A stretch of DNA of 64,000 nucleotides from Taxawa tesnikishii (nom. ined.) (taxonomy: Eukaryota; Ascomycota; Dothideomycetes; Dothideales). The stretch is from positions 1,168,082 through 1,232,081 of the forward strand of contig JAPDRO010000009.1 in the NCBI GenBank assembly GCA_030247885.1. Direction: 5' to 3'. This document shows, piece after piece, positions 1-64,000 of this stretch (its first letter is position 1; each line of letters begins with the position of its first letter). The translations under genes were made by a program, and so were the position numbers. Below the pieces are notes generated by a model. The model ran no database searches. It saw nothing but the letters and a program-made list of their open reading frames with translations, and had not been told where the DNA came from.

Positions 1-1
1 C

Positions 2-397
2 ATCGACCGCCTTATCCTCCAAAAGACATCCTCCGCCACCGAATCCGGCAACGCCAATACAAGCAGCGGCACCATGGCCTTCGTCGCACCATCCTCAAAG
101 GCTTTCTCATCCTTCAAAACACCCTCGTTGCTCCGTCGCGCCACCACCAATCTCTCGAAAGATTCCCAGTCGATGCCGCCGCCAGCACTTAATAGGGACA
201 ACTCGGCCGATTCAGGGGTCAGACGGGGTGGGAGCAAGAAAAGCAGTATCAACTACGCAGCCAGAGAGGCGGAGCGGAGAGCCGTGCTCGAGAGGGCTTC
301 GGAGCGGAAGCGCAGGGAGAATGTGGAGAGGATCAAGGGAATGAGGAAGAGTGGCGGGCTGGACATGTTGAAGGGGTTTGGGTCCGGATTTGAGTAG
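2..397 (+). CDS. mrc1: Mrc1-like DNA replication checkpoint mediator, C-terminal end (5' part outside window)
   Basis: An open frame enters at base 2 and ends at a TAG at 395-397, so only the last ~131 codons are present. The peptide starts with a short 'DRL' segment, has a phenylalanine-rich stretch followed by LLRRATTN, then a basic charged helix, and ends with MLKGFGSGFE. This resembles the C-terminus of fungal Mrc1/claspin proteins, which couple stalled replication forks to the checkpoint kinase. The internal ATG at 74 is not taken as the start because the frame is open upstream of it and the residues before it fit the same protein. The identification rests on recalled similarity of this tail only; the diagnostic Mrc1 region is outside the window. 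Confidence 0.55.
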   Translation: MDRLILQKTSSATESGNANTSSGTMAFVAPSSKAFSSFKTPSLLRRATTNLSKDSQSMPPPALNRDNSADSGVRRGGSKKSSINYAAREAERRAVLERASERKRRENVERIKGMRKSGGLDMLKGFGSGFE

Positions 398-642
398 TCT
401 CGCCAGATTGATGATAGAGTAACTTTTGGATTATCAAGGCATTGGCCGTCTACGTCTACACCTACATCTTAGCATTAGCGTAAGGTTGTCATGTGATTGG
501 ATTTCAGCAGTATTAATTGAGTGGACGGATCGGACTTCTACAAAAACAGCTATGGCGGAGGTGATCCCGACGCGGTTCTTTCACTTCGGAGTTGAGCCCG
601 CTCGGCGGAGGTACATCCGCAACAAAAAGCAAAACCGCAATA

Positions 643-1200
643 TTATACAACCAGTACAGCGATTTTGATTTGGCGGAAAGCAAATGAAGAGAAACTAACA
701 TCAGGTAAGCGTCGGGGGCGAGCCTGACCGTATACATAACGCTCTATCCACTCAGCAGTGGTGCGTGCTACAGACAGGTGGCCACTGAAGGAGATTAAAG
801 GGTTGAAGCCAACACGGATACGATCCCACAGTGAGGCCTTGGCTCGTATATGGAAACATTGTGGTGTGATTTTCGAGGTATAACCATCACCCTCCATAGA
901 CCGGCAATTGGTAGCTGATGCGAGAAAGAGGCCGGTACGGCTTGACCTTCTGGGAATACGCAGCCAATGCACGTCCGCGGTATAGGCGCCGGGAGACTTG
1001 CGGGATCGTTGAAGAGGCCTGAAGAACGGTGAGGGGGTTGATGTAGAAACGCCCATCCAGATGACGTTAACGAAGTCGGTGAGAGATGACCTTGCACAAG
1101 AGTCTCTAGCATGAGCAAACAGAAGCACAAGCACTGCGAGCACGACCACTACAAGCATGAGCTTGCCTTTACGATTGCATAAGCTCCCCTGTGCACACAT
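643..1200 (-). CDS. hypothetical protein with one N-terminal membrane segment
   Basis: Open frame of about 185 codons from an ATG at 1198-1200; a second ATG at 1156-1158 sits directly before the hydrophobic stretch. The only recognisable feature is one run of about 14 Val/Leu/Ala/Phe residues near the N-terminus, which could be a signal anchor. The rest has a balanced composition but no motif I know. It lies between the convergent Mrc1 end and the 3' end of the NmrA-like gene. It could be a chance frame; no intron signals or familiar domain support it. Confidence 0.25.
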   Translation of the reverse strand: MCAQGSLCNRKGKLMLVVVVLAVLVLLFAHARDSCARSSLTDFVNVIWMGVSTSTPSPFFRPLQRSRKSPGAYTADVHWLRIPRRSSRTGLFLASATNCRSMEGDGYTSKITPQCFHIRAKASLWDRIRVGFNPLISFSGHLSVARTTAEWIERYVYGQARPRRLPDVSFSSFAFRQIKIAVLVV

Positions 1201-1310
1201 GCTTGCCTCGCACGTCACGCGCCATCGTCCCGAAAATACAAGCAGTGAGAAGCGCAACAAGAACCGGGTGAATCGGTTTCCACACGCCCATACCGAACGT
1301 GAAAACCAAT

Positions 1311-2493
1311 CTACTTGGCCTGCTTCATGATCTTCTTGATCTCTTCGGGCATGTCCTCGTAAACAGGCTTCGCCTTTCCGGCAATCACATCCTTGAGGAA
1401 GTCCTCAAACTTGATCCCCTGCAGATCAGGATACAGGTCCTTGGTCGTCAGGTAGCCGAGATACTTTGCATATTCGGGGGTATTGTCGCCACGCGCGCCC
1501 CAGGAGTACTGGTATTCAGCTGCGACAGACTTCATCATGGCTGCGAAGTCGCCTGGATTGGTCTTGAGCTTCTCCTTAGACTCGGAGATGGTGGTTTGGA
1601 GTTCCTCTGCAGATGTCTACTCTCGTTGTCAGCCATGCGCGAGCTTTGCAGCCGGATGGAATTGATCCAGATCCGCAACGTACATATTTTCTTTCGAGAG
1701 TCTCGCCGCTCAGCTTCTCGAGGAGGTCGTATACTTGGTTCGGAGTCCACAGCTCGTCGTAGGCGAGCACGTACTTGTTGAGGGTACGCTCATCGTCGAT
1801 GATCTTCGCGATGTACTTGCCGATATCGCGCAGATCGGTGAGTGCAGACGGAGTATTGCCATCTTTAATGAGCGTGCTCATCGGCGCTGCCATGTAGTCG
1901 ATTTTACCAGATGGCAGGGCTGGAAAAGCGATCTGGTACCACCAGCCGACGTCTACGATGGTGTAGGGGAGGTACAGCTTCTTGATGTGGTTGTAGACTT
2001 CTTCTTTCTGAGATGGTATTAGCGGGATATCTGTCAAGGTGAAGAAACACGGCACTCACCACGTCCCGCAGCCACATGATGCCGCCTGGTGGAGCAACAG
2101 TGATGAAGCCGCATGGCAGAAATCGCTTCACGCCAGCCTTCTTCGCCGCGGTGGCCAGTGGAATCTGGTCGAGTTGGTTGTGCGGGCCGATTGCCGAGAC
2201 GACAACATCCACATCGGTGAGGACCTTGACGAGCTCGTCTTCCGGGCCAGTGAAGTCGGCAGGTACGATGTCGACGCCACGCTCCTTGAGAGCCACGTTG
2301 CCTTTTTGGAGACGGACGAGGGACGGACAAGCGCCATGATGGACTGTCATGAGCTGTAAATCTTGTATTCTGCGACTGATAAAACGTCAACTGCAGCGAT
2401 ACGTACGAGGTTGCCAGCTTCAAGCAGGCCGTTCATGATGGATTCGCCGGTTTGCCCTGCACCGCCGACAACCGCCACTTTCGTTGGTGCCAT
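1311..2493 (-). CDS. NmrA-like / isoflavone-reductase-type NAD(P)-binding protein
   Basis: Four exons on the minus strand: 2493-2407, 2353-2060, 2007-1684 and 1616-1311. They are joined by GTACGT, GTGAGT and GTACGT donors and keep one frame of about 336 residues. The N-terminus has the Rossmann glycine motif VVGGAGQTG (residues 8-16). It is followed by a VxAIGPHNQ segment, the PADF turn after the second strand, KRFLPCGF around the active-site strand, and the VGWWYQI motif typical of the PCBER/isoflavone-reductase-like branch of the NmrA family. Members are cytosolic short-chain-reductase relatives that act as redox sensors or reduce phenylpropanoid-like substrates; the substrate cannot be read from sequence. 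No frame breaks were found. Confidence 0.85.
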
Positions 2494-3087
2494 GTTTGAG
2501 GAAGAACGTTGTTCAAAGAGCAGCAAGATGGTTGTATGTAAAAGATGGAACGACTTAGCTGAAGAAATGCAGAGGACCGGGTATCTGTATAGGAAGGAGA
2601 GAGCTCCTGACCCTAAACATTCGGAACGACTTTGCTTCCGCTGCTCGAACGGGTAGATCAATTTCCCAATCCCGAGTATTCGGTGCTATGTGGGATGCCT
2701 CAAGGTCACTGAGCTTGTGCTGGCGGAGGGATGTCATTACAGAATGTCTCCGCTGTTGCTCCACCGGCAGTTGCGGATTTCCCACAATCGGAAACTTGCT
2801 GACTAATGCCTTTTGTACAGGATCAACCACATTTCCATCAGGACTATACGAGACTACATATAGCTAAATGTGCGGGTACTTGGTCCAAAGAGCAACGACA
2901 TCCAAGAGCAAAAGTCTTATTGGGCCAGTGACGGATCGGATTATCCAAGTATGTTTTAATCGGCAACGCTTGGTGATACTGTACATGAAAACATCGCTTT
3001 CGCAACAGCAGATTGTGCTGTTGCTCCAGTGAGAATGGCAGCTTCGCAATCGTACACCAGAAAGCTTGTGGTCCTTCAACCCTCTCC
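2494..3087. other. intergenic, upstream of the NmrA-like gene
   Basis: No convincing gene. Frames here on either strand lack recognisable content and overlap each other. It should hold the promoter of the NmrA-like gene and the 3' end of the complex I assembly-factor transcript. Confidence 0.5.
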
Positions 3088-3829
3088 TCACCTTCTCCTA
3101 GCCGCCACGCCGGGAGACCAAGACTCTGGCTGCCAGTTCTCACCCGGTGTGCCCGTCTGCTGCTTCGGTCCCCAAGGCGCATCCCCTTCTCCCTCGTCTT
3201 GCCCTTGAACCTTCCTTCGGTAGTAGGCCTTCCTTCGCTTGCTCTCTGCACCTCAGGCGGGTCCGCCACGGCATTCTGGACGCCTTCGTGCTCGGTAGGC
3301 TCTGTCTGCGGAGCGTATCCAGCCGGATCTTTGACGCCGATTGCGGGCTGCGGTTGTTGCTTGTCAGGTGAGTCGAGGAACGAAGGTGCGCTGTTCCAGC
3401 GCTCGTCGGCTCTGGCTGCGAGGACCTGCATGCGCTCTTGCCGGGCTACGTCAAGCTGTTGTTCTTGTATCGATGGAGCGTCTTGCCGGGTGTGACGAAG
3501 CCACTGGTGCCACTGCGCTGTGGCGGACGGTGAGCTTTGCTGTGTTGAGTGCTGGATAGGTGGTCCTTACGTGAAATCTTTACATCGGCGTAATGGGCTC
3601 GGGAGCTGTATTTTACTATTCTACGAAATCGGTTCGCGTTCAAGCGGTCCTTGAATTCCCAGAAGGTGTTGCCGGCCAGATCAGCGCCTATGTGATTGTC
3701 TGTTCAGCGATGACTCGTTGATGGCCGACCGATACTGGCAAGCATACCGACGAGAAACTGCCTCCTCCATGGGAGCTTCAGACTCTTCCATCTGAGCCAC
3801 AATCGCTTGATGATGCCCGGTGCCGACAT
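3088..3829 (-). CDS. complex I assembly factor NDUFAF2 / N7BML (NDUFA12-superfamily), frame broken by one base
   Basis: Three exons: 3829-3748, 3687-3571 and 3517-3088. Exon 1 begins MSAPGIIKRLW with the WRRQFLVG segment. Exon 2 holds GNTFWEF and RRIVKYSSRAHY. Exon 3 begins with the QWHQWLRHTR motif and continues with LDSPDKQQPQP. These are hallmarks of the mimitin/NDUFAF2 branch of the NDUFA12 family, a mitochondrial chaperone for NADH dehydrogenase assembly. The frame runs well to a G4 run (+ strand CCCC at 3183-3186), where one base is missing. In the next frame the sequence continues as a typical tail with NWQPESWSPGV and stops at 3090-3088. Read as ~209 residues. One-base homopolymer loss is the simplest explanation, because homology continues with no gap. 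The gene is divergent from the calponin gene. Confidence 0.85.
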
Positions 3830-4158
3830 GTTGGAGTAGCGTTGTTGATGGTTGCCATCTTCGCCGTTGCTGTGCGCAATGACTTGGTCGACGCCGGGGC
3901 AAATGTCGCCGTGACGTCGACTCGCGAGCCCTCAAAACAGTCTTGGCACCAATCTCTAGCGGGGCAGCCCAATACCGGTTACCAATTCCCCAGGGCTACC
4001 CAGCACACATAAACACATACATACATCCTTGGAACAGATCGCCTTCTCCCTCTTTTCTGATTACTTGGCCACTCATCGCCATCTGTATCAGAGCGCTGCT
4101 GACCCGGATTGCGCTGTAGAGCATCAATATACGGCACTGGCTGACGCAGCATACCAAG
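3830..4158. promoter_or_regulatory. shared divergent promoter region
   Basis: The 329 bases separate the start codons of the complex I factor (minus strand) and the calponin-homology gene (plus strand), so both promoters must lie here or in the first transcribed bases. I see no specific operator or TATA element I would defend. Confidence 0.45.
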
Positions 4159-6251
4159 ATGGCATCCGTGTCTTCCCTGGACCAGGACATGCGTAACCTG
4201 CGCCTCTCGAGGTATACGCCGCAGGCCGCTAGCGAGGTCCGAACATGGATCGAGGACACACTCGGTGAGGAACTGCCACCAGGCGACCTGCTGGATGCAC
4301 TCAAAGACGGCGTTGCATTGTGCAGGTAGGTTCCTCGACTTGGAGCACCGCCTCACCTGAAACACTGCTGACGCGTCTTCCAGACTGGCGAACCTAGCTC
4401 TGCCTCCACCAGGTGTCAAGTTCAAGAAATCGGCCATGCCTTTCATCCAGATGGAGAATATCTCGCACTTCCTACGGGCTTGCGAGTCACCGCCGCTTAA
4501 CATGCCAGCGCACGATCGCTTCCTGACAGTGGATTTATACGAAGCCAAAGACCCGGCTCAGGTCATCCAATGTATCGGCGCATTCAGCAGAGTCGCCAAC
4601 GCTGCAGATCCCTCCCGGTTTCCTACCACTATTGGTCCGAAACGGGTAGGAGCGTCGAGTCCCTCAACAACCGGTTATAACCCCACAAGGAATGGAGGCG
4701 CATTCCGAAACAACTCAAGCTACAATTCTCCAAAACCTTCAGCAGCGCTGCCTTCAGCCAGAGCTCTGAGTCCAACAACTACCGGCGGTTCAACAGGTTC
4801 ATCTGGACTCAAGTCGCCCGTAGGTTCAGTAAGCAGTTGGAGCAAGAAAGGCGATGAAGGAGTAACAAGCCCCGCGTGGAACATTGCCCAGTACGGATAC
4901 ATGGGTGGTGCAAGTCAGGGCAACCAGGGTATCGCGTTCGGGGCAAGAAGACAAATCACAACCGCCGCGCCACACGTGCCCAATGCTGCAGAGAAAGAGC
5001 GTAGGCGACGCGAGAAGGAGGCAGAAGACGAGCGCTTGAGGATCCAAGCAGATGAGGCTGAGGAGAAGAGACGGGTCGAGCGTGAAGCAGAAGAAGAGCG
5101 TCAGAGAGTCGAAGAAGAACAAAGATGGGAGGAGGAGTCACGGCGAACACGCGAGCAAGAGAAGAAGCGACTCGAGGAGCAGAAGCGGCAATGGGAGGAG
5201 CAGGAGCGGAGGTGGCAAGCGGATGAAGAGGCGAGGTTGAAGGAGGAGGCCGAGATGCAACGCAAGATGGAAACAAAGTCACCGCGATCGAGGGCGACAA
5301 GTGATGCCAGACTGAAGGGTCAGTTTTTGAGTCAGTATCAGGCAGAAGAAGCCGCGTCTGGACGTGGTGCGGATGGATCAGCAGACACGCCGGAACGTGC
5401 CAGGGTTCGCGAGCTTGAAAAGCAACTCGAAGAGGCCAGGGAGCGCGAGCGGCAGTATATGATGGAGCGCGAGGAGCGCATGAGGCAGGAGAACGACCGC
5501 TCGCATCCTCAACTGGCAAACCTGCCGGACCGCACACCAAGGCCACCTTCGCCGAAAGACAGTGAAGTTTCGTGGGCGCCTGACGAACGTGAGTATCTTC
5601 GTACCGAGTGGAGGAACAACAACCAGGCAACGCCATCCCGAGGGCCATTCGGTTCTGCGCGACCCCTGCCTACCCCTGGCTCAGGCACGATAAAGGCTCC
5701 TTCTCTACCCACTCGACCATTGCCTGAGTCAGGCCCGCCCCTTCGCTGCCATCCCGTCCACTGCCGCAAACAGAGCCAACGGAAGCTCCGGCGACAAGGC
5801 CACTACCAGACCCGTCGGAATACCAACCCGCACCGCAGGCGCCAAACCGTACCGATCGCTTCCTTGCCAACAACCCGGCGCCAACGGCAGCAAAGCCCCG
5901 GGCGCATCAGCCCGCCGAAATGGGCTTCACCTCGTCTCTGGAAGAGCAGAACGACCGGGACAGACGCATCGCTTCGCAGCAGAAGACAAAAGCAGGCGGG
6001 TGGGCATCCAAGTCCCTACTGGAGAGGGAAATGGAGCGCGAGCGTGAGCGCCAGCGCGAGTGGGAGGCCGGCCAGCAGGCTACCGTGAACGCGGCAAGGG
6101 ACCTCAAAGAGGGTACTGGCGAGGGCCAGAGTTGGGACGTCAATCAGTATGGGTTCATAGGTGGTGATAACCAGGGCAGGGGAGTAGCTCGGGCAGTGGG
6201 ATTGCGTTTGGGGGCAGGAGACAGATCATCGGACCCAGGCCGCCTAGATAG
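4159..6251 (+). CDS. calponin-homology protein with coiled coil and two calponin repeats; two one-base frame breaks
   Basis: Exon 1 is 4159-4325 and exon 2 starts at 4384 (intron 4326-4383, GTAGGT...CAG). Residues ~25-140 form a type-3 CH domain of the transgelin/Scp1 kind (VRTWIEDTLGEELP, DLLDALKDGVALCRL, FIQMENISHFL). A first calponin repeat (NIAQYGYMGG...GIAFGARRQI) sits near residue 225. A long charged Glu/Arg coiled coil (~240-360) and a Pro/Ser linker follow. The frame shifts at C4 (5738-5741); the next frame carries KTKAGGWASKSLL and a second coiled segment. It shifts again at G4 (6179-6182), after which a second calponin repeat ending GIAFGGRRQI closes the protein at TAG 6249-6251. 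Each shift is repaired by one extra C or G. The likely role is actin binding and bundling. Confidence 0.82.
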
Positions 6252-6994
6252 ATGGAGTGAGTAGAGAGGTAGGACCGAGAAATATGGATGCAAATATCGA
6301 ACACCGTTGCCGAGTGTCGTATCCGGCCACAAACAACCGTTGAGGCGCGAGCAGATCTGATGGGATCTTCACTACAAGCCCCAAGGCATCCCATCAAATC
6401 TGCACCTAGTGAATTTCGGGACCGAATACGACAGCTGCCGCTGTACCTGTCCTGAGCATTCATCTCATGTGTTCCGATTCGATGCGATTCGATCCGAGCG
6501 TGTGGCAGCGGCTGACACGAACGAGCAGCTGCGCGCCTGCCCACCTGCCTGCTGCAGATGTACGAGTGCAGCGCATCACCAACGCGTCGATTCCGTGTGA
6601 AGGATGTCGTGTCTTTGATGGCGCATGACGCACGACCTCGGCGGTTCTGCTGCAAGCCGCGAGCCTTGCGGATTTCAGTTGGGCAGCCTTTTTCACATGA
6701 TCCCTCACCGTACCGTACCGTACGGCTAGCCGCCTAACCGTACATATCCTACCACTGTTGTCCTGCAATAAACTTTCTCTCCTACAATATACTCTGTTTA
6801 ATGGACTCCCGCTTGTCTACTTATATCCGCTGCTTTGCTTCTTCTTCTTCTTCTCCTCCTCTGCAATAACCCTCAGTCAGGTACAACCAACACTTACAGC
6901 CGAAGCGCATACAAGCCAGTAATCGCATACACAGCATATCAGATACTCAGCTCTTCAAGAGAAAACACAGCGCTGAAAGGGCGCAACCAGCAAC
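6252..6994. promoter_or_regulatory. intergenic with CT-rich tract before the IFRD gene
   Basis: No supported gene. A pyrimidine tract of CTT/CCT units at 6835-6863 lies about 130 bases upstream of the IFRD start codon. CT-rich tracts in this position are common in filamentous fungal promoters near the transcription start. Confidence 0.45.
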
Positions 6995-8531
6995 ATGCAC
7001 GATCTTCGCAAACAAGTTTTGCTCGAGAGTGGCAAGACTGTCTCCCGCAAGGCCCGATCAAAGCAGGCCTCGGGCGTCACTTCCCAGAATGGCTCTCCGT
7101 CTGGATCCCGCAACGCATCGAGGGCGGCGAGCCGTAACGCTTCGGACGATGAAGACGAGTTCAGCGACGGTACAGAATGGAGGTACGATCAAAATTTGCT
7201 TGCTACTGACGAGCCCCAGCCGTGCTTCGATTGCCTCTGTCTAGATGAATCTTGCTTTGGCCTTCCCAGCCGCATCCAAGTCAGACGGAACAAGTGCGGG
7301 CCTTTTATAGAGGAGCAAGATTACCATACGAACCATCCTCTTGAGCGCCTGTGCCAAACTTGCTTTCCGAAACAAGTCTGACGAACCTCTCAGTACAAAT
7401 TCCATCGACGAAATGATTGCCTCTGACGATGTCGACGCGCCCCCGGACGTCTGGCATTCGGATCTGGACACACGTATCACCAACCTCGTCGACCGAAAGA
7501 GGAGCAACGACGAGTCCAGACAAGCGAACCTCGCGAGAATAGTGTACCTCCTCACGGTGCATTATGCGCAACAACAGATCCAGCCCAGGTTGGGCGATCT
7601 TCTACCCTCACTGCTGAAGAGTGTGAAAGGCGGTACGACTGAGCACGAGATTATCCTAGCCCTCAAAGCGCTGGCGCTTGTGGTGATTACGGACCCTTCC
7701 GACACCATCTACGATGCCGTCTCGCAACCCATCAAGCTCATCGTCACCGATTCACACCACATGAAGGCCAAGGTCGCTGCCATTCACGCCTTGGGAGTGG
7801 TCACCTTCTACGGCGGTGCCAGTGAGGACGAAACGCAAAACATCATGGACCTGTTACTGGAGATCATTGAGTCCGACGGACAGTCGATCGAAGCTGGTGA
7901 TGACGGCGACGTTGTCACCTCATCACTTGAAGAGTGGGGATTCCTGGCGACACAGATGGAGGACATGGAGGACACATCCGAAGAACCCATGGAGGCATTT
8001 GTGGAACAGCTCGAGGCATCGCACACATCGGTCCAAGTGGCCGCGGGCGAGAACATCGCCCTGCTGTTCGAGAAAAGCTACACGGAGCGCGAAGACGACG
8101 AGGAGCTCGAGTCCCATGAACCGGACTCGGAAGAAGAGGACGACCCGAACATGGTCAAGCGGTACACCGTATGGCGGCGCGAAGACCAGCTCAAGCACAC
8201 TCTGCGCGACCTGGCCAAGATGAGTTCGAAGCGGTTGTCGAAGAAGGACAAGAAGTCGCTACACACAAACTTTGCCGACATACTCAATTCGGTCGAGCAT
8301 CCGACGCGCGGACCGCGCTATAGTAACGCCATCAACGAGGAAACGGGCAAGGCGTACGGCTCCCGCATGACTGTCGCTCTCGGCGCCGGCAGCCAGATGG
8401 TCATCGACAAGTGGTGGAAGCTGCACAGACTGCAGGCACTCAAGAGGGTACTGCAGAGCGGCTTTCTTATCCATTATGAGCTGAACGAGCTGGTGTTTGA
8501 TTCGCTCCCGGTCATGCTAGAGAGGGATTGA
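6995..8531 (+). CDS. IFRD (interferon-related developmental regulator) family protein
   Basis: Exon 1 6995-7182, intron 7183-7393 (GTACGA...CTCAG), exon 2 7394-8531; about 441 residues. The N-terminus is basic and Ser-rich with a Lys/Arg patch, then an acidic DDEDEFSD stretch. Exon 2 opens with STNSIDEM. The body is a helical ARM-like repeat region (DLLPSLLKSVKGG, ALKALALVVIT, VAAIHALGVVTF, IMDLLLEII), which is the IFRD domain. The C-terminus holds the conserved IFRD end with WWKLHRLQALKRVL. Family members act as transcriptional co-regulators or in translation-linked stress control. No frame breaks. The acceptor was chosen because it keeps AGT (Ser) across the junction and restores the family spacing. 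Confidence 0.85.
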
Positions 8532-9254
8532 GTGCTGGCACAACTGTGTAGTTTTCGAGGTACGCGACCAGAACATAAACTAGGTGGAGGCAAGAGATAT
8601 CCATGTTGGAACGACGAATGCATTATGAGTGTTCTTTTTCCTGTTTTCTTCTTTTCGCCAAGATGATTTCTTCTGCGGGTGGGATATGACAGTGACCTTC
8701 GACAGTATATAATATCACGCGTCCAGGAAGTGACATGGTAACCGGACTTGAGAGGGCTGTCCGAGACATCGAATCATCAGCGTGGTAACCTATACATGTT
8801 CACCACGTGAGCACTGATTGCGTACACAATGACAACACGATGCGTAGCCTGTACACAAATCCCGCTCTATGCGTGCTGCCTGCGAATACATATCACGCTT
8901 CACACCCGCCGTTGACCATGAACGATGTACAGAATTGCATGGCACCGGAAGCAAGGCTTCCAGGTGTGTTAGGGATTTGGAGGTAAGGAGCAAAGCTCTT
9001 GTAGTAAATGGACAGATTTCCGAATCCATCTAACACACGGTTGAACGGCACGAGAGGGAAACTAAGGACCGAAAAAATTTCACTGCCGTTGCGGTGTTGA
9101 TTATCAATCCGTTAAAGGAACGATCTTGGTGGTATCTTAAGGAAAGAGTAAAGGCCTCTTTGTGGTATCTTATCAAGGAAAGCAGAGGCAGCCAATGATC
9201 CGCATCAGAGTAAACAGGCCAAGAAAAGAGAAAAGAAAAAAAAGGCATTGATGA
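8532..9254. other. intergenic between convergent IFRD and ORM genes
   Basis: Both flanking genes end here, so the interval holds two 3' untranslated regions and terminators. I see no gene or strong repeat. Confidence 0.5.
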
Positions 9255-9938
9255 CTAGCTGTCATCGGGATCCGGGTTGAACAGCGCTATGCGCATGCGA
9301 TGCAGCTATTCATCAATCAGTCAACGTTGGTCCGGATACAACTGTGGGATTCCCTTACCGCAGGCAATTTGGGTACCACCACCGCCAGCGTGGCCATGAA
9401 GTTGATCATGAAGTAAACGAGGTCGTAGTGCGTGTAGTGTGTGCTGGTCAGGAACAAAAGGATGGGTACGGTGAGCAGGAACTTCTTCGCCGGGGTGTAC
9501 TGATCGCCGCTATCGATCTGCTCCCACATGTTCAGGTTGTCGTAGGCTCCCGAGTTGAACTCGAACGGCACGCCGCGCACCCAGTGGAACATGAGGAATG
9601 AGCCGGCCATGTACGACAGGTTCGTCAGCGTCCACGAGGTTTCTTGCGAGATGTTGGGGACGATGTCGAAGATGATTTTGAGGAGTGCGATGCACACGAA
9701 ATGGATCACCCAGGCACCTATATAGACGCATCCTGTATCAGCAAATCGTTGTCTCCGCCCGGCTTTTCTCGAATATCTGGATATGTAGGGGATGCAGCAT
9801 ACCCTTCGCGTTCACCCACTGCGAGTTCGAGTTCGGCATGGCCATCTGATCGCTCATCTGCTCCAGCGACTCCGGCGGCTCGGTGTACATCAAACTGCTA
9901 GACCTTCGCCTCCTCTTGTGTTCTTTGCTCGAGTTCAT
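9255..9938 (-). CDS. ORM family protein, ER regulator of sphingolipid synthesis
   Basis: Three exons: 9938-9803, 9717-9359 and 9305-9255, about 181 residues. The N-terminus has the Arg/Ser-rich RRRRSSSLMY segment that in yeast Orm proteins is phosphorylated, then NAKGAWVIHF. Four hydrophobic segments follow, including ETSWTLTNLSYMAGSF and FLMFHWVRGVPFEF, then GAYDNLNMWEQID and HYTHYDLVYFMINF. The last exon supplies LHRMRIALFNPDPDDS. ORM/ORMDL proteins bind serine palmitoyltransferase in the ER membrane and restrain sphingolipid synthesis. Exon ends have clear GTATGC and GTAAGG donors and TAG acceptors, and the frame is intact. Confidence 0.92.
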
Positions 9939-10652
9939 GGCGTCTGCAGAGTGTAGTCGTAGATGAGGCGGCCGGTTGACGTCGGGACTAAAGGTCAACC
10001 CTGTCGGTTGGAGGAGTATTGGAGACAGTTTGGCGGTATTGGCTCAGCGAAGCCTGAGATCAAGTGTAAGACACCGGGTGTGTAGGCGCCTTGCAGGAGT
10101 AACGACGGGCAGTGGCAGCAGTGGCCAGCAGTGGTAGCAATTATAACAGTTCCTTGAGTGAGGCGTAGGGTGAGAAATTTCCGACCGTTGGCGGTAACGT
10201 GCCCTGCAAGAGTAACGATCCGAGGGCGGATTGATCGATATTGTCTCCCGTCTTTGCTTTCTTCAAGAAGAGGAAGGGATATGACTGGCAGTTTTACAGG
10301 GGTCGGAACAAGATGGTACGGCGTTTGTGTTTGTTAATGACACGAGGTGCAGCATGACCATCGGAAATAGAAAGCCCCAGGCACAGGGTCCCGCCCAGCC
10401 AAGCCCTGGCCCGAAAGCCTAATTACCGGCTCATGCCGCCTGTGAATCTTCTTCACCTCATGTGCTCGAAACACCAGCATCTCGAAATACGTCTGACATG
10501 TTCAACTGGCCTTCTGTTCTACTGTTCGGGAACGTTTCCTGGTGTGTGTCGTCCGAACCTTACCGGACCCTACACCCGACTTTTCGCCTGCTCTCTCGTT
10601 CTAGTCGTCCTAAAAATTTCCCATGACTGGATTTGAGCCCTCATACACTCTC
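9939..10652. other. intergenic, upstream of the ORM gene
   Basis: No supported gene. It contains the ORM promoter. A short G/A-rich run and repeated GCAGTGG units at about 10110-10135 are the only texture I noticed. Confidence 0.4.
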
Positions 10653-11014
10653 CTACTTTCTGTGGAACAAGTCTGCCCCAACCTCGGAAAAGAAGCCTTC
10701 GAAGAAACCAGCAACCTCAGCCTCCGGGAGAGTGGTGTAGACGAACAGCGCTGCGAAGAACGCAGGATTGATGTAATGACCCAATCCAGGAAGAAGTCCT
10801 TGGAAACGGTTGTAACTGTGTAGTCTGAAGGGACAGAAGACCAACACGCGCGCGCCTTGTTTTCGACAAGCGGCCGCCGGAGTTTTGCTACTCGGCAAAT
10901 CCGAAAGTGGATCATTTGCCGTTACTGCGGGCTCTAGATGTTTGTACTTTGACATAGCATGAGAGTTGCTTGGCCTATAATGGCAACAATAACTAGAACG
11001 GTAAACGTGGTCAT
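10653..11014 (-). CDS. putative small membrane or secreted protein, possible one-base frame break
   Basis: An ATG at 11012-11014 opens a 20-residue hydrophobic N-terminus (MTTFTVLVIVAIIGQATLML), then the frame stops. In the next frame, overlapping at an ATGTCAAAG, about 100 codons continue to a stop at 10653 with a hydrophobic GLLPGLGHYINPAFF segment and an FFEGFF segment. One missing base near 10955-10965 would join them into ~120 residues. Neither part resembles a family I know. It is one of several small minus-strand ORFs with N-terminal membrane segments in this part of the window. Confidence 0.3.
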
Positions 11015-11436
11015 TTTGAGCCTATATACATGTACATACCACGTGTGATCGTTAAGATATTCAATGTTGGAAGTATCTATAGAGCCATGCAAGACTTCCA
11101 GACTTTGATTTACATTTGGATTCCGCCCAGTAGAAATAGCGACACAGAGAGGATATGGATGCCTGTCCTTGTTCGTGGGCCGAATGAACGGCCCCTCAAT
11201 CTTACTGGACGCTGTGCTGCGGCCGCTAAAGCCTTGCATACTGTCAATAGGCCGCTTCCCCGGCGTCGCGACTCCCCGCCATGGTAGCAGAACGAAACAG
11301 ACAAAAGCCTACCTTGCACATCATCTTGCCGCTCCTGCATTTCAATTCAGACTTTCTGGACTCTGTGCTTCTTCTCTTCATTCTCTTTTCTTGCATAGTC
11401 ACCTGGGACACATTCATTCCGAACATCCGTAATAAC

Positions 11437-11554
11437 ATGAAAGTCGACACGGTCCTGCAGTTCATCTCCGCGATCTTTGCTATTGTAGCAACGTAGGCCT
11501 TGATACCATATCTACAAGAACGGTATAGAGAGTGGAAACAGCGAAGGGCCGACG
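11437..11554 (+). CDS. putative small membrane-anchored protein, first exon, with in-frame TAG
   Basis: ATG at 11437 opens a hydrophobic segment (VLQFISAIFAIVAT) followed in the same frame, after a TAG at 11494-11496, by a charged amphipathic helix (PYLQERYREWKQRRADG). The frame then reaches a GTAATT donor at 11555; a CAG acceptor lies about 55 bases on, but I could not choose between two downstream frames. The arrangement looks like a single-pass protein with a cytosolic helix. The stop may be a C-to-T change of CAG or a base-calling error. Function unknown. Confidence 0.25.
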
Positions 11555-12031
11555 GTAATTTCTATCTTCTCATGCTATCTTCAGCCCTGTTGACTGCTCA
11601 ACTTCCAGCACGAATTCCTGCTCTCCCTGTTGCCAATCCCCTGCCGACAGCACGCCGGCTTCTACACGAGCGCACATTCACCCGCCATTTCTTCGGTCGT
11701 CGACACACCCACAATCTCGAGGAAGTCTTCGAGGTGGTCCTTGTTGAGCGAGAGACGAGGAACGAAGGATTCCACTAAGCGCTGTTGTTCTCTGAATCGT
11801 CCATCGGAGCTGCTCTTAGCCTTCTCCACATCCCTGGGCGATCCTGACGGGAGAGACTATGGGGAAGTGACAGGTGGAATGAGCCGGGAATGTCCGATGT
11901 ATGCCACGCGTATCGGACATGTCGCACATCATGAGGTATGGCAATGGGCCGCGGCACTTCAGCAAATCCGGCGCGCTGTCTGGGTATGAGTTTGACGGTA
12001 TCTCGGCGAGTCCAGAATTTGTGTTTATCCT

Positions 12032-13165
12032 TCAGTACCGGTAACGAAGCAGATGATTTTCCGTATCCATTACTTCTCCCACCGTAACAGGGACTGCGAT
12101 TCCTTGCATGCGCACCTCGTCGGAGAGCTGTGCCATATCCATAGAGTGTCGCTGCTTGTGGCCGCCGTACTCATTGAAGCGCTTCTCCGGGTCGCGTTGC
12201 TGCCACAACCACCATAGCCTGTCGAGCTGGGTATGATGCAAGAAGAACAGCGGGTCGTATGGCGCTGTGAATGTCTCAAAGTCACCGCCAATTCCAAATG
12301 GAATAGCATCGTGCACTTTGCTCTCCATCTCTGCGACGAAGGCTTCGTAGGTGTTCAGTTGAAGCGTTTCCTCGATGGACTCCGGGGTGACTAGTTTGCC
12401 ATCGATCTGTCCCAGAGTGCCGTCGTCTTTGCGAAACCCGCGCGATAGACAGTGTGGCTGGGCTTTTATATCATAAAAATCCGCAATCACATCCATAAAC
12501 GGTCCGTCAGTGACGCAACGTCCAGTCCGGCCAATAGTGATGCTCCCGTCCTTCTCGCCGTCGCCACCAAACCCAGTCTTTGGATCGAAGACAACGCTTT
12601 CAGCCAGATGGTACGCATCCAGAGTCCAGTCCCAGTAGACCAGGGCACCTCCATAACCGCACTCCTCTCGTAGCGCGGTCTCATAGATGTGCAAGAAGTA
12701 CCTATGCCAGGGAAGAAACGGCGCACTGTGATGTGTGTAGTAGCCAACGTGGCTATGGATCCAAGGAAAGTCTGCGTAGCGGCTGCTGTTCGCGTTTAGC
12801 TTGGACGGCTGTTCAAGGAGACATCGTACAGCACTGATATACTGTTGTTGCTCGGCATGAGAGATGGTACGCCATTCGCGCCGAACGACCGCTTGTCCTG
12901 GCCTACCTGTGGCAGAAGGTGCTGAGGGCGGCGCTGTTTTGTCTGAATCTGAACTGCTGGTGTCTGGCGTGTTCCGGCCGGATTCAGGAGTAAAGACACT
13001 GGCCGCTCCGATCACGGTGAGGAATATGGCTGCTGCAAAGAGCGAAAGCAGGATCCTTCGTTCAGACAGATGATTGCGAACGTTCCGCGTCGACACGATC
13101 GACAATTGCTCCTCATCATCAGTCGCAACTGCTTTGTACTGCTTGTGTTCAGCAAAGGGCCACAT
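12032..13165 (-). CDS. tyrosinase-family copper protein with N-terminal membrane anchor
   Basis: Single exon, 377 codons from the ATG at 13163-13165 (MWPFAEHKQ); the open frame extends further upstream but has no other ATG. Residues ~38-58 are a hydrophobic anchor after a short charged cytosolic tail, followed by a Ser/Thr/Pro linker. The CuA part contains HVGYYTHHSAPFLPWHRYFLHIYE-type spacing with PWHRYF, and YWDWTLD follows. The CuB part holds VHDAIPFGIGGDF and DPLFFLHHTQLDRLWWLWQ. Tyrosinases hydroxylate or oxidise phenols; fungal relatives make melanin or tailor peptide metabolites. In the first CuB motif the expected second His of HxxxH is Pro, so activity on phenols is uncertain. Confidence 0.85.
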   Translation of the reverse strand: MWPFAEHKQYKAVATDDEEQLSIVSTRNVRNHLSERRILLSLFAAAIFLTVIGAASVFTPESGRNTPDTSSSDSDKTAPPSAPSATGRPGQAVVRREWRTISHAEQQQYISAVRCLLEQPSKLNANSSRYADFPWIHSHVGYYTHHSAPFLPWHRYFLHIYETALREECGYGGALVYWDWTLDAYHLAESVVFDPKTGFGGDGEKDGSITIGRTGRCVTDGPFMDVIADFYDIKAQPHCLSRGFRKDDGTLGQIDGKLVTPESIEETLQLNTYEAFVAEMESKVHDAIPFGIGGDFETFTAPYDPLFFLHHTQLDRLWWLWQQRDPEKRFNEYGGHKQRHSMDMAQLSDEVRMQGIAVPVTVGEVMDTENHLLRYRY

Positions 13166-13837
13166 CGTGTGCAAGCCAAGGAAGAGGAAGCATGGATTGC
13201 GCAACCCGTCCTCATGAGGATATCGATGGATATATGAGACATGCAAGCCACTTATCTATACTTCGCAGCATCGTGTGTTTAATTCAGCCACAGGTGCACA
13301 AGAATGGAGTCGGTAGAGGAAGAGGAGGAGAGGCTCGAACGAACCAAATTGCCCCGCAGACGGCACGTGGTGCACCTCAGCTCTCGGCACACAAGCCTTC
13401 GATCCTCCAACCCTGCCTACTTTCTATATTGTTCATCTGCTCATGCACAGTGCGTGCGCGTCAACAACGTAACGTGTTGAAAACAATCGAGCTCGATTGC
13501 GTTTCATTTACTCCATGCCACCCCACAAGACAACCCCTTTCACTCGAACGACTCCGTGCACAGTTCTCAAATGGACAAGGTCGACATTCCTTGCTGGCGG
13601 CTCTAATGGACGATGTTTTTCAAGTGACCAGCACTTTACTGGGCTTCAAGCTCAACTCGACATCCTCCACGCTCGGTTTCGTGTCTTTCTCTGACATGCT
13701 GTCCAATTTCCACTTGCCGTACCAGCTCCGGCAGGGCCTTCCGGCCTCACTGTGAGTGCTGCCCTTCCGCTGGAGCTTTGTTTCATGCAGATGAGTCGTT
13801 GTGACTTGTTGCGTGATACCGAACCAGGATGGCAGTC
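13166..13837. other. intergenic upstream of the tyrosinase gene
   Basis: An open frame of 187 codons lies on the plus strand (13192-13755), but its composition is low-information and it overlaps the tyrosinase 5' region, so I do not call it a gene. Otherwise nothing seen. Confidence 0.4.
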
Positions 13838-14038
13838 TCAAAGAGGGAATCGAGACGATTGGGACTTGCGTGACTCCACCTGATCATGGAGGACCAGAGG
13901 CCGGAGACCTCGAGCTTTGCTCTCTTCGCGCGCCTGGCGCAGCTTGGAAATGTAGACTTGAATGGTGACAGAGATCAGGATCACGGCCAGCATGCCCACG
14001 ATCACGAGCGAGAAGATGGCACTGCCTGGAAGCTTCAT
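13838..14038 (-). CDS. putative small single-pass membrane protein (66 aa)
   Basis: ATG at 14036-14038. The peptide starts MKLPGSAIF and has one strong membrane segment (SLVIVGMLAVILISVTIQVYI, residues ~10-30). A basic, Arg/Glu-rich cytosolic tail follows. The hydrophobic-then-basic order suggests a signal anchor. No family recognised. It is similar in size, layout and strand to the small ORF at 14866-15048; they do not share clear residue identity. Confidence 0.4.
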   Translation of the reverse strand: MKLPGSAIFSLVIVGMLAVILISVTIQVYISKLRQAREESKARGLRPLVLHDQVESRKSQSSRFPL

Positions 14039-14865
14039 GATTGCTCGTTTCTGCCGCGGCTTGTATGGTTCGACAGTTTGGTATTTTATACAAGGTCTTG
14101 GGAACAAAAATTTGACTGCATAACGGCTTGGTTTTGAGGAGGCTGTTCCTTCAAGCCAAGTGTTCTGTTCTTTGATCGTTTGTCACAATGTGTTTGTTTG
14201 GTGTCCTTGTTCACGTCTCGAAGTACCGCTCGGCGGCAATGCCTTTTCTCTTTAACGACAAAGCGAAACAAGATCTCCTGCACAATGGAAAACGTGTACG
14301 GTGGCATGTATTTCAAAGAATGTCAAAGGGCGGCAGGCACAGTACCCTCCACATGGGTGAAAGACAGCGTGGACGTGACGAAAAGGTTCACAAGTACGGA
14401 AGAAGCAATGTATTACAGCAAGCGTGTACTGGCCAAGCATCAGGTGCGTTCAAACATGAAGGTAAGTATGCATTTTATATAGGCTGTTGAGACTGCTAAC
14501 ATCGAGCTTGGTTTAAGAAGCCCATGCTCGTCAGTCTGGGTGCTGTGACGTATCTGGCTCATGCTCAGTGCCGGATTGTTAACTATAGATTTTTGCAAAG
14601 CTTCGGCGTCAACAACAACCCGACCTTGTGCCTCCGACGTTTACACGTCAAGACCAGTTTCGTTGGAAGTGTCGGTTCTAGTTAAGTGGTACAGACGTTA
14701 ACTCAAGAACTCTCCCTGCACAGTGCCCGCACTATCATTGAGGGATCATGCCAACTCGACATTGTGAAATCCAGCAATCGGACGATCCGACGGTCGCCCA
14801 GTCTGGTTCTGCTCATACCTCGCCGCAATCCTTCCATCCATAGCGATGGGGCCCGCGTCGCCATA
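14039..14865. other. intergenic between two small membrane-protein ORFs
   Basis: Overlapping short frames at 14180-14490 (plus strand) have no recognisable motif and I do not call them. It should contain the promoter of the 13838-14038 ORF. Confidence 0.35.
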
Positions 14866-15048
14866 CTAAACCGGTATCCGGACGTTATTTCGATTGAGAT
14901 TGTACTGCATGCGCTGCAAGTGGAGTTGTTGGCTCTTGGCTGTATTGCGGCGGCTGCTGACGAAATGCGCAATGATGGCGCAGAGCGGACCACATCCGAC
15001 CATGGCTAAGAGGACAAGGGCTAGAAGTTCTGCGTTGTTGATTGCCAT
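14866..15048 (-). CDS. putative small single-pass membrane protein (60 aa)
   Basis: ATG at 15046-15048. Residues 7-29 form one hydrophobic segment (ELLALVLLAMVGCGPLCAIIAHF), followed by a basic tail rich in Arg, Asn and Gln. No family recognised. The same plan (short N-terminus, one membrane span, basic tail) is seen at 13838-14038 and, at the N-terminus, at 10653-11014. Confidence 0.4.
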   Translation of the reverse strand: MAINNAELLALVLLAMVGCGPLCAIIAHFVSSRRNTAKSQQLHLQRMQYNLNRNNVRIPV

Positions 15049-15788
15049 GTCACTGTTACTCAGGCCTGCTGAGGGAAGTATAGTCTGTTGCACCTTCTTC
15101 CTCTGAACTTGAGTGTCGTATATCTTGGGGGACAAGAACGAAGACCGCCAAGAGCGTGGGTCTAATCAACCTTTCAACGATTTCGCGTGAGCCGGCACGA
15201 CGATATGCTGCCTCTCATTGTCCGAGTTCTTTGATGCCCATTTGCCAGATCCCTTGCGATTAATGAACCTCATGACTCTTTCTTTGCGCGTTCATCACAG
15301 CTTTGTCTCTTCTGAGACACACAAAGACACGAAGCGCCACAGTTACAGAAGGGTGTAAGCTCCTTGTAAAACTCGGGCATGCACGGAGTCTTACCGACAA
15401 AACAATAGACATGCAAAACTTCTACAACAGCTACGTTCCAAGCCCGAATCCAAAAGAGACTAACCATGTCATAGGTGGAAATATCATTCCACTGCTAGCA
15501 GGACAAAGTCGCTAGCCGGCCGGACTGACAGTCGCGGATGGGCTGACACTACCAACTTTCCCATCCCTCCCGATCCCGTCGTACTAGACAGATACGTCGC
15601 AACAGGCGGTGAGGAGAATCGATACTAGGCAAGCCAGTGAGACACTAAAAGCGTTTCTCAAAAGAAGTCGTAAACCTTTCGGGAAAGTAGTTCGTAAAGT
15701 TCCGCGTAGTCCCACTTCCTGGCAGGCAGGCATGCACATCTTTCTTCCGCGGTCTCTGAGCCATCAACAACACCCAGACCATACGCAA
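15049..15788. other. intergenic
   Basis: No supported gene or repeat. It contains the 3' end of the racemase-like transcript (stop at 15789-15791). Confidence 0.4.
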
Positions 15789-16555
15789 TTACGCCTCGTC
15801 ACTCCGTTTTAACCTAAACAACCTCCCCCACCCTTCCACCGCATCCTCAACCTCCACCATCCTCAGCGCCCACCAAGCCGTCACAACCACACTATCAAAA
15901 ATCCACTTCCCCAGCTCCCTCTCGGTACCCTCCACCAACGGCGCCGCAGGCCAATTCGTACACGCCACTACCACTGCCTCACTTTCCTCATCGTCCGCCT
16001 TCCGGATAACATTCCAGATGGCCTCAACCCTGGTCCTCGCAATCTCACGATTGCTCTCCGGCACAGCCTGCATCCTCGCCGTCTTCACAACCTCAAACCC
16101 ACACCCGGAATAAAACGTTACCAGCTTGGCAGTAAGCGCGTCCGTATACGGCACCGCAAGACTGATCCTCTGCACCCCGGTAAACTTCAAGGCCTCGACC
16201 ATGGCGAGCGTGGTCGTGGAGCAAGGAACACCGGTCGCGGCGCTCATTTCCGCTGCCAGCTGTTCGTCAGCGGAGAGATCGGCGCCGATCCACATGCCCG
16301 ATGTCCCATTCCAGAGAATGGCGTCGACGCCGGCGTCGGCGAGGAGTTGGGCTGCGGCGATCATGTTTGCGGTGGAGAATTGGGACGTCGAGGCGGTGTC
16401 AGTGCCGAGGGTTTGGACGCGGACGCGGCTAAAGTGGACAGATATGGCTGGAGAGATGGAGGAGAGGATGGCCGTTGTGAGGGGCTCGAGGGCGGTGTTG
16501 GAGGAGGGGACTATGAAGCCGAGTTTTTGCAGCTGGAGAGGTTGGGGAGGGGCAT
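15789..16555 (-). CDS. Asp/Glu racemase superfamily enzyme (maleate isomerase / arylmalonate decarboxylase type)
   Basis: The frame holds LGFIVPSSNTALEPL, the usual N-terminal strand and Asn motif, then ILWNGTSGMW, a central PCSTTTLA segment, SLAVPYTDALTAKL, and VVACTNWPAAPLVE with the C-terminal catalytic Cys. Racemases and maleate isomerases have two catalytic Cys, one per half; here the first-half position reads Gly-Thr-Ser, as in arylmalonate decarboxylase, so a one-cysteine chemistry is likely. No ATG lies in this frame near the start. An ATG at 16553-16555 is one base out of frame, just before two C4 runs (+ strand GGGG at 16544-16547 and 16549-16552). One extra base there gives a natural start and ~255 residues. 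Substrate unknown. Confidence 0.8.
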
Positions 16556-16965
16556 TGTCGGTGAGTCCGATGGAGTTCTTGGGGTGAGGAAGGGATGGGT
16601 TAGTTGGTAAAGAGAGGCTGCGAGGTGCATGGATGTTGAAAGGAGGACAAGGGAGATTGGGAAAGATAGATATTTGTATGAGTAAGAATAGATGGACTGG
16701 CACCACCTTCCTTTTTCTGTGGGATAGGCCAATGAAGCCTTGATAAGATGCTAAATAGATGGTACAGAGTAGTGATATGCATACCTGCTGCCTTCGTTGT
16801 GTGGCTGTGCAACTACACTAGGCTCGAACAGACAATCCCACTATAATGCAGGTGTTTCGGGTGAGCTGTTCGGACTGCCGACGAGCCAGACTATGATTTG
16901 CCTGTAGCCTGCTCTTCGCTCATAGCCCACTTTGGTAGTCGTTGGGTATTCCACATATCGTCCCT

Positions 16966-17424
16966 TTACAAGAAAAGCAGAGATCCTCCGATGATCAACG
17001 AATTGCAAACACCAAAGATGTGTCCGTAGATCGCGCTCTTGTCACCGTACCACTCCACAAGCAACAAATCCGCCAGTGTCGTGACCAACCCGCTCGCAAC
17101 AACCGTTCCCAGCGCCCGTCTATCCCTCCAATACGCGCCGAACGCAAGCAAACAGACGCCGTTCTGGATGTTCCTCGACGCGATCGCTGCGACAAGCGCG
17201 CGCTGCTGTTTTGATGCCGGCGTGTCTTTCTCCGCTTCTTCTGAGGCTTGCAACCTCCCGGGTTGAGTGGTTGATGTGAAAGGGAGACCGTAGCCTTTTG
17301 CGAATTCGAAAGGGTTGGCGAGACCGCCCAGGCCGAAGAGGGAGACCTCCATGCAGCCGATCAGGATGGCCAAGGTCTCGGCTGGTGGTGGGAGCCGGTT
17401 GAAGATGGGGTGGATGGAGCTCAT
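16966..17424 (-). CDS. DUF4267-type small membrane protein
   Basis: Single exon of 152 codons from ATG at 17422-17424. The order of segments fits DUF4267: an N-terminal span (ETLAILIGCMEVSLFGLGG), the 'NPFEFAKGYGLPF' region, a polar loop, RNIQNGVCLLAFGAYWRDRRALG, then two further spans, the last ending at the C-terminus. Four membrane helices in total. The function of the family is not known; members often sit beside secondary-metabolism enzymes. Its neighbour, the racemase-like gene, is on the same strand 410 bases downstream, so a metabolic link is possible but not shown. Confidence 0.7.
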   Translation of the reverse strand: MSSIHPIFNRLPPPAETLAILIGCMEVSLFGLGGLANPFEFAKGYGLPFTSTTQPGRLQASEEAEKDTPASKQQRALVAAIASRNIQNGVCLLAFGAYWRDRRALGTVVASGLVTTLADLLLVEWYGDKSAIYGHIFGVCNSLIIGGSLLFL

Positions 17425-17700
17425 TGTCGCGGCAGGCCTGGAGGCGTGGACGTGATGGGCTGGCTTGGTGGGATTGCGAGGTGAAGAGACGCTTTCCGAA
17501 AACCTACCAAGACCTTTTGCGGGCAGCCCGAGCTATATATCGTACATAAACAACGGACTCCAATGGGGCCGATCAAATCAGTCAGCTTGAGCATGGAGCA
17601 GCATCCATGCATTGCCAAACAAGGCTAGGGACAATGCCAAGACTTTCACAAGCCAAAGTTCAGCACTCGACAAAGCTGGAGATGGACATTTCTTTCCGAC

Positions 17701-19051
17701 ATGCAAAGGACGCCATGGCTATGTGCCGGATGCCTGCAGCGTCTCGTGCGGCCTCTATCGCGACACGGCGTCCGTCTGCAGAGTACAGGTAAACCCGCCG
17801 ACCACAGCAACACGCGAATCTTCTCCCTGACAACGACCAGCTGCATCCCAAACCGGTGACATATCCCCAGCATTGCTCTCGCGAGCACGATCAGTGGCCA
17901 AAGAGCACGCAACAATCACCGAAAAGCTCGCCGTCGACTTCGATGCGCGCGCCGCAAAGAAACTCGGAGAGCTCTCCTCCGTCACCGCCGCCCTGAAAGA
18001 ATGGGAGAAGGCCAAGGAGTCGCTCAACGAGCTTCACACCCTCCTATCCGATCCCGAGACCGACCGCGAAATGCACGATCTAGCTTCCGAAGAGATCCCT
18101 CCTACCCAGAATGCTCTGTCGCAAGCGTCCAGCGCGCTCAAATCTTCCCTCGTCCCGCCCCATCCGTTCGCACAACTACCCTGTATGATCGAAATACGGC
18201 CCGGCGCTGGCGGCTCAGAGGCAGCACTCTTCGCAGGCGATCTACTGCGCATGTATACATCCTATTGCAACCGTGCGGGGCTACGGTGCAACATTCTCAA
18301 ATATGAAGATGCGGACGGGCAAGCCGACCCACGGGGCTCGGACGCACCGCTCCAGGAAGCCGTGCTCGAGATCGACACCCCGGGTTCATACGGCGTGCTC
18401 CGCTGCGAAGCGGGCGTGCACAGAGTGCAGCGCGTGCCGGCAACAGAAAGCAAAGGACGCACGCACACCAGCGCCGCGAGCGTGCTGGTGCTGCCATCGT
18501 TCCCCGAGGATCCCGGTAAGGAGCTAGGAGAAGACAGTTTCGATGATCCGAACAGCGATTACTACATAGACCCCAAGGATGTGCGGACAGACATCATGCG
18601 CGCGAGGGGTGCGGGCGGCCAGCACGTTAACACGACGGATAGTGCCGTGAGGCTGACGCATCTGCCGACTGGCACGGTCGCGGCATGTCAGGACTCGCGG
18701 TCACAGCCCAAGAACAGGGAGAAGGCATGGCGGCTGCTAAGGAGTAGGATCGCGCAGGCGAGGAGGGAGGCCAGGGAAGAGGAGATGGTGGCGCTGAGAC
18801 GGAGCGTGGTGGGTGTGGCGAAGATGGGGAGAGGTGACAAGGTGCGGACGTACAACTGGGGGCAGCAGAGGGTCACGGATCACAGGAGTGGCATGAGTGT
18901 GCATGACCTGGATGATGTTTTGGAGGGCGGAATAGAGCTTGAGCGGGTAATGGAGAGTGTGAGGAGTTGGCTGGGGGAGCAGGAGGTACTGGGACTGGTG
19001 GCTGAGGAAGAGGCCAAGGCTAAGGAGAAGGAGAAGGAGAAGGGAGCGTAG
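17701..19051 (+). CDS. mrf1: mitochondrial class I peptide chain release factor 1
   Basis: Exon 1 17701-17788 and exon 2 17871-19051; about 422 residues. Exon 1 encodes an Arg-rich, acid-free leader (PWLCAGCLQRLVRPLSRHG), a mitochondrial targeting sequence, and the splice restores an Ala codon. Exon 2 begins with the helical RF1 domain (ARSVAKEHATITEKL). It then has RPGAGGSEAALFAGDL, HRVQRVPATESKGRTHTS with the PxT stop-codon reading motif, and RARGAGGQHVNTTDSAVRL with the GGQ hydrolysis motif. SQPKNREKAWRLL and RTYNWGQQRVTDHRSG follow. It releases the finished chain on mitochondrial ribosomes at UAA/UAG. The frame is intact. Confidence 0.93.
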
Positions 19052-19204
19052 ATTGTATCGTTCATGTATAGTACACGTATCTTACTTTGTACAAGACGAA
19101 GCACGAGCTCCGGCAGTGGGGCAGCAACGGGCAACAGTCGAGAAGTGAGTGGACGGCAAGGCTGAAGTGGCCTTCTCGCCGATTCCTCTTGGCTGGCTGG
19201 CTCG

Positions 19205-19266
19205 ATTCAATTCAATTCAATTCGATTCAATCCAATCCAGTCGAATCCAATCCAATCCAATTCAAT
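19205..19266. repeat. degenerate pentanucleotide microsatellite
   Basis: About twelve tandem five-base units of the forms TTCAA and ATCCA/ATTCA, 62 bases, in the promoter-side intergenic region between mrf1 and the gamma-GT gene. Confidence 0.85.
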
Positions 19267-19658
19267 GGTGCTGTTGACTAGACTCGGCCATCAACACTAT
19301 TCTCTATCACGATCAAGCCCGTCGCATCGTTCCGAGCAGCGTGTACTATCACATGGCCGTCGGCCGGCAAGAGGATGCCGCGGCAACAAGATCGGATAAC
19401 ATTGTTGCACTGGCGAACGGCAGATGTTCGTTCTGGGGATCCACGCCGATATAGGCAGTCGCTATCATGCTACGACGGAACAGGAAGGTGGGGTGGGCTG
19501 GCGGGGTTGTTAACCCTTCTTTCACTGCTGATACGGAAGATCAAGTAGAACAATCAAAGGGTCCTCGGTCGCGGGGGCCCAAACATCTTGAATCATGCCG
19601 ACCGTCTGACGCCTGTTTACGTACTGGCCCGCGGTTGCTGTTAAGTATCTTTGATATC

Positions 19659-19693
19659 TCTCCTCCTCCTCCTCCTCCTCCTCTTCTTCTTCT
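19659..19693. promoter_or_regulatory. CT-rich tract upstream of the gamma-GT gene
   Basis: Run of CTC/CTT triplets of 35 bases ending about 85 bases before the start codon. It matches the pyrimidine tracts seen near transcription starts in filamentous fungi; it is also a simple microsatellite. Confidence 0.5.
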
Positions 19694-19777
19694 GAACCAA
19701 TTGCCTTCTGTATCGCCCCTTGTACGCATCGACTGCCCGTCTAACTAACTCGGATATCTCGCCATAGTTCTCGCACC

Positions 19778-21705
19778 ATGCCTCTCAATCGCAATGGCAT
19801 TTATCCCTCGTCGGATCCGGACTTCGTCGCTTTCCCAAGCCGGAGGAGTGTTGTCCACAGCACCAAGGGTATCGTGTCCAGCACGCAGCCACTAGCCTCA
19901 CAATGTGGTCTCAAAGTTCTGCAGCAGGGCGGTAACTGCGCCGTAAGTATCCCCGAAGTAACACTCAAATTTTGTACTGACGAGCCCTTAGGACGCCGCA
20001 GTCGCCGTTGCAGCAGGTCTCAACTTGACCGAACCCGGTAGCACAGGTATCGGTGGTGACATGTTCTGCCTCTTCTACAATGCCAAGACGAAGAAGGTCC
20101 ACGCTCTCAACGGATCGGGACGCGCGAGCGGTAATGCAAGCTTGGACAAGATCAGAAACGCGTTGAGTATCCCCGACGGCGAGTCGGGCACCATACCAAT
20201 GTCGAGCGCACACGCGGTTACCGTGCCAGGTGCTGCAGCGGGATGGGTGGATGTTGTTGAGAAATTTGGCAGTGGAAAGTTGAGCATGGAACAGATCCTC
20301 AAGCCCGCCATTGAGTTGGGCGAGGAGGGATTCCCTGTCTCGGAGCTGATGGGATACTACGTAAGAACGTCTGAATGCAGGTCGTGGCAAGCGGTATTGA
20401 CACAGTTGCAGTGGAGCAAGGCCGAGCAGGCAATCAAGGATGCATCCCCCAACTTCGCCGAGATGCTGAAGAAGGACCCGAAAGCAAAGGACGGCTGCAG
20501 AGCACCGAAGCCTGGTGAGATCATGAGAAACCCAACTCTGGCGAACACCTTCAGACTGGTAGCCAAGCACGGCAAGGCAGGCTTCTACTCTGGATCCGTC
20601 GCGGAAGAGCTGGTTAAGGTCGTACAAGATCTCGGCGGATTCCTTACACTGGACGACTTGAAGAACCACATGGAGAAGGGCAGCGAAGAGGTGGACCCAA
20701 TCAGCATCAAGTTCAGCGCACAAGGTACTGGCGACCTACAGGGCGAACACATGCACGACAACTCAAACGAGGGTGTCGAGGTCTGGGAGCACCCGCCCAA
20801 TGGTCAAGGTATCGTTGCCTTGATGGCACTGGGCATGCTGCAGATTCTCGAAGAGCAGGGCAAGATCAGCAAATTCGACGAGAGAGCCCACAACAGCGCC
20901 GAGCACCTACACGCCGTGGTCGAGGTCCTCCGCATCGCTTTCGCCGACGCCAACTGGTGGGTCGCCGACCCGAACGTCTCGAAGGTCCCCTCGGCACGAC
21001 TCATCTCGAAAGAGTACCTCACGGAGCGCTGCAAACTCTTCAGCCCAGACAAAGCCTCAGACTTAATCCACCACGGCTCACCCGCACACAATCACTCCGA
21101 CACCGTCTACTTCGCCGCCACGGACAGCGAGGGCAACGGCATCTCCTTCATCAATTCCAACTACGCCGGCTTCGGCACCTCCATCATCCCCAAGGGCTGC
21201 GGCTTTACCCTGCAGAACCGCGGCTGCAACTTCGTCCTCCAACCCCCGATCACCCTAACATTTTCGCCCCGAACAAGCGCCCTTACCACACCATCATCCC
21301 CGCTCTCATTACCAACCCGTCCGACCAGAGTCTGCATTCGGTCTACGGTGTTATGGGCGGCTTCATGCAACCACAAGGCCACGTGCAGGTCCTGCTAAAC
21401 ATGGTCACCTTCAAACTCACCCCGCAAGCCGCACTGGACGCACCCCGCGTTTGTATCGGTGCCGGTATGCCGGATTCGGGCGATGTCTATGATCGTACGG
21501 TGTATCTCGAAGACGGGGTTCCGAAGGAGACAGCGGAGAAGATGAAGGAGATGGGACACCAGGTTGAGTACGTGACGGGTATGGCGAGAGGCTTGTTTGG
21601 GAGGGGCCAGATTATCAGGTGGCATGTGGATGAGGTGGAGAAGAGGGGGTTTGGAGCGCGGGGAGCGACCCTAGGGGTGATGGGCATGCGCTGCCTTGGA
21701 TGTAG
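19778..21705 (+). CDS. gamma-glutamyltransferase-like Ntn hydrolase; two one-base frame breaks
   Basis: Exons 19778-19942, 19992-20360 and 20412 onward; the second intron is 51 bases and keeps the frame open. Exon 2 starts DAAVAVAAGLNLTEPGSTGIGGD, the gamma-GT signature region. Later come FTLDDLKNH-type, PPNGQGIVALMALGML, and HSDTVYFAATDSEGNGISFINSNY, where the Thr of DTVYF is the expected autoprocessing nucleophile. At C5 (21243-21247) the frame breaks; the next frame continues with APNKRPYHTIIPALIT and YGVMGGFMQPQGHVQVLLNM. At G5 (21645-21649) it breaks again; the final frame ends GDGHALPWM with TAG at 21703-21705. Each needs one more C or G. No signal peptide is seen, so a cytosolic, bacterial-like type. 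It cleaves gamma-glutamyl bonds, for example in glutathione. Confidence 0.88.
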
Positions 21706-22459
21706 ACAGAAAGTCCGCATTGGTAAATAGGACGGACGAGAGAGCGACGAGATGATACCAATGGCTTTTTTTCTTGATTCATACCTTGCGCCTGTACCAT
21801 TACCTGCGTCTGTACCGTTGCATACGTTTTGCGTCTCGAATCTGTTCGTTCCTATCTGGTCTGACGAAGAACGGAAGCTGTGGAGATCCACGTCCAAATG
21901 GCCTCTCCCAGTTCTACTTTGACACTGCAGACTGAGGTGCCGGGACTAGGACACGCTGCGAAAGACAGTCTGGAAACAGCAACAGCACGCCAAAGGTTAC
22001 TGCCTTCACCAGCGGCTTAGCGCACGCGTATACTTAACGGGCTCCGCATCTTGTATCGCTCAATGTGGGTTCACTCGATCTTCCAACTCTACTTTGATAG
22101 TAGTCGAGTTATGAAGGTGCCGTAAATGTCGGTACAGTGGTGCAGTAAGCGGCTCGGAGCTGCCGGAGTTCCGTCCTTCTGCCACCACTTGATCGAGAGC
22201 AAGACGTCAACCGACCGTTTTATCGCATTTCCTCGACGCGAACAAATTACTTGGCTATGACGGATGGGGTAATTTCCAATGAGATACTGTTACAGCCGTT
22301 GAACGCCATGTCGTTGTTGCATTGTGCCGTTAAACGCTCGCTGCACGGCACCTCTACAAATGCTGCGCTTCCCTCAAAGGGCATACTCCGCACTCTCGTT
22401 GCGATTCAAAAAGCGTTCTATGGCTCTTGTTCTTGCTCGATTCTTATACTAGACCGCCC
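21706..22459. other. intergenic between gamma-GT and RGS-LOV genes
   Basis: No supported gene. It contains the terminator of the gamma-GT gene and the promoter of the photoreceptor gene. Confidence 0.45.
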
Positions 22460-24082
22460 ATGGCTCCTATCGCAGTTGATCACGAGATGATGTCGGAGCC
22501 TAGGTCCAGTGCTCAAAGTTTCCATCAACCTGTCAGTATTGGACCGTCAAAGTTCTATAGGCCTCAGGTCTTTCGGTCAGTCTTGCGGAATCCACTCGCG
22601 GCTCACAACCTCAAAGTGTTTTGTGAGCGCAGCAGGTGTGAAGAAAACCTCGAGTTTCTGGAAAAGGCGAGATATGCCGTAAAGATACCTTGGTCGCAGT
22701 ATTAACGATATCTACAGATCGAAGAATACATCAAACAGATTGATGACCTGTCACGATCTTTGTCGCAGCTCCAAGATCTATACATTAAAAATGGATCAAG
22801 ATCGCAGGTCAACCTCCCTTCCACTGTAGCACGACGAACCACATCAAAGATCGAGAGTCTCGTTGATGAGACACTGCCAGGGATGAGGGGTGTCTTCAGG
22901 GAAGCAAAAGACCATATCGAGAACTTAGTGATTGAGGACGTCTATCCTCGATTCGTCCAATACCAAATTACCAACAGCACCATGGTCGCATTGTCGAATG
23001 AGGTGAACAAGTTCGCGGGATTGGGAGACTGCTTTTGCCTGACGGACCCCAGCGTCGCAGACAATCCCATCATGTTTGCTTCGGACGGATTCGTAAGCGT
23101 CACAGGATACAGTCGTAAGGATATCGTACAACGGAATTGCCGCTTTCTACAGGGCACGAAGACAGATCGGTCTTCTGTTCAACGCCTAAAAACATCAATC
23201 GACAACAACCAGGATTCCGTGGAGCTGGTTCTTAACTATAGGAAAGACGGCACGCCTTTCTGGAACTTGCTGTATGTAGCGCCACTTCTTGATGAAACAG
23301 GCGAGGTCAAGCTCTTCCTCGGCGGCCAAATCGATTGCTCTTCCACCATAGACAACGACGACGAAGCACTGAAAGTCCTGGGTTGCACCGAAATGAAGAC
23401 ATACGATCAACGTGTCTCTGAACACAATGGGCTCGCGGTACGACCTGGACAAGAACGCGAGAATAGCCTCAAGCCACACAGACATCTATGGAAGCCGTCT
23501 CCTCTACCTCGGAAGAGCGATGCCAATTTGCACGACTTGGTACATCATCCCAGCTTAGAGAGAGAACTCCTCGGTGATTTCCACAACGTGGCTTTCGATG
23601 CACAAGTTGAGCGCTTTCGCACTGCTTACTCGAAGGTACATCGCATGTGTGTTCACTTGTTGCAGCACCACGCTCACAGTGTACAGTACATTATCCTGAC
23701 ATACTCATCGCGGACAAGTGCCATGAGCATTGCACACTACTCGCCCGCTCTTTTCGATTACATGGGTGTGGACGACCAGAAACAAAGACTCTTCCACAGA
23801 GATGTCTTCGACCTGCTATCGCGCCTGCCCAGCTCATGGTCTCAGTCAGAATGGAGAACATACAAGCATTCTGTCAAGGAACATATCGCGAAAGGTAGAG
23901 CAGTCAGTCTGGACTTTGTGCTGTCACCGAAGCTTGAGGCGAACGGGCCCACCATTCGGTCTCGAGCGAGCCCGCCAACCGAAGTACGATACGTCAGTCA
24001 TTGGACTCCTTGCAAAGATGTGCAGGGCACGACTGCCTACGTGACGTTGATCATTGCTCCTTCGCACAGTTCTCGAAGGTGA
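22460..24082 (+). CDS. RGS-LOV blue-light photoreceptor protein
   Basis: Exon 1 22460-22678, intron 22679-22717 (GTAAAG...CTACAG), exon 2 22718-24082; about 527 residues. Residues ~35-170 look like an RGS domain: FRSVLRNPLAAHNLKVFC, then CEENLEFLEKARYAIEEY across the splice, and IENLVIEDVYPRFVQ at its end. Residues ~180-290 are a LOV-type PAS domain with FASDGFVSVTGYSRKDI, the flavin-binding QRNCRFLQG with its photo-active Cys, NYRKDGTPFWN and LFLGGQID. A second PAS-like stretch fills the C-terminus. RGS-LOV proteins couple flavin photochemistry to RGS-type control of G-protein signalling or membrane binding; several fungi have one. The first ATG of the exon is the start. Frame intact. Confidence 0.85.
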
Positions 24083-24853
24083 TAGTGACCTGGAAAGTAG
24101 TCACGACTGGTAAGTTCCGTCGCTAGTAGAGGTGAATCACCCTAATAACTCAAAGGAACCAACGAAGCTACTACAAACAAAGAGACGTATCTCTCCAACT
24201 GCCAGAGTTTCCAGCGAGGAGCTATAGGATCAAAAAGACGAAGAGTTTGTTGTCTCATCATATTGTATGGGGCCCTGAAGACAAGAAGGTCTGGCAAAAG
24301 AGCATGGTTCGGGATGGACTGTTGCACTTGCGCCACCCGCCTAGCGAGGCGTCTTTAACGCCGGACGCGAGCCAAGAGAGGAACGGCCTACTATATCCCA
24401 ATAAGATTCTGTCTTTGTATATGCCTTAGTCTGCTGACAACTGTAGAGCCCTTCGAGTGCTATACTATAGCACTCAACCAGTACCACCAACGTATATCCG
24501 GCACGTTCCGTATGTTCACAAACTCGGGCTCACCAACACGCATCTTGCCTGGATTCATCCCGTCGATGGGTCCTTTCGCGCTTTTGCTGGGTATGTTCAG
24601 GCTTGGCAATGCACGGGATATTTATACTTTATAAAGAAGTGAATAACAATTGAATACACTGGATATACTGAATATTCAGTTGTTATTCAGTGCTTCATAA
24701 CAATGAATACTCAGTCATTGCCAACCCTGGTATGGTTGGTACTACCGATCCCGAGGACACTATGCCTAATAGGTTACACGATGTTTACTGAGCAAGTGAC
24801 TGCTTCAGCGCCAACTCCAGTGGCGGATCTACTGAGGAAGAAGCCTTGCGTCT
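24083..24853. other. intergenic with a palindromic AT-rich segment
   Basis: No supported gene. At about 24639-24696 a GAAGTGAATAACAA arm is matched by a TTGTTATTCAGTGCTTC arm in inverted orientation around a TGAATATTCA centre, and related ATGAATACTCAGTCAT sequence follows. It may be a decayed small inverted-repeat element. Confidence 0.4.
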
Positions 24854-27363
24854 TCAACTTCCAAAGTGCACGTAAGGCGCCCAAGCGAGAGGCTGCTTCA
24901 GGGCCTGGGCTCTCGTCTCCACCGTCGCGTGATGGACGGCCAACGCGAAATTGTCCCAGCTACTGGTCTGCTTCTGCTGGAGCACCAAGTGTTGGTAGAA
25001 CGACTTGGCAAACTGAACGCAAATCTGATCTTCCGCCGGCCATAGGCATCCGATGGCGTGGGCGAAACCTGCCACTAGGAAACCGGTTGCCAAATGCAAG
25101 GCCTCATCTGCCAGCAGGGCTGCGCCCATCTGTGCTGTCGAGCAGGCAGATAGATACGCTAGTTTGCCTCGGTTCAGACGGGTATCAAAAACTTGTTGTA
25201 GTGTTAGTGGATCTGGCACTACGTGTGCCTTCGTCGTACCAGCGTCGATGCAGCGTTGCATTACAAGATGGCTTAGTGAGGGAAGGGTTCTGTCTGCTAC
25301 CCCGTGGCAAGCAAGGTGGACTATTTCGCATTTGCTCATCTCCAGAAGGACTGTTTTTGCACTGGGATGGACAATCAGGTCGACGTCAAAGTTGGCTTCT
25401 TCGGCAGCCGTGTGAAGAGCTTCGGCCTCAAGGCCAACGTATTGCAACGGAGCTGAACCGGGAGTCGTCGGCATCGTAACGGCGAGCACCTTGGATCTGT
25501 TATCTGGTGATGAGATGGCAACAGCGCGAGCTTTTTCCGAGAATAACCCAATGCCTTCACAGTTGGTATATACGAAGAGACGACGTGGCTGATGGTGTTC
25601 TCGGTCGTTGAAGACGTGTGTTCTCCTGCGGCATGAAAGGGCAGGGAACTGGCAAGCCCAAAGCCGATCCACCAGACCTGGCGCGCGCATTCAGCGGGAT
25701 GTGTAACATCTGGTATCTCATCAAGAATCGGCTTTATGCAGAGCCACTACAGTTCGGATAGCATTTCGCGGAACCGCTTGTTGTTCGCTCCACGTTGCGC
25801 GGGCGAAACGTCGCCTTTGGTGAGGTCTATTTCCAGCCAGCCACGACATCTCTGTGATGTCCACTCGGGCAAAGTAACGAGCTTCATGCTAGAGATTGAG
25901 ATTAGATTACAAACCCGTCACTGCGAATATCAGATATATTGACAACAATGATGTAGCCGTCCACGGCTTCCCTCATGATCTCATCCGAGGTCAGGCCAAG
26001 TTGAAACCGCTCAAGCCCTGGGAGTCGTCGAATTTTTTCCAAGCAGTGTTCAAGCTGTCTGCGGGCTTCCTTTCTGCTGCTTGAAGCGCTGTATCGCTCG
26101 TCGTTCATTTCAGTGTCGCTGATGGGTGCATTAATTCGAGCATGCAGAGCTTCATATTCTTCGAACAGACTGGCATGTTCCGATGACTTGAGGGTTGCAT
26201 ATTCACTCCGCGCGTCCAGCAATAGACCAAGAATCACTCCGCGAGCTTGCTTGAGTACTTCGATAGCCCCCTCAGTCTTGCCACTTACTGCGAGATTGAG
26301 AGAGCAAGCCTTGGACGCTCGACCTGAGAAGCGACCAATGGTACGCTGTTGATCAGCAAGTCTAACAGATCGGCTGCTCATGCTTGGCATCAACTTGATT
26401 GCATCTATTGCCAGGGCGGCAGCTTCTTTCCAGTTTCGGCACTCGATGAGCAGATCAACTGCCAGAGTTGCACAACTGATGCGCGGGAATGGTGGTGCAA
26501 AAACGCAATTCCAGCCTGACAGATAAGCGTCAACTGCACGTTCTCTGTGCTCTGTCTGTGGAGCCAGGTTGAGAATCAAGCCTAAATCCACGAAGGCAAT
26601 GCAAAGCTCTGGGTGATTCTTAGGCATGTGTTGGACGGCAGACTCCGCGCTAGCGAGCGCGTCGTCAAAGGCACTCTGGCTCTGTAGCTTCTGAAAACGG
26701 AAACGAAGCGTCAAGGCTAGATTGCTTAGAGCTTCCGCTTTTTTGCAGTGTATCTTGCTGAGTGTCGACGAGCGATTTGATAACTTTGATGGCATTATCT
26801 AGGTCTTCAAGAGCCGTTTCGCCCCTGAGTTCGCTACGCGAGCGCAATACGGTGCTTAGTGTCATACGCAACGCCTCTTGATCGCTGGCCGAAAGCGGCA
26901 TGCTTGTCAGCGCGGCTCGTATCATGTCAGAAGCGTTGTTGAGCTCTTCAGGTCTTCGAGAACGCAGGAAACGCGAATGGGGGCAGTTGGCAAGGGTGTT
27001 GACTAAAGCTGGCCGGTTTATATAGCCTGTAGGAGCCACCTCAAGTGCCTTTTCCGCATAGTGTATGGCGTCGTTCAGGTGGTCCATATCCTCGCTGAAT
27101 CGATACCACTCCCAAAGCCTGCCGGAGAGACTGTGTAGGCTTGGCGTCTCTGTCTCATAGAACTGCGCTAGTAGCTGTCGGCTGTTTCGAGCGAGCCATA
27201 CTGCTCTATCGGCATCCGTCGCCGGAGGTCCATAGCCAGCTCCAGACAATTTGGTGCGCTCCAACGAGTTTATGGCTGCTAACGTGGTTGGCACCTGATC
27301 AAGCAAGGAGCGTGCAGATGCGATGGCGGTGCAATTACATGCGGAATGGGATGTTGGCTTCAC
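24854..27363 (-). pseudogene. TPR-CHAT domain protein gene, frame broken at several places
   Basis: Read from 27363 down. An N-terminal helical repeat region (RLWEWYRFSEDMDHLNDAI, AEKALEVAP) and further TPR-like units (FDDALASAESAVQHMP) lead into a conserved GYIIVVNISD linker. The C-terminal CHAT domain follows, with VWWIGFGLASSLPFHAAG, catalytic His in IVHLACHG and catalytic Cys in YLSACSTA, and GFAHAIGCLW. CHAT proteases are caspase-like and act in programmed cell death and defence systems. The coding frame breaks at an A6 run (26739-26744, one base too many or two missing) and near 25911-25916. It then hits a TAG at 25747-25749, and shifts again at an A5 run (25532-25536). The mixed lesions, and the stop, favour a pseudogene, though sequencing error may account for part. 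Confidence 0.75.
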
Positions 27364-27646
27364 CCAGTTCTCTACTCAGAAAGGAGTTTCCTGGTGTTCC
27401 CGGACTTTGCATGGCCAAACAACATGCGCCCACTTCCAGAAAGCAGCTTAGCCACTTACATATGCACCATTGTATCCCCGCACGTTGGCCCAGTGCGTAT
27501 AAGTTACATGTACCTGCTCAACCCGGCGGACTTCTTGCCCTCTAACGTCGAGAAGCAATTTGATGTACTTAGCTCGCAGAGATCCAAACCCCACAACAAG
27601 CAACTCTTTTCCTCCGTAGCCTTTCCATGCTCGCCGCTTCCAGAAG
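27364..27646. promoter_or_regulatory. divergent intergenic region
   Basis: Separates the 5' end of the TPR-CHAT gene (minus) and the 5' end of the split gene (plus). The true 5' end of the CHAT gene is not established and may extend into this interval. Confidence 0.35.
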
Positions 27647-28032
27647 ATGGCTGGCGTCTCCGTCTTCTCCAACACGTTTCTACCAAAGCACGCTGTTGTC
27701 CTTGGTCGATTCGTTCTCGACATGGACGACCCGCGGCAAGATTTCCACGATCCAAACGACGTGGTGGTTCCGGAAAGCATGCGCAGTGTCACTGCTCTAG
27801 AAAAATACAACGGATATTACTCCGCTGAAGTCGATCGAACCCTGAAAGCAAAGCTCAGTGCTCTTGTGTCAGCTTCCCGAAGCAAGAGAAGCAAGTCGAC
27901 CGTCTTCGTGAAAACGAGCAAAGTCCGATCATACAAGCTCTGTAATTCGAATTCAAGGTACGAAGTAGCCGTCACATCCGAGGGTACACGTGTCTGAATC
28001 ATCAAGGCAGCCAAGTCCGGGGATGATGTGTA

Positions 28033-31000
28033 TTCTCGTAACGTAGTCCGCGGGGATGTGGGTCACGCGGGGTAGTGGGTCAACGAATCTCTACCCTTTC
28101 AACTCCATTAATTATCTGCGCATTGCAACTATAATACAATCAGAATTAGAGTCGCTAGGTAGGTCCTCAAATAGCTCGTCTTCCTCCTCCTTAGTTATTT
28201 CTTTCGCCTTACACTTACGTAGCTATCTACGAGTCTTTTTCTTTATTACCTCTACTTTTATTACCTTCGCTATCTCGAGTACTTCTTACGTACTAAATAT
28301 AAACTTCCCTTTAATATAACTCGCTTGCCCTTTATTCGGGCCTTTCGAGTATTAAGAAGCCTCTCTTATTCTTTTACTTACTTATATAAAGTAATAAGCT
28401 TACTATACGTTAATTAGCGCGAGTTATTTACTTTATATATTACTTCGCTAGAAATAAAACGTCTTAAATAGCCTTTATTATAAAATTAAGTAGCGCGTTT
28501 ACTTTACGTAGTTTAGTACTATTTAGTAGTAAACTATAAAGTAGTAATAAGTCTAAATTAAGTTACTAGAGTAATATATATAATAATAAAGCGATTAAAG
28601 TTATCTTAAAAGGTAACTTTTTAAGTATAAATATCGGGCTTAGTAATACTAAACTAGTACCGCGCTATCTAGTAAGAATATTACGAGTAGTAAGCGCTCT
28701 ATTCCTTACGTAAATATATATCTTAGTTTATTTTACGTGTAATATATAGTTAAAATTAACTCGTAAAGTAGCGTTAGTTTCTAAAGTTAATATATACTTA
28801 AGTAGCGTAAATACGCTAACGTTAAGTAATTAAAGAATATACGAATAATAAGGTAGTAAGATTATTAAGTTAATTTTATTTTATATATAAAAGGTAATTA
28901 CCTTACTAGTAATATAGTTATTATAGCTATCTGTAATTAGTAATCTCTAAGTTATAAAGTCCTTTAATTATATTAAAGGCTCGAATATAGTAGTTAGTTA
29001 CTCGTAACTATAACTATCGAATATTTAGCTACTATTACTAGTTAAGAACTTTTAGTTTAAAGGTATATATATAAGTATTTATATAGTATTTATATATTTC
29101 GCCTTATAAATTAATAAGAGTAAAATAGCTAGGCTAATAGCGCTTATATACTCGATTATAATTATCTATTCTTACTTACTAATAATTTACTTTTAACTAT
29201 TATTCTTACGTATATTAACTAATACTCTTAATAACTAACTCGCTTTAATTATAAAGTTAGACTTATTTATATTATAAACGTACTCTAGCGTATATTAGTT
29301 TTATATTTATATTTCTATTACTATATTAAACTACTTCTTTACGTTCTTATAGCTCGTTACTTTAAACTATATACTATTAATTTAATACGTTTAAATACTT
29401 ATAATCTTAGGATAATAAGCCTTAAAGTAATTAAGCTAATATTCGCTAATTAGTTAAAGAGTTAAAGTAAAAGCCTTAGAGTTAGACGCGTTCGCGTCGT
29501 ATTTCCTTAACTATTTATAAAGTTAACGTAAGTAAAGTAAAGAATTTAGTACGCGTAAGACGTATAATTTATTATACTAATGTCTTTTCTTTTAATATAA
29601 AAAGGAGCTACTTATCTTAGTACGCTATAGCGCGTAAAGTTTATCTAGATATATAATACTATAGCGTTATATTTAGGACCTTAAATACGAGGGTAACCTT
29701 ATAAACTAATAAGTATTTATTATTTTTAATAGTAAAAATAACCTTCTAAATATCCTCTTTCGTATAAGCCTATTTACTAAGTATAAAAGTACTTATAGTA
29801 GTTAGTAGTAATAGTAGAAGATTAAAGGTTTACGTTATAGTAACTTACTACTTTACGTAACTTATATCCTCGTAAACTACGTTATTTAAAATTGGTAGGG
29901 AATTCCGGGAATTTTATTAACTTACCTTATTAAAGTTACTTAAACTATCTTAACTTACTATTATCTTATAATATATACCCTTATAACTATAGTATAACTT
30001 CTAGAAATAGTATATAGATAGTATAATTAATATTAGAAAGTAAGTTAAGCTAGTTTTTAAGACTATTTAAACCTCTATTACGTCGTAGTTATTTTACTTA
30101 TATATTTACTATACTTCTTTTAAAAGTCGATAAATCTTACTTATACGCGTATTTTAGTAATAGTAACTACGTATATAACTTTATTAGTATATTTTTAAAT
30201 TCTTCTTTAAGTATACTATATTAAAAATAGCGTAATTATTATAACTTTAGTAAGGTAAAGTTACTAAAGAAAGTAAAAGGATATACTAGTAAACTAAAAA
30301 AGTTATCTATAGAAATTAAGGAAGAAATAGTATAATACTTACTATAATATATAAACGTTTAGTAAGAAGAACTTTATAAATATACGTTAGTAACTTATAA
30401 AGTTATTATTTTATAGCTTACTATATCTCGTATAATAAAGAAATAAAAGGTAATAAGGAAGGTATTATAAAGGTAAGTTACTTAGCGTAATTAAGAAGAT
30501 AAAGATAACTTCTATTATAAGTTATAAATATTTAAGCCTTATAAGCTAGTATATATCGACGAGTTAAATACTAGTAAAAAGACCTTATAAAGATAGTTTA
30601 GATACTTACTTATAAGTATACTAATAGTAAATATTTAACTAAAGAAGGCTAATACGCGTATAATAATTTTACTTACTTTTAACTTATAATAAAAGTAACG
30701 TTACGTAAGTATCTACTCTTATATACCTTAAGTAGAGTTATATATATTAATACCTACGATAAATATTACTAGCTATATACTAGGTATTATACTAGTTTAT
30801 AAGGGTAATATAACCTTTAAGATATTCGAGTTATAGTTAGAAACTTACGTATTACTATATACGTTACTATATAGTAAAGGGCCTTAATTAGTACTAATAT
30901 TCGATAACTATAGTACTTATAAATAAAAGGTTAATAAATAAGCTATTAAATAAGTTATTAAACGAAGTATAAAACGAGCTAATACTTACTTATTTAAGTT

Positions 31001-33596
31001 ATATAAGCCTTCTATACTATAGAAAGTACTAATATAGTTTCTACTAGCGTATTTACTAAATTATAATTCTATTAAGCTTACCTTTTACTTACTAAAGTAG
31101 TATATAAAGCATATACGTAATCTTTATTTATATTATAATAAGGAGTAATATATAGAGAAGTTTAAGAGCTTTTTAAATAAGGTAATTAATAACTTTAATA
31201 AAGGTATTAACTTTAGAGAGTTATTTAAGAGATATTACGTAAATTTTACTAAAGAAACTACTATATAACTAATCCTCGTCTTTATTATCGTTTTTATCTT
31301 TATTCTCGTCCTTATTATTAATATTAAAAGATACCTTAATAAAGTTTTCCTTACGCTTATTACGCCGAGATAGTAATGTTTATAAGTCTTTAATATCTTT
31401 ACTACTACTACTTTAAATACTTGTTATCTCGAGGATAAAGTTGCTAATTTTACGCTTAATAAGCTTTTAAATACTAGTCTTCTTTATAACCTTACTTAAT
31501 ATACTCTTCGGTTCTCTTTTTAATATAAATACTAACTAGTAGTTATCTTTAAGAACTTAGAAAGTACTATATAACTCGGTCTTATAGTAATAGTTAATAT
31601 AGTATAAGTACTCGAAAAATAGCCTTAGTTACTTAGAGTTATTTATCTTAGCGTATATTAAATTACTACATATAATTAGTAAGAGTAAGTATAGTTTATT
31701 ATATTACTATTATTACTATTTTTTACCTTCTTTATTACTATTATAACTAAGTATATTAATAATAACTTAACTACTTTTCTTACTAATAATATTTGCTACT
31801 TTTTAACGGCTAAATTAAGGGCTATTAATATTACTATATAAACCTTAATATTTAGTTATTAAGTAGTTAAATACTACTAGAAGTAGTACCTTAATTATAT
31901 TAGTTTTAGCCTTAATATTAGCCTTTTAAAAGCCTAGCTTACGTACCTTAATAGCTATATACTTTTAATTAATAAAATAGTAACTTATCTTACTTTACTA
32001 GTTAAAGTAAAAGTAGAACCTATTTATATAAGTCTAGTACTTAGTAATTAGCTTTTAAATACTCTTCTAAGTACGTAACTTAGTATAGTTACGCTCGGAG
32101 GTAGTTTTCTAGTTATTTCTTTTTATAAATATAGTTTATTTATTAGTATATATCTTTTTAACTTATTTTATTACTTTTTTACTAGTAATTAATAACCCTT
32201 TATAAATAGGCTATATTTACTTAATAGAAACTAGTAGAAGGCGTAGTTTATTTAAATATTAAGACTAGTACTTAGTTACCTTAACTATTTAGTTCCTCTT
32301 TATATTACTAGTATTAAACTTAATAAAGTCCTTTACTTAGTATTATAAGTCTAGTAGTAAATTTACTTTATTTCTAGTATTTTAAACGCTATAGTTATTT
32401 ATAGTAGTAACTACTATAATATATATCCTTTAATACTTCTACTAGTCCTCGTAGTTATATAGCTACTTAGTAGCTTCCTTTACGTTTTATTAAAGTTAAA
32501 AGTAGCTAGCGCCTTACTAATTATCGCTAATAATAAACCTCTTTATAACTAGTAATTTACTATTAAATAAAGCCTTTATAATAAGCTTAAAGTAGTAATG
32601 CGATAGTATAAGCTTACGCTAAGGAGGAAGAGATAATATAATAGTAATTAAAGGAAGTTCTTAAGGTAATTTAAAGCGTAATTTTCTCGTAACTAGTAAG
32701 GAACTAATAGTAGTAGTAATAGTAGTAATAATAGTAACTCTTCGTAAGGTTTTACTACTATTACTATACTTCTTAGCGCTTAGTTATATCTTTTAAGATA
32801 GTAAAAAGAATTGTTTTTAACTTTTAGTATTAGTTTTTAAAGTCTAAGAAGTATTTTAAGTTTTCTTTTAATATAAGATAAGTATAATATAGCTATTTTT
32901 AGTTAGTAAAAGCTTAAAATATATCGCTAAAAAGCTTACTAATATTTTTATAGTAAGTAAAGGCTATTTTATAAGGCTATTTACTTCCCTCTTAAAATTT
33001 AACTCTTTATACTTTTTACCTTTACTTTTATATAATAATTACCTTAGGCTATTATTTATACTAATAATACTTCTTCTTCTTTCTTTTACTATACTTATAT
33101 TACTCTTTATAGCTTCTTTACCTTTAAAACGTATATAACGCGTTATATTCGACTTAGAGACTAAATTAAAGGCTAGTAAAGATACTTTTAAAGTCCTTAA
33201 ATACTTTAAAAGAAGTAAAGATAATTAATTTAACTATAGTAATTACTTTAAAGGCTACTAAGAGTATATACTACTAGTAAAAAGAGAGTTACTATAAATT
33301 ATACTCTAAATAACTAGTAAAGGTAGTAATAAAGATAGTATATAATATTAAAGGTTACTAAGAGCTCGCTAGTTATAATAGCGCTTATAGTACTTAAAAG
33401 AAAGTTTTAAAAGGCTATATCTATTATAGATATATAAGTCTCTATTACTATACCTTTTTAGAGGCTAACTATAGCTATATAGGTAACGTGCACTACTATA
33501 TCGACGAATTACTACCTAATAGGCGCGTTTCGGGCAACTTTAGTGGGGCTAGCTAACAAAATTCCCGAAAATCCCCACCGATTTTGAATACGAGAA
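28033..33596. mobile_element. RIP-degraded Tc1/mariner-type transposon with TA target duplication
   Basis: The 5564-bp insert is flanked by TA on both sides (28031-28032 and 33597-33598). Its ends start TTCTCGTA and, in inverse orientation, TTCTCGTA again, followed by weaker inverted similarity (a GGGGAT block about 20 bases in). The interior is almost free of CA and TG dinucleotides and full of TA, the mark of repeat-induced point mutation, while CG remains. The ends (28033-28090 and 33485-33596) are less mutated. A transposase relic lies at 30240-31268. 5.6 kb is long for a Tc1 element, so further nested insertions inside are likely. Confidence 0.8.
30240..31268 (+). pseudogene. RIP-mutated Tc1/mariner-type transposase
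   Basis: One frame (codons starting at multiples of three) keeps three spaced catalytic-type motifs in spite of many TAG/TAA codons: VYIDEL at about 30552-30566, LIFDNYSTY at 30894-30920, and AYLLNYNSIKL at 31047-31079. The last is what G-to-A and C-to-T changes would make of the family's YSPDYNPIEL. The frame ends at TAA 31266-31268. The order and spacing of Asp, Asp and the altered Glu fit the DDE/D transposases of the Tc1/mariner superfamily, which duplicate TA on insertion, in agreement with the element ends. The start is approximate. Confidence 0.65.
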
Positions 33597-34037
33597 TACC
33601 TAGTTACGGGGTTCAATACTTTGATCGGTGCCCACGTCGTGGAGAGCGCGGCAGCTGCGAAAGAGTGGACTGCGCATGCCGAGATCCCTGTGGACGAGAT
33701 TCTTCTTGCTGCTAGTGTTCCTTTGCCCTTGAAAGAAACAGCCAACGTTGGGATAGACGCTCGGAGCTCCGACTCAACCAACGTGCAAGAGCGATATATC
33801 GCCCCCGACGCCCAAATATTCTTGGTGCAATACCGTAAGGTCCGATATGAGTGGCTTCGTAAGGGAGATATTGAGCACAGCTCTCTTGAAAGGAAATCCC
33901 TGTGGAGAACGTTCGGTATTCTCCGCTCAGGAGATGGGCCTGATGAGCATTTTCTTGCGGTTGACCTCGAAGACAGTCTTGGCCTCCAGCAATCGGAGAA
34001 GCTGTTCCATATAGAGGATGGAGATTACATTATGTAG

Positions 34038-35067
34038 AGGATCGCGAGTCTACACAAGAGGGCTGGTTTTATTCGAGTTATGGGGTCGCTATTGTGAGCT
34101 CATAGCTCTATAACTCAAAAGAAAAAACGGAATTCTTTGTATTTGACGCAAGTATTCAAGTCAGAGGCTTTGAAGGGTGTACTCCGCTTCTCTTGCACTC
34201 TTCCAAACGCGCGGCGCTACTAGGCGAGTGGACGCGTTCATATCACCGCCGTAGTCGAGAATTCCGATACGGCCTCGCTACCCAACACCTTGAGCGTAGT
34301 GGATTACTATTTCGTTGCATTTCTAACGCCTAATCAAGTCACTAGTAAAAGTTAACTGGTAGGGATCATTTGCGTTAGCCCATAAAGCTCTGTCATGTTA
34401 AGTCGAACGATATATTAGATACACGACCGTATTTAAGGTTGCCTCCTCTAGACGGTGGACCTATTTCTTAGATACGAGTATATAGCTTGTCTCGCCGAAC
34501 AGGTGATCTTGACTAGTAGTTGCAGTACTCATTATGCCTTTAGTATAGTAGTCTATATAGTACCCTGTTTTCGTTCTTCTCTCTTAACAGATCTATCATA
34601 TGCAGACTTCTATCTATGAGAGAGAGTAGCATGGATGATCTGGCACTATACCGCTACTACTCCCTTCAAGTTTGACGAACCGATGAGGATCCTTCCGTGG
34701 TAGCTAGTGGGACTCATTGTCAGCTAAGTAAGAGGGTGATAGATTGTTGGTGCCATACCGCGAACGACGCCAGTATTGGGATCAGCGGCGACAAGTAAGG
34801 CATGTACAGGCGTAGTAAAGCGAACCGTTGTTTGTCCCGTAGCTCTGCGTACTCGATCGAGAGGCTACCTCCAACAATCGTCGCTAGACATCAACCACTA
34901 GAGCAAAACTGACTGATGATGTTGCTAGCCCTGCCTAGCAGTAGACGAAGCTCAAGCACAAAAGCAGTTTTTAGAGTAAAGATGGCGTTACGGTCACGAA
35001 ATATCAAACTCAATCCGACGCCGATCTTTATTTCACGAGATCATGACCATATCTGCTCTATTCTCAT
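34038..35067. other. intergenic between the split gene and the aspartic protease
   Basis: About 1 kb without a supported gene. Base composition is normal, with no RIP signature. It holds two convergent 3' ends. Confidence 0.45.
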
Positions 35068-36716
35068 TTAGTAATGTTCATGTGCTGCGAACCTCATCTC
35101 CGCAGCCCCAACATCAAAGACCGCAACAACGTTGGTAAGGAACACATCACCCAGGATATACGGTCCCTCGCCACCATTCTGGATGCCGGCATTGCACAGC
35201 CCATTTTCCCGTCCAACATCTTGAATCAAGTCAACAGGGTTGATCCAGAATGCCTTGCCACCAATTGTGACGCCGATGCGTGGAGCGGTTGCATTGCAAG
35301 GCACAACGTAAGCCTCTAGAGCGGGATCCGGGTAGCCGGGGGATCGTACAATGCAAGCAGCGTGTACGTGAGGTTACGTGGCAGGTACATCAGTGAGGTC
35401 CCGGAGTCGATGATCATTGGGAAATCGGTTGTGATAGTATCAATGCTCTTATCCATAGGCTTCCAGCCTTTTGGGGGTCCTTTCAATGGGTTTGACCAGG
35501 TGCCGGAGGAGTAAGTGGTTTCATTGGCGCCTTTGAACACGAAACCGTCCGGATATATGGTGTAGAAGGAGTACTGAGTTGCCGTCAATGGCTCCGACGT
35601 CACCTGGAGGATCTGGATCTGTGCAGAGGCGAAGTTGTCAGGCTTGTACGTAGGTAATCCAGGTGGCAGGCCGCCTATAGCGAGTGTGCTTGTGACATTG
35701 CCTCGTTCGAGAACGAGAGTGAAGAGAGGTGCCGCCTCGCCCTGTGTAAAAATCGTCGTAAGGATAGGGCTATACTCGACCCCATCGGACGCGTCGGAAG
35801 TAGTGTCAACGGCCGGGTTGTTACCCTCGAAAGCAGAGGTGAGAGACGGGAAAGCGAGACCTAGGATACCAGAAGAGATGCCGTTGCCAAACCAGGATGC
35901 ATTCTGAACTACGGCGATTTGCTGCCGGTTTACGGTGATGTTGGCTAAGGTCACTCTCTCGTACCCGAAAATGCCAGTGAGAGCCTCACCACCTCCATAA
36001 GTGATGTTGAAATACTCATCTGGGATCCGAGTAAAAGTCGGGCTACTGAGAGTTAGGCTGTGGGAACATGCATGTCACTAGCACTTACGAAATGGTGTAG
36101 AGGGGCCCCAAGTTGCAGTAATATTCTGGCAAAAAGGTCAGGTTGAGCGAGTTGACACAATTGTAGCCAGTCTCAGCGAGCCTGAACTGCTGTTGAGCGT
36201 GATTGGCAGGCACCTCAGATGATGACAACTTACCAGGTGTCACTGCTGCCTGTGTCGATTGCGACCTCGAACCAGGTATCTCCCACCTCAATCCATGTCA
36301 AGTATTCCTGTAAGAAACGTTATATTTTTACCTCATGATAGATGGATTTTGGGTGAACTCTCACGGCTCCATATTGTGAATGAAGTCCAAAGACATCAGA
36401 GACAGCATAGGTATCTTCAGCAGAGACACTGCCTTTCTGTATAGCACGGAGGTGCTTGGAGCTTCTACCCGCGCCGGGTTTGGAAGTCAGAGACAGGACG
36501 TTGGAAGTCTCAACAAGCGGACTCGCTTCCGAGAACGCAGCTGGAGTGTAGCCAGTGATCTTAAAGCCTGCGCTCTTCACGTCAGCACCATAGGTGCGAA
36601 AGTGGGTGAGGATCTGTACCTTTGACCCCGGACGCGGCCCGCCTCGAAGCATCCTTAGCGTTAACTACGGCGAAGCTTAGCAGCCATGATGATACGAACA
36701 GAGACAAAGGCGCCAT
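35068..36716 (-). CDS. secreted pepsin-type aspartic protease; one-base frame break near the 3' end
   Basis: Five exons: 36716-36620, 36567-36332, 36307-36234, 36181-36089 and 36057 to 35068. Residues 1-20 are a signal peptide (MAPLSLFVSSWLLSFAVVNA), then a propeptide with VKGFKITGYTPAAF. The mature part has VAIDTGSSDTW (first catalytic Asp), a Cys-bearing loop (GYNCVNSL), ITYGGGEALTGIFGYE (flap region), GILGLAFP, and MIIDSGTSLMYLP (second catalytic Asp). After ATRIPL the frame stops at 35316-35318. The next frame continues with YVVPCNATAPR, GLCNAGIQNG and ILGDVFLTNVVAVFD, a normal A1-protease end. One missing base at a short G/C run near 35323-35343 explains the break. The protein acts outside the cell or in the wall. 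Confidence 0.88.
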
Positions 36717-37698
36717 GGCGAGACGAGGCAAGAGAGTCCGAGTATCCTGGAACGAGCTGAAGCATGCCACTTATATGCGCCAGTCACGATTACATGCTAC
36801 CGTCGCACGCGTGAAAAGGAAAGGTAAAGTTGACGTCAAGTGCAGGCTTGCGCGAATGTGCCGCGTTTCTTGGATGGTGTTGCGAAAAGGATCGGGGAAT
36901 CCTTTCTAAAGTCCGAAGGTCTAGTGACATGGAATATACCCAGCGGGGCTGCAATGACGACGGTGCGCCGCATAATAGGATATATGATCTTTCGAGTATG
37001 CTGGACAAGCGGCGTACTCGGGCTGGCTTCGCGGCCCGGCGGCTTGATCGTGCAAAGTTCCGCCGAGCATCCTGGCTAGTGGCTCCATGAACGGGACGTC
37101 TGCAAAGCAACGTGACCAATGGAGGATCCTATGATTTTACGTACGTATAACGGCCAGTCTACACGGGATCTAAGCAAGACCCCAGCCACCGGTTGCAGGG
37201 CTTTGGGTGCAATCAGCAAGCATATCGAACAGGTTCACGGAGCGAAATCGTTTTGGATTAAACACTTCTTGCGGCAACCACTGTTATGACCTAGACTGCT
37301 ATCTTTCGCACTGTTGAATACGCTTCTTCGAGTTTTCCTCGAGAGCCACTGTTGCTGATTCACTGTATGCAGCACTCGTGCAACTGCGTGAGGCTCGGAC
37401 TCCCAACACACAGGGCATAACGTATAGTACCAGAGCAACGATATGCGCGAACCTGCTGTAGCATCTCGGATTCGTGGTTCCAAACTCAGACACCTGTAAC
37501 TCAACACTCATCAATACCATCACAGCGGTATCCCCTTGCTCTAACAAGCGAAGATGCGATGCTCCAGAAGGAGCTTAGTCCTCAGTTAGAATGGATAGCA
37601 CTAGGGATGCACGAGGCTGAAGTGAGCAAGGCGACACTCTCAAAGCAGCGAACCATACCTTACTTTACTTCTTAAAATACCGTCAACAACGAGTCATT
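36717..37698. other. intergenic upstream of the aspartic protease
   Basis: Nearly 1 kb without a supported gene; short overlapping frames in all phases show no motif. It should contain the protease promoter. Confidence 0.4.
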
Positions 37699-37905
37699 AT
37701 GGCCCCACGAACAGTCATGCCTCGGGCCGGCCGACCAAAGCTAACTTCAGACCGAGAGGTACGTCGAATCATTCGTTACACACGAGAGCACCCTTTTCTT
37801 ACCTCCAAAGAGTTCTGGAAGGAGCTTAACTTATGCAATTTACAAACATACCAACACTACATAAACACCCGCGCATACGCTTCTAGGCTATATGTCCCGG
37901 ACTAG
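37699..37905 (+). pseudogene. Tc1-type transposase N-terminal relic
   Basis: The 68-codon frame begins MAPRTVMPRAGRPKL and has the helix-turn-helix type sequence TSDREVRRIIRYTREHPFLTSKEFWKEL. This resembles the start of fungal Tc1 transposases (MPR-GRP followed by an HTH of the 'ecto' type). After the stop the frames show only scattered pieces such as LRTANYCFRASNAARW. The copy is decayed but not RIP-like in composition. The pogo-type element at 38153 is inserted just downstream, perhaps inside the remains of this element. Confidence 0.45.
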
Positions 37906-38152
37906 CACTAGCGGCTAGACGTTCAATGGCCACGGCTACGAACGGCTAACTACTGTTTCCGAGCCTCTAACGCGGCCCGATGGTCCTACGATACCGAGAC
38001 TGTTCGTTATAGACAGCCATAGTAGCCGTGTGACGGCGAATGTGATTGCGTTCCGCACAAGTATTACTCTAGAACACTCGAAGATCTAACCCACGGCTGA
38101 AATCCCAGGGGCGTAGTAATTGCAGCGTACAAACAGAGATTGACAGCAGATA

Positions 38153-38196
38153 CCGTGTCCGTGCACCCAATGCACGGATTCACTCAATGCACGCGG
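38153..38196 (+). repeat. terminal inverted repeat, left, of the pogo-type element
   Basis: 44 bases, perfect inverted match to 40221-40264. The repeat contains internal GTGCA/TGCAC motifs. Confidence 0.92.
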
Positions 38197-38304
38197 AACA
38201 TCACAACAGCTTAACAAGAAATGAGGCTGTAGAGCCACCCACAATAGCTATTATCACAAGAATTTATAGTGGAGTACTATTTTGATGCTTGCGATCAACC
38301 TTTG

Positions 38305-40176
38305 CTATTTATATTTACTTGGAAGCCTGACGTTGCGGCCGCGGCGGGTAGTGACAGCTGGGAGAGGTGATGCAGCCCCTGAGGCTTCCCCACTACCCAC
38401 AGCATCAACAACACGTTTCTGGCGCTTGCTCTTCTGTGCAGGTGGACGTGAGGCTTTCCTCTTACCCTTATGGGATAACTGGAGAGCTTTGGCAGCGTCG
38501 CGGGCTTGTTTTTGACGTTCTTTTTCAGCTGCCTGTTCAGCCTTCTCCTTCTCCCTCACTGCCTTGGCTGCCTCTCGTGCCTCACGCTTCTCCTGAGCCA
38601 TTTTCTCCTTGTACAATTTAGCAGCTTTCTTGAGCTCAGCTGTCTCAGCTTTTTGAAGTTGTAACTCATTCTTTTCACGCTCTTCCACAGCTTGGCGAAC
38701 ACGCGCCTCCCTGACTTTCCTTGGTGACCAGAACACTGAGCCGCCATGGTACTCCTGACGTTGTTGTAGGTCAAGAGGCTTGCTGTGCTTCTTATGCTTC
38801 TTCTTAACAGTTAGGGCCTCCTTAAGCCCCTGAATCTCATGGTGGAGTAGTTGGTTTTGAACTGAGATGTGGTGGAGCGATTGGCTAAGCCGCTGCGCCT
38901 CCTTACTACTCTCATCCTTCACTGCAGAACGTACAAGACGATTCAGTTTCCGCCAATCAGACCCACTAAGGGTTGTATTAGAGCTCCCCTCTGACTCCTG
39001 CTCGTCTGAACTGTTGTTGGTGAATCTGTCAAGTATTACGTCTGGATTCATGGGTGATATACCCGTAGCTTCGAAGGACTTGAGTATCGTCGTTTGCTTG
39101 AAGGAGCTTATCCACGACTTCCAGAACAGAGGGAAGAAGTCACTCTTCTTGATTGGGAGTAACCCCTGGCCTCTCTGGAGGAAAGCTGAGAGCTCGTTGG
39201 AGTAGGCCTGTGAGAGAGGCTTAAACAAGCACACATCAAGTGGCTGCAACGTGTGCGTCGAATGGGGAGGAAGTACAGCCAGGAGTATCTTGTTCCGGTC
39301 ACAGTACTCAATAAAATCCATAGCAACGTGAGATCCATGGCCATCAAGGATAAGTAACCGGTAAGACCGTCGTGCTTTGGCCTTGGTGTAGCGGTCAAAC
39401 ACCTGTTCAAGCCAGGCGAGGCCTATATCGTTGTTTGTCCAGCCTGACGGTGATGAGCTGACGTGTACCGAGTGTTCCCCTGGCTTGATCTCGCCTACCC
39501 AGCTTGATTGTGTAGCTTTGCCAGTTGACTGATATAGGAGGCATGGTGGCAACGCTGATCCATCAGCGCACATACAAGCTAGAAGGGTAATCCATTCACG
39601 TGAGCTATCCTGGATAGCTGCTCTAACTTCCTTCTTCTCCCACATCCGTCTGCTGAACACTCGTTTCGATCGGCCGGTGATACCAATCAAGAAGCCCTTC
39701 TCATCCATATTGTATGTATGACGTGGTTCCACGTTATACTGCTTGATTTTGGAATGCAGGAGGTCGAAGTACAGGCTGTATTTAGCCCCTGAATCAGCCT
39801 TGTGGCGATCGCGGTCCATACCAGTTACCCAGTGTGAGATGAGATGGATGCTGTGTTTGTTGATAAAGCGAGTAACCCAGCTCTCGCTCACTGGCTCCTT
39901 GGCTATATCCATCGCGAAGTTTCGTATCATCTCTCGTGTAGGTTGAAGGCGTCGCTTTGTAAGCCCTTCTATATAGCGTACAAGCTCCAGCTCTTGTTGT
40001 GGGTTGAGCTTTTGACGCGTCGAGGCATCAGCTGCACGCGACGTTGTAATAGCTCGGTGCCTTCGCGATAGTGTAGAGCGATCAACGCCATGATATTTGG
40101 CTATCTCAGAGTAGCAAAACGGTTCTCCAGGCTTCAGCGATTCTAACTCTGCAAGCGCGTCCTCGATTGAGCTCAT
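38305..40176 (-). CDS. pogo/Fot1-type DDE transposase
   Basis: From ATG at 40174-40176 (MSSIEDALAELESLKPGEPF) to stop at 38305; 623 residues. Residues ~15-60 form a psq-type helix-turn-helix (YSEIAKYHGVDRSTLSRRHR). A CENP-B-like second HTH follows (TREMIRNFAMDI, ESWVTRFINKH). The DDE_1 catalytic core has YNMDEKGFLIG (first Asp), LLILDGHGSH (second Asp), LPPHSTHTLQPLDVCLFKPL (third Asp) and GWTNNDIGLAWLEQVF. The last ~200 residues are a charged Lys/Glu/Ala coiled coil with a basic end. It cuts and pastes its own element at TA sites. The frame is open up to the inverted repeat, but the ATG used is the first outside it. Confidence 0.93.
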   Translation of the reverse strand: MSSIEDALAELESLKPGEPFCYSEIAKYHGVDRSTLSRRHRAITTSRAADASTRQKLNPQQELELVRYIEGLTKRRLQPTREMIRNFAMDIAKEPVSESWVTRFINKHSIHLISHWVTGMDRDRHKADSGAKYSLYFDLLHSKIKQYNVEPRHTYNMDEKGFLIGITGRSKRVFSRRMWEKKEVRAAIQDSSREWITLLACMCADGSALPPCLLYQSTGKATQSSWVGEIKPGEHSVHVSSSPSGWTNNDIGLAWLEQVFDRYTKAKARRSYRLLILDGHGSHVAMDFIEYCDRNKILLAVLPPHSTHTLQPLDVCLFKPLSQAYSNELSAFLQRGQGLLPIKKSDFFPLFWKSWISSFKQTTILKSFEATGISPMNPDVILDRFTNNSSDEQESEGSSNTTLSGSDWRKLNRLVRSAVKDESSKEAQRLSQSLHHISVQNQLLHHEIQGLKEALTVKKKHKKHSKPLDLQQRQEYHGGSVFWSPRKVREARVRQAVEEREKNELQLQKAETAELKKAAKLYKEKMAQEKREAREAAKAVREKEKAEQAAEKERQKQARDAAKALQLSHKGKRKASRPPAQKSKRQKRVVDAVGSGEASGAASPLPAVTTRRGRNVRLPSKYK

Positions 40177-40220
40177 ATTGGTGGAGTTACGTGGTGTTGA
40201 AGTTTGGGGTGGTTGGTGCC

Positions 40221-40264
40221 CCGCGTGCATTGAGTGAATCCGTGCATTGGGTGCACGGACACGG
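40221..40264 (-). repeat. terminal inverted repeat, right, of the pogo-type element
   Basis: 44 bases, perfect inverted match to 38153-38196; the base just inside differs. Confidence 0.92.
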
Positions 40265-40500
40265 TACCTGTGTTTCAAAAGTTCGTCAGACGATCTGGTC
40301 CGCTACTCTTTAGCCTAGATCTCTTCACGCGGACGTATTCATTGCGTTCTTTGCGAGACGAGAATTGGGCAACGATAGTTATATTTTAGCACAAAGTTGC
40401 AGTTCTAGTAAGGTAGACTACGTGTTGCCTTGTAAAGATCGCTTTTCATATCAACTAACAATTTGCTTCCTACAAATCCGATCTTCTTCCTCCATTATCT

Positions 40501-42341
40501 CTACCTCTTATATGTATAAACCCACTGCTGCGTCCCAGCATTCAGTCCAACCAAATTTAGAGAATGCGCATCACATGTATAGTTGATCACCATTCCTACC
40601 GGCACAAAGTCGTTTGCTATCTGAAGAACCACGGGGTCCTCGCCTAGCCCTACATCCACATGTGCTTCCCCGTCCCACTCTCAACATTCAGACAAAAATG
40701 TCCCGTATCCTGCATGAATAGCGATGCTTTGAATTCGCCGTTAACCGTGGTTTTGGTATCAAAGGCAAAGCCACCGGCGTTGATCGTCATGGCAATTTCA
40801 AGACCGGAATAGGTTGCGGCGACGGAGCCCGGGTCTGCTATATCGAAGGTCCCGGTGCCGGAGAGGGCGATTGGAGAAACCGAGACCGGCTGCGTCGCTA
40901 GAACTTGCTCGAGGATAACTTTCATGTTATCAAGATCAAGGCTCCAAAGGCCGAAGAGGCACCGGTCAAGCGGGGTACCACGGTCAACACAGGTTCCGTT
41001 TGAGGGCGCAGTGCTGTTTGTGGGAGATGATGGCTTGGAGCAGTTGGACGGTTGCGGGGATCCTTGACGGCGGGTACGGCGACGGGCGGGGGCCGAAGTG
41101 CTAGGTTCGCTGCAGTCGCAGGGTTGGTCGAGGGTTTTGGCGATTGTCAGGATTGCAGTTGCTTCGTCGACGTCGTCGGTGGACGTCATCATCACGAGGA
41201 GGGCAAGTGACGCTTGTTCGCAGCCTATAGGGATGGTGACGGGGGTGCTCTTGACTATTCTGGTCCAGGTGCTGTTTGATGCATCCCGGTACTCGAGTGT
41301 TACACCTCTGAGGGTTGTTTCGTAGGACATCTCGATGGTTTGACCCGGGTCAAGGATAACTTTGGCGACGTAGATTGCGGTGGGCTTCACCTTGAGGGTA
41401 AGTTGAGCGGGAACCTCTTCGATGAGAGTGGGCACAGTCAGGAAATCGGGAGGTAGAGGGTTCGTCTCGATAGACATGCCGTTCGTGTCGATTAGGTAGC
41501 CGAGCTCGAAATACTCTGCGAAGAATTGGAAAAGTTCTCCGAAATTCTGGAAGCTTGAAAGCCGGCTTCGTTCTGCGTTGAATGTAGGTGTATACGTCTG
41601 CGTCCCGACCCAATCGTTGATCTTCGAAGGGGACACGCCATTCATCTCCATAGACTGAAAGAACCCATTGGCTGAGTACGGGTCATTGTTGTAGATAGGC
41701 TTTGTGTCCTCGTAGTTGAACACAACCGAATTCTCGGCATTGTATCCAGGATAGACGACGTTGGACATGTAGTCTGCACTGCCCTCAAGCCACCAAGCAT
41801 GAGGCCATGTGCTCTCGTCGTCGGAAAAACCGTAGCTGTCAGGCACAGTTCCAAGCATTGTATCTTGAGCGCAGTGGTATATCTCATGCGCAATAGTCTG
41901 TAACTGGGATCCGTTCTTGCTGTTGAGGAAGCGGTTGAAGATTTTGACCACACACGGTCCATCTCTCCCTTTAGGACTCAAGGCCGCAGCCTGGCTCTCC
42001 CGACCGCCATTGAAATCGCGTGCCTCGAGAATAACGAAGATGATTTCTTTCGCTATTTGCAAGTTTTGAAATTTGTCGAACCTCCAATAAGCGTTAATCG
42101 CATCGTTGGCTGCTGTCTGAATCGAGGTCAAGGCACTCCTCATCTTCGACGTAAGTGTCCAACCATGGTGGTAATGGTATATCGAGACAGGGACGCCAAG
42201 GATCGTTTGGGGATAGCCTGCTTCGGTCACCTGGACACACTGGGGCAGACCATCCAGAAAAACACTGCAATCGAAGGGTGCCGGAGCCTGTGCGGCTACA
42301 AGCACACACCAAAACAGGAGAGATTGCATAAAGACGATCAT
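40501..42341 (-). CDS. secreted HExxH metalloprotease-like protein; one-base frame break near the 3' end
   Basis: ATG at 42339-42341 (a second, at 42327-42329, would also give a signal peptide). Residues 1-20 are hydrophobic and end VLVAAQA, a secretion signal. Near residue 155 is TIAHEIYHCAQD, a zinc-binding HExxH, with WWLEGSADYMS some 30 residues later, as in gluzincin-type enzymes whose third ligand is Glu. A beta-rich domain, then a Ser/Thr/Pro/Asn linker with an Arg-rich RRRTRRQG site (possible Kex2-type cleavage), lead to a Cys-containing C-terminal domain. At G4 (+ strand CCCC 40668-40671) the frame would stop at 40650. With one base more it continues through EDPVVLQIANDF to GTQQWVYTYKR and stops at 40501-40503. 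Substrate unknown. Confidence 0.75.
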
Positions 42342-42809
42342 GGTAAGTCTTGCAGAGTGCAATATGGGAAGAACACGCGTGGAAGGTTGTGTAAAGGTGG
42401 ACAGATGACAAAATCGAATGGAAGAAAGGGTGCGTACTTGTCTCTTGAGCATCTCGACAAACACTATAAACAGAGTTGCGTTACGTTCGGCAAATTCCTT
42501 GGCATACTATCAGCCATGGCTACTCTGGCAAACAACTGCTACAAGACGTTCCCCGACCTGGAACCCGTTTGAATCTGCTGTGCTCGTGATCCTCGCCGAT
42601 CTAGCGACGCGGTAATTCTGTCAGACCACTGTTTCATATTGGCCACTTTCCGGAAAGGAGGCTACTCCGGATCATACTTCACATGGCGTGACCTCTAGGT
42701 GCGGCTGAATATGCCAAGAGCTAAGACGGTAGCGGCATGGAACTCTATACTTTGTACTAAGTAACGTGCAGTCTAGAACTTGGGTTTGCTTGCCTTAATG
42801 GCTAGATAA
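42342..42809. other. metalloprotease promoter side, up to the RIP block
   Basis: Ordinary base composition with no supported gene. The change to AT-rich, CA/TG-free sequence happens between about 42800 and 42850; I could not identify a target duplication at this edge. Confidence 0.4.
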
Positions 42810-44359
42810 CTACGTTGATCGATTGTCTCCTACTATCTAATTTTGTAGAAGCTATATAGAGTTTATAAGGGTAAGCATAAAATTGCTTAGTAAATATTAT
42901 TCTATACTAAGAATATACTTAGCTCTTATAGGACGTTACTATTAACTATATAATACCTAACTAAAATACTAAATACTAAGTAGGCTAACTAGAAGTTTTT
43001 TATATAGTAAAATTTAAGGTTTAAAAAGCTAACTAAAAGTTTTTATTTCCTATTATAAAATACTTAATATTTATTAAATATAAATAGAAATTGTTTATAG
43101 ATTTCAAGTAATTAAGAGTTAAGATTAAGTTAAGTATTAAAGGAACTTAGTTAAATTTTAAACTTTTTAACTTAAAGTACTTTTATTTATAACTTTATAA
43201 ATATTACTCTTATAAAAAACTTTATATATAATAGTTATTTTTCTTAGCTAAATCTAAGACTTTACTTTAATAGTTCTTAAAGTTTTATCTTATTTTTAGA
43301 GATTTTACTTATTTTTCTTTTACTTCTTTTTACTTTTTAATATAAGAAAAAGATTTAAAGGCTTAATATATTTTATTACTAAGTAGTCTACTATTACTAA
43401 GTAGTTTACCTTTACTAATATTATAACTATTATAGACTTTTATAATATAACGTATAATTAACTTATACCTTTACTATATTTAGAGTTAAAGTTAACTATT
43501 TAGTCTTAAAGCGTAAGGTAAGCTTAAAGTTAACTTTTTAGTAAACTAATTAACTAAAGCTTTAAAGCTAACTTTCTAGTAAGCTAATTAATTAAACTTT
43601 TTAAGTTAGACTTAGCTTATAAGTAAGTAAAATATAACTAGTTAACTAGTCGAGAGGTTAATATAACTTTACTATTCTTAATTTATATACTTACCTTATT
43701 TACTCGATAGTTCTTATATATATTAGACTTAATTATACCTAGGCGACTAGTTAATTAGACGCTAAAAGAATAAAACTAGTATAAGTAATATAAACGTAAG
43801 TAAAAGAGAAAAACTTAGTAAGTATATTATATAAAAGATAAGCTAGTATCTAAGAGTAGTAAACTATTACTATTATTAGTATTTATAACTCTAATAGTTT
43901 CGGCTTTAATAGCGCTTAAACTAGTTATAATCATAATATTTAAACTAACTAGTTAACTAGTTTTAAGCTTAGTAATTTTAGTAGTATCCCTTATTATAAT
44001 ATAGTAAGTACTATTATTACTTCCTACTAATAATAGCTCTATAGTAACTATATATAAGTCGCGTAACTAGTTTATTAAAATAGAGCTTAAAGTAACTATA
44101 AAAGTAAATTAAGACTCTTATTCTTTATTACTTACTAATAAACTAGTCGACTAGTTTCCTTATATAATATTTATTCTTACTCTTATACTAATTACTACGT
44201 ATAATAGCCTTCCTATATTTATATTTATATTACTTATTTAGTTAGTAATACTAGTTAGAAATAAGAAGGAAAGATATAATAATAACCGGAAAATTTAATT
44301 AAAAGAAAGAGTAAGACTTAAAGTTAATTTACTTTAGCCTAAATATATTATATTATTAG

Positions 44360-44760
44360 GGTATTCTTTAGCAAATAAATAGCTAGCTAGAGGACTAGTC
44401 GCTAGGCTAAAGTTACCTTTTAGACTTACCTTAGTACTTATCCCTATAGAAGCCTTAGTTAACTCTTTTAATATTTAGGAATATAATAACTTAAAGTCTA
44501 GTAATTTAAAGCTAAATATAAATCTAGTAAGGGGTAAAAGAGTAGTCTTACTAGTAGCTCTAGTTAAAGTATAACTAATTAGAGGACTAATTATAAGGCT
44601 AAAGTAACCTTTTAAACTTACTTTATTACTTATCCTTATAAAAGCTAAGACTACTCGTATAAATACTTAGGAGGACTCTAGTAACTTAAAAATAAACGTA
44701 AGTCTAGTAAAGGATAAAAGATAAGTCTTATTAATTAAACTAAATCTTTAAATTAACTCC
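44360..44760. repeat. degenerate tandem duplication of about 190 bp
   Basis: The segment starting AGAGGACTAGTCGCTAGGCT near 44389 is repeated near 44580 (AGAGGACTAATTATAAGGCT). Both copies continue with matching ACTTATCC...ATA and TCTAGTAA...AAAAGA...GTCTTA parts. Differences are mainly transitions, as expected if two tandem copies were RIP-mutated separately. Confidence 0.6.
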
Positions 44761-45199
44761 GATAATATAGTAGCGAAAAATACTAGTAATAGTAGTAATT
44801 ATTTATCGCTTAAAGACTAAGATAATAGTAATACTACTAGTAATATAAGTATAAGACTAAGTAAGAGTATATTCTTATAAAGTTAAATTATTCGAAGTAT
44901 ACGTTTAAAAGGCTATAAATACGTAAGTAACGCTACTAGTTATACCCTTAGAAACTATATAATTAGTCTTACCTTCTAAGATATTACTTACTTATAGCGT
45001 TTTACTTATTATATTCTAGATATTCTTAAGTATATTACTAAGTAAAAGACCTTACTATTTCTTAGTATAAATAAAGTCTAGTTAGTAAACTAAAAAGTAA
45101 TACTTATAAGAGTAATAATATAAGAAGAAAGTAAAGAAGAAGAATATATTTATTTATTTATTAACTAGTTATACTTCCTCTTATATAGTCCTAGCGTAA

Positions 45200-46780
45200 T
45201 TATACTAGTCGTACTAATTAAGATTAACGTAAACTATAAGGTAATAAATTACTAAAATATAACCCTTCGATTTACTAATATTACTACTACTTATTATAAG
45301 TACTTTTATACCTAACTAGCGAGCGTATATTAAAGCTAATATTTAGAATACTATTTCGGCCCTAAAAAGAAGGAATATATATTAATCTATAAGGCTACTA
45401 GCGCGTTTAATATCCTAAGTATAACGCTTTAAAATTATATAGTTAAATATACTTTACGCTTTATAGCGTATAAAATAAAGTAGATCCTATTAGTTACGAA
45501 AGAGAAGATATTAGTCTAATAGATTATATATCTTATACGTACTAGCTTTCTTACTTTGCTTACGTTAGTATTATAAATAGCCGAGGAAATTTAACGCGGA
45601 CGTATATAACTATCGAAGACTTTATAACTATTACTTCAACTAATTAGTAAGAAGTAGTTCGATTACTTTAAAGCCTACTATCTTAAGATAGTAAGTATTT
45701 AGACTCGTTAAATTAATAGCGTATACTTTAACGTAATAAGCTATAAAGTTATAAAGAAGTAGTTTAATATAATAATAGAGTTATTTATATAATATAACTA
45801 TCCTTTAAAGCGCGTCTATAATATAGACGAGTTTAACTTTACTATTAAAGTAAGTTAGTTATTAAGAGCTTTAGTAAATATATATAAGGTATTAAGCTAA
45901 AAGTAGATTAAAAGCTAAGGAAAGTAAATAATAGTAATTAAGTATATAAGCGCTACTAAAGTCGCTATATTACCCTTAATTATCTTTAAGGCTAAATATA
46001 CTATTACTACGTAAGTACCTATATATATACTTTTAAACTAAAGGTTCTTAATTAGTAGTAGTAACTAGATGTTTAATAATTATAGTTTCTAGTAGTTAAC
46101 TACTATTTTTAAACTCTTAACGTAATCTAGTAACTCTATAATACGAAGGATATTAATTATAGACGACTATAATAACTATATAATAGCGAAAGTAATCGCC
46201 TTTTATATAGAGAATATAATCGACTTACTTATCTTATCGCCTTACTATTCGTATATACTCTAGCTACTTAATATTAAGGTATTTATATTACTAAAGTATA
46301 CGTTAGCTTTAGAGACTAATACTACCCTACGAGTTAATTTAAGCTATATATTATACGTAAAATAAACGGAGATATATATTTAAGTAAGAGATAGAGCGCT
46401 TACTAAATATAATATCCTTACTAAATAGAGAGGCGCTAGCCTTTAACTTCTAAGCCTTATAATAGTACTTAATAAGTTATTTATAAAGTTAACTTTAGTA
46501 AATTTATAACCTTATATACTTTTATTATAACTTAATTTAAACCTTTCGCTACTTAATAACTTACTACTAAATAGTACTAAGTTACGCGAAGTAAATATAG
46601 CGCTTAATATAACTATTAAAGCTACGTAGAACTTACCTTCTTTAATAAAGTACTATATAAAGTAAATAACTCGCGCTTTTAAGTCGATATATAGTAAGCT
46701 TATTATATTACGTAAGTAGGTAAAAGAATAAGAAAAGCTTCTTAATATATAAAAGGCTCTAGCTATTATTCTAGAGAAAA
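45200..46780 (+). pseudogene. RIP-mutated pogo/Fot1-type transposase, copy 1
   Basis: Reading through stop codons, the frame keeps YNIDEFN at about 45820 (first Asp), ILIIDDYNNY at about 46150 (second Asp, from a DGHNSH-type motif) and AFYIENIIDLLILSPYYSYIL at about 46200-46260. The last is the RIP-altered form of the LLPPHSSHxLQPLD motif. The strand is plus. The copy matches the second relic at 48540-50080 along its whole length, with many transitions. RIP needs repeated copies, and these two would have served as such. Confidence 0.65.
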
Positions 46781-48539
46781 CTATATTATAGTTTTTAAGG
46801 TTACTTTGTAAATTTTAACTCTAGTATAAACTACTATCCTAGAAATTATAGTCTAGTTTTTATAGTCTAGTTTTCTACCTACTAATCGAGTTTTACTATT
46901 ATAATTAGACTTATATTAAGTGTACTTTAATACTTTTATTTAAGGATAAAGAAAAATCCTATTAGTTGATAAAATAGTAGTATTTTTAGAAACTATATTA
47001 AATAACTATATAGGCTCTAGTAATCTAGTATTATATAATCCTTAATACTAGATAGTAATATATATTTCTTATACGACTTATATAGTTCCTAAAGACGAAG
47101 TAAAGAGATACTTAGTAAAGTAGTATAAAGATTAGCCTTTAAAGTCGCGTAAAGAGACTATAGTATATTACTTCTAGTTACGCCTTACTTAACTTAACTA
47201 AGTTACTTTAGTTAACTCTAATAATTTTCTAATTCCTAGTCTACTAGTATATAATAGCCTTAAGTGTCGAGAGTATTAGTACTTCTATATAAGCGAAGTA
47301 AAGATAAAGGAATACTATTAAAATAACTATAAATAAATAAAGGTAAAAGGCGCCTAGTAAGATATAGTAAGTATCTAGATATTCTTCGATAGGCCTTATA
47401 GGAAGTTCTTCGAAGTAAAAGTAATTAAGAAAAAGAGAAAAATAAGCGGAATTAAAAATCGAAGCTTAAGTTAACTATCTAAGCTTTACTAAAAGAAAGT
47501 AAAAAGTAAGACTATAAAGAAGTAAAGTAAGTAACTTAAGTTAATGTTAATTAGTTTATAGTAGATAATATACTATAAATAAGGAAAATATAGTAAGTAA
47601 GGAAGTTCTTAAGTAAGAATATACTCGCTATTATAGCGTATAATAATAAGTTAAGTCTAAAGGAAGAAAGCTTAAAGCTAATATAAGAGTCTATCGAGCG
47701 TATCTTCTAATATTATAAAAAGAATATTACTAGTTAGTATAAGAATAAAGAGGATAATAACCTAGTACTTAGCTAGCTAAATAGTCCTTAATAAGAAAAG
47801 TTTAATCCCGAGCTATTTAGCGTTTACTATAAGTAATTAACGTATATTAAGTATACGAGCTATATAGTTTAGGTAATATATTACTTTATATAATTATAGT
47901 ACTCGGAGGATTAGTATAATTATAAACTATTAGAGTAAGAGCGTAAGAAACTATAGTAAATCTAGTACGTTATTAAGCTCGGCGAGGTAAATAAGGTAGT
48001 CTTAGACTCTTATATTTTCGATCTAGGCGTTTTATTTTAGACTTATAAAGTTAAAGTAAACTTTAAATTAGCGATTATATACTTTAGCGCGTCTTAAGTA
48101 TTAATAGCTAACGGAGTAAATACTACCTTCTTCCTAAGTATAAGTAAACTCTAGTTATACTACTATACTACGTATAATTATTATTATTTAAGTATACCTT
48201 ATTAGCTACTACGCGCTCGTAAATTATCGACTTATACGTAATATTTCTCGACGTATATTACTAGTAGCTCGTTAATAGGAGACTAATGCTATTTTACTTT
48301 ATTAATAATTTACTTACTTATACCCTTAATACTAGTAGAAATATAAGTAGTAAACCTCGAGTCTAGTAGTTAGTAAACTAGTAGATAATAATTTATATAA
48401 GTTAATATTTCCTATTAAGTAAGTTAAGAACGTTCGTAAATTAGCTATATAATAATATAAAGGAAGTACTTTATAAAGATCTAATGTTCTTACTTAATCT
48501 ATTTAAGATTAAATATATTAACTTAACGTAAACTACGAG

Positions 48540-50080
48540 GAAGCTAGCTAGGTAAAGTAACTAGCTACTTAAACGCGACCTTCTTATCTTTATATATTAC
48601 TACTATTAACTATAAGTACTCCTATACCTAGTAAGTCGGCTTATACTAAATCTAATATTTAGAGTATACTTTCTACCTTACGAAAAAGGACTACGCCTTA
48701 ATTTAATAAGCTACTTATATATATAGTATACTTTACTAAACTTTACGTAATCGTATAGCCGGATATAATTCGCGCGCGAGAGCGTATAAAATAAAGTAGA
48801 TTCTCTCGAACGCTAAAGAAAGTATATTAGTATAATAAATTACGCGTCTTATACGTACTAGTTTCTTTACTTCGCCTACGTTAGTAGTATAAATAGCTAA
48901 GGAAATTCGACGTAGTTACGTTTAACTATTAAAGACTTTACGATTATTACTTTAACTAATTAGTAAGAAGTAACTTAACTACTTTAAAACTCGCTATCTT
49001 AATATCGCAGGTATTTAGACTCGTTAAATTAAGAGCGCGCTTTAACGCGATAAGTTATAACGCTATAAAGAGGTAATTTAACGTAGTAACGAAGCTATTC
49101 TTATAGTACTAGTATCCTCCGGAGCGCGTCTATAATATAAACGAGTCTAGCTTTATAGTTAAAGTAAGTTAGTTATTAAAAGCTTTAGTTAATATTTACA
49201 AAGTATTTAGCTAAAAGTAAATCGGAGGCTAATAAGAGTAAATAACTATAGTTAAGTATATAAGCGCTACTAGGGAAGCTATATTACCCTTAATTATCTT
49301 TAAGGCTAAATATACTAACACGGCGTAGATACTTACTAATATACTATAAGACTAAAAGTTCTCGACTAGTAATAGTAGCTAGACGTCTAATAACTATAGT
49401 TATAAGTAACTAACTACTATTTTCGAGTTATTAATATAGCCTAACGACCTTATAATATAGCGACTACTAATTATAGATAGTTATAATAGTTATATTACTA
49501 TAAAGGTAATCGCCTTTTATATAGGGAATATAATCGACTTACTTATCTTACTACCTTATTACTCGTATATACTCTAGCTACTTAATATTAGCGTCTTTAC
49601 TCTATTAAAGCGCGCGCTAGCTTCGGAAACTAATACTACTTTACGACTCGACTTAGGCTATATATTACGTATAGAATAAACGAAGATATATATTTAAGTA
49701 AAAAATAGAGCGCTTACTATATATAATATCCTTAGTAAATAGAAAGGCGCTAGCCTTAAGCTTCTAAGTTTTATAATAGTACTTAATAAGCTACTTATAA
49801 AGTTAACTATTACAAATATATAACCTTATATACTTCTATAATAACTCGATTTAAATCTCTTACTACTAGATAGCTTTCCTCTAGATAGTACTAAACTATA
49901 TAAAGTAAATATAGCGCTTAACTTAGTTATTAAAGTTACGTAGGACTTACCTTCTTTAGTAAAGTAGTATATAAAGTAAATAAGTCGCTTTACTAAAATA
50001 ACGTATAGTAAGAACGTTATATTACGGAAGTAACTAAAAGAGTAGTAAAAGCTTCTTAATATATAAAAGGCTCGAAAGAA
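48540..50080 (+). pseudogene. RIP-mutated pogo/Fot1-type transposase, copy 2
   Basis: Direct repeat of copy 1 about 3.3 kb downstream, same strand. Shared landmarks include a TTCTTTACTTCGCCTACGTT block near 48860, a TATAATATAAACGAGTCTAG block near 49130 (first Asp region) and an AATATAATCGACTTACTTAT block near 49525. It is RIP-mutated at a different set of sites from copy 1, so the two were hit independently. Confidence 0.62.
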
Positions 50081-52540
50081 AGAAAAGTAAGTCGTATTAA
50101 AGGGAAGGTTCGTATTTAGTACTTACGAAGTACTTAAGATAGCGAAGGTAATAAAAGCGAATTTAGCTACTAAAAAGCTACGTAGACGACTACGTAAGCG
50201 TACAATTAAGGAAGTACTTAAGAATAAGGAAGATAAAGTACTTAAAAGTATATATAGCGACTTAGATTCTAACTATATTGTTATTATAATACGTAGATAG
50301 CGATTAAAGCTAGAGAGTTTATATTCTAATAGTCGAATACTTTACTTAGCTAACTTCCTTATAGTTTATATTATAGGAGCTAGTCGACAATATAAATAAT
50401 AATATAGTTAGGAAGTTATTTATTAATAATTCGCGTAATAGCTTAAGTAGAGAATATAAAAGGATACTAGCGAAGATAATAGTATTACTAAGTAAGAGTA
50501 GGCTCCTTTAGTAAGGCCTAGATAAACTAAAAGTAAGAAGTAAAATATAAAGTAAGTATTAAGTTTAATTAAAGCGTTTTTAAGCGATATTATTTCCCTT
50601 AGTATATATTTATAATAGAGTACTAGTACGGGGTATAGAGATCCTAACTATTCGCTATATTAATACGATATAAAATATACGTAATATCTTTATTCTTATT
50701 ATAAGATAATAGCCGCCTAGTCTAAATAGATAGTTATATAACTTATTAAGCTAAGTAGAGAATCTCTTTATTTCCTAGCTACTATTATAAATAGCTTAAT
50801 TAATTAATAAGTTATAGTTAGTTCTACTATATATTTAGTTATAGTTAAGTACTTAGTTTAACTATTCTTAATAAATAGGTAATATAAGTAATAGTATATT
50901 ATAAATCGTAGACTTTAACTAAGTAATATAAAGTTATCTTACGCTTTTTACTAAGCCGAGTTAGCTAACTACTTATCGCCTATTTTACTAACATATTACT
51001 ATTCGTAATTCTAGTTAATTATAATAGTATTCCTTAGTCTCTTTATAGCTTCTTTTAAGTTAATAAGAAAGGTATTTAGAAAACGTTAAAAGTAATAAAG
51101 TATCTAGCTAAAGAGATATCTATTTATATAAGCTTTCGAATAACGATTTAAGACTACTAATATATAACTAAAGTAATTAACTATAAGTATATACGAAGCC
51201 TTATAAGTAACGCTAATAATAATATTAATAATATTTATAACTTAGTAGTAACTTATAACTTATAGATAGCTAATAATATATATAAGATTAATACTTTAAT
51301 ACTACGTAGTCTTACTACGCGCTTAATTAACGCCTTTTATACTATTATAAATTGCTAGTACTAGTTCTTATATATTAATAGCTAATAGCTTAGTAATAGT
51401 AAAGGTAAGTATCGTTACTTATTATAAACTAGTCCTTTACTTATAGCTAAATAAGTACGAGTTAAAAGAAAGACTAAAGATATTATTAATATTTATATTA
51501 CCTTAGAAAGACTACTTAGTCCTAGAAGTAACTTTTAAAGTAAGGAGTAAAAGGAAATAATAATAGTAGTTACGAAAGGTATTAGTCTTTTTATTATTAT
51601 CTTACTAACTAGTAAAAGAAAGAATCTAGTCTTTTAGTTACTTATAAGCTTTTCTAATACTCGGATAACTATTATTATTATTCTATTTAAGATAACGAAC
51701 GCTAGTCTAAGTAAAAGGCGTTTTTTTATTAGTATTATAAAATACGTAGGGCTAGCGTTACTATAGTATTTTTCATTATAAGGGGTAAAAAGGCGTTTCT
51801 ATATAGAAGTAAATAGGCGTTTTATTCCCGCGTCGAATCCGTCTTAAATTTAGATATATTTATCGCATATATAAGCCGTAGCTCTAATCGTAATTTTAAG
51901 GTTAAAATTAGAGACTAAGGGGTACTTAGAGTTACGTTAAAGTTACGAGTTAAAGGGTTTAATATTCGTAAAATATAACTATATAACTACTAAGCTAGTA
52001 GAGAAAGTAAAGGTAATAACGTTAATTTTAAGTTAGAGTTAAGAATACTAATATTACGTTATATAGTAAAGTCGAGTACTTATATTACGTTAAGGAAATA
52101 AATAAACGTCTATATAGAATATAAAGAGAAAATATATAAACTATTTATATACTTTATTCGCTATTATTACTTATACTACGTTTCTATAACTCGTTTACTA
52201 TTATATTATAAGTATTATAACATATTTAACGACGTATTTAATATTATTAAAGTAATAGACGTTACGTAATATATCAGTATTTACTAGAGTATAAGGTATT
52301 AATATACTAGGAATATAAGTATAGAGTTTAGCCGCGTAAGATTATTACTTATTTTAAAGGTAAATAGTATAAAATAAGTTATAAAGAAGCAAAAGGTATT
52401 TCGTAAGAGGCTAGTACTTAGTTTAAAGGGTTATAAGTAAATCCAAATAAGTTTAAAGTACTAAATATAATATAAGACGAAATCGTATAGTTACTAATAT
52501 TTAAAGACGACTAATAGTATTAAATAGACTTATAGAATTA

Positions 52541-52585
52541 CTAACGTAGTTCACCACCGAGCGGCCAACCACCACCGAGTGGCCC
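52541..52585 (+). repeat. terminal inverted repeat, left, of the Fot1-type element
   Basis: 45 bases, perfect inverted match to 54348-54392, with a two-unit CACCACCGAGYGGCC array. Confidence 0.92.
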
Positions 52586-52666
52586 ACCCCACTAAAGTTG
52601 CGTCTATTACATGTCTATTACCTCCGCACCACTACACTCTGCTGCAATCTGCCAGGCACTACAGTA

Positions 52667-54307
52667 CTATTCAGAAGCGTCGCTATCGCCTGGATCTACT
52701 ATTTCTGCAGTGCAGGTGCGCTTGTTGTGGCCAGTCTTGCCGCAACGCCCGCAGTGCCTCTGCGCGCGCGCCCTCTTTGCAGGCTGTTCAGCTGCCTCCT
52801 CACCACCACCCTCCTTCTCAGCAATCAGATCCAATACGTCGCCTACTGCAAGGCTCTCCTCTGTGCGAACATACTTCCTCTTGCGTTTGCGCTGCTCTGT
52901 TGCTGCCTCTATTGCCTTGCGAAGACCTGCGATTTCCCTGGTCTGCAACACTGAATTATGACCTATGATAGCTATGCCTTTGGCAAGCGAATTGACAGCC
53001 TGCAGAAGAGGTGAAACAGGCGATTCTCTGTGCTGTTGTATGCGCTCGCGGACTAGTGTTGATTGGGCCTCTATCTCCTGCAGGTTGCCTGGTGTTTTGG
53101 ATTCCCATAGGGTGGCCTCTACCGGTGGAGGTGTTGGCGTGCGAAGCACCACATCAAGCTTCGATAGCACTCGCTCTGGGTCGTGGGGACCAACCCAGCG
53201 CCTCTGAAGCTTGCCTGGATATTCTCCTTTGTGATTGCCTTGTCGAAAGCGATATGAAAGGCTGGCAAGAAGCTCTCTTTCTTGACTTGCGTGACTGAGT
53301 ACCGTGACCAGCTGTCAATCTCCGTGTAGTACGCCCGCTTCAGGGGGCAAAACAGCCCACGTCAAGCGGCTGCAACAGGTGCGATGAGTGTGGAGGCATG
53401 CAGAGAACAACAATCTTCTGTTCCTCACAGTACTTGTGGAAACTGTGACTATTGTGGCTCTCATGGCCGTCCACAATCAGTAGACGATACATTCCTATAG
53501 TACGCCCCTTTGTATGCGCGTCAAAGTGCTTTAACCACCTGATAGCAAGCTCATTTGACGTCCAGCCGTTAGGGCTAGTCTCGATAACCCAATCACGAGG
53601 CAGGCCTGGGTACCAGCTTGATATGAGGACCTTGCCGCCGAAGATGATAAAGGGTGGGATAGCCCACCCACTAGCGCAGATGCCCTGGATGATTGTAACC
53701 CACTCCCGGTTGCCCGGCTGTATCTTCTTTGGATTGTTCCGCTTCTCAGTGCCTGTGAAGACCATATGAGCGTTTATCACGCCCATCATGAAGCCTGTCT
53801 CATCAAAGTTGTGTGTGTCTTCATCCAGGATGCCGTACTTCGCCTTTGTGTCCTCTACAAGCTTGAACCAGGGCGCTATAACGCGTGCATCTTCGTTCAA
53901 GGCTCGCTGACGATCGTATGGACGGCTGCGTCGAAGCTTGATATCGTCGATACGCGTCTTGAACCTGTCTACCCAGTTCTTGCCAACGGGCCCTTTCCAC
54001 GCGCGGCGCGTAGATCATTGGCCATTTCTCCGACCATAGTCCTTGTAGCGCCTATCCCTCGCGCATCTAGCTCAAGTATGCGTCGCACAACTGCGTCCTC
54101 TTCTAGGCTACTAAGGTTCCTGCAGTTGGGCTGAGTATCGCGTCGTGAGAGGGTTCCGTCGCGTCGTCGTCTTAGCGTCGTTCGGGGGACGTCAAACGCT
54201 CTGCTTGCGTGTCTCGTAGTATCTGGTGTCTTGGCTTGGGTAGCCTGGATAGCAAGGGACAGTGTGCCTTCGTTGTAGGTCTTCTGCGCGTTACGTGGTG
54301 GTGGCAT
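52667..54307 (-). CDS. Fot1-type DDE transposase with zinc knuckle, three one-base frame breaks
   Basis: ATG at 54305-54307 (MPPPRNAQKTYNEGTLSLAI). The N-terminus has an HTH (ASRAFDVPRTTLRRR) and a CENP-B-like HTH (RTMVGEMANDL). After a break at GGGCCC (53988-53993) the next frame carries GKNWVDRFKTRI and the DDE_1 core: NFDETGFMMGV (first Asp), LLIVDGHESH (second Asp), MPPHSSHLLQPLDVGCF (third Asp). A break at G5 (53343-53347) leads to KRAYYTEIDSWSR, and one at G4 (53185-53188) to LSKLDVVLRTPTPPP. The C-terminus has a zinc knuckle, CGRCGKTGHNKRTC, before the stop at 52667. Each break is mended by one extra base in a G/C run, so the real gene is probably intact, ~547 residues. Confidence 0.85.
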
Positions 54308-54347
54308 TGTAGGCAATAGACATGTAATAGGCAAAGGTTGGTGAGGC

Positions 54348-54392
54348 GGGCCACTCGGTGGTGGTTGGCCGCTCGGTGGTGAACTACGTTAG
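54348..54392 (-). repeat. terminal inverted repeat, right, of the Fot1-type element
   Basis: 45 bases, perfect inverted match to 52541-52585; the next base inward differs (A versus G). Confidence 0.92.
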
Positions 54393-57300
54393 TATATTTA
54401 ACAGATAAATAAAAATATTAGTAAATATTATCGTAAAACTTATAGTTAAATATAATATAAGCGAGAGGAGCGCCCGACTAACGTAAAGTAAGTAGAAGCT
54501 AAGAACGAAGTAATACTACTATAAAAGATAGTTAAGTACTAAAGGATTTTTATCTACTAGGCCTATTTAGCGTTTTTCGAGGTAAGAGAACGTAAGTAAA
54601 GAGTATAAGAAGGTAGCAAGGTACAAGATATTCCGAATAGTAAGACGATATAGTCCTAGTTTATAGCTAAGGTAGTTAAGAATATAAATAGTATTAAGGC
54701 GAAGATAAAGGTAAAAATCGACGAAAAAGAAACGAATAAAGTAAGCTAGTAGTTAAATAAAATAAAATAAGACGCGTATTTAGTAAAGTTAGACTATAAG
54801 TAGTTAATAGTAAGCGTAAACTAGTTAGACGAAACGAAGGAGTTAATAGAAGTAGTAATTTAAAGGATAATAAAGAAGTTAGCCTATATAATATAGTAAA
54901 TAGTAAGATAGTAAGCTAAGTATTTTATATATATTAAGGTAATCTAAATAAAAGACAAGTAGACGAAGTATATACTATTAATAGCGTACTAAAACGTAAA
55001 GGGAATATTAATATATACGTAGCTATAAAAGTAGTTATTAATATTTTTCGCGCGGACTATATATAAGAAGTATAAGTAAGATAGTTCGAAGTACTAGTTT
55101 AATAGGAAGTAATAAAGAGCGTAAAAGGTATTATAAAGGTAAGTAAAGTAAATAGTAGTATATTTACAATTAATATAACTATAAGTAAGGAGTATTCTAG
55201 CTAAATAAGAGCGTAATAAATAAGTAATACTAAAGGACGAAGAAGAGTTAAGAGTAAGTAAAGGAGAAGAATAAGCTAAAAGGGCAAATACGAAAGAATA
55301 GGGAAAGTTATTAAAAGTAAAAGAAACGTATTTAGAATTTTATATTATATTATTAAATTAAAGTAATATAGCGAAAGATTATAAGTACGCGATAGTTTAT
55401 ACTATAACTATTTTAGAAGTTAAAGAAAGAGAATAAAAGGAGACGAATAGTTACTTACTAATTTTATTTAAGTTAATTAAGATTTCGTAGTTTATAGTCG
55501 TATAAAAGGCGTTTTAAGACGAGGGACTAAAGGAAATAAAAGACGAATAAGCGAAAGGAGTAAATAGTAATAAAGAAGATAATAATAGCGATAGTAATTA
55601 TAAGACTATTATTAGTAATATAGCGTAGTCGGAGGGAAGAGAGGAGTAATTATAGTAGTTAAGGAGATAGTAGACTAATTTATAGTACGTAAGATAAGTT
55701 TACTAATATAGTAAATATTAAATTTAAGGATATACGAGTTAAAGATCTATTATAATACGACGGCGAAAGGAAACGTAGATTAAGTAAAGGGTAATATAAT
55801 ATAGTATAAAGTATTATAGTTTAGTATAAATATATTTTATAGATTTATATATAAGTTAATAGTAAATATAAAGCGCTAGTTAAAAGAAGAGTTATTATAC
55901 GGATTTCGGGCGCTATAGATCCTATAGTAAACGTTACGTAACGACGCTAATAATACTACGTATAAATAGAGTTTTTTATAAGACGAGAGAAATTAGTTAA
56001 ATATAATCGAGTAGACGTAGTTATTTAATATAATCTAAAGTAACGTATAAGTAAGGGAAAGGTTTATTAAGTTAAAAACATTAGAAATTAAGAGGGCGAA
56101 AGTAAAGGAGTATATAGTTAACGTAGTAGAGTTTAAAGCGAAGTTATTAGTATTAATATACGTTATAAGTAGTTAACTAGCGAGGGCGCTAGAGTTATTA
56201 AGTATAAGGTATAATAACATAGTTAAGAGAAAGTATAAAAACGTATTTATAAAGGACGAGTTAGTAGTATTTATAACGAGGTACTATAAGGAGTATTTTA
56301 TAAGTAAAGACGTTAAGATTATTTACTAGTATTTACTTAGAAAGGTAAGGGATATATTAGTTAAGTATTTATAGTTAGTATTACCGTTTTAGATAGTATT
56401 AAAAAGTAGTTTTAGCTAGACTAGGAGGAATAGTAGAGCGTTTCTAATTATTTATAATACTAAGACGTAGGACTATATAATAAGAAGTAAATATTAGTAA
56501 GAATATAGTAAGTAATTAAGTAAGAAAGTACGAAAGAGTTAAGATAAGAATTAAGTATCTAGTTATATCGTAAGTTAACTATTAAAATTAGTTAGAAGTT
56601 TATACGAAAGGTAATATCGTTCGAGTAAGATAAGGACGACGAGGATAATAAGAATAGTAATTAAAACGAGGATAACGTCGAGGAGAAGTTAAAGTTAATT
56701 ATAAATAAGTAAGTAAAATATACGTTATACGTAGTAAGTATAATATACGCTAGGTTATTAAATAAGATAAATAGTAGTATAATAGAAAAGAGGAAGTAAT
56801 TTAAGTAGTCTAGTACTATATAGTACGCGTTTTTAGAGTTCGCGTTAGTAGTAAAAGAGAAAGATAAGTATAAGTATAATATAAATATAAGACGAAAACG
56901 TAAGATAAGGGAGCTAATAATAGTATAAGAAAACTAAGCTAAATAAGTACGCGTAGCTAAGTAAAAGTTATTACGTATTACAAATACAAAATAATAGTTA
57001 AAGGAAATAATAAAGTTAAAGGTAAAGTTTAAAGGTATATAAAAGCTAGCGATCGAGGTAATTATATAAGGTAAGCCTAAGGTAATAGTAGTTATAATAA
57101 TAAGAGAAAGTAAGAATATATTATTTATATTACTAGTAATATACGTACTAGGTAAGTTAATAGTTATAATAGTACTATTAGTAGTATTATAGCAAAATAT
57201 AATATAGCGTTATAAGTAAGTAAGTATTACGTATATAAAGTAAGAGGTATACTAGTAAGTAGACGACGTAACGATAATATTTATAATACTAAAGTTAGTA

Positions 57301-57655
57301 GTTAGTAAAGGGTTTAATACGTATATAAACTAAGTAAAGAGGAAGTTAAATAGGATCGTAATTGACGAGTATTACGTTATTTTAAACAATAATTTAAGTT
57401 TCTATAAGCGTATAAGTTAAATAAGTAAGTTAGTAAATACGGAGGTATAAATAGTATTATTAATAGCGACGTTATTACCGTCGAAGGAGGCGGAGTTATA
57501 AAGGAAGATATATTAGAGTAAGAAGGAAGTAAGGATATTTAGGGCGAAAATAACGAGGAAGAAAATTAAGTATAAAGTAGTAGAAGTAAAAGGGAAGACG
57601 CGGCAAGAGTATAAGGAGTTTATAGTAGAGTTTATAAGAAGGAAATACTACTCGT
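54393..57655 (+). pseudogene. RIP-degraded relic, probably of a telomere-linked helicase N-terminal region
   Basis: No open frame survives and CA/TG are nearly absent. One frame at about 56272-56395 reads TRYYKEYFISKDVKIIY, a stop, then YLLRKVRDILVKYL, a stop, then LVLPF. This parallels VKYHKGQ...NPVGDLLLDYLVYVVPL of the intact helicase gene at 60118-60237. An earlier frame near 54900-55060 (IWRTMKKLAYII-like, ILLIAYQNVKG) parallels its preceding part less clearly. I infer a second, RIP-killed helicase copy; before the Fot1 insertion it was continuous with the block ending at 52540. The right edge is sharp at about 57655. Alternative: an unrelated repeat with chance similarity. Confidence 0.45.
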
Positions 57656-58104
57656 AGAAGTCAAACGAATGGCCACGATTCGTTTGCTTTTGCGTGGGCT
57701 ATAACCCTAAGGGTTAGAGGAACGACCACGATTCGTTTGCACCTGTTGACCACGATTCGTTTGCCTTCCCGAGCCCCAACCTTCTCGAAACCCACACACT
57801 ATACTGTCATAAGGTTATTCTCTCTGCATGCCAAACACCACTCATATATATGCCATATACATGGAACATCAAGGGCGGCGGTCTTAAAAGGAAAAAGATG
57901 AGGCGCCTTGTGCATAGGCCACTCCCGCATTTTCGCAGGGCGGCCTCTCCAAACAAAGACCAGCCCTGTGTCTATGCGACGTGATCAGTACGCTCTAAAC
58001 AATTGATCCTGAGCATCACATGGATCCTTTAAATCCTTAGAAAGGTAATATAGCTATGTCTGGCCTCGCAAGTATGGCAGCCGTGAAGGCAAGCCAAGAC
58101 TCAG
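57656..58104. promoter_or_regulatory. helicase upstream region with direct repeats
   Basis: Normal composition returns abruptly. Three copies of (GA)CCACGATTCGTTTGC lie at 57672-57687, 57724-57740 and 57748-57764. The first is also half of an inverted repeat (CAAACGAAT...ATTCGTTTG at 57662-57686). Between copies 1 and 2 is a head-to-head telomere unit, CCCTAAGGGTTAG, at 57705-57717. The region ends at the helicase start codon and must contain its promoter. Confidence 0.55.
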
Positions 58105-61100
58105 ATGGATGATTTTCATCGTCTCTTCCAAGTAGTCGCCCAGCACCGCATCCTTGTTTGCATCCATTGTCAGTATGCAGTCGTACCTTCGCAGCTCGCC
58201 AAACATCTTCGTGTGCATCACAAGCGTCTCAGCTTACAACAACGGCGGGACATTATTGCCAAAGTCGGGTCTTTTACCGAACTTGCGCAAGTCGAGGCAG
58301 ATGTCATCTATCCAGCAGCAACAGAGCCTCCCGTAACGGGACTTCCGGTGTACTTCGACGGCTTGAAGTGTGGCGGGAAAGATGGCGAAGGCAGGCTTTG
58401 TCCCTATATATGCCGCACTCCGCGTGGCATGCAAGATCATTGTGAGCGGCAACACGGCTGGGTCAACGGACAGAAGCGAGGCGGCGATGCTCGTTTGAAG
58501 CAGGTCCATACCCACAACAAGCTGTGGTCTTGCGACCGCGCCTGTCAGCGTTTCTTCAAGGTCGGAAGCTGGCAGAGGTACTTCGAGGTCCAAGTAGCGG
58601 ACCTGGAGATTTGCGGTCGGAGGCGAGCCGGTCACCAGCGTGACTTCTTCCGGACGCAAGAAGAAGACATCCTTCAGGCAGAGCGCGACGCCGCATCTGC
58701 GGCCAACCGTGTCCGCGGATTCGACGAGCATCGTTCTACCGTGGTACCATGGCTCAGAGAGACCGGCATCGTCGACCATGTCTGCGGCTTGAAGAAAGAC
58801 GAGATCCGAGCAGCGATCGCCGTGCCCTCGCGAGACGAAGGATGTCCTCTGCGGACGATCGTCGATGCGATGGAGGACGTGCTCAGGGAGGCGCACGGCT
58901 GGTGTTTCGACGGACCCGACTGTATGCTCACTTGGCCATGTCGCGTCGTTCTCAGTCGGTTCCAGTCGTCGCAGGTCGAGTCGATTGGGAAGGTTCGGCC
59001 GTTCGATCCTTACAAGGAGCCCGGCACGCTCAAGGTCTACTTCAAGCTGGCGTCACAGTTCCTGTCGTACCTGGAGCGAGTGGCGATCTGTGACGAGTAC
59101 CACTTCAGTGCTGACTCGGAGGAGACGATCCGGCCAGAGGACGTGATCGAACCGACGGACAAGCAAAGGGTGGTGTGGCATAACCTCCGTCGGTTAGCAG
59201 AACGGGGAGCGACGGGCACGGGTGAAGGGATCAAGGGCCAACTGAGAGATGGGCTGGTTGAGTTATGGATGCTCGTTATCCGTCACACTACCGGAGCCCG
59301 ACGGTACCGCTCGCCAATAGTGAGCTTCTGCGCGATGCTAAGCATCAAGCCGTCTACGCAAGGCTGGATGGAACCCGGCAACTTCAACAGCAGTCTGTCT
59401 GCGATGATATGGGTCGCGCAGCTGCTGATCTTCTATGACTGTGCTCGCAAAGAGCGGCAGGGTGGGGAGAAACGCTCGCGCTCGTCAAGGAATGCTGTGA
59501 GAGTTATCTGCAGCAGACGGCCGAGACGCCGATGGGGAGATACTCCGCTGGCGCCTGTTGCTGTTTCGCATCTCGAAGGACAGCGTGGGTGATCATGAGG
59601 CCTGTTGGGACGAAAGCGAACAGGTCCTGACATACGAAGATACAGAGCTGCGTATGGACCAGATCCCCACGCTACTGCTCTCCGAATACCGTGAGTGCGA
59701 ACGGCTACTGTACGACGACTTGCTGCTGGGTCAGAAGGACCTACGCCGCATGCAGTCTTGGGCGCTTAGAGATAGCGGCAACGTCGATACCGTCGGCTGG
59801 AGCTTGATCCAGCATCGTGACAACGCTCTCCTGCTGAGGGGACGGACAAAGCTCTGTTGGCCGCCGTTGAGCGTTCCGAGCAACTGTGCCGCCTTTTCCT
59901 TCAGCAAGACCGTCGATCAGCGAGCGGCTTCGTTTGGAGGGACAGTGCGCTAGCCGGCTACGAGGCAACTGTGCAGGAGTTCTTGAAACGCTTGTGTGTC
60001 CTCGTTCACATCAGTGGCGGTCAGCCCATCCGCGAAAGCGAGTTCTTCTCCATGACCTGGCGGAACACGCAACGACGACGATCCATCACACTCCGCCACG
60101 ATCGTGTCATGATACATGTCAAATACCACAAAGGTCAGCAGCAGACGGGCAGGTACAAGGAAAACATCCGGTTTCTCGCCAATCCGGTGGGCGACCTGTT
60201 GCTGGATTACCTCGTCTATGTCGTGCCGCTACGACAGGTCTTTCTGCGGCAGCAATCACCAAAGGCACTGCTCTCCTCGTTCTTGTGGGAGAAAGACGGA
60301 AAGGTGTGGGGCGAAGGACGGTTGAGTCGTTGTCTGGAGGAAGCCAGTGCTCGGGCGTGCACACCCCGGCTTCACGTTTCCAACTGGCGCCAGATGAGCG
60401 TGGCCATCGTCAAGACCAAGTTTGCGAGCAACATAGGCTGCTTCGAAGTCAACGAAGACGACGAGGACGCCGAGGAGATGGAGGAGGATATCCGAGCGAT
60501 GACGAGACAGCGCAACCACAAGACACGCACGGTCAACAGGGCGTATGCCAATCAGACGGGAGCGACCTTCGGCAACGTGTGGGACGGGCTGATCCGAATG
60601 GGACTTCGCGCGTCAACGTTGTGGCAGGACTTCTGGGGAGTGGAGACGATGCTAAAAGGCAAGAAGCGAAAGAGGGACGGAGAAGAGTGTCGACTGAAGG
60701 AACGACTTGCCAAGGGTGTCTATCGGCCCCGCAAACCGTGGTCGGCAGAGGCTCTGCTGGAAGGGCTCAGAAAGCTCTACGGCAACCAGAGAATGATGTG
60801 GAAATCGAGGGAGCAGGAACAGACCCTCACCACGATCATGTCGTGGACGGAGCAGGTGGTGGCCATCTTGCCAACCGGAGCCGGAAAGAGCCTGTCCTTC
60901 ATGTTGCCGTGTACGCTGCCTGATGCCGGGATCACCATCCTCATCGTGCCGCTCGTATCCCTTCGGGCAGACCTGCTTCGGCGGATACGGGAACTGAACA
61001 TCGCTCACCTCGAATGGTTGCCGGGAGAAAGTCGAGAAGCATCGCTGATAATCGTCAGCGTTGAGGCTGCGGCCACAACACACTTCACGAAATACGCACG

Positions 61101-62538
61101 AAGCCTGATCGTCCAGCAGAAACTCGATCGAATCGTGATCGACGAATGCCACCTGACGGTGACTGCCGTTGACTACCGATCGAGCATCGTCGACCTTACT
61201 GCGGTCCGCAATCTCAGGACGCAGTTTGTCTACCTGACAGCCACACTGCCTCCGTCCATGAAAGAGGAGTTTGAGGAGCGCAACTACCTCTACCGTCCGA
61301 CAACCATCAGAGCATCGAGCAACCGACCCAACATATTCTACATGGTCCGCAGGGCAGACCCTCGCAAAGGCAGCCTTCTGGAGCAGAGTGCGGTCGAAGC
61401 GCAAGACGCGTGGCGCGACTCCGACCTGTTCGATCATTCCCGTGACAAGATCGTCCTATACGTCCGAACGTGTGAGGACGCGGACAGCCTGTGCCAACTG
61501 CTTGGTTGTGCTGCATACACCGCAAAGAGCGGAACGCCGGAACAGAAGAAGCTCATCGTTGATCGCTGGATCCATACCTCCGACCGCCCGTATCTCGTTG
61601 CCACGACCGCTCTTGCCGAAGGCTTCGACCACGCTCATGTACGTCTGGTCATGAACGTAGGGGAGCCGGACTCGTTGGTCACCTTCGCGCAGGAGTCGGG
61701 TCGGGCCGGCCGCGACGGGATGGAGGCGTACTCGATGGTTCTCCTGCCGGCGACGTGGCAGGCACAGCTCGAAGACGACGTCGACGTCGGTTCGGAGCAG
61801 ACGGGCAGCTGCAGGGACGACGTGTCACTTCGCAAGCGACGGGACAAGCAGGCCGTGCACAAGTACTTACGAGGCGAGCAATGTTTCCGAACTTCGCTGA
61901 GCGAACACCTCGATCTCGCTCAGCACCGAAGGTGGTGCATGCCGGAAGACGTGGCTTGCGACGTCTGCAAAGCGGCTCACGAGGATCCAATCGCAGCCTC
62001 GGACGCGACAAGACGGCAGACCGCCCACACCGGACTCGATCTCATCCAGCAAGAGCGGCTGCAGGCTCACTCCGAACTTGTCAACTACCGTCTGGACCTG
62101 GCCAGCGTGCGCGGGACATGCTTGCTCTGCCGTGCGATGGACGAGGAATGGAAGCACGAGTTCTCCAAGTGTGCCCGGCGGCATGAGGTGTTTCACGAGC
62201 GCAGTCGAGTACGGCAGCGGCACGAGACACGCGGACGAAAGTGGTTGCGTCCGTACACGAGCTGCTTCTGGTGCCTAAACCCTCAGTCCATCTGCCAAAG
62301 GGCTGAGCTCAGCAAGACCAGTAAGGAAGAAGCGTGTGAGCACGGAGACGTGGTCCTGCCGCTCTGTTACGGGATATTCGTGAGCGCCGGAGGAGCCAGA
62401 TGGCTAGAGGACCACTTCCGGCGCAGATTCGCCGGGGTGGAGGATTTCTTTGACTGGTTGGGAGAGGAGACAAGATTTGGAGGCGGAATGGCGGTACAGG
62501 GAGTCAGAGTAGCGGCAAAGGCTTTATTGTCGTTCTAA
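58105..62538 (+). CDS. telomere-linked RecQ-type helicase with C2H2-type N-terminus; three one-base frame breaks
   Basis: ATG at 58105; about 1478 residues if the breaks are bridged. Near residues 18-40 is CIHCQYAVVPSQLAKHLRVHH, and near 110-125 CPYICRTPRGMQDHCERQH, two C2H2-like zinc sites as in DUF3505-type proteins. The frame breaks at 59460-59462 (G3), 59534-59537 (G4) and 59838-59841 (G4), each one base short. The helicase part then has LPTGAGKS (Walker A, 60868-60891), IDECH (DEAH-type box, 61138-61152), LTATLPP (motif III) and ALAEGFDHAHVRLV and QESGRAGRDG (motifs V-VI). A Cys-rich tail (CDVC, CLLC, CFWCLN) ends it. Telomere-linked RecQ helicases are carried at chromosome ends in many fungi; here it reads toward the telomere, 1.36 kb from the repeats. 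Confidence 0.88.
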
Positions 62539-62577
62539 GATAGCGAGGTCAGAGACAACTAATAGCAACGACCTATA

Positions 62578-62681
62578 AGAAAAACAGAAGAAGTAGTGAA
62601 GGAAAAAACAGAAGAAGTAGTGAAGGAAAAAACAGAAGAAGTAGTGAAGGAAAAAACAGAAGAAGTAGCGAAGGAAAAAAA
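62578..62681. repeat. 24-bp tandem repeat, four copies
   Basis: Unit ACAGAAGAAGTAGTGAAGGA plus AAAA, repeated about four times with near identity; the last copy has CG for TG (GTAGCGAAGG). It begins 40 bases after the helicase stop codon. Confidence 0.88.
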
Positions 62682-63816
62682 TAGATAATAGCTTAAGAGG
62701 TAAATACGTTAGGTCCTTACTAGCTCCGACAAGCAAGAAAGAGTCCTAACAAAAAGTAAACGCCTAATAATAAGTTAGTTAGAGTAGTTAAGAAGAAGTC
62801 TAATAGATAAGGAAAGTAACTTAGTTAAATAGACTTAAGCTAAGTTATAAAGAAGTTAAGAAAGAATCCTAAAGTATAATAAAGTTCTTCTTAAACCTTA
62901 GGGATTATATAGGATAATATAGAACTAAGAGTTAGGGTTTAGATAAATAAGGGTAAAAAGTAAGTATATAAATGAAGAAGACGATAATCATAGAAAAGCT
63001 AAGTTTTAAAGAAAGGAACAATATTTCTCTATATAGGATTTTCAAAAAAAAAAGGTAATATTTCTCTCTATAACAAGTATAATATTTTAAAGAGAAAAGA
63101 TATATCTCTTAAGATAAAAAAGATAAAAGAAAGAAAAAGAAAAACTAATAGATTTAATAGTAAAGTAAAAGAAATTAAAGTAAAATAGTGGAATATAAAA
63201 AGAAAAAGGAGATTAGTTAAGAATAAGAGAAAAAAAGTAAAAAGGAAAGTAAAGTAAGGGAGGATAATATAAAAGAAAAAGAGAAGATAATAAAAAGAAA
63301 AGGTAATAAAAAGAGAAGGAATAAAATAAGTAAGTTAGAAAATAAGAGTTATAATAAGGAAGGAATAAAGAAAGAAAGTTTAAGTAATAGGGATATAATA
63401 ATATAGAAATAGAATAAAAGTAAAAAATAGGAAAATAAGAAGAGATAAAATAAAAGAAAGAAAAGAAATAAAAGAAAAAAGTTAAAATAAGAGATTTATA
63501 GTAAAAGATAAGGAGTAAAGTAATAGAGATATAGTAATATAAGAATGGAATAATAAATTAGTAGAGTTAAAGTAATATTTAAAAAGAATAAGAAAGTAAT
63601 AAAAATATAGTAATAAAGTAATAAAATAATAAAGTAGTAAAGTAGTAAAGTAATAAAATAATAGAGTAATAAAATAGTAGAGTAATAGAATAGTAGAGTA
63701 ATAGAGTAGTAAAGTAATAAAGTAGTAGAGTAATAAGATATAAGAAGAATAAAAGAAGTAGAGAGATAAAATAGAAAGAAAGAAATAAAGTAGAAAGAGA
63801 AAAAACATTGAAAAAG
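62682..63816. other. purine-rich, C-poor subtelomeric tract
   Basis: From about 63000 the plus strand is almost entirely A and G with some T and very few C. Examples are AAAGAAAAAGAAAAA runs and, at 63600-63740, a degenerate tandem array of AGTAATAAAGTAGTAAAGT-like units. Long frames here on the minus strand are only the low-complexity complement (Tyr/Phe/Leu) and not genes. The first 300 bases are also CA/TG-poor. Confidence 0.7.
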
Positions 63817-63899
63817 AGAGTGAGTGAGTGAGAGTAAGAATGAGTAAGAATAAGAGTGAGTGAGTGAGTGAGTGAGTGAGTGAGTGAGTGAGTGAGTGG
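63817..63899. repeat. (GAGT)n tract next to the telomere
   Basis: GAGT tetramers interrupted once by AAGAATGAGTAAGAATAA; the last run is about eleven units and leads straight into the telomere repeats. Confidence 0.9.
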
Positions 63900-63900
63900 G

Positions 63901-63978
63901 TTAGGGTTAGGGTTAGGGTTAGGGTTAGGGTTAGGGTTAGGGTTAGGGTTAGGGTTAGGTTAGGAGGTTAGGTTAGGG
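63901..63978 (+). repeat. telomere, TTAGGG repeats
   Basis: Nine perfect TTAGGG units (63901-63954) followed by irregular TTAGG/TTAGGAGG units. The G-rich strand runs 5' to 3' toward the end, the right orientation for a right chromosome end. The irregular last units may be base-calling errors at the read end. Confidence 0.97.
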
Positions 63979-64000
63979 AGCAATACGTAACTGAACGAAG
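63979..64000. other. Oxford Nanopore ligation adapter sequence (assembly artefact)
   Basis: The last 22 bases, beginning AGCAATACGTAACTG and ending GAACGAAG, match from memory the reverse complement of the nanopore ligation-adapter top strand. They follow the telomere directly, which is where an adapter would be ligated to a chromosome end. They are not part of the genome. Confidence 0.9.

Follow-up and report, generated by a model that had tools for sequence, protein, structure and literature searches.

Frame breaks at short G/C runs near a telomeric contig end very probably reflect nanopore under-calling

At fourteen places in this fungal locus a gene seems to leave its reading frame and continue in the neighbouring one, and the question is whether these breaks are genuine features of the genome or faults of its sequencing. 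The earlier note had favoured the second answer for all fourteen, each being mended by one more G or C in a short G/C run. The window analysed here, 64,000 nucleotides in length, forms the terminal 64 kb of contig C34 (1168082-1232081) in a genome of 29.4 Mb in 34 contigs. It carries NDUFAF2-like, IFRD, tyrosinase, RF-1, PAS/RGS, transpeptidase and aspartic protease genes, as well as long AT-rich blocks; together with a TTAGGG telomere, these point to a filamentous fungus. We are highly confident that the frame breaks are short G/C runs under-called by nanopore sequencing, in a contig built from Oxford Nanopore reads and insufficiently polished. Taken singly, eight of the fourteen breaks are strong and three probable, but two are undecided, with a 55-nt intron fitting as well, and one is weak; these grades are our own and cover the frame break, not its cause.

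The kind of read that built this contig is recorded in its last bases, where two features follow one another:

63898-63978, + strand: TTAGGG telomere repeat, from a tandem-repeat call and the sequence itself, the last bases irregular
63979-64000, + strand: Oxford Nanopore ligation adapter, the final 22 bases of contig C34, after the telomere

The adapter at the contig end is absent from the earlier note. Its sequence matched exactly in the window and in 0 of 100 shuffles. With up to three mismatches allowed it occurred twice in the whole 29.4 Mb, once in the first 22 bases of contig C23 and once in the final 22 bases of C34, and the pattern read backwards gave no match in the 29.4 Mb at the same tolerance. 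By our reading, the window's final 22 bases correspond, reverse-complemented, to the start adapter given in the excerpt of PMC7490894, and 21 of the 22 open both the end adapter of that excerpt and the bottom strand in the excerpt of PMC12886913. Untrimmed nanopore reads therefore built both adapter-bearing contig ends, C23 and C34, and the entire assembly presumably comes from nanopore reads only.

Next to the telomere stands a gene with many copies elsewhere in the assembly, in which three of the fourteen sites fall:

58105-62538: telomere-linked RecQ/OrsD-like helicase gene, here the end gene
59460-59467, + strand: undecided frame break in the end gene, read from the frames; a 55-nt intron also fits
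59534-59537, + strand: undecided frame break in the end gene, read from frames and codon scores; removable by the same intron
59838-59841, + strand: strong break, a G run one base short in the end gene; longer in 8 of 40 scored copies otherwise identical in 1401 bases

The comparison covered a 1401-base part of the gene (58800-60200) in 40 scored copies of 51 candidates, the window's own included. Thirty of the 40 had an equal top score over the full 1401 bases, and the other ten were fetched. In eight of these the sole difference from the window was a longer G run at 59838; one carried a single substitution, at 59359, and one had two bases fewer near 59993. The segment holds seven runs of at least four, and the one that varies is the listed site. 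At 59460 and 59534 there was no difference in the ten fetched copies, nor by full score in the other 30 of the 40, and this agreement with the window counts against an artefact there. The first of these two breaks, which had been placed at 59460-59462, may just as well lie in the GGGG at 59464-59467.

The 1401-base part is nearly identical across the 40 scored copies, which mostly lie 3.7-5.2 kb from contig ends where this distance was computable. Just ahead of the end gene a short motif, CCACGATTCGTTTGC, stands in three repeats at 57660-57765. On contig C2, telomere arrays face each other inside the contig, at 865105-865176 (+) and 865729-865764 (-), with an end-gene copy at 869467; the arrangement reflects either two chromosome ends joined in error or a genuine fusion.

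A second repeated element holds three further sites:

52551-54400: DDE_1 transposon, found at 20 places at about 100% identity, its own included
53185-53188, - strand: strong break, a G run one base short in the DDE_1 transposase, from copy comparison
53343-53347, - strand: strong frame break in the DDE_1 transposase, presumably of the same cause, from codon scores on both sides
53997-53998 (CC), - strand: strong break, the actual place of the one given in the earlier note as 53988-53993; C run longer in 7 of 8 near-identical copies

Sixteen of the 20 places are on contig C2 and the remaining scored copies are divergent, as though the element had recently multiplied on a single contig. Of the 19 other near-identical places, nine were compared around 53185-53343, eight around 53997 and three whole; six divergent copies were fetched for 53185-53343, five of them alignable, and L086, which does not align there, was left out. 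At 53185 the run is longer in eight of nine near-identical copies, and all five alignable divergent copies have one base more there; in four of these, substitutions interrupt or change the run. At 53343, where the DDE_1 profile ends at 123 of 177, nine of nine near-identical copies have the window's length, which again counts against an artefact; among the five alignable divergent copies, two are one base longer and three equal the window. Around 53997, weak HTH_Tnp_Tc5 matches cover profile positions 3-35 before the break and 48-65 after it, both below the cut-off. The three whole copies show five one-base G/C run-length changes, at 53185, 53997 and 54184, and no substitution inside the element; further differences at 54390-54398 are beyond the element's end as we read it. 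Run length thus differs between near-identical copies at three of the fourteen listed sites (59838, 53185 and 53997), plus 54184. At 54184-54188 the disagreement is in the opposite direction, the window's G run being one base longer than that of copy L089.

These copies bear on whether the breaks are real frameshift mutations, marks of pseudogenes in a decaying transposon and in subtelomeric genes. Six of the fourteen sites do lie in the transposon or the telomere-end gene, and the region has long AT-rich stretches, as such a history would suggest. Decay, however, should add substitutions, whereas the whole transposon copies differ inside the element by run length only and the ten fetched end-gene copies have one substitution among them; the remaining eight sites, moreover, are spread over six other genes. 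We consider real mutation very improbable. It would be still more improbable that runs of only four or five G/C are truly length-variable by replication slippage, with copies switching frame in a manner resembling phase variation. Programmed -1 ribosomal frameshifting, or transcript slippage at the G/C runs, would account for the sign of the breaks, which is the one that a -1 shift needs, but same-sign breaks occur in unrelated genes and the longer run is present in the DNA of near-identical copies; because the difference is in the DNA, we set this mechanism aside as next to impossible.

The case for under-called runs outside the repeated elements was built from protein matches, codon scores and a frame caller. 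The caller rests on codon statistics, allows introns and penalises a missing and an extra base equally (F); codon scores at the fourteen sites were taken in the frames implied by the earlier note, which we supplied. The eight sites concerned are:

3183-3186, - strand: probable missing-base break in an NDUFAF2-like (N7BML) gene, whose upstream piece matches
5738-5741, + strand: strong missing-base break in the gene at 4436-6264, which has a weak calponin-homology match; from frame caller, codon scores and a repeat
6179-6182, + strand: strong missing-base break in the same calponin-homology-like gene, from the internal repeat
16544-16552, - strand: weak, a possible break where a maleate-isomerase/arylmalonate-decarboxylase-like gene begins, from an upstream ATG
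21243-21247, + strand: strong missing-base break in a gamma-glutamyltranspeptidase gene, from PF01019, homologues and frame caller
21645-21649, + strand: probable missing-base break, late in the gamma-glutamyltranspeptidase gene, from a tail in the next frame
35323-35343, - strand: strong missing-base break in an aspartic protease gene, from PF00026 on both pieces
40668-40671, - strand: probable missing-base break, late in a gene that matches DUF6055 below the cut-off, from the codon score

At 3183 the upstream piece matches 6rfq_k (E 5e-4), with an NDUFA12 match below the cut-off; the downstream piece (32 aa) had no convincing match in Pfam or PDB, and the codon score favours a break only slightly. 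The calponin-homology match of the gene at 4436-6264 is likewise below the cut-off, and the gene, the only one of the other broken genes checked for copy number, has a single match. For its 5738 break the caller (F=9) reported a missing base at 5744, codon scores on both sides agree, and an internal protein repeat is readable in both frames; at F=7 and F=5 the caller gave two extra bases (at F=7, 5729 and 5913) and not one missing. The second half of this repeat goes on in the next frame at 6179, a continuation matched in height by 0 of 2000 shuffles. At 6179 the caller was silent (F=9), and there, as at 21645, the codon score was uninformative, the downstream stretches being short and running into stop codons. 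At 16544 the enzyme domain lies within one frame, and a break is suggested only by the upstream ATG in the next.

Of all the sites, 21243 and 35323 have the best support from proteins. In the transpeptidase gene the PF01019 profile runs over 12-373 before the 21243 break and 386-490 after it, the solved homologues 2i3o and 2nlz run on across it, and the caller placed a missing base at 21235 (F=9). Both homologues have one residue where the window has five bases, and two extra bases fit equally with one missing, a point that counts against the artefact; frame alone never separates the two cases. The tail in the next frame at 21645 (23 aa), which we take to resemble the transpeptidase C-terminus, had no Pfam or PDB match. 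On the two pieces of the aspartic protease, the PF00026 profile covers 57-159 (best stretch) and 234-314, both pieces have PDB matches, and the caller's missing base is at 35343 (F=9). At 40668 the downstream frame has a codon score of -2.7 against -27.2 and -57.4, and the downstream piece gave no convincing family match in Pfam or PDB. It would be logical to assume that the sites beyond those where copies disagree were broken by the same cause.

Some of the sites may instead be short introns misread as frame breaks. At F=9 the caller placed an intron at or near six of the fourteen sites: 2799-3108 at 3183, where it stood in place of the break, 16578-17010 at 16544, 53312-53538 at 53343, 59462-59516 at 59460 and 59534, and 59856-59920 near 59838. 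The fourth of these, a possible 55-nt GT-AG intron, would clear its two sites together. Near 59838, however, the copies differ in run length at the break itself, which makes the intron unnecessary, while an intron at 53343, where two of the five divergent copies are one base longer, would cut the matched transposase region. The caller also made seven false intron calls over 80 synthetic genes with neither an indel nor a planted intron. We regard introns as possible at some sites, though unlikely.

Turning to the under-calling itself, the caller (F=9) reported a missing base four times in the window, never more than 15 bases from a listed site, and an extra base not once; it called nothing at 6179, 21645, 40668 and 53988. 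That missing bases were called at only four of the fourteen sites counts against an artefact, as do the ratios of missing to extra bases in the window at looser penalties, 5:3 (F=7) and 9:6 (F=5). Across controls of 20 stretches of 10 kb (200 kb) from the same genome the ratio was 19:3 (F=9), 38:8 (F=7) and 5:0 (F=11), and this excess of missing bases means that the fault is not local to the window. On synthetic genes the caller was near-symmetric: 80 genes with a deletion drew 59 missing-base calls, 80 with an insertion drew 51 extra-base calls, and the sign was never wrong.

Ten of 23 missing-base calls had a G/C run of at least four no more than 20 bases away, compared with 14.9% of ORF positions drawn at random (binomial tail 0.0009), although ten of 23 is also a small enough share to count against the artefact. 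Five of the 23 were near an A/T run at least four long, the share of random positions being 11.8%, and none of the three extra-base calls was near a G/C or A/T run of that length. G/C runs of at least six numbered 6 in the 200 kb of controls, where order-2 and order-3 chains predict 27-32 and an order-1 chain 60; for A/T runs of at least six the figures were 30 observed, 36-38 expected (order 2 and order 3) and 51 (order 1). The excerpt of PMC8486125 describes long G/C runs as scarce in reference genomes also, and for this reason we do not accept the depletion as proof of under-calling; it is only suggestive. Read on the G strand, the base after the nine break runs of exactly four G/C is A in eight of nine cases, against 336 of 864 such runs overall, in a tally made by hand and after the fact that counted 59464-59467 as site 59460 and, of the two runs at 16544, the first. 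The A-G step is described in the same excerpt as harder to distinguish in the nanopore signal than the A-T step, a difficulty that would fit this tally.

One gene outside the earlier list breaks the pattern:

24857-27363, - strand: CHAT/TPR gene with unlisted breaks of both signs

An extra base, opposite in sign to the listed breaks, interrupts its frame at an A6 run (26739-26744), and a missing base, of the common sign, does so at an A5 run (25532-25536). The gene also contains a TAG stop in frame (25747-25749) and another break near 25905. The outer pieces match TPR and CHAT, and the middle pieces presumably belong to the same gene; Pfam gave no match for what lies upstream of the CHAT domain, and the extra breaks there are putative, read from the frames. 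This gene may be a true pseudogene. Breaks of both signs together with an in-frame stop are what real mutation would leave in one, and the opposite-sign break in an A run counts against the artefact.

The central contention of the earlier note, a systematic homopolymer under-call and not biology, is borne out by the adapter, the disagreement among copies, the 19:3 excess in the controls, the proximity of calls to G/C runs and the scarcity of such runs. Its uniformity was overstated. All fourteen sites are one base short or two long in the frames it implied, but the A6 break in the CHAT/TPR gene has the opposite sign; missing-base calls are indeed enriched near G/C runs, but the CHAT/TPR breaks are at A6 and A5 runs; and among the listed sites one is shifted, another perhaps so, two are possibly an intron and one is weak.

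In the mechanism that we favour, the contig would have been assembled from Oxford Nanopore reads and inadequately polished, the basecaller and consensus would lose one base in certain short runs, for the most part four or five G/C long, and every lost base would move the reading frame and make an intact gene appear split. Annotators of this assembly would be misled into reporting split genes, pseudogenes or false introns in genes that probably work, and gene counts or pseudogene claims drawn from it would be wrong. There is also a gain in method, in that near-identical copies within one assembly act as built-in replicates which expose run-length errors without reads.

Errors of this type are already known, including from nanopore-only fungal assemblies. 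In the excerpt of PMC8486125 ('Troubles and biases'), deletions dominate in nanopore reads, run length is underestimated, and calling is poorer in C/G than in A/T runs; the reads there are from bacteria, human and rapeseed RNA, whereas here we are dealing with a fungal consensus assembly. Closer to our case are the nanopore-only assemblies of Drechmeria coniospora, in which, according to the excerpt of PMC7500977, homopolymer-length errors shift the frames of many genes, as here, and were corrected by short-read polishing. The same excerpt has that polishing putting in more insertions than deletions, whereas missing bases dominate in the assembly studied here.
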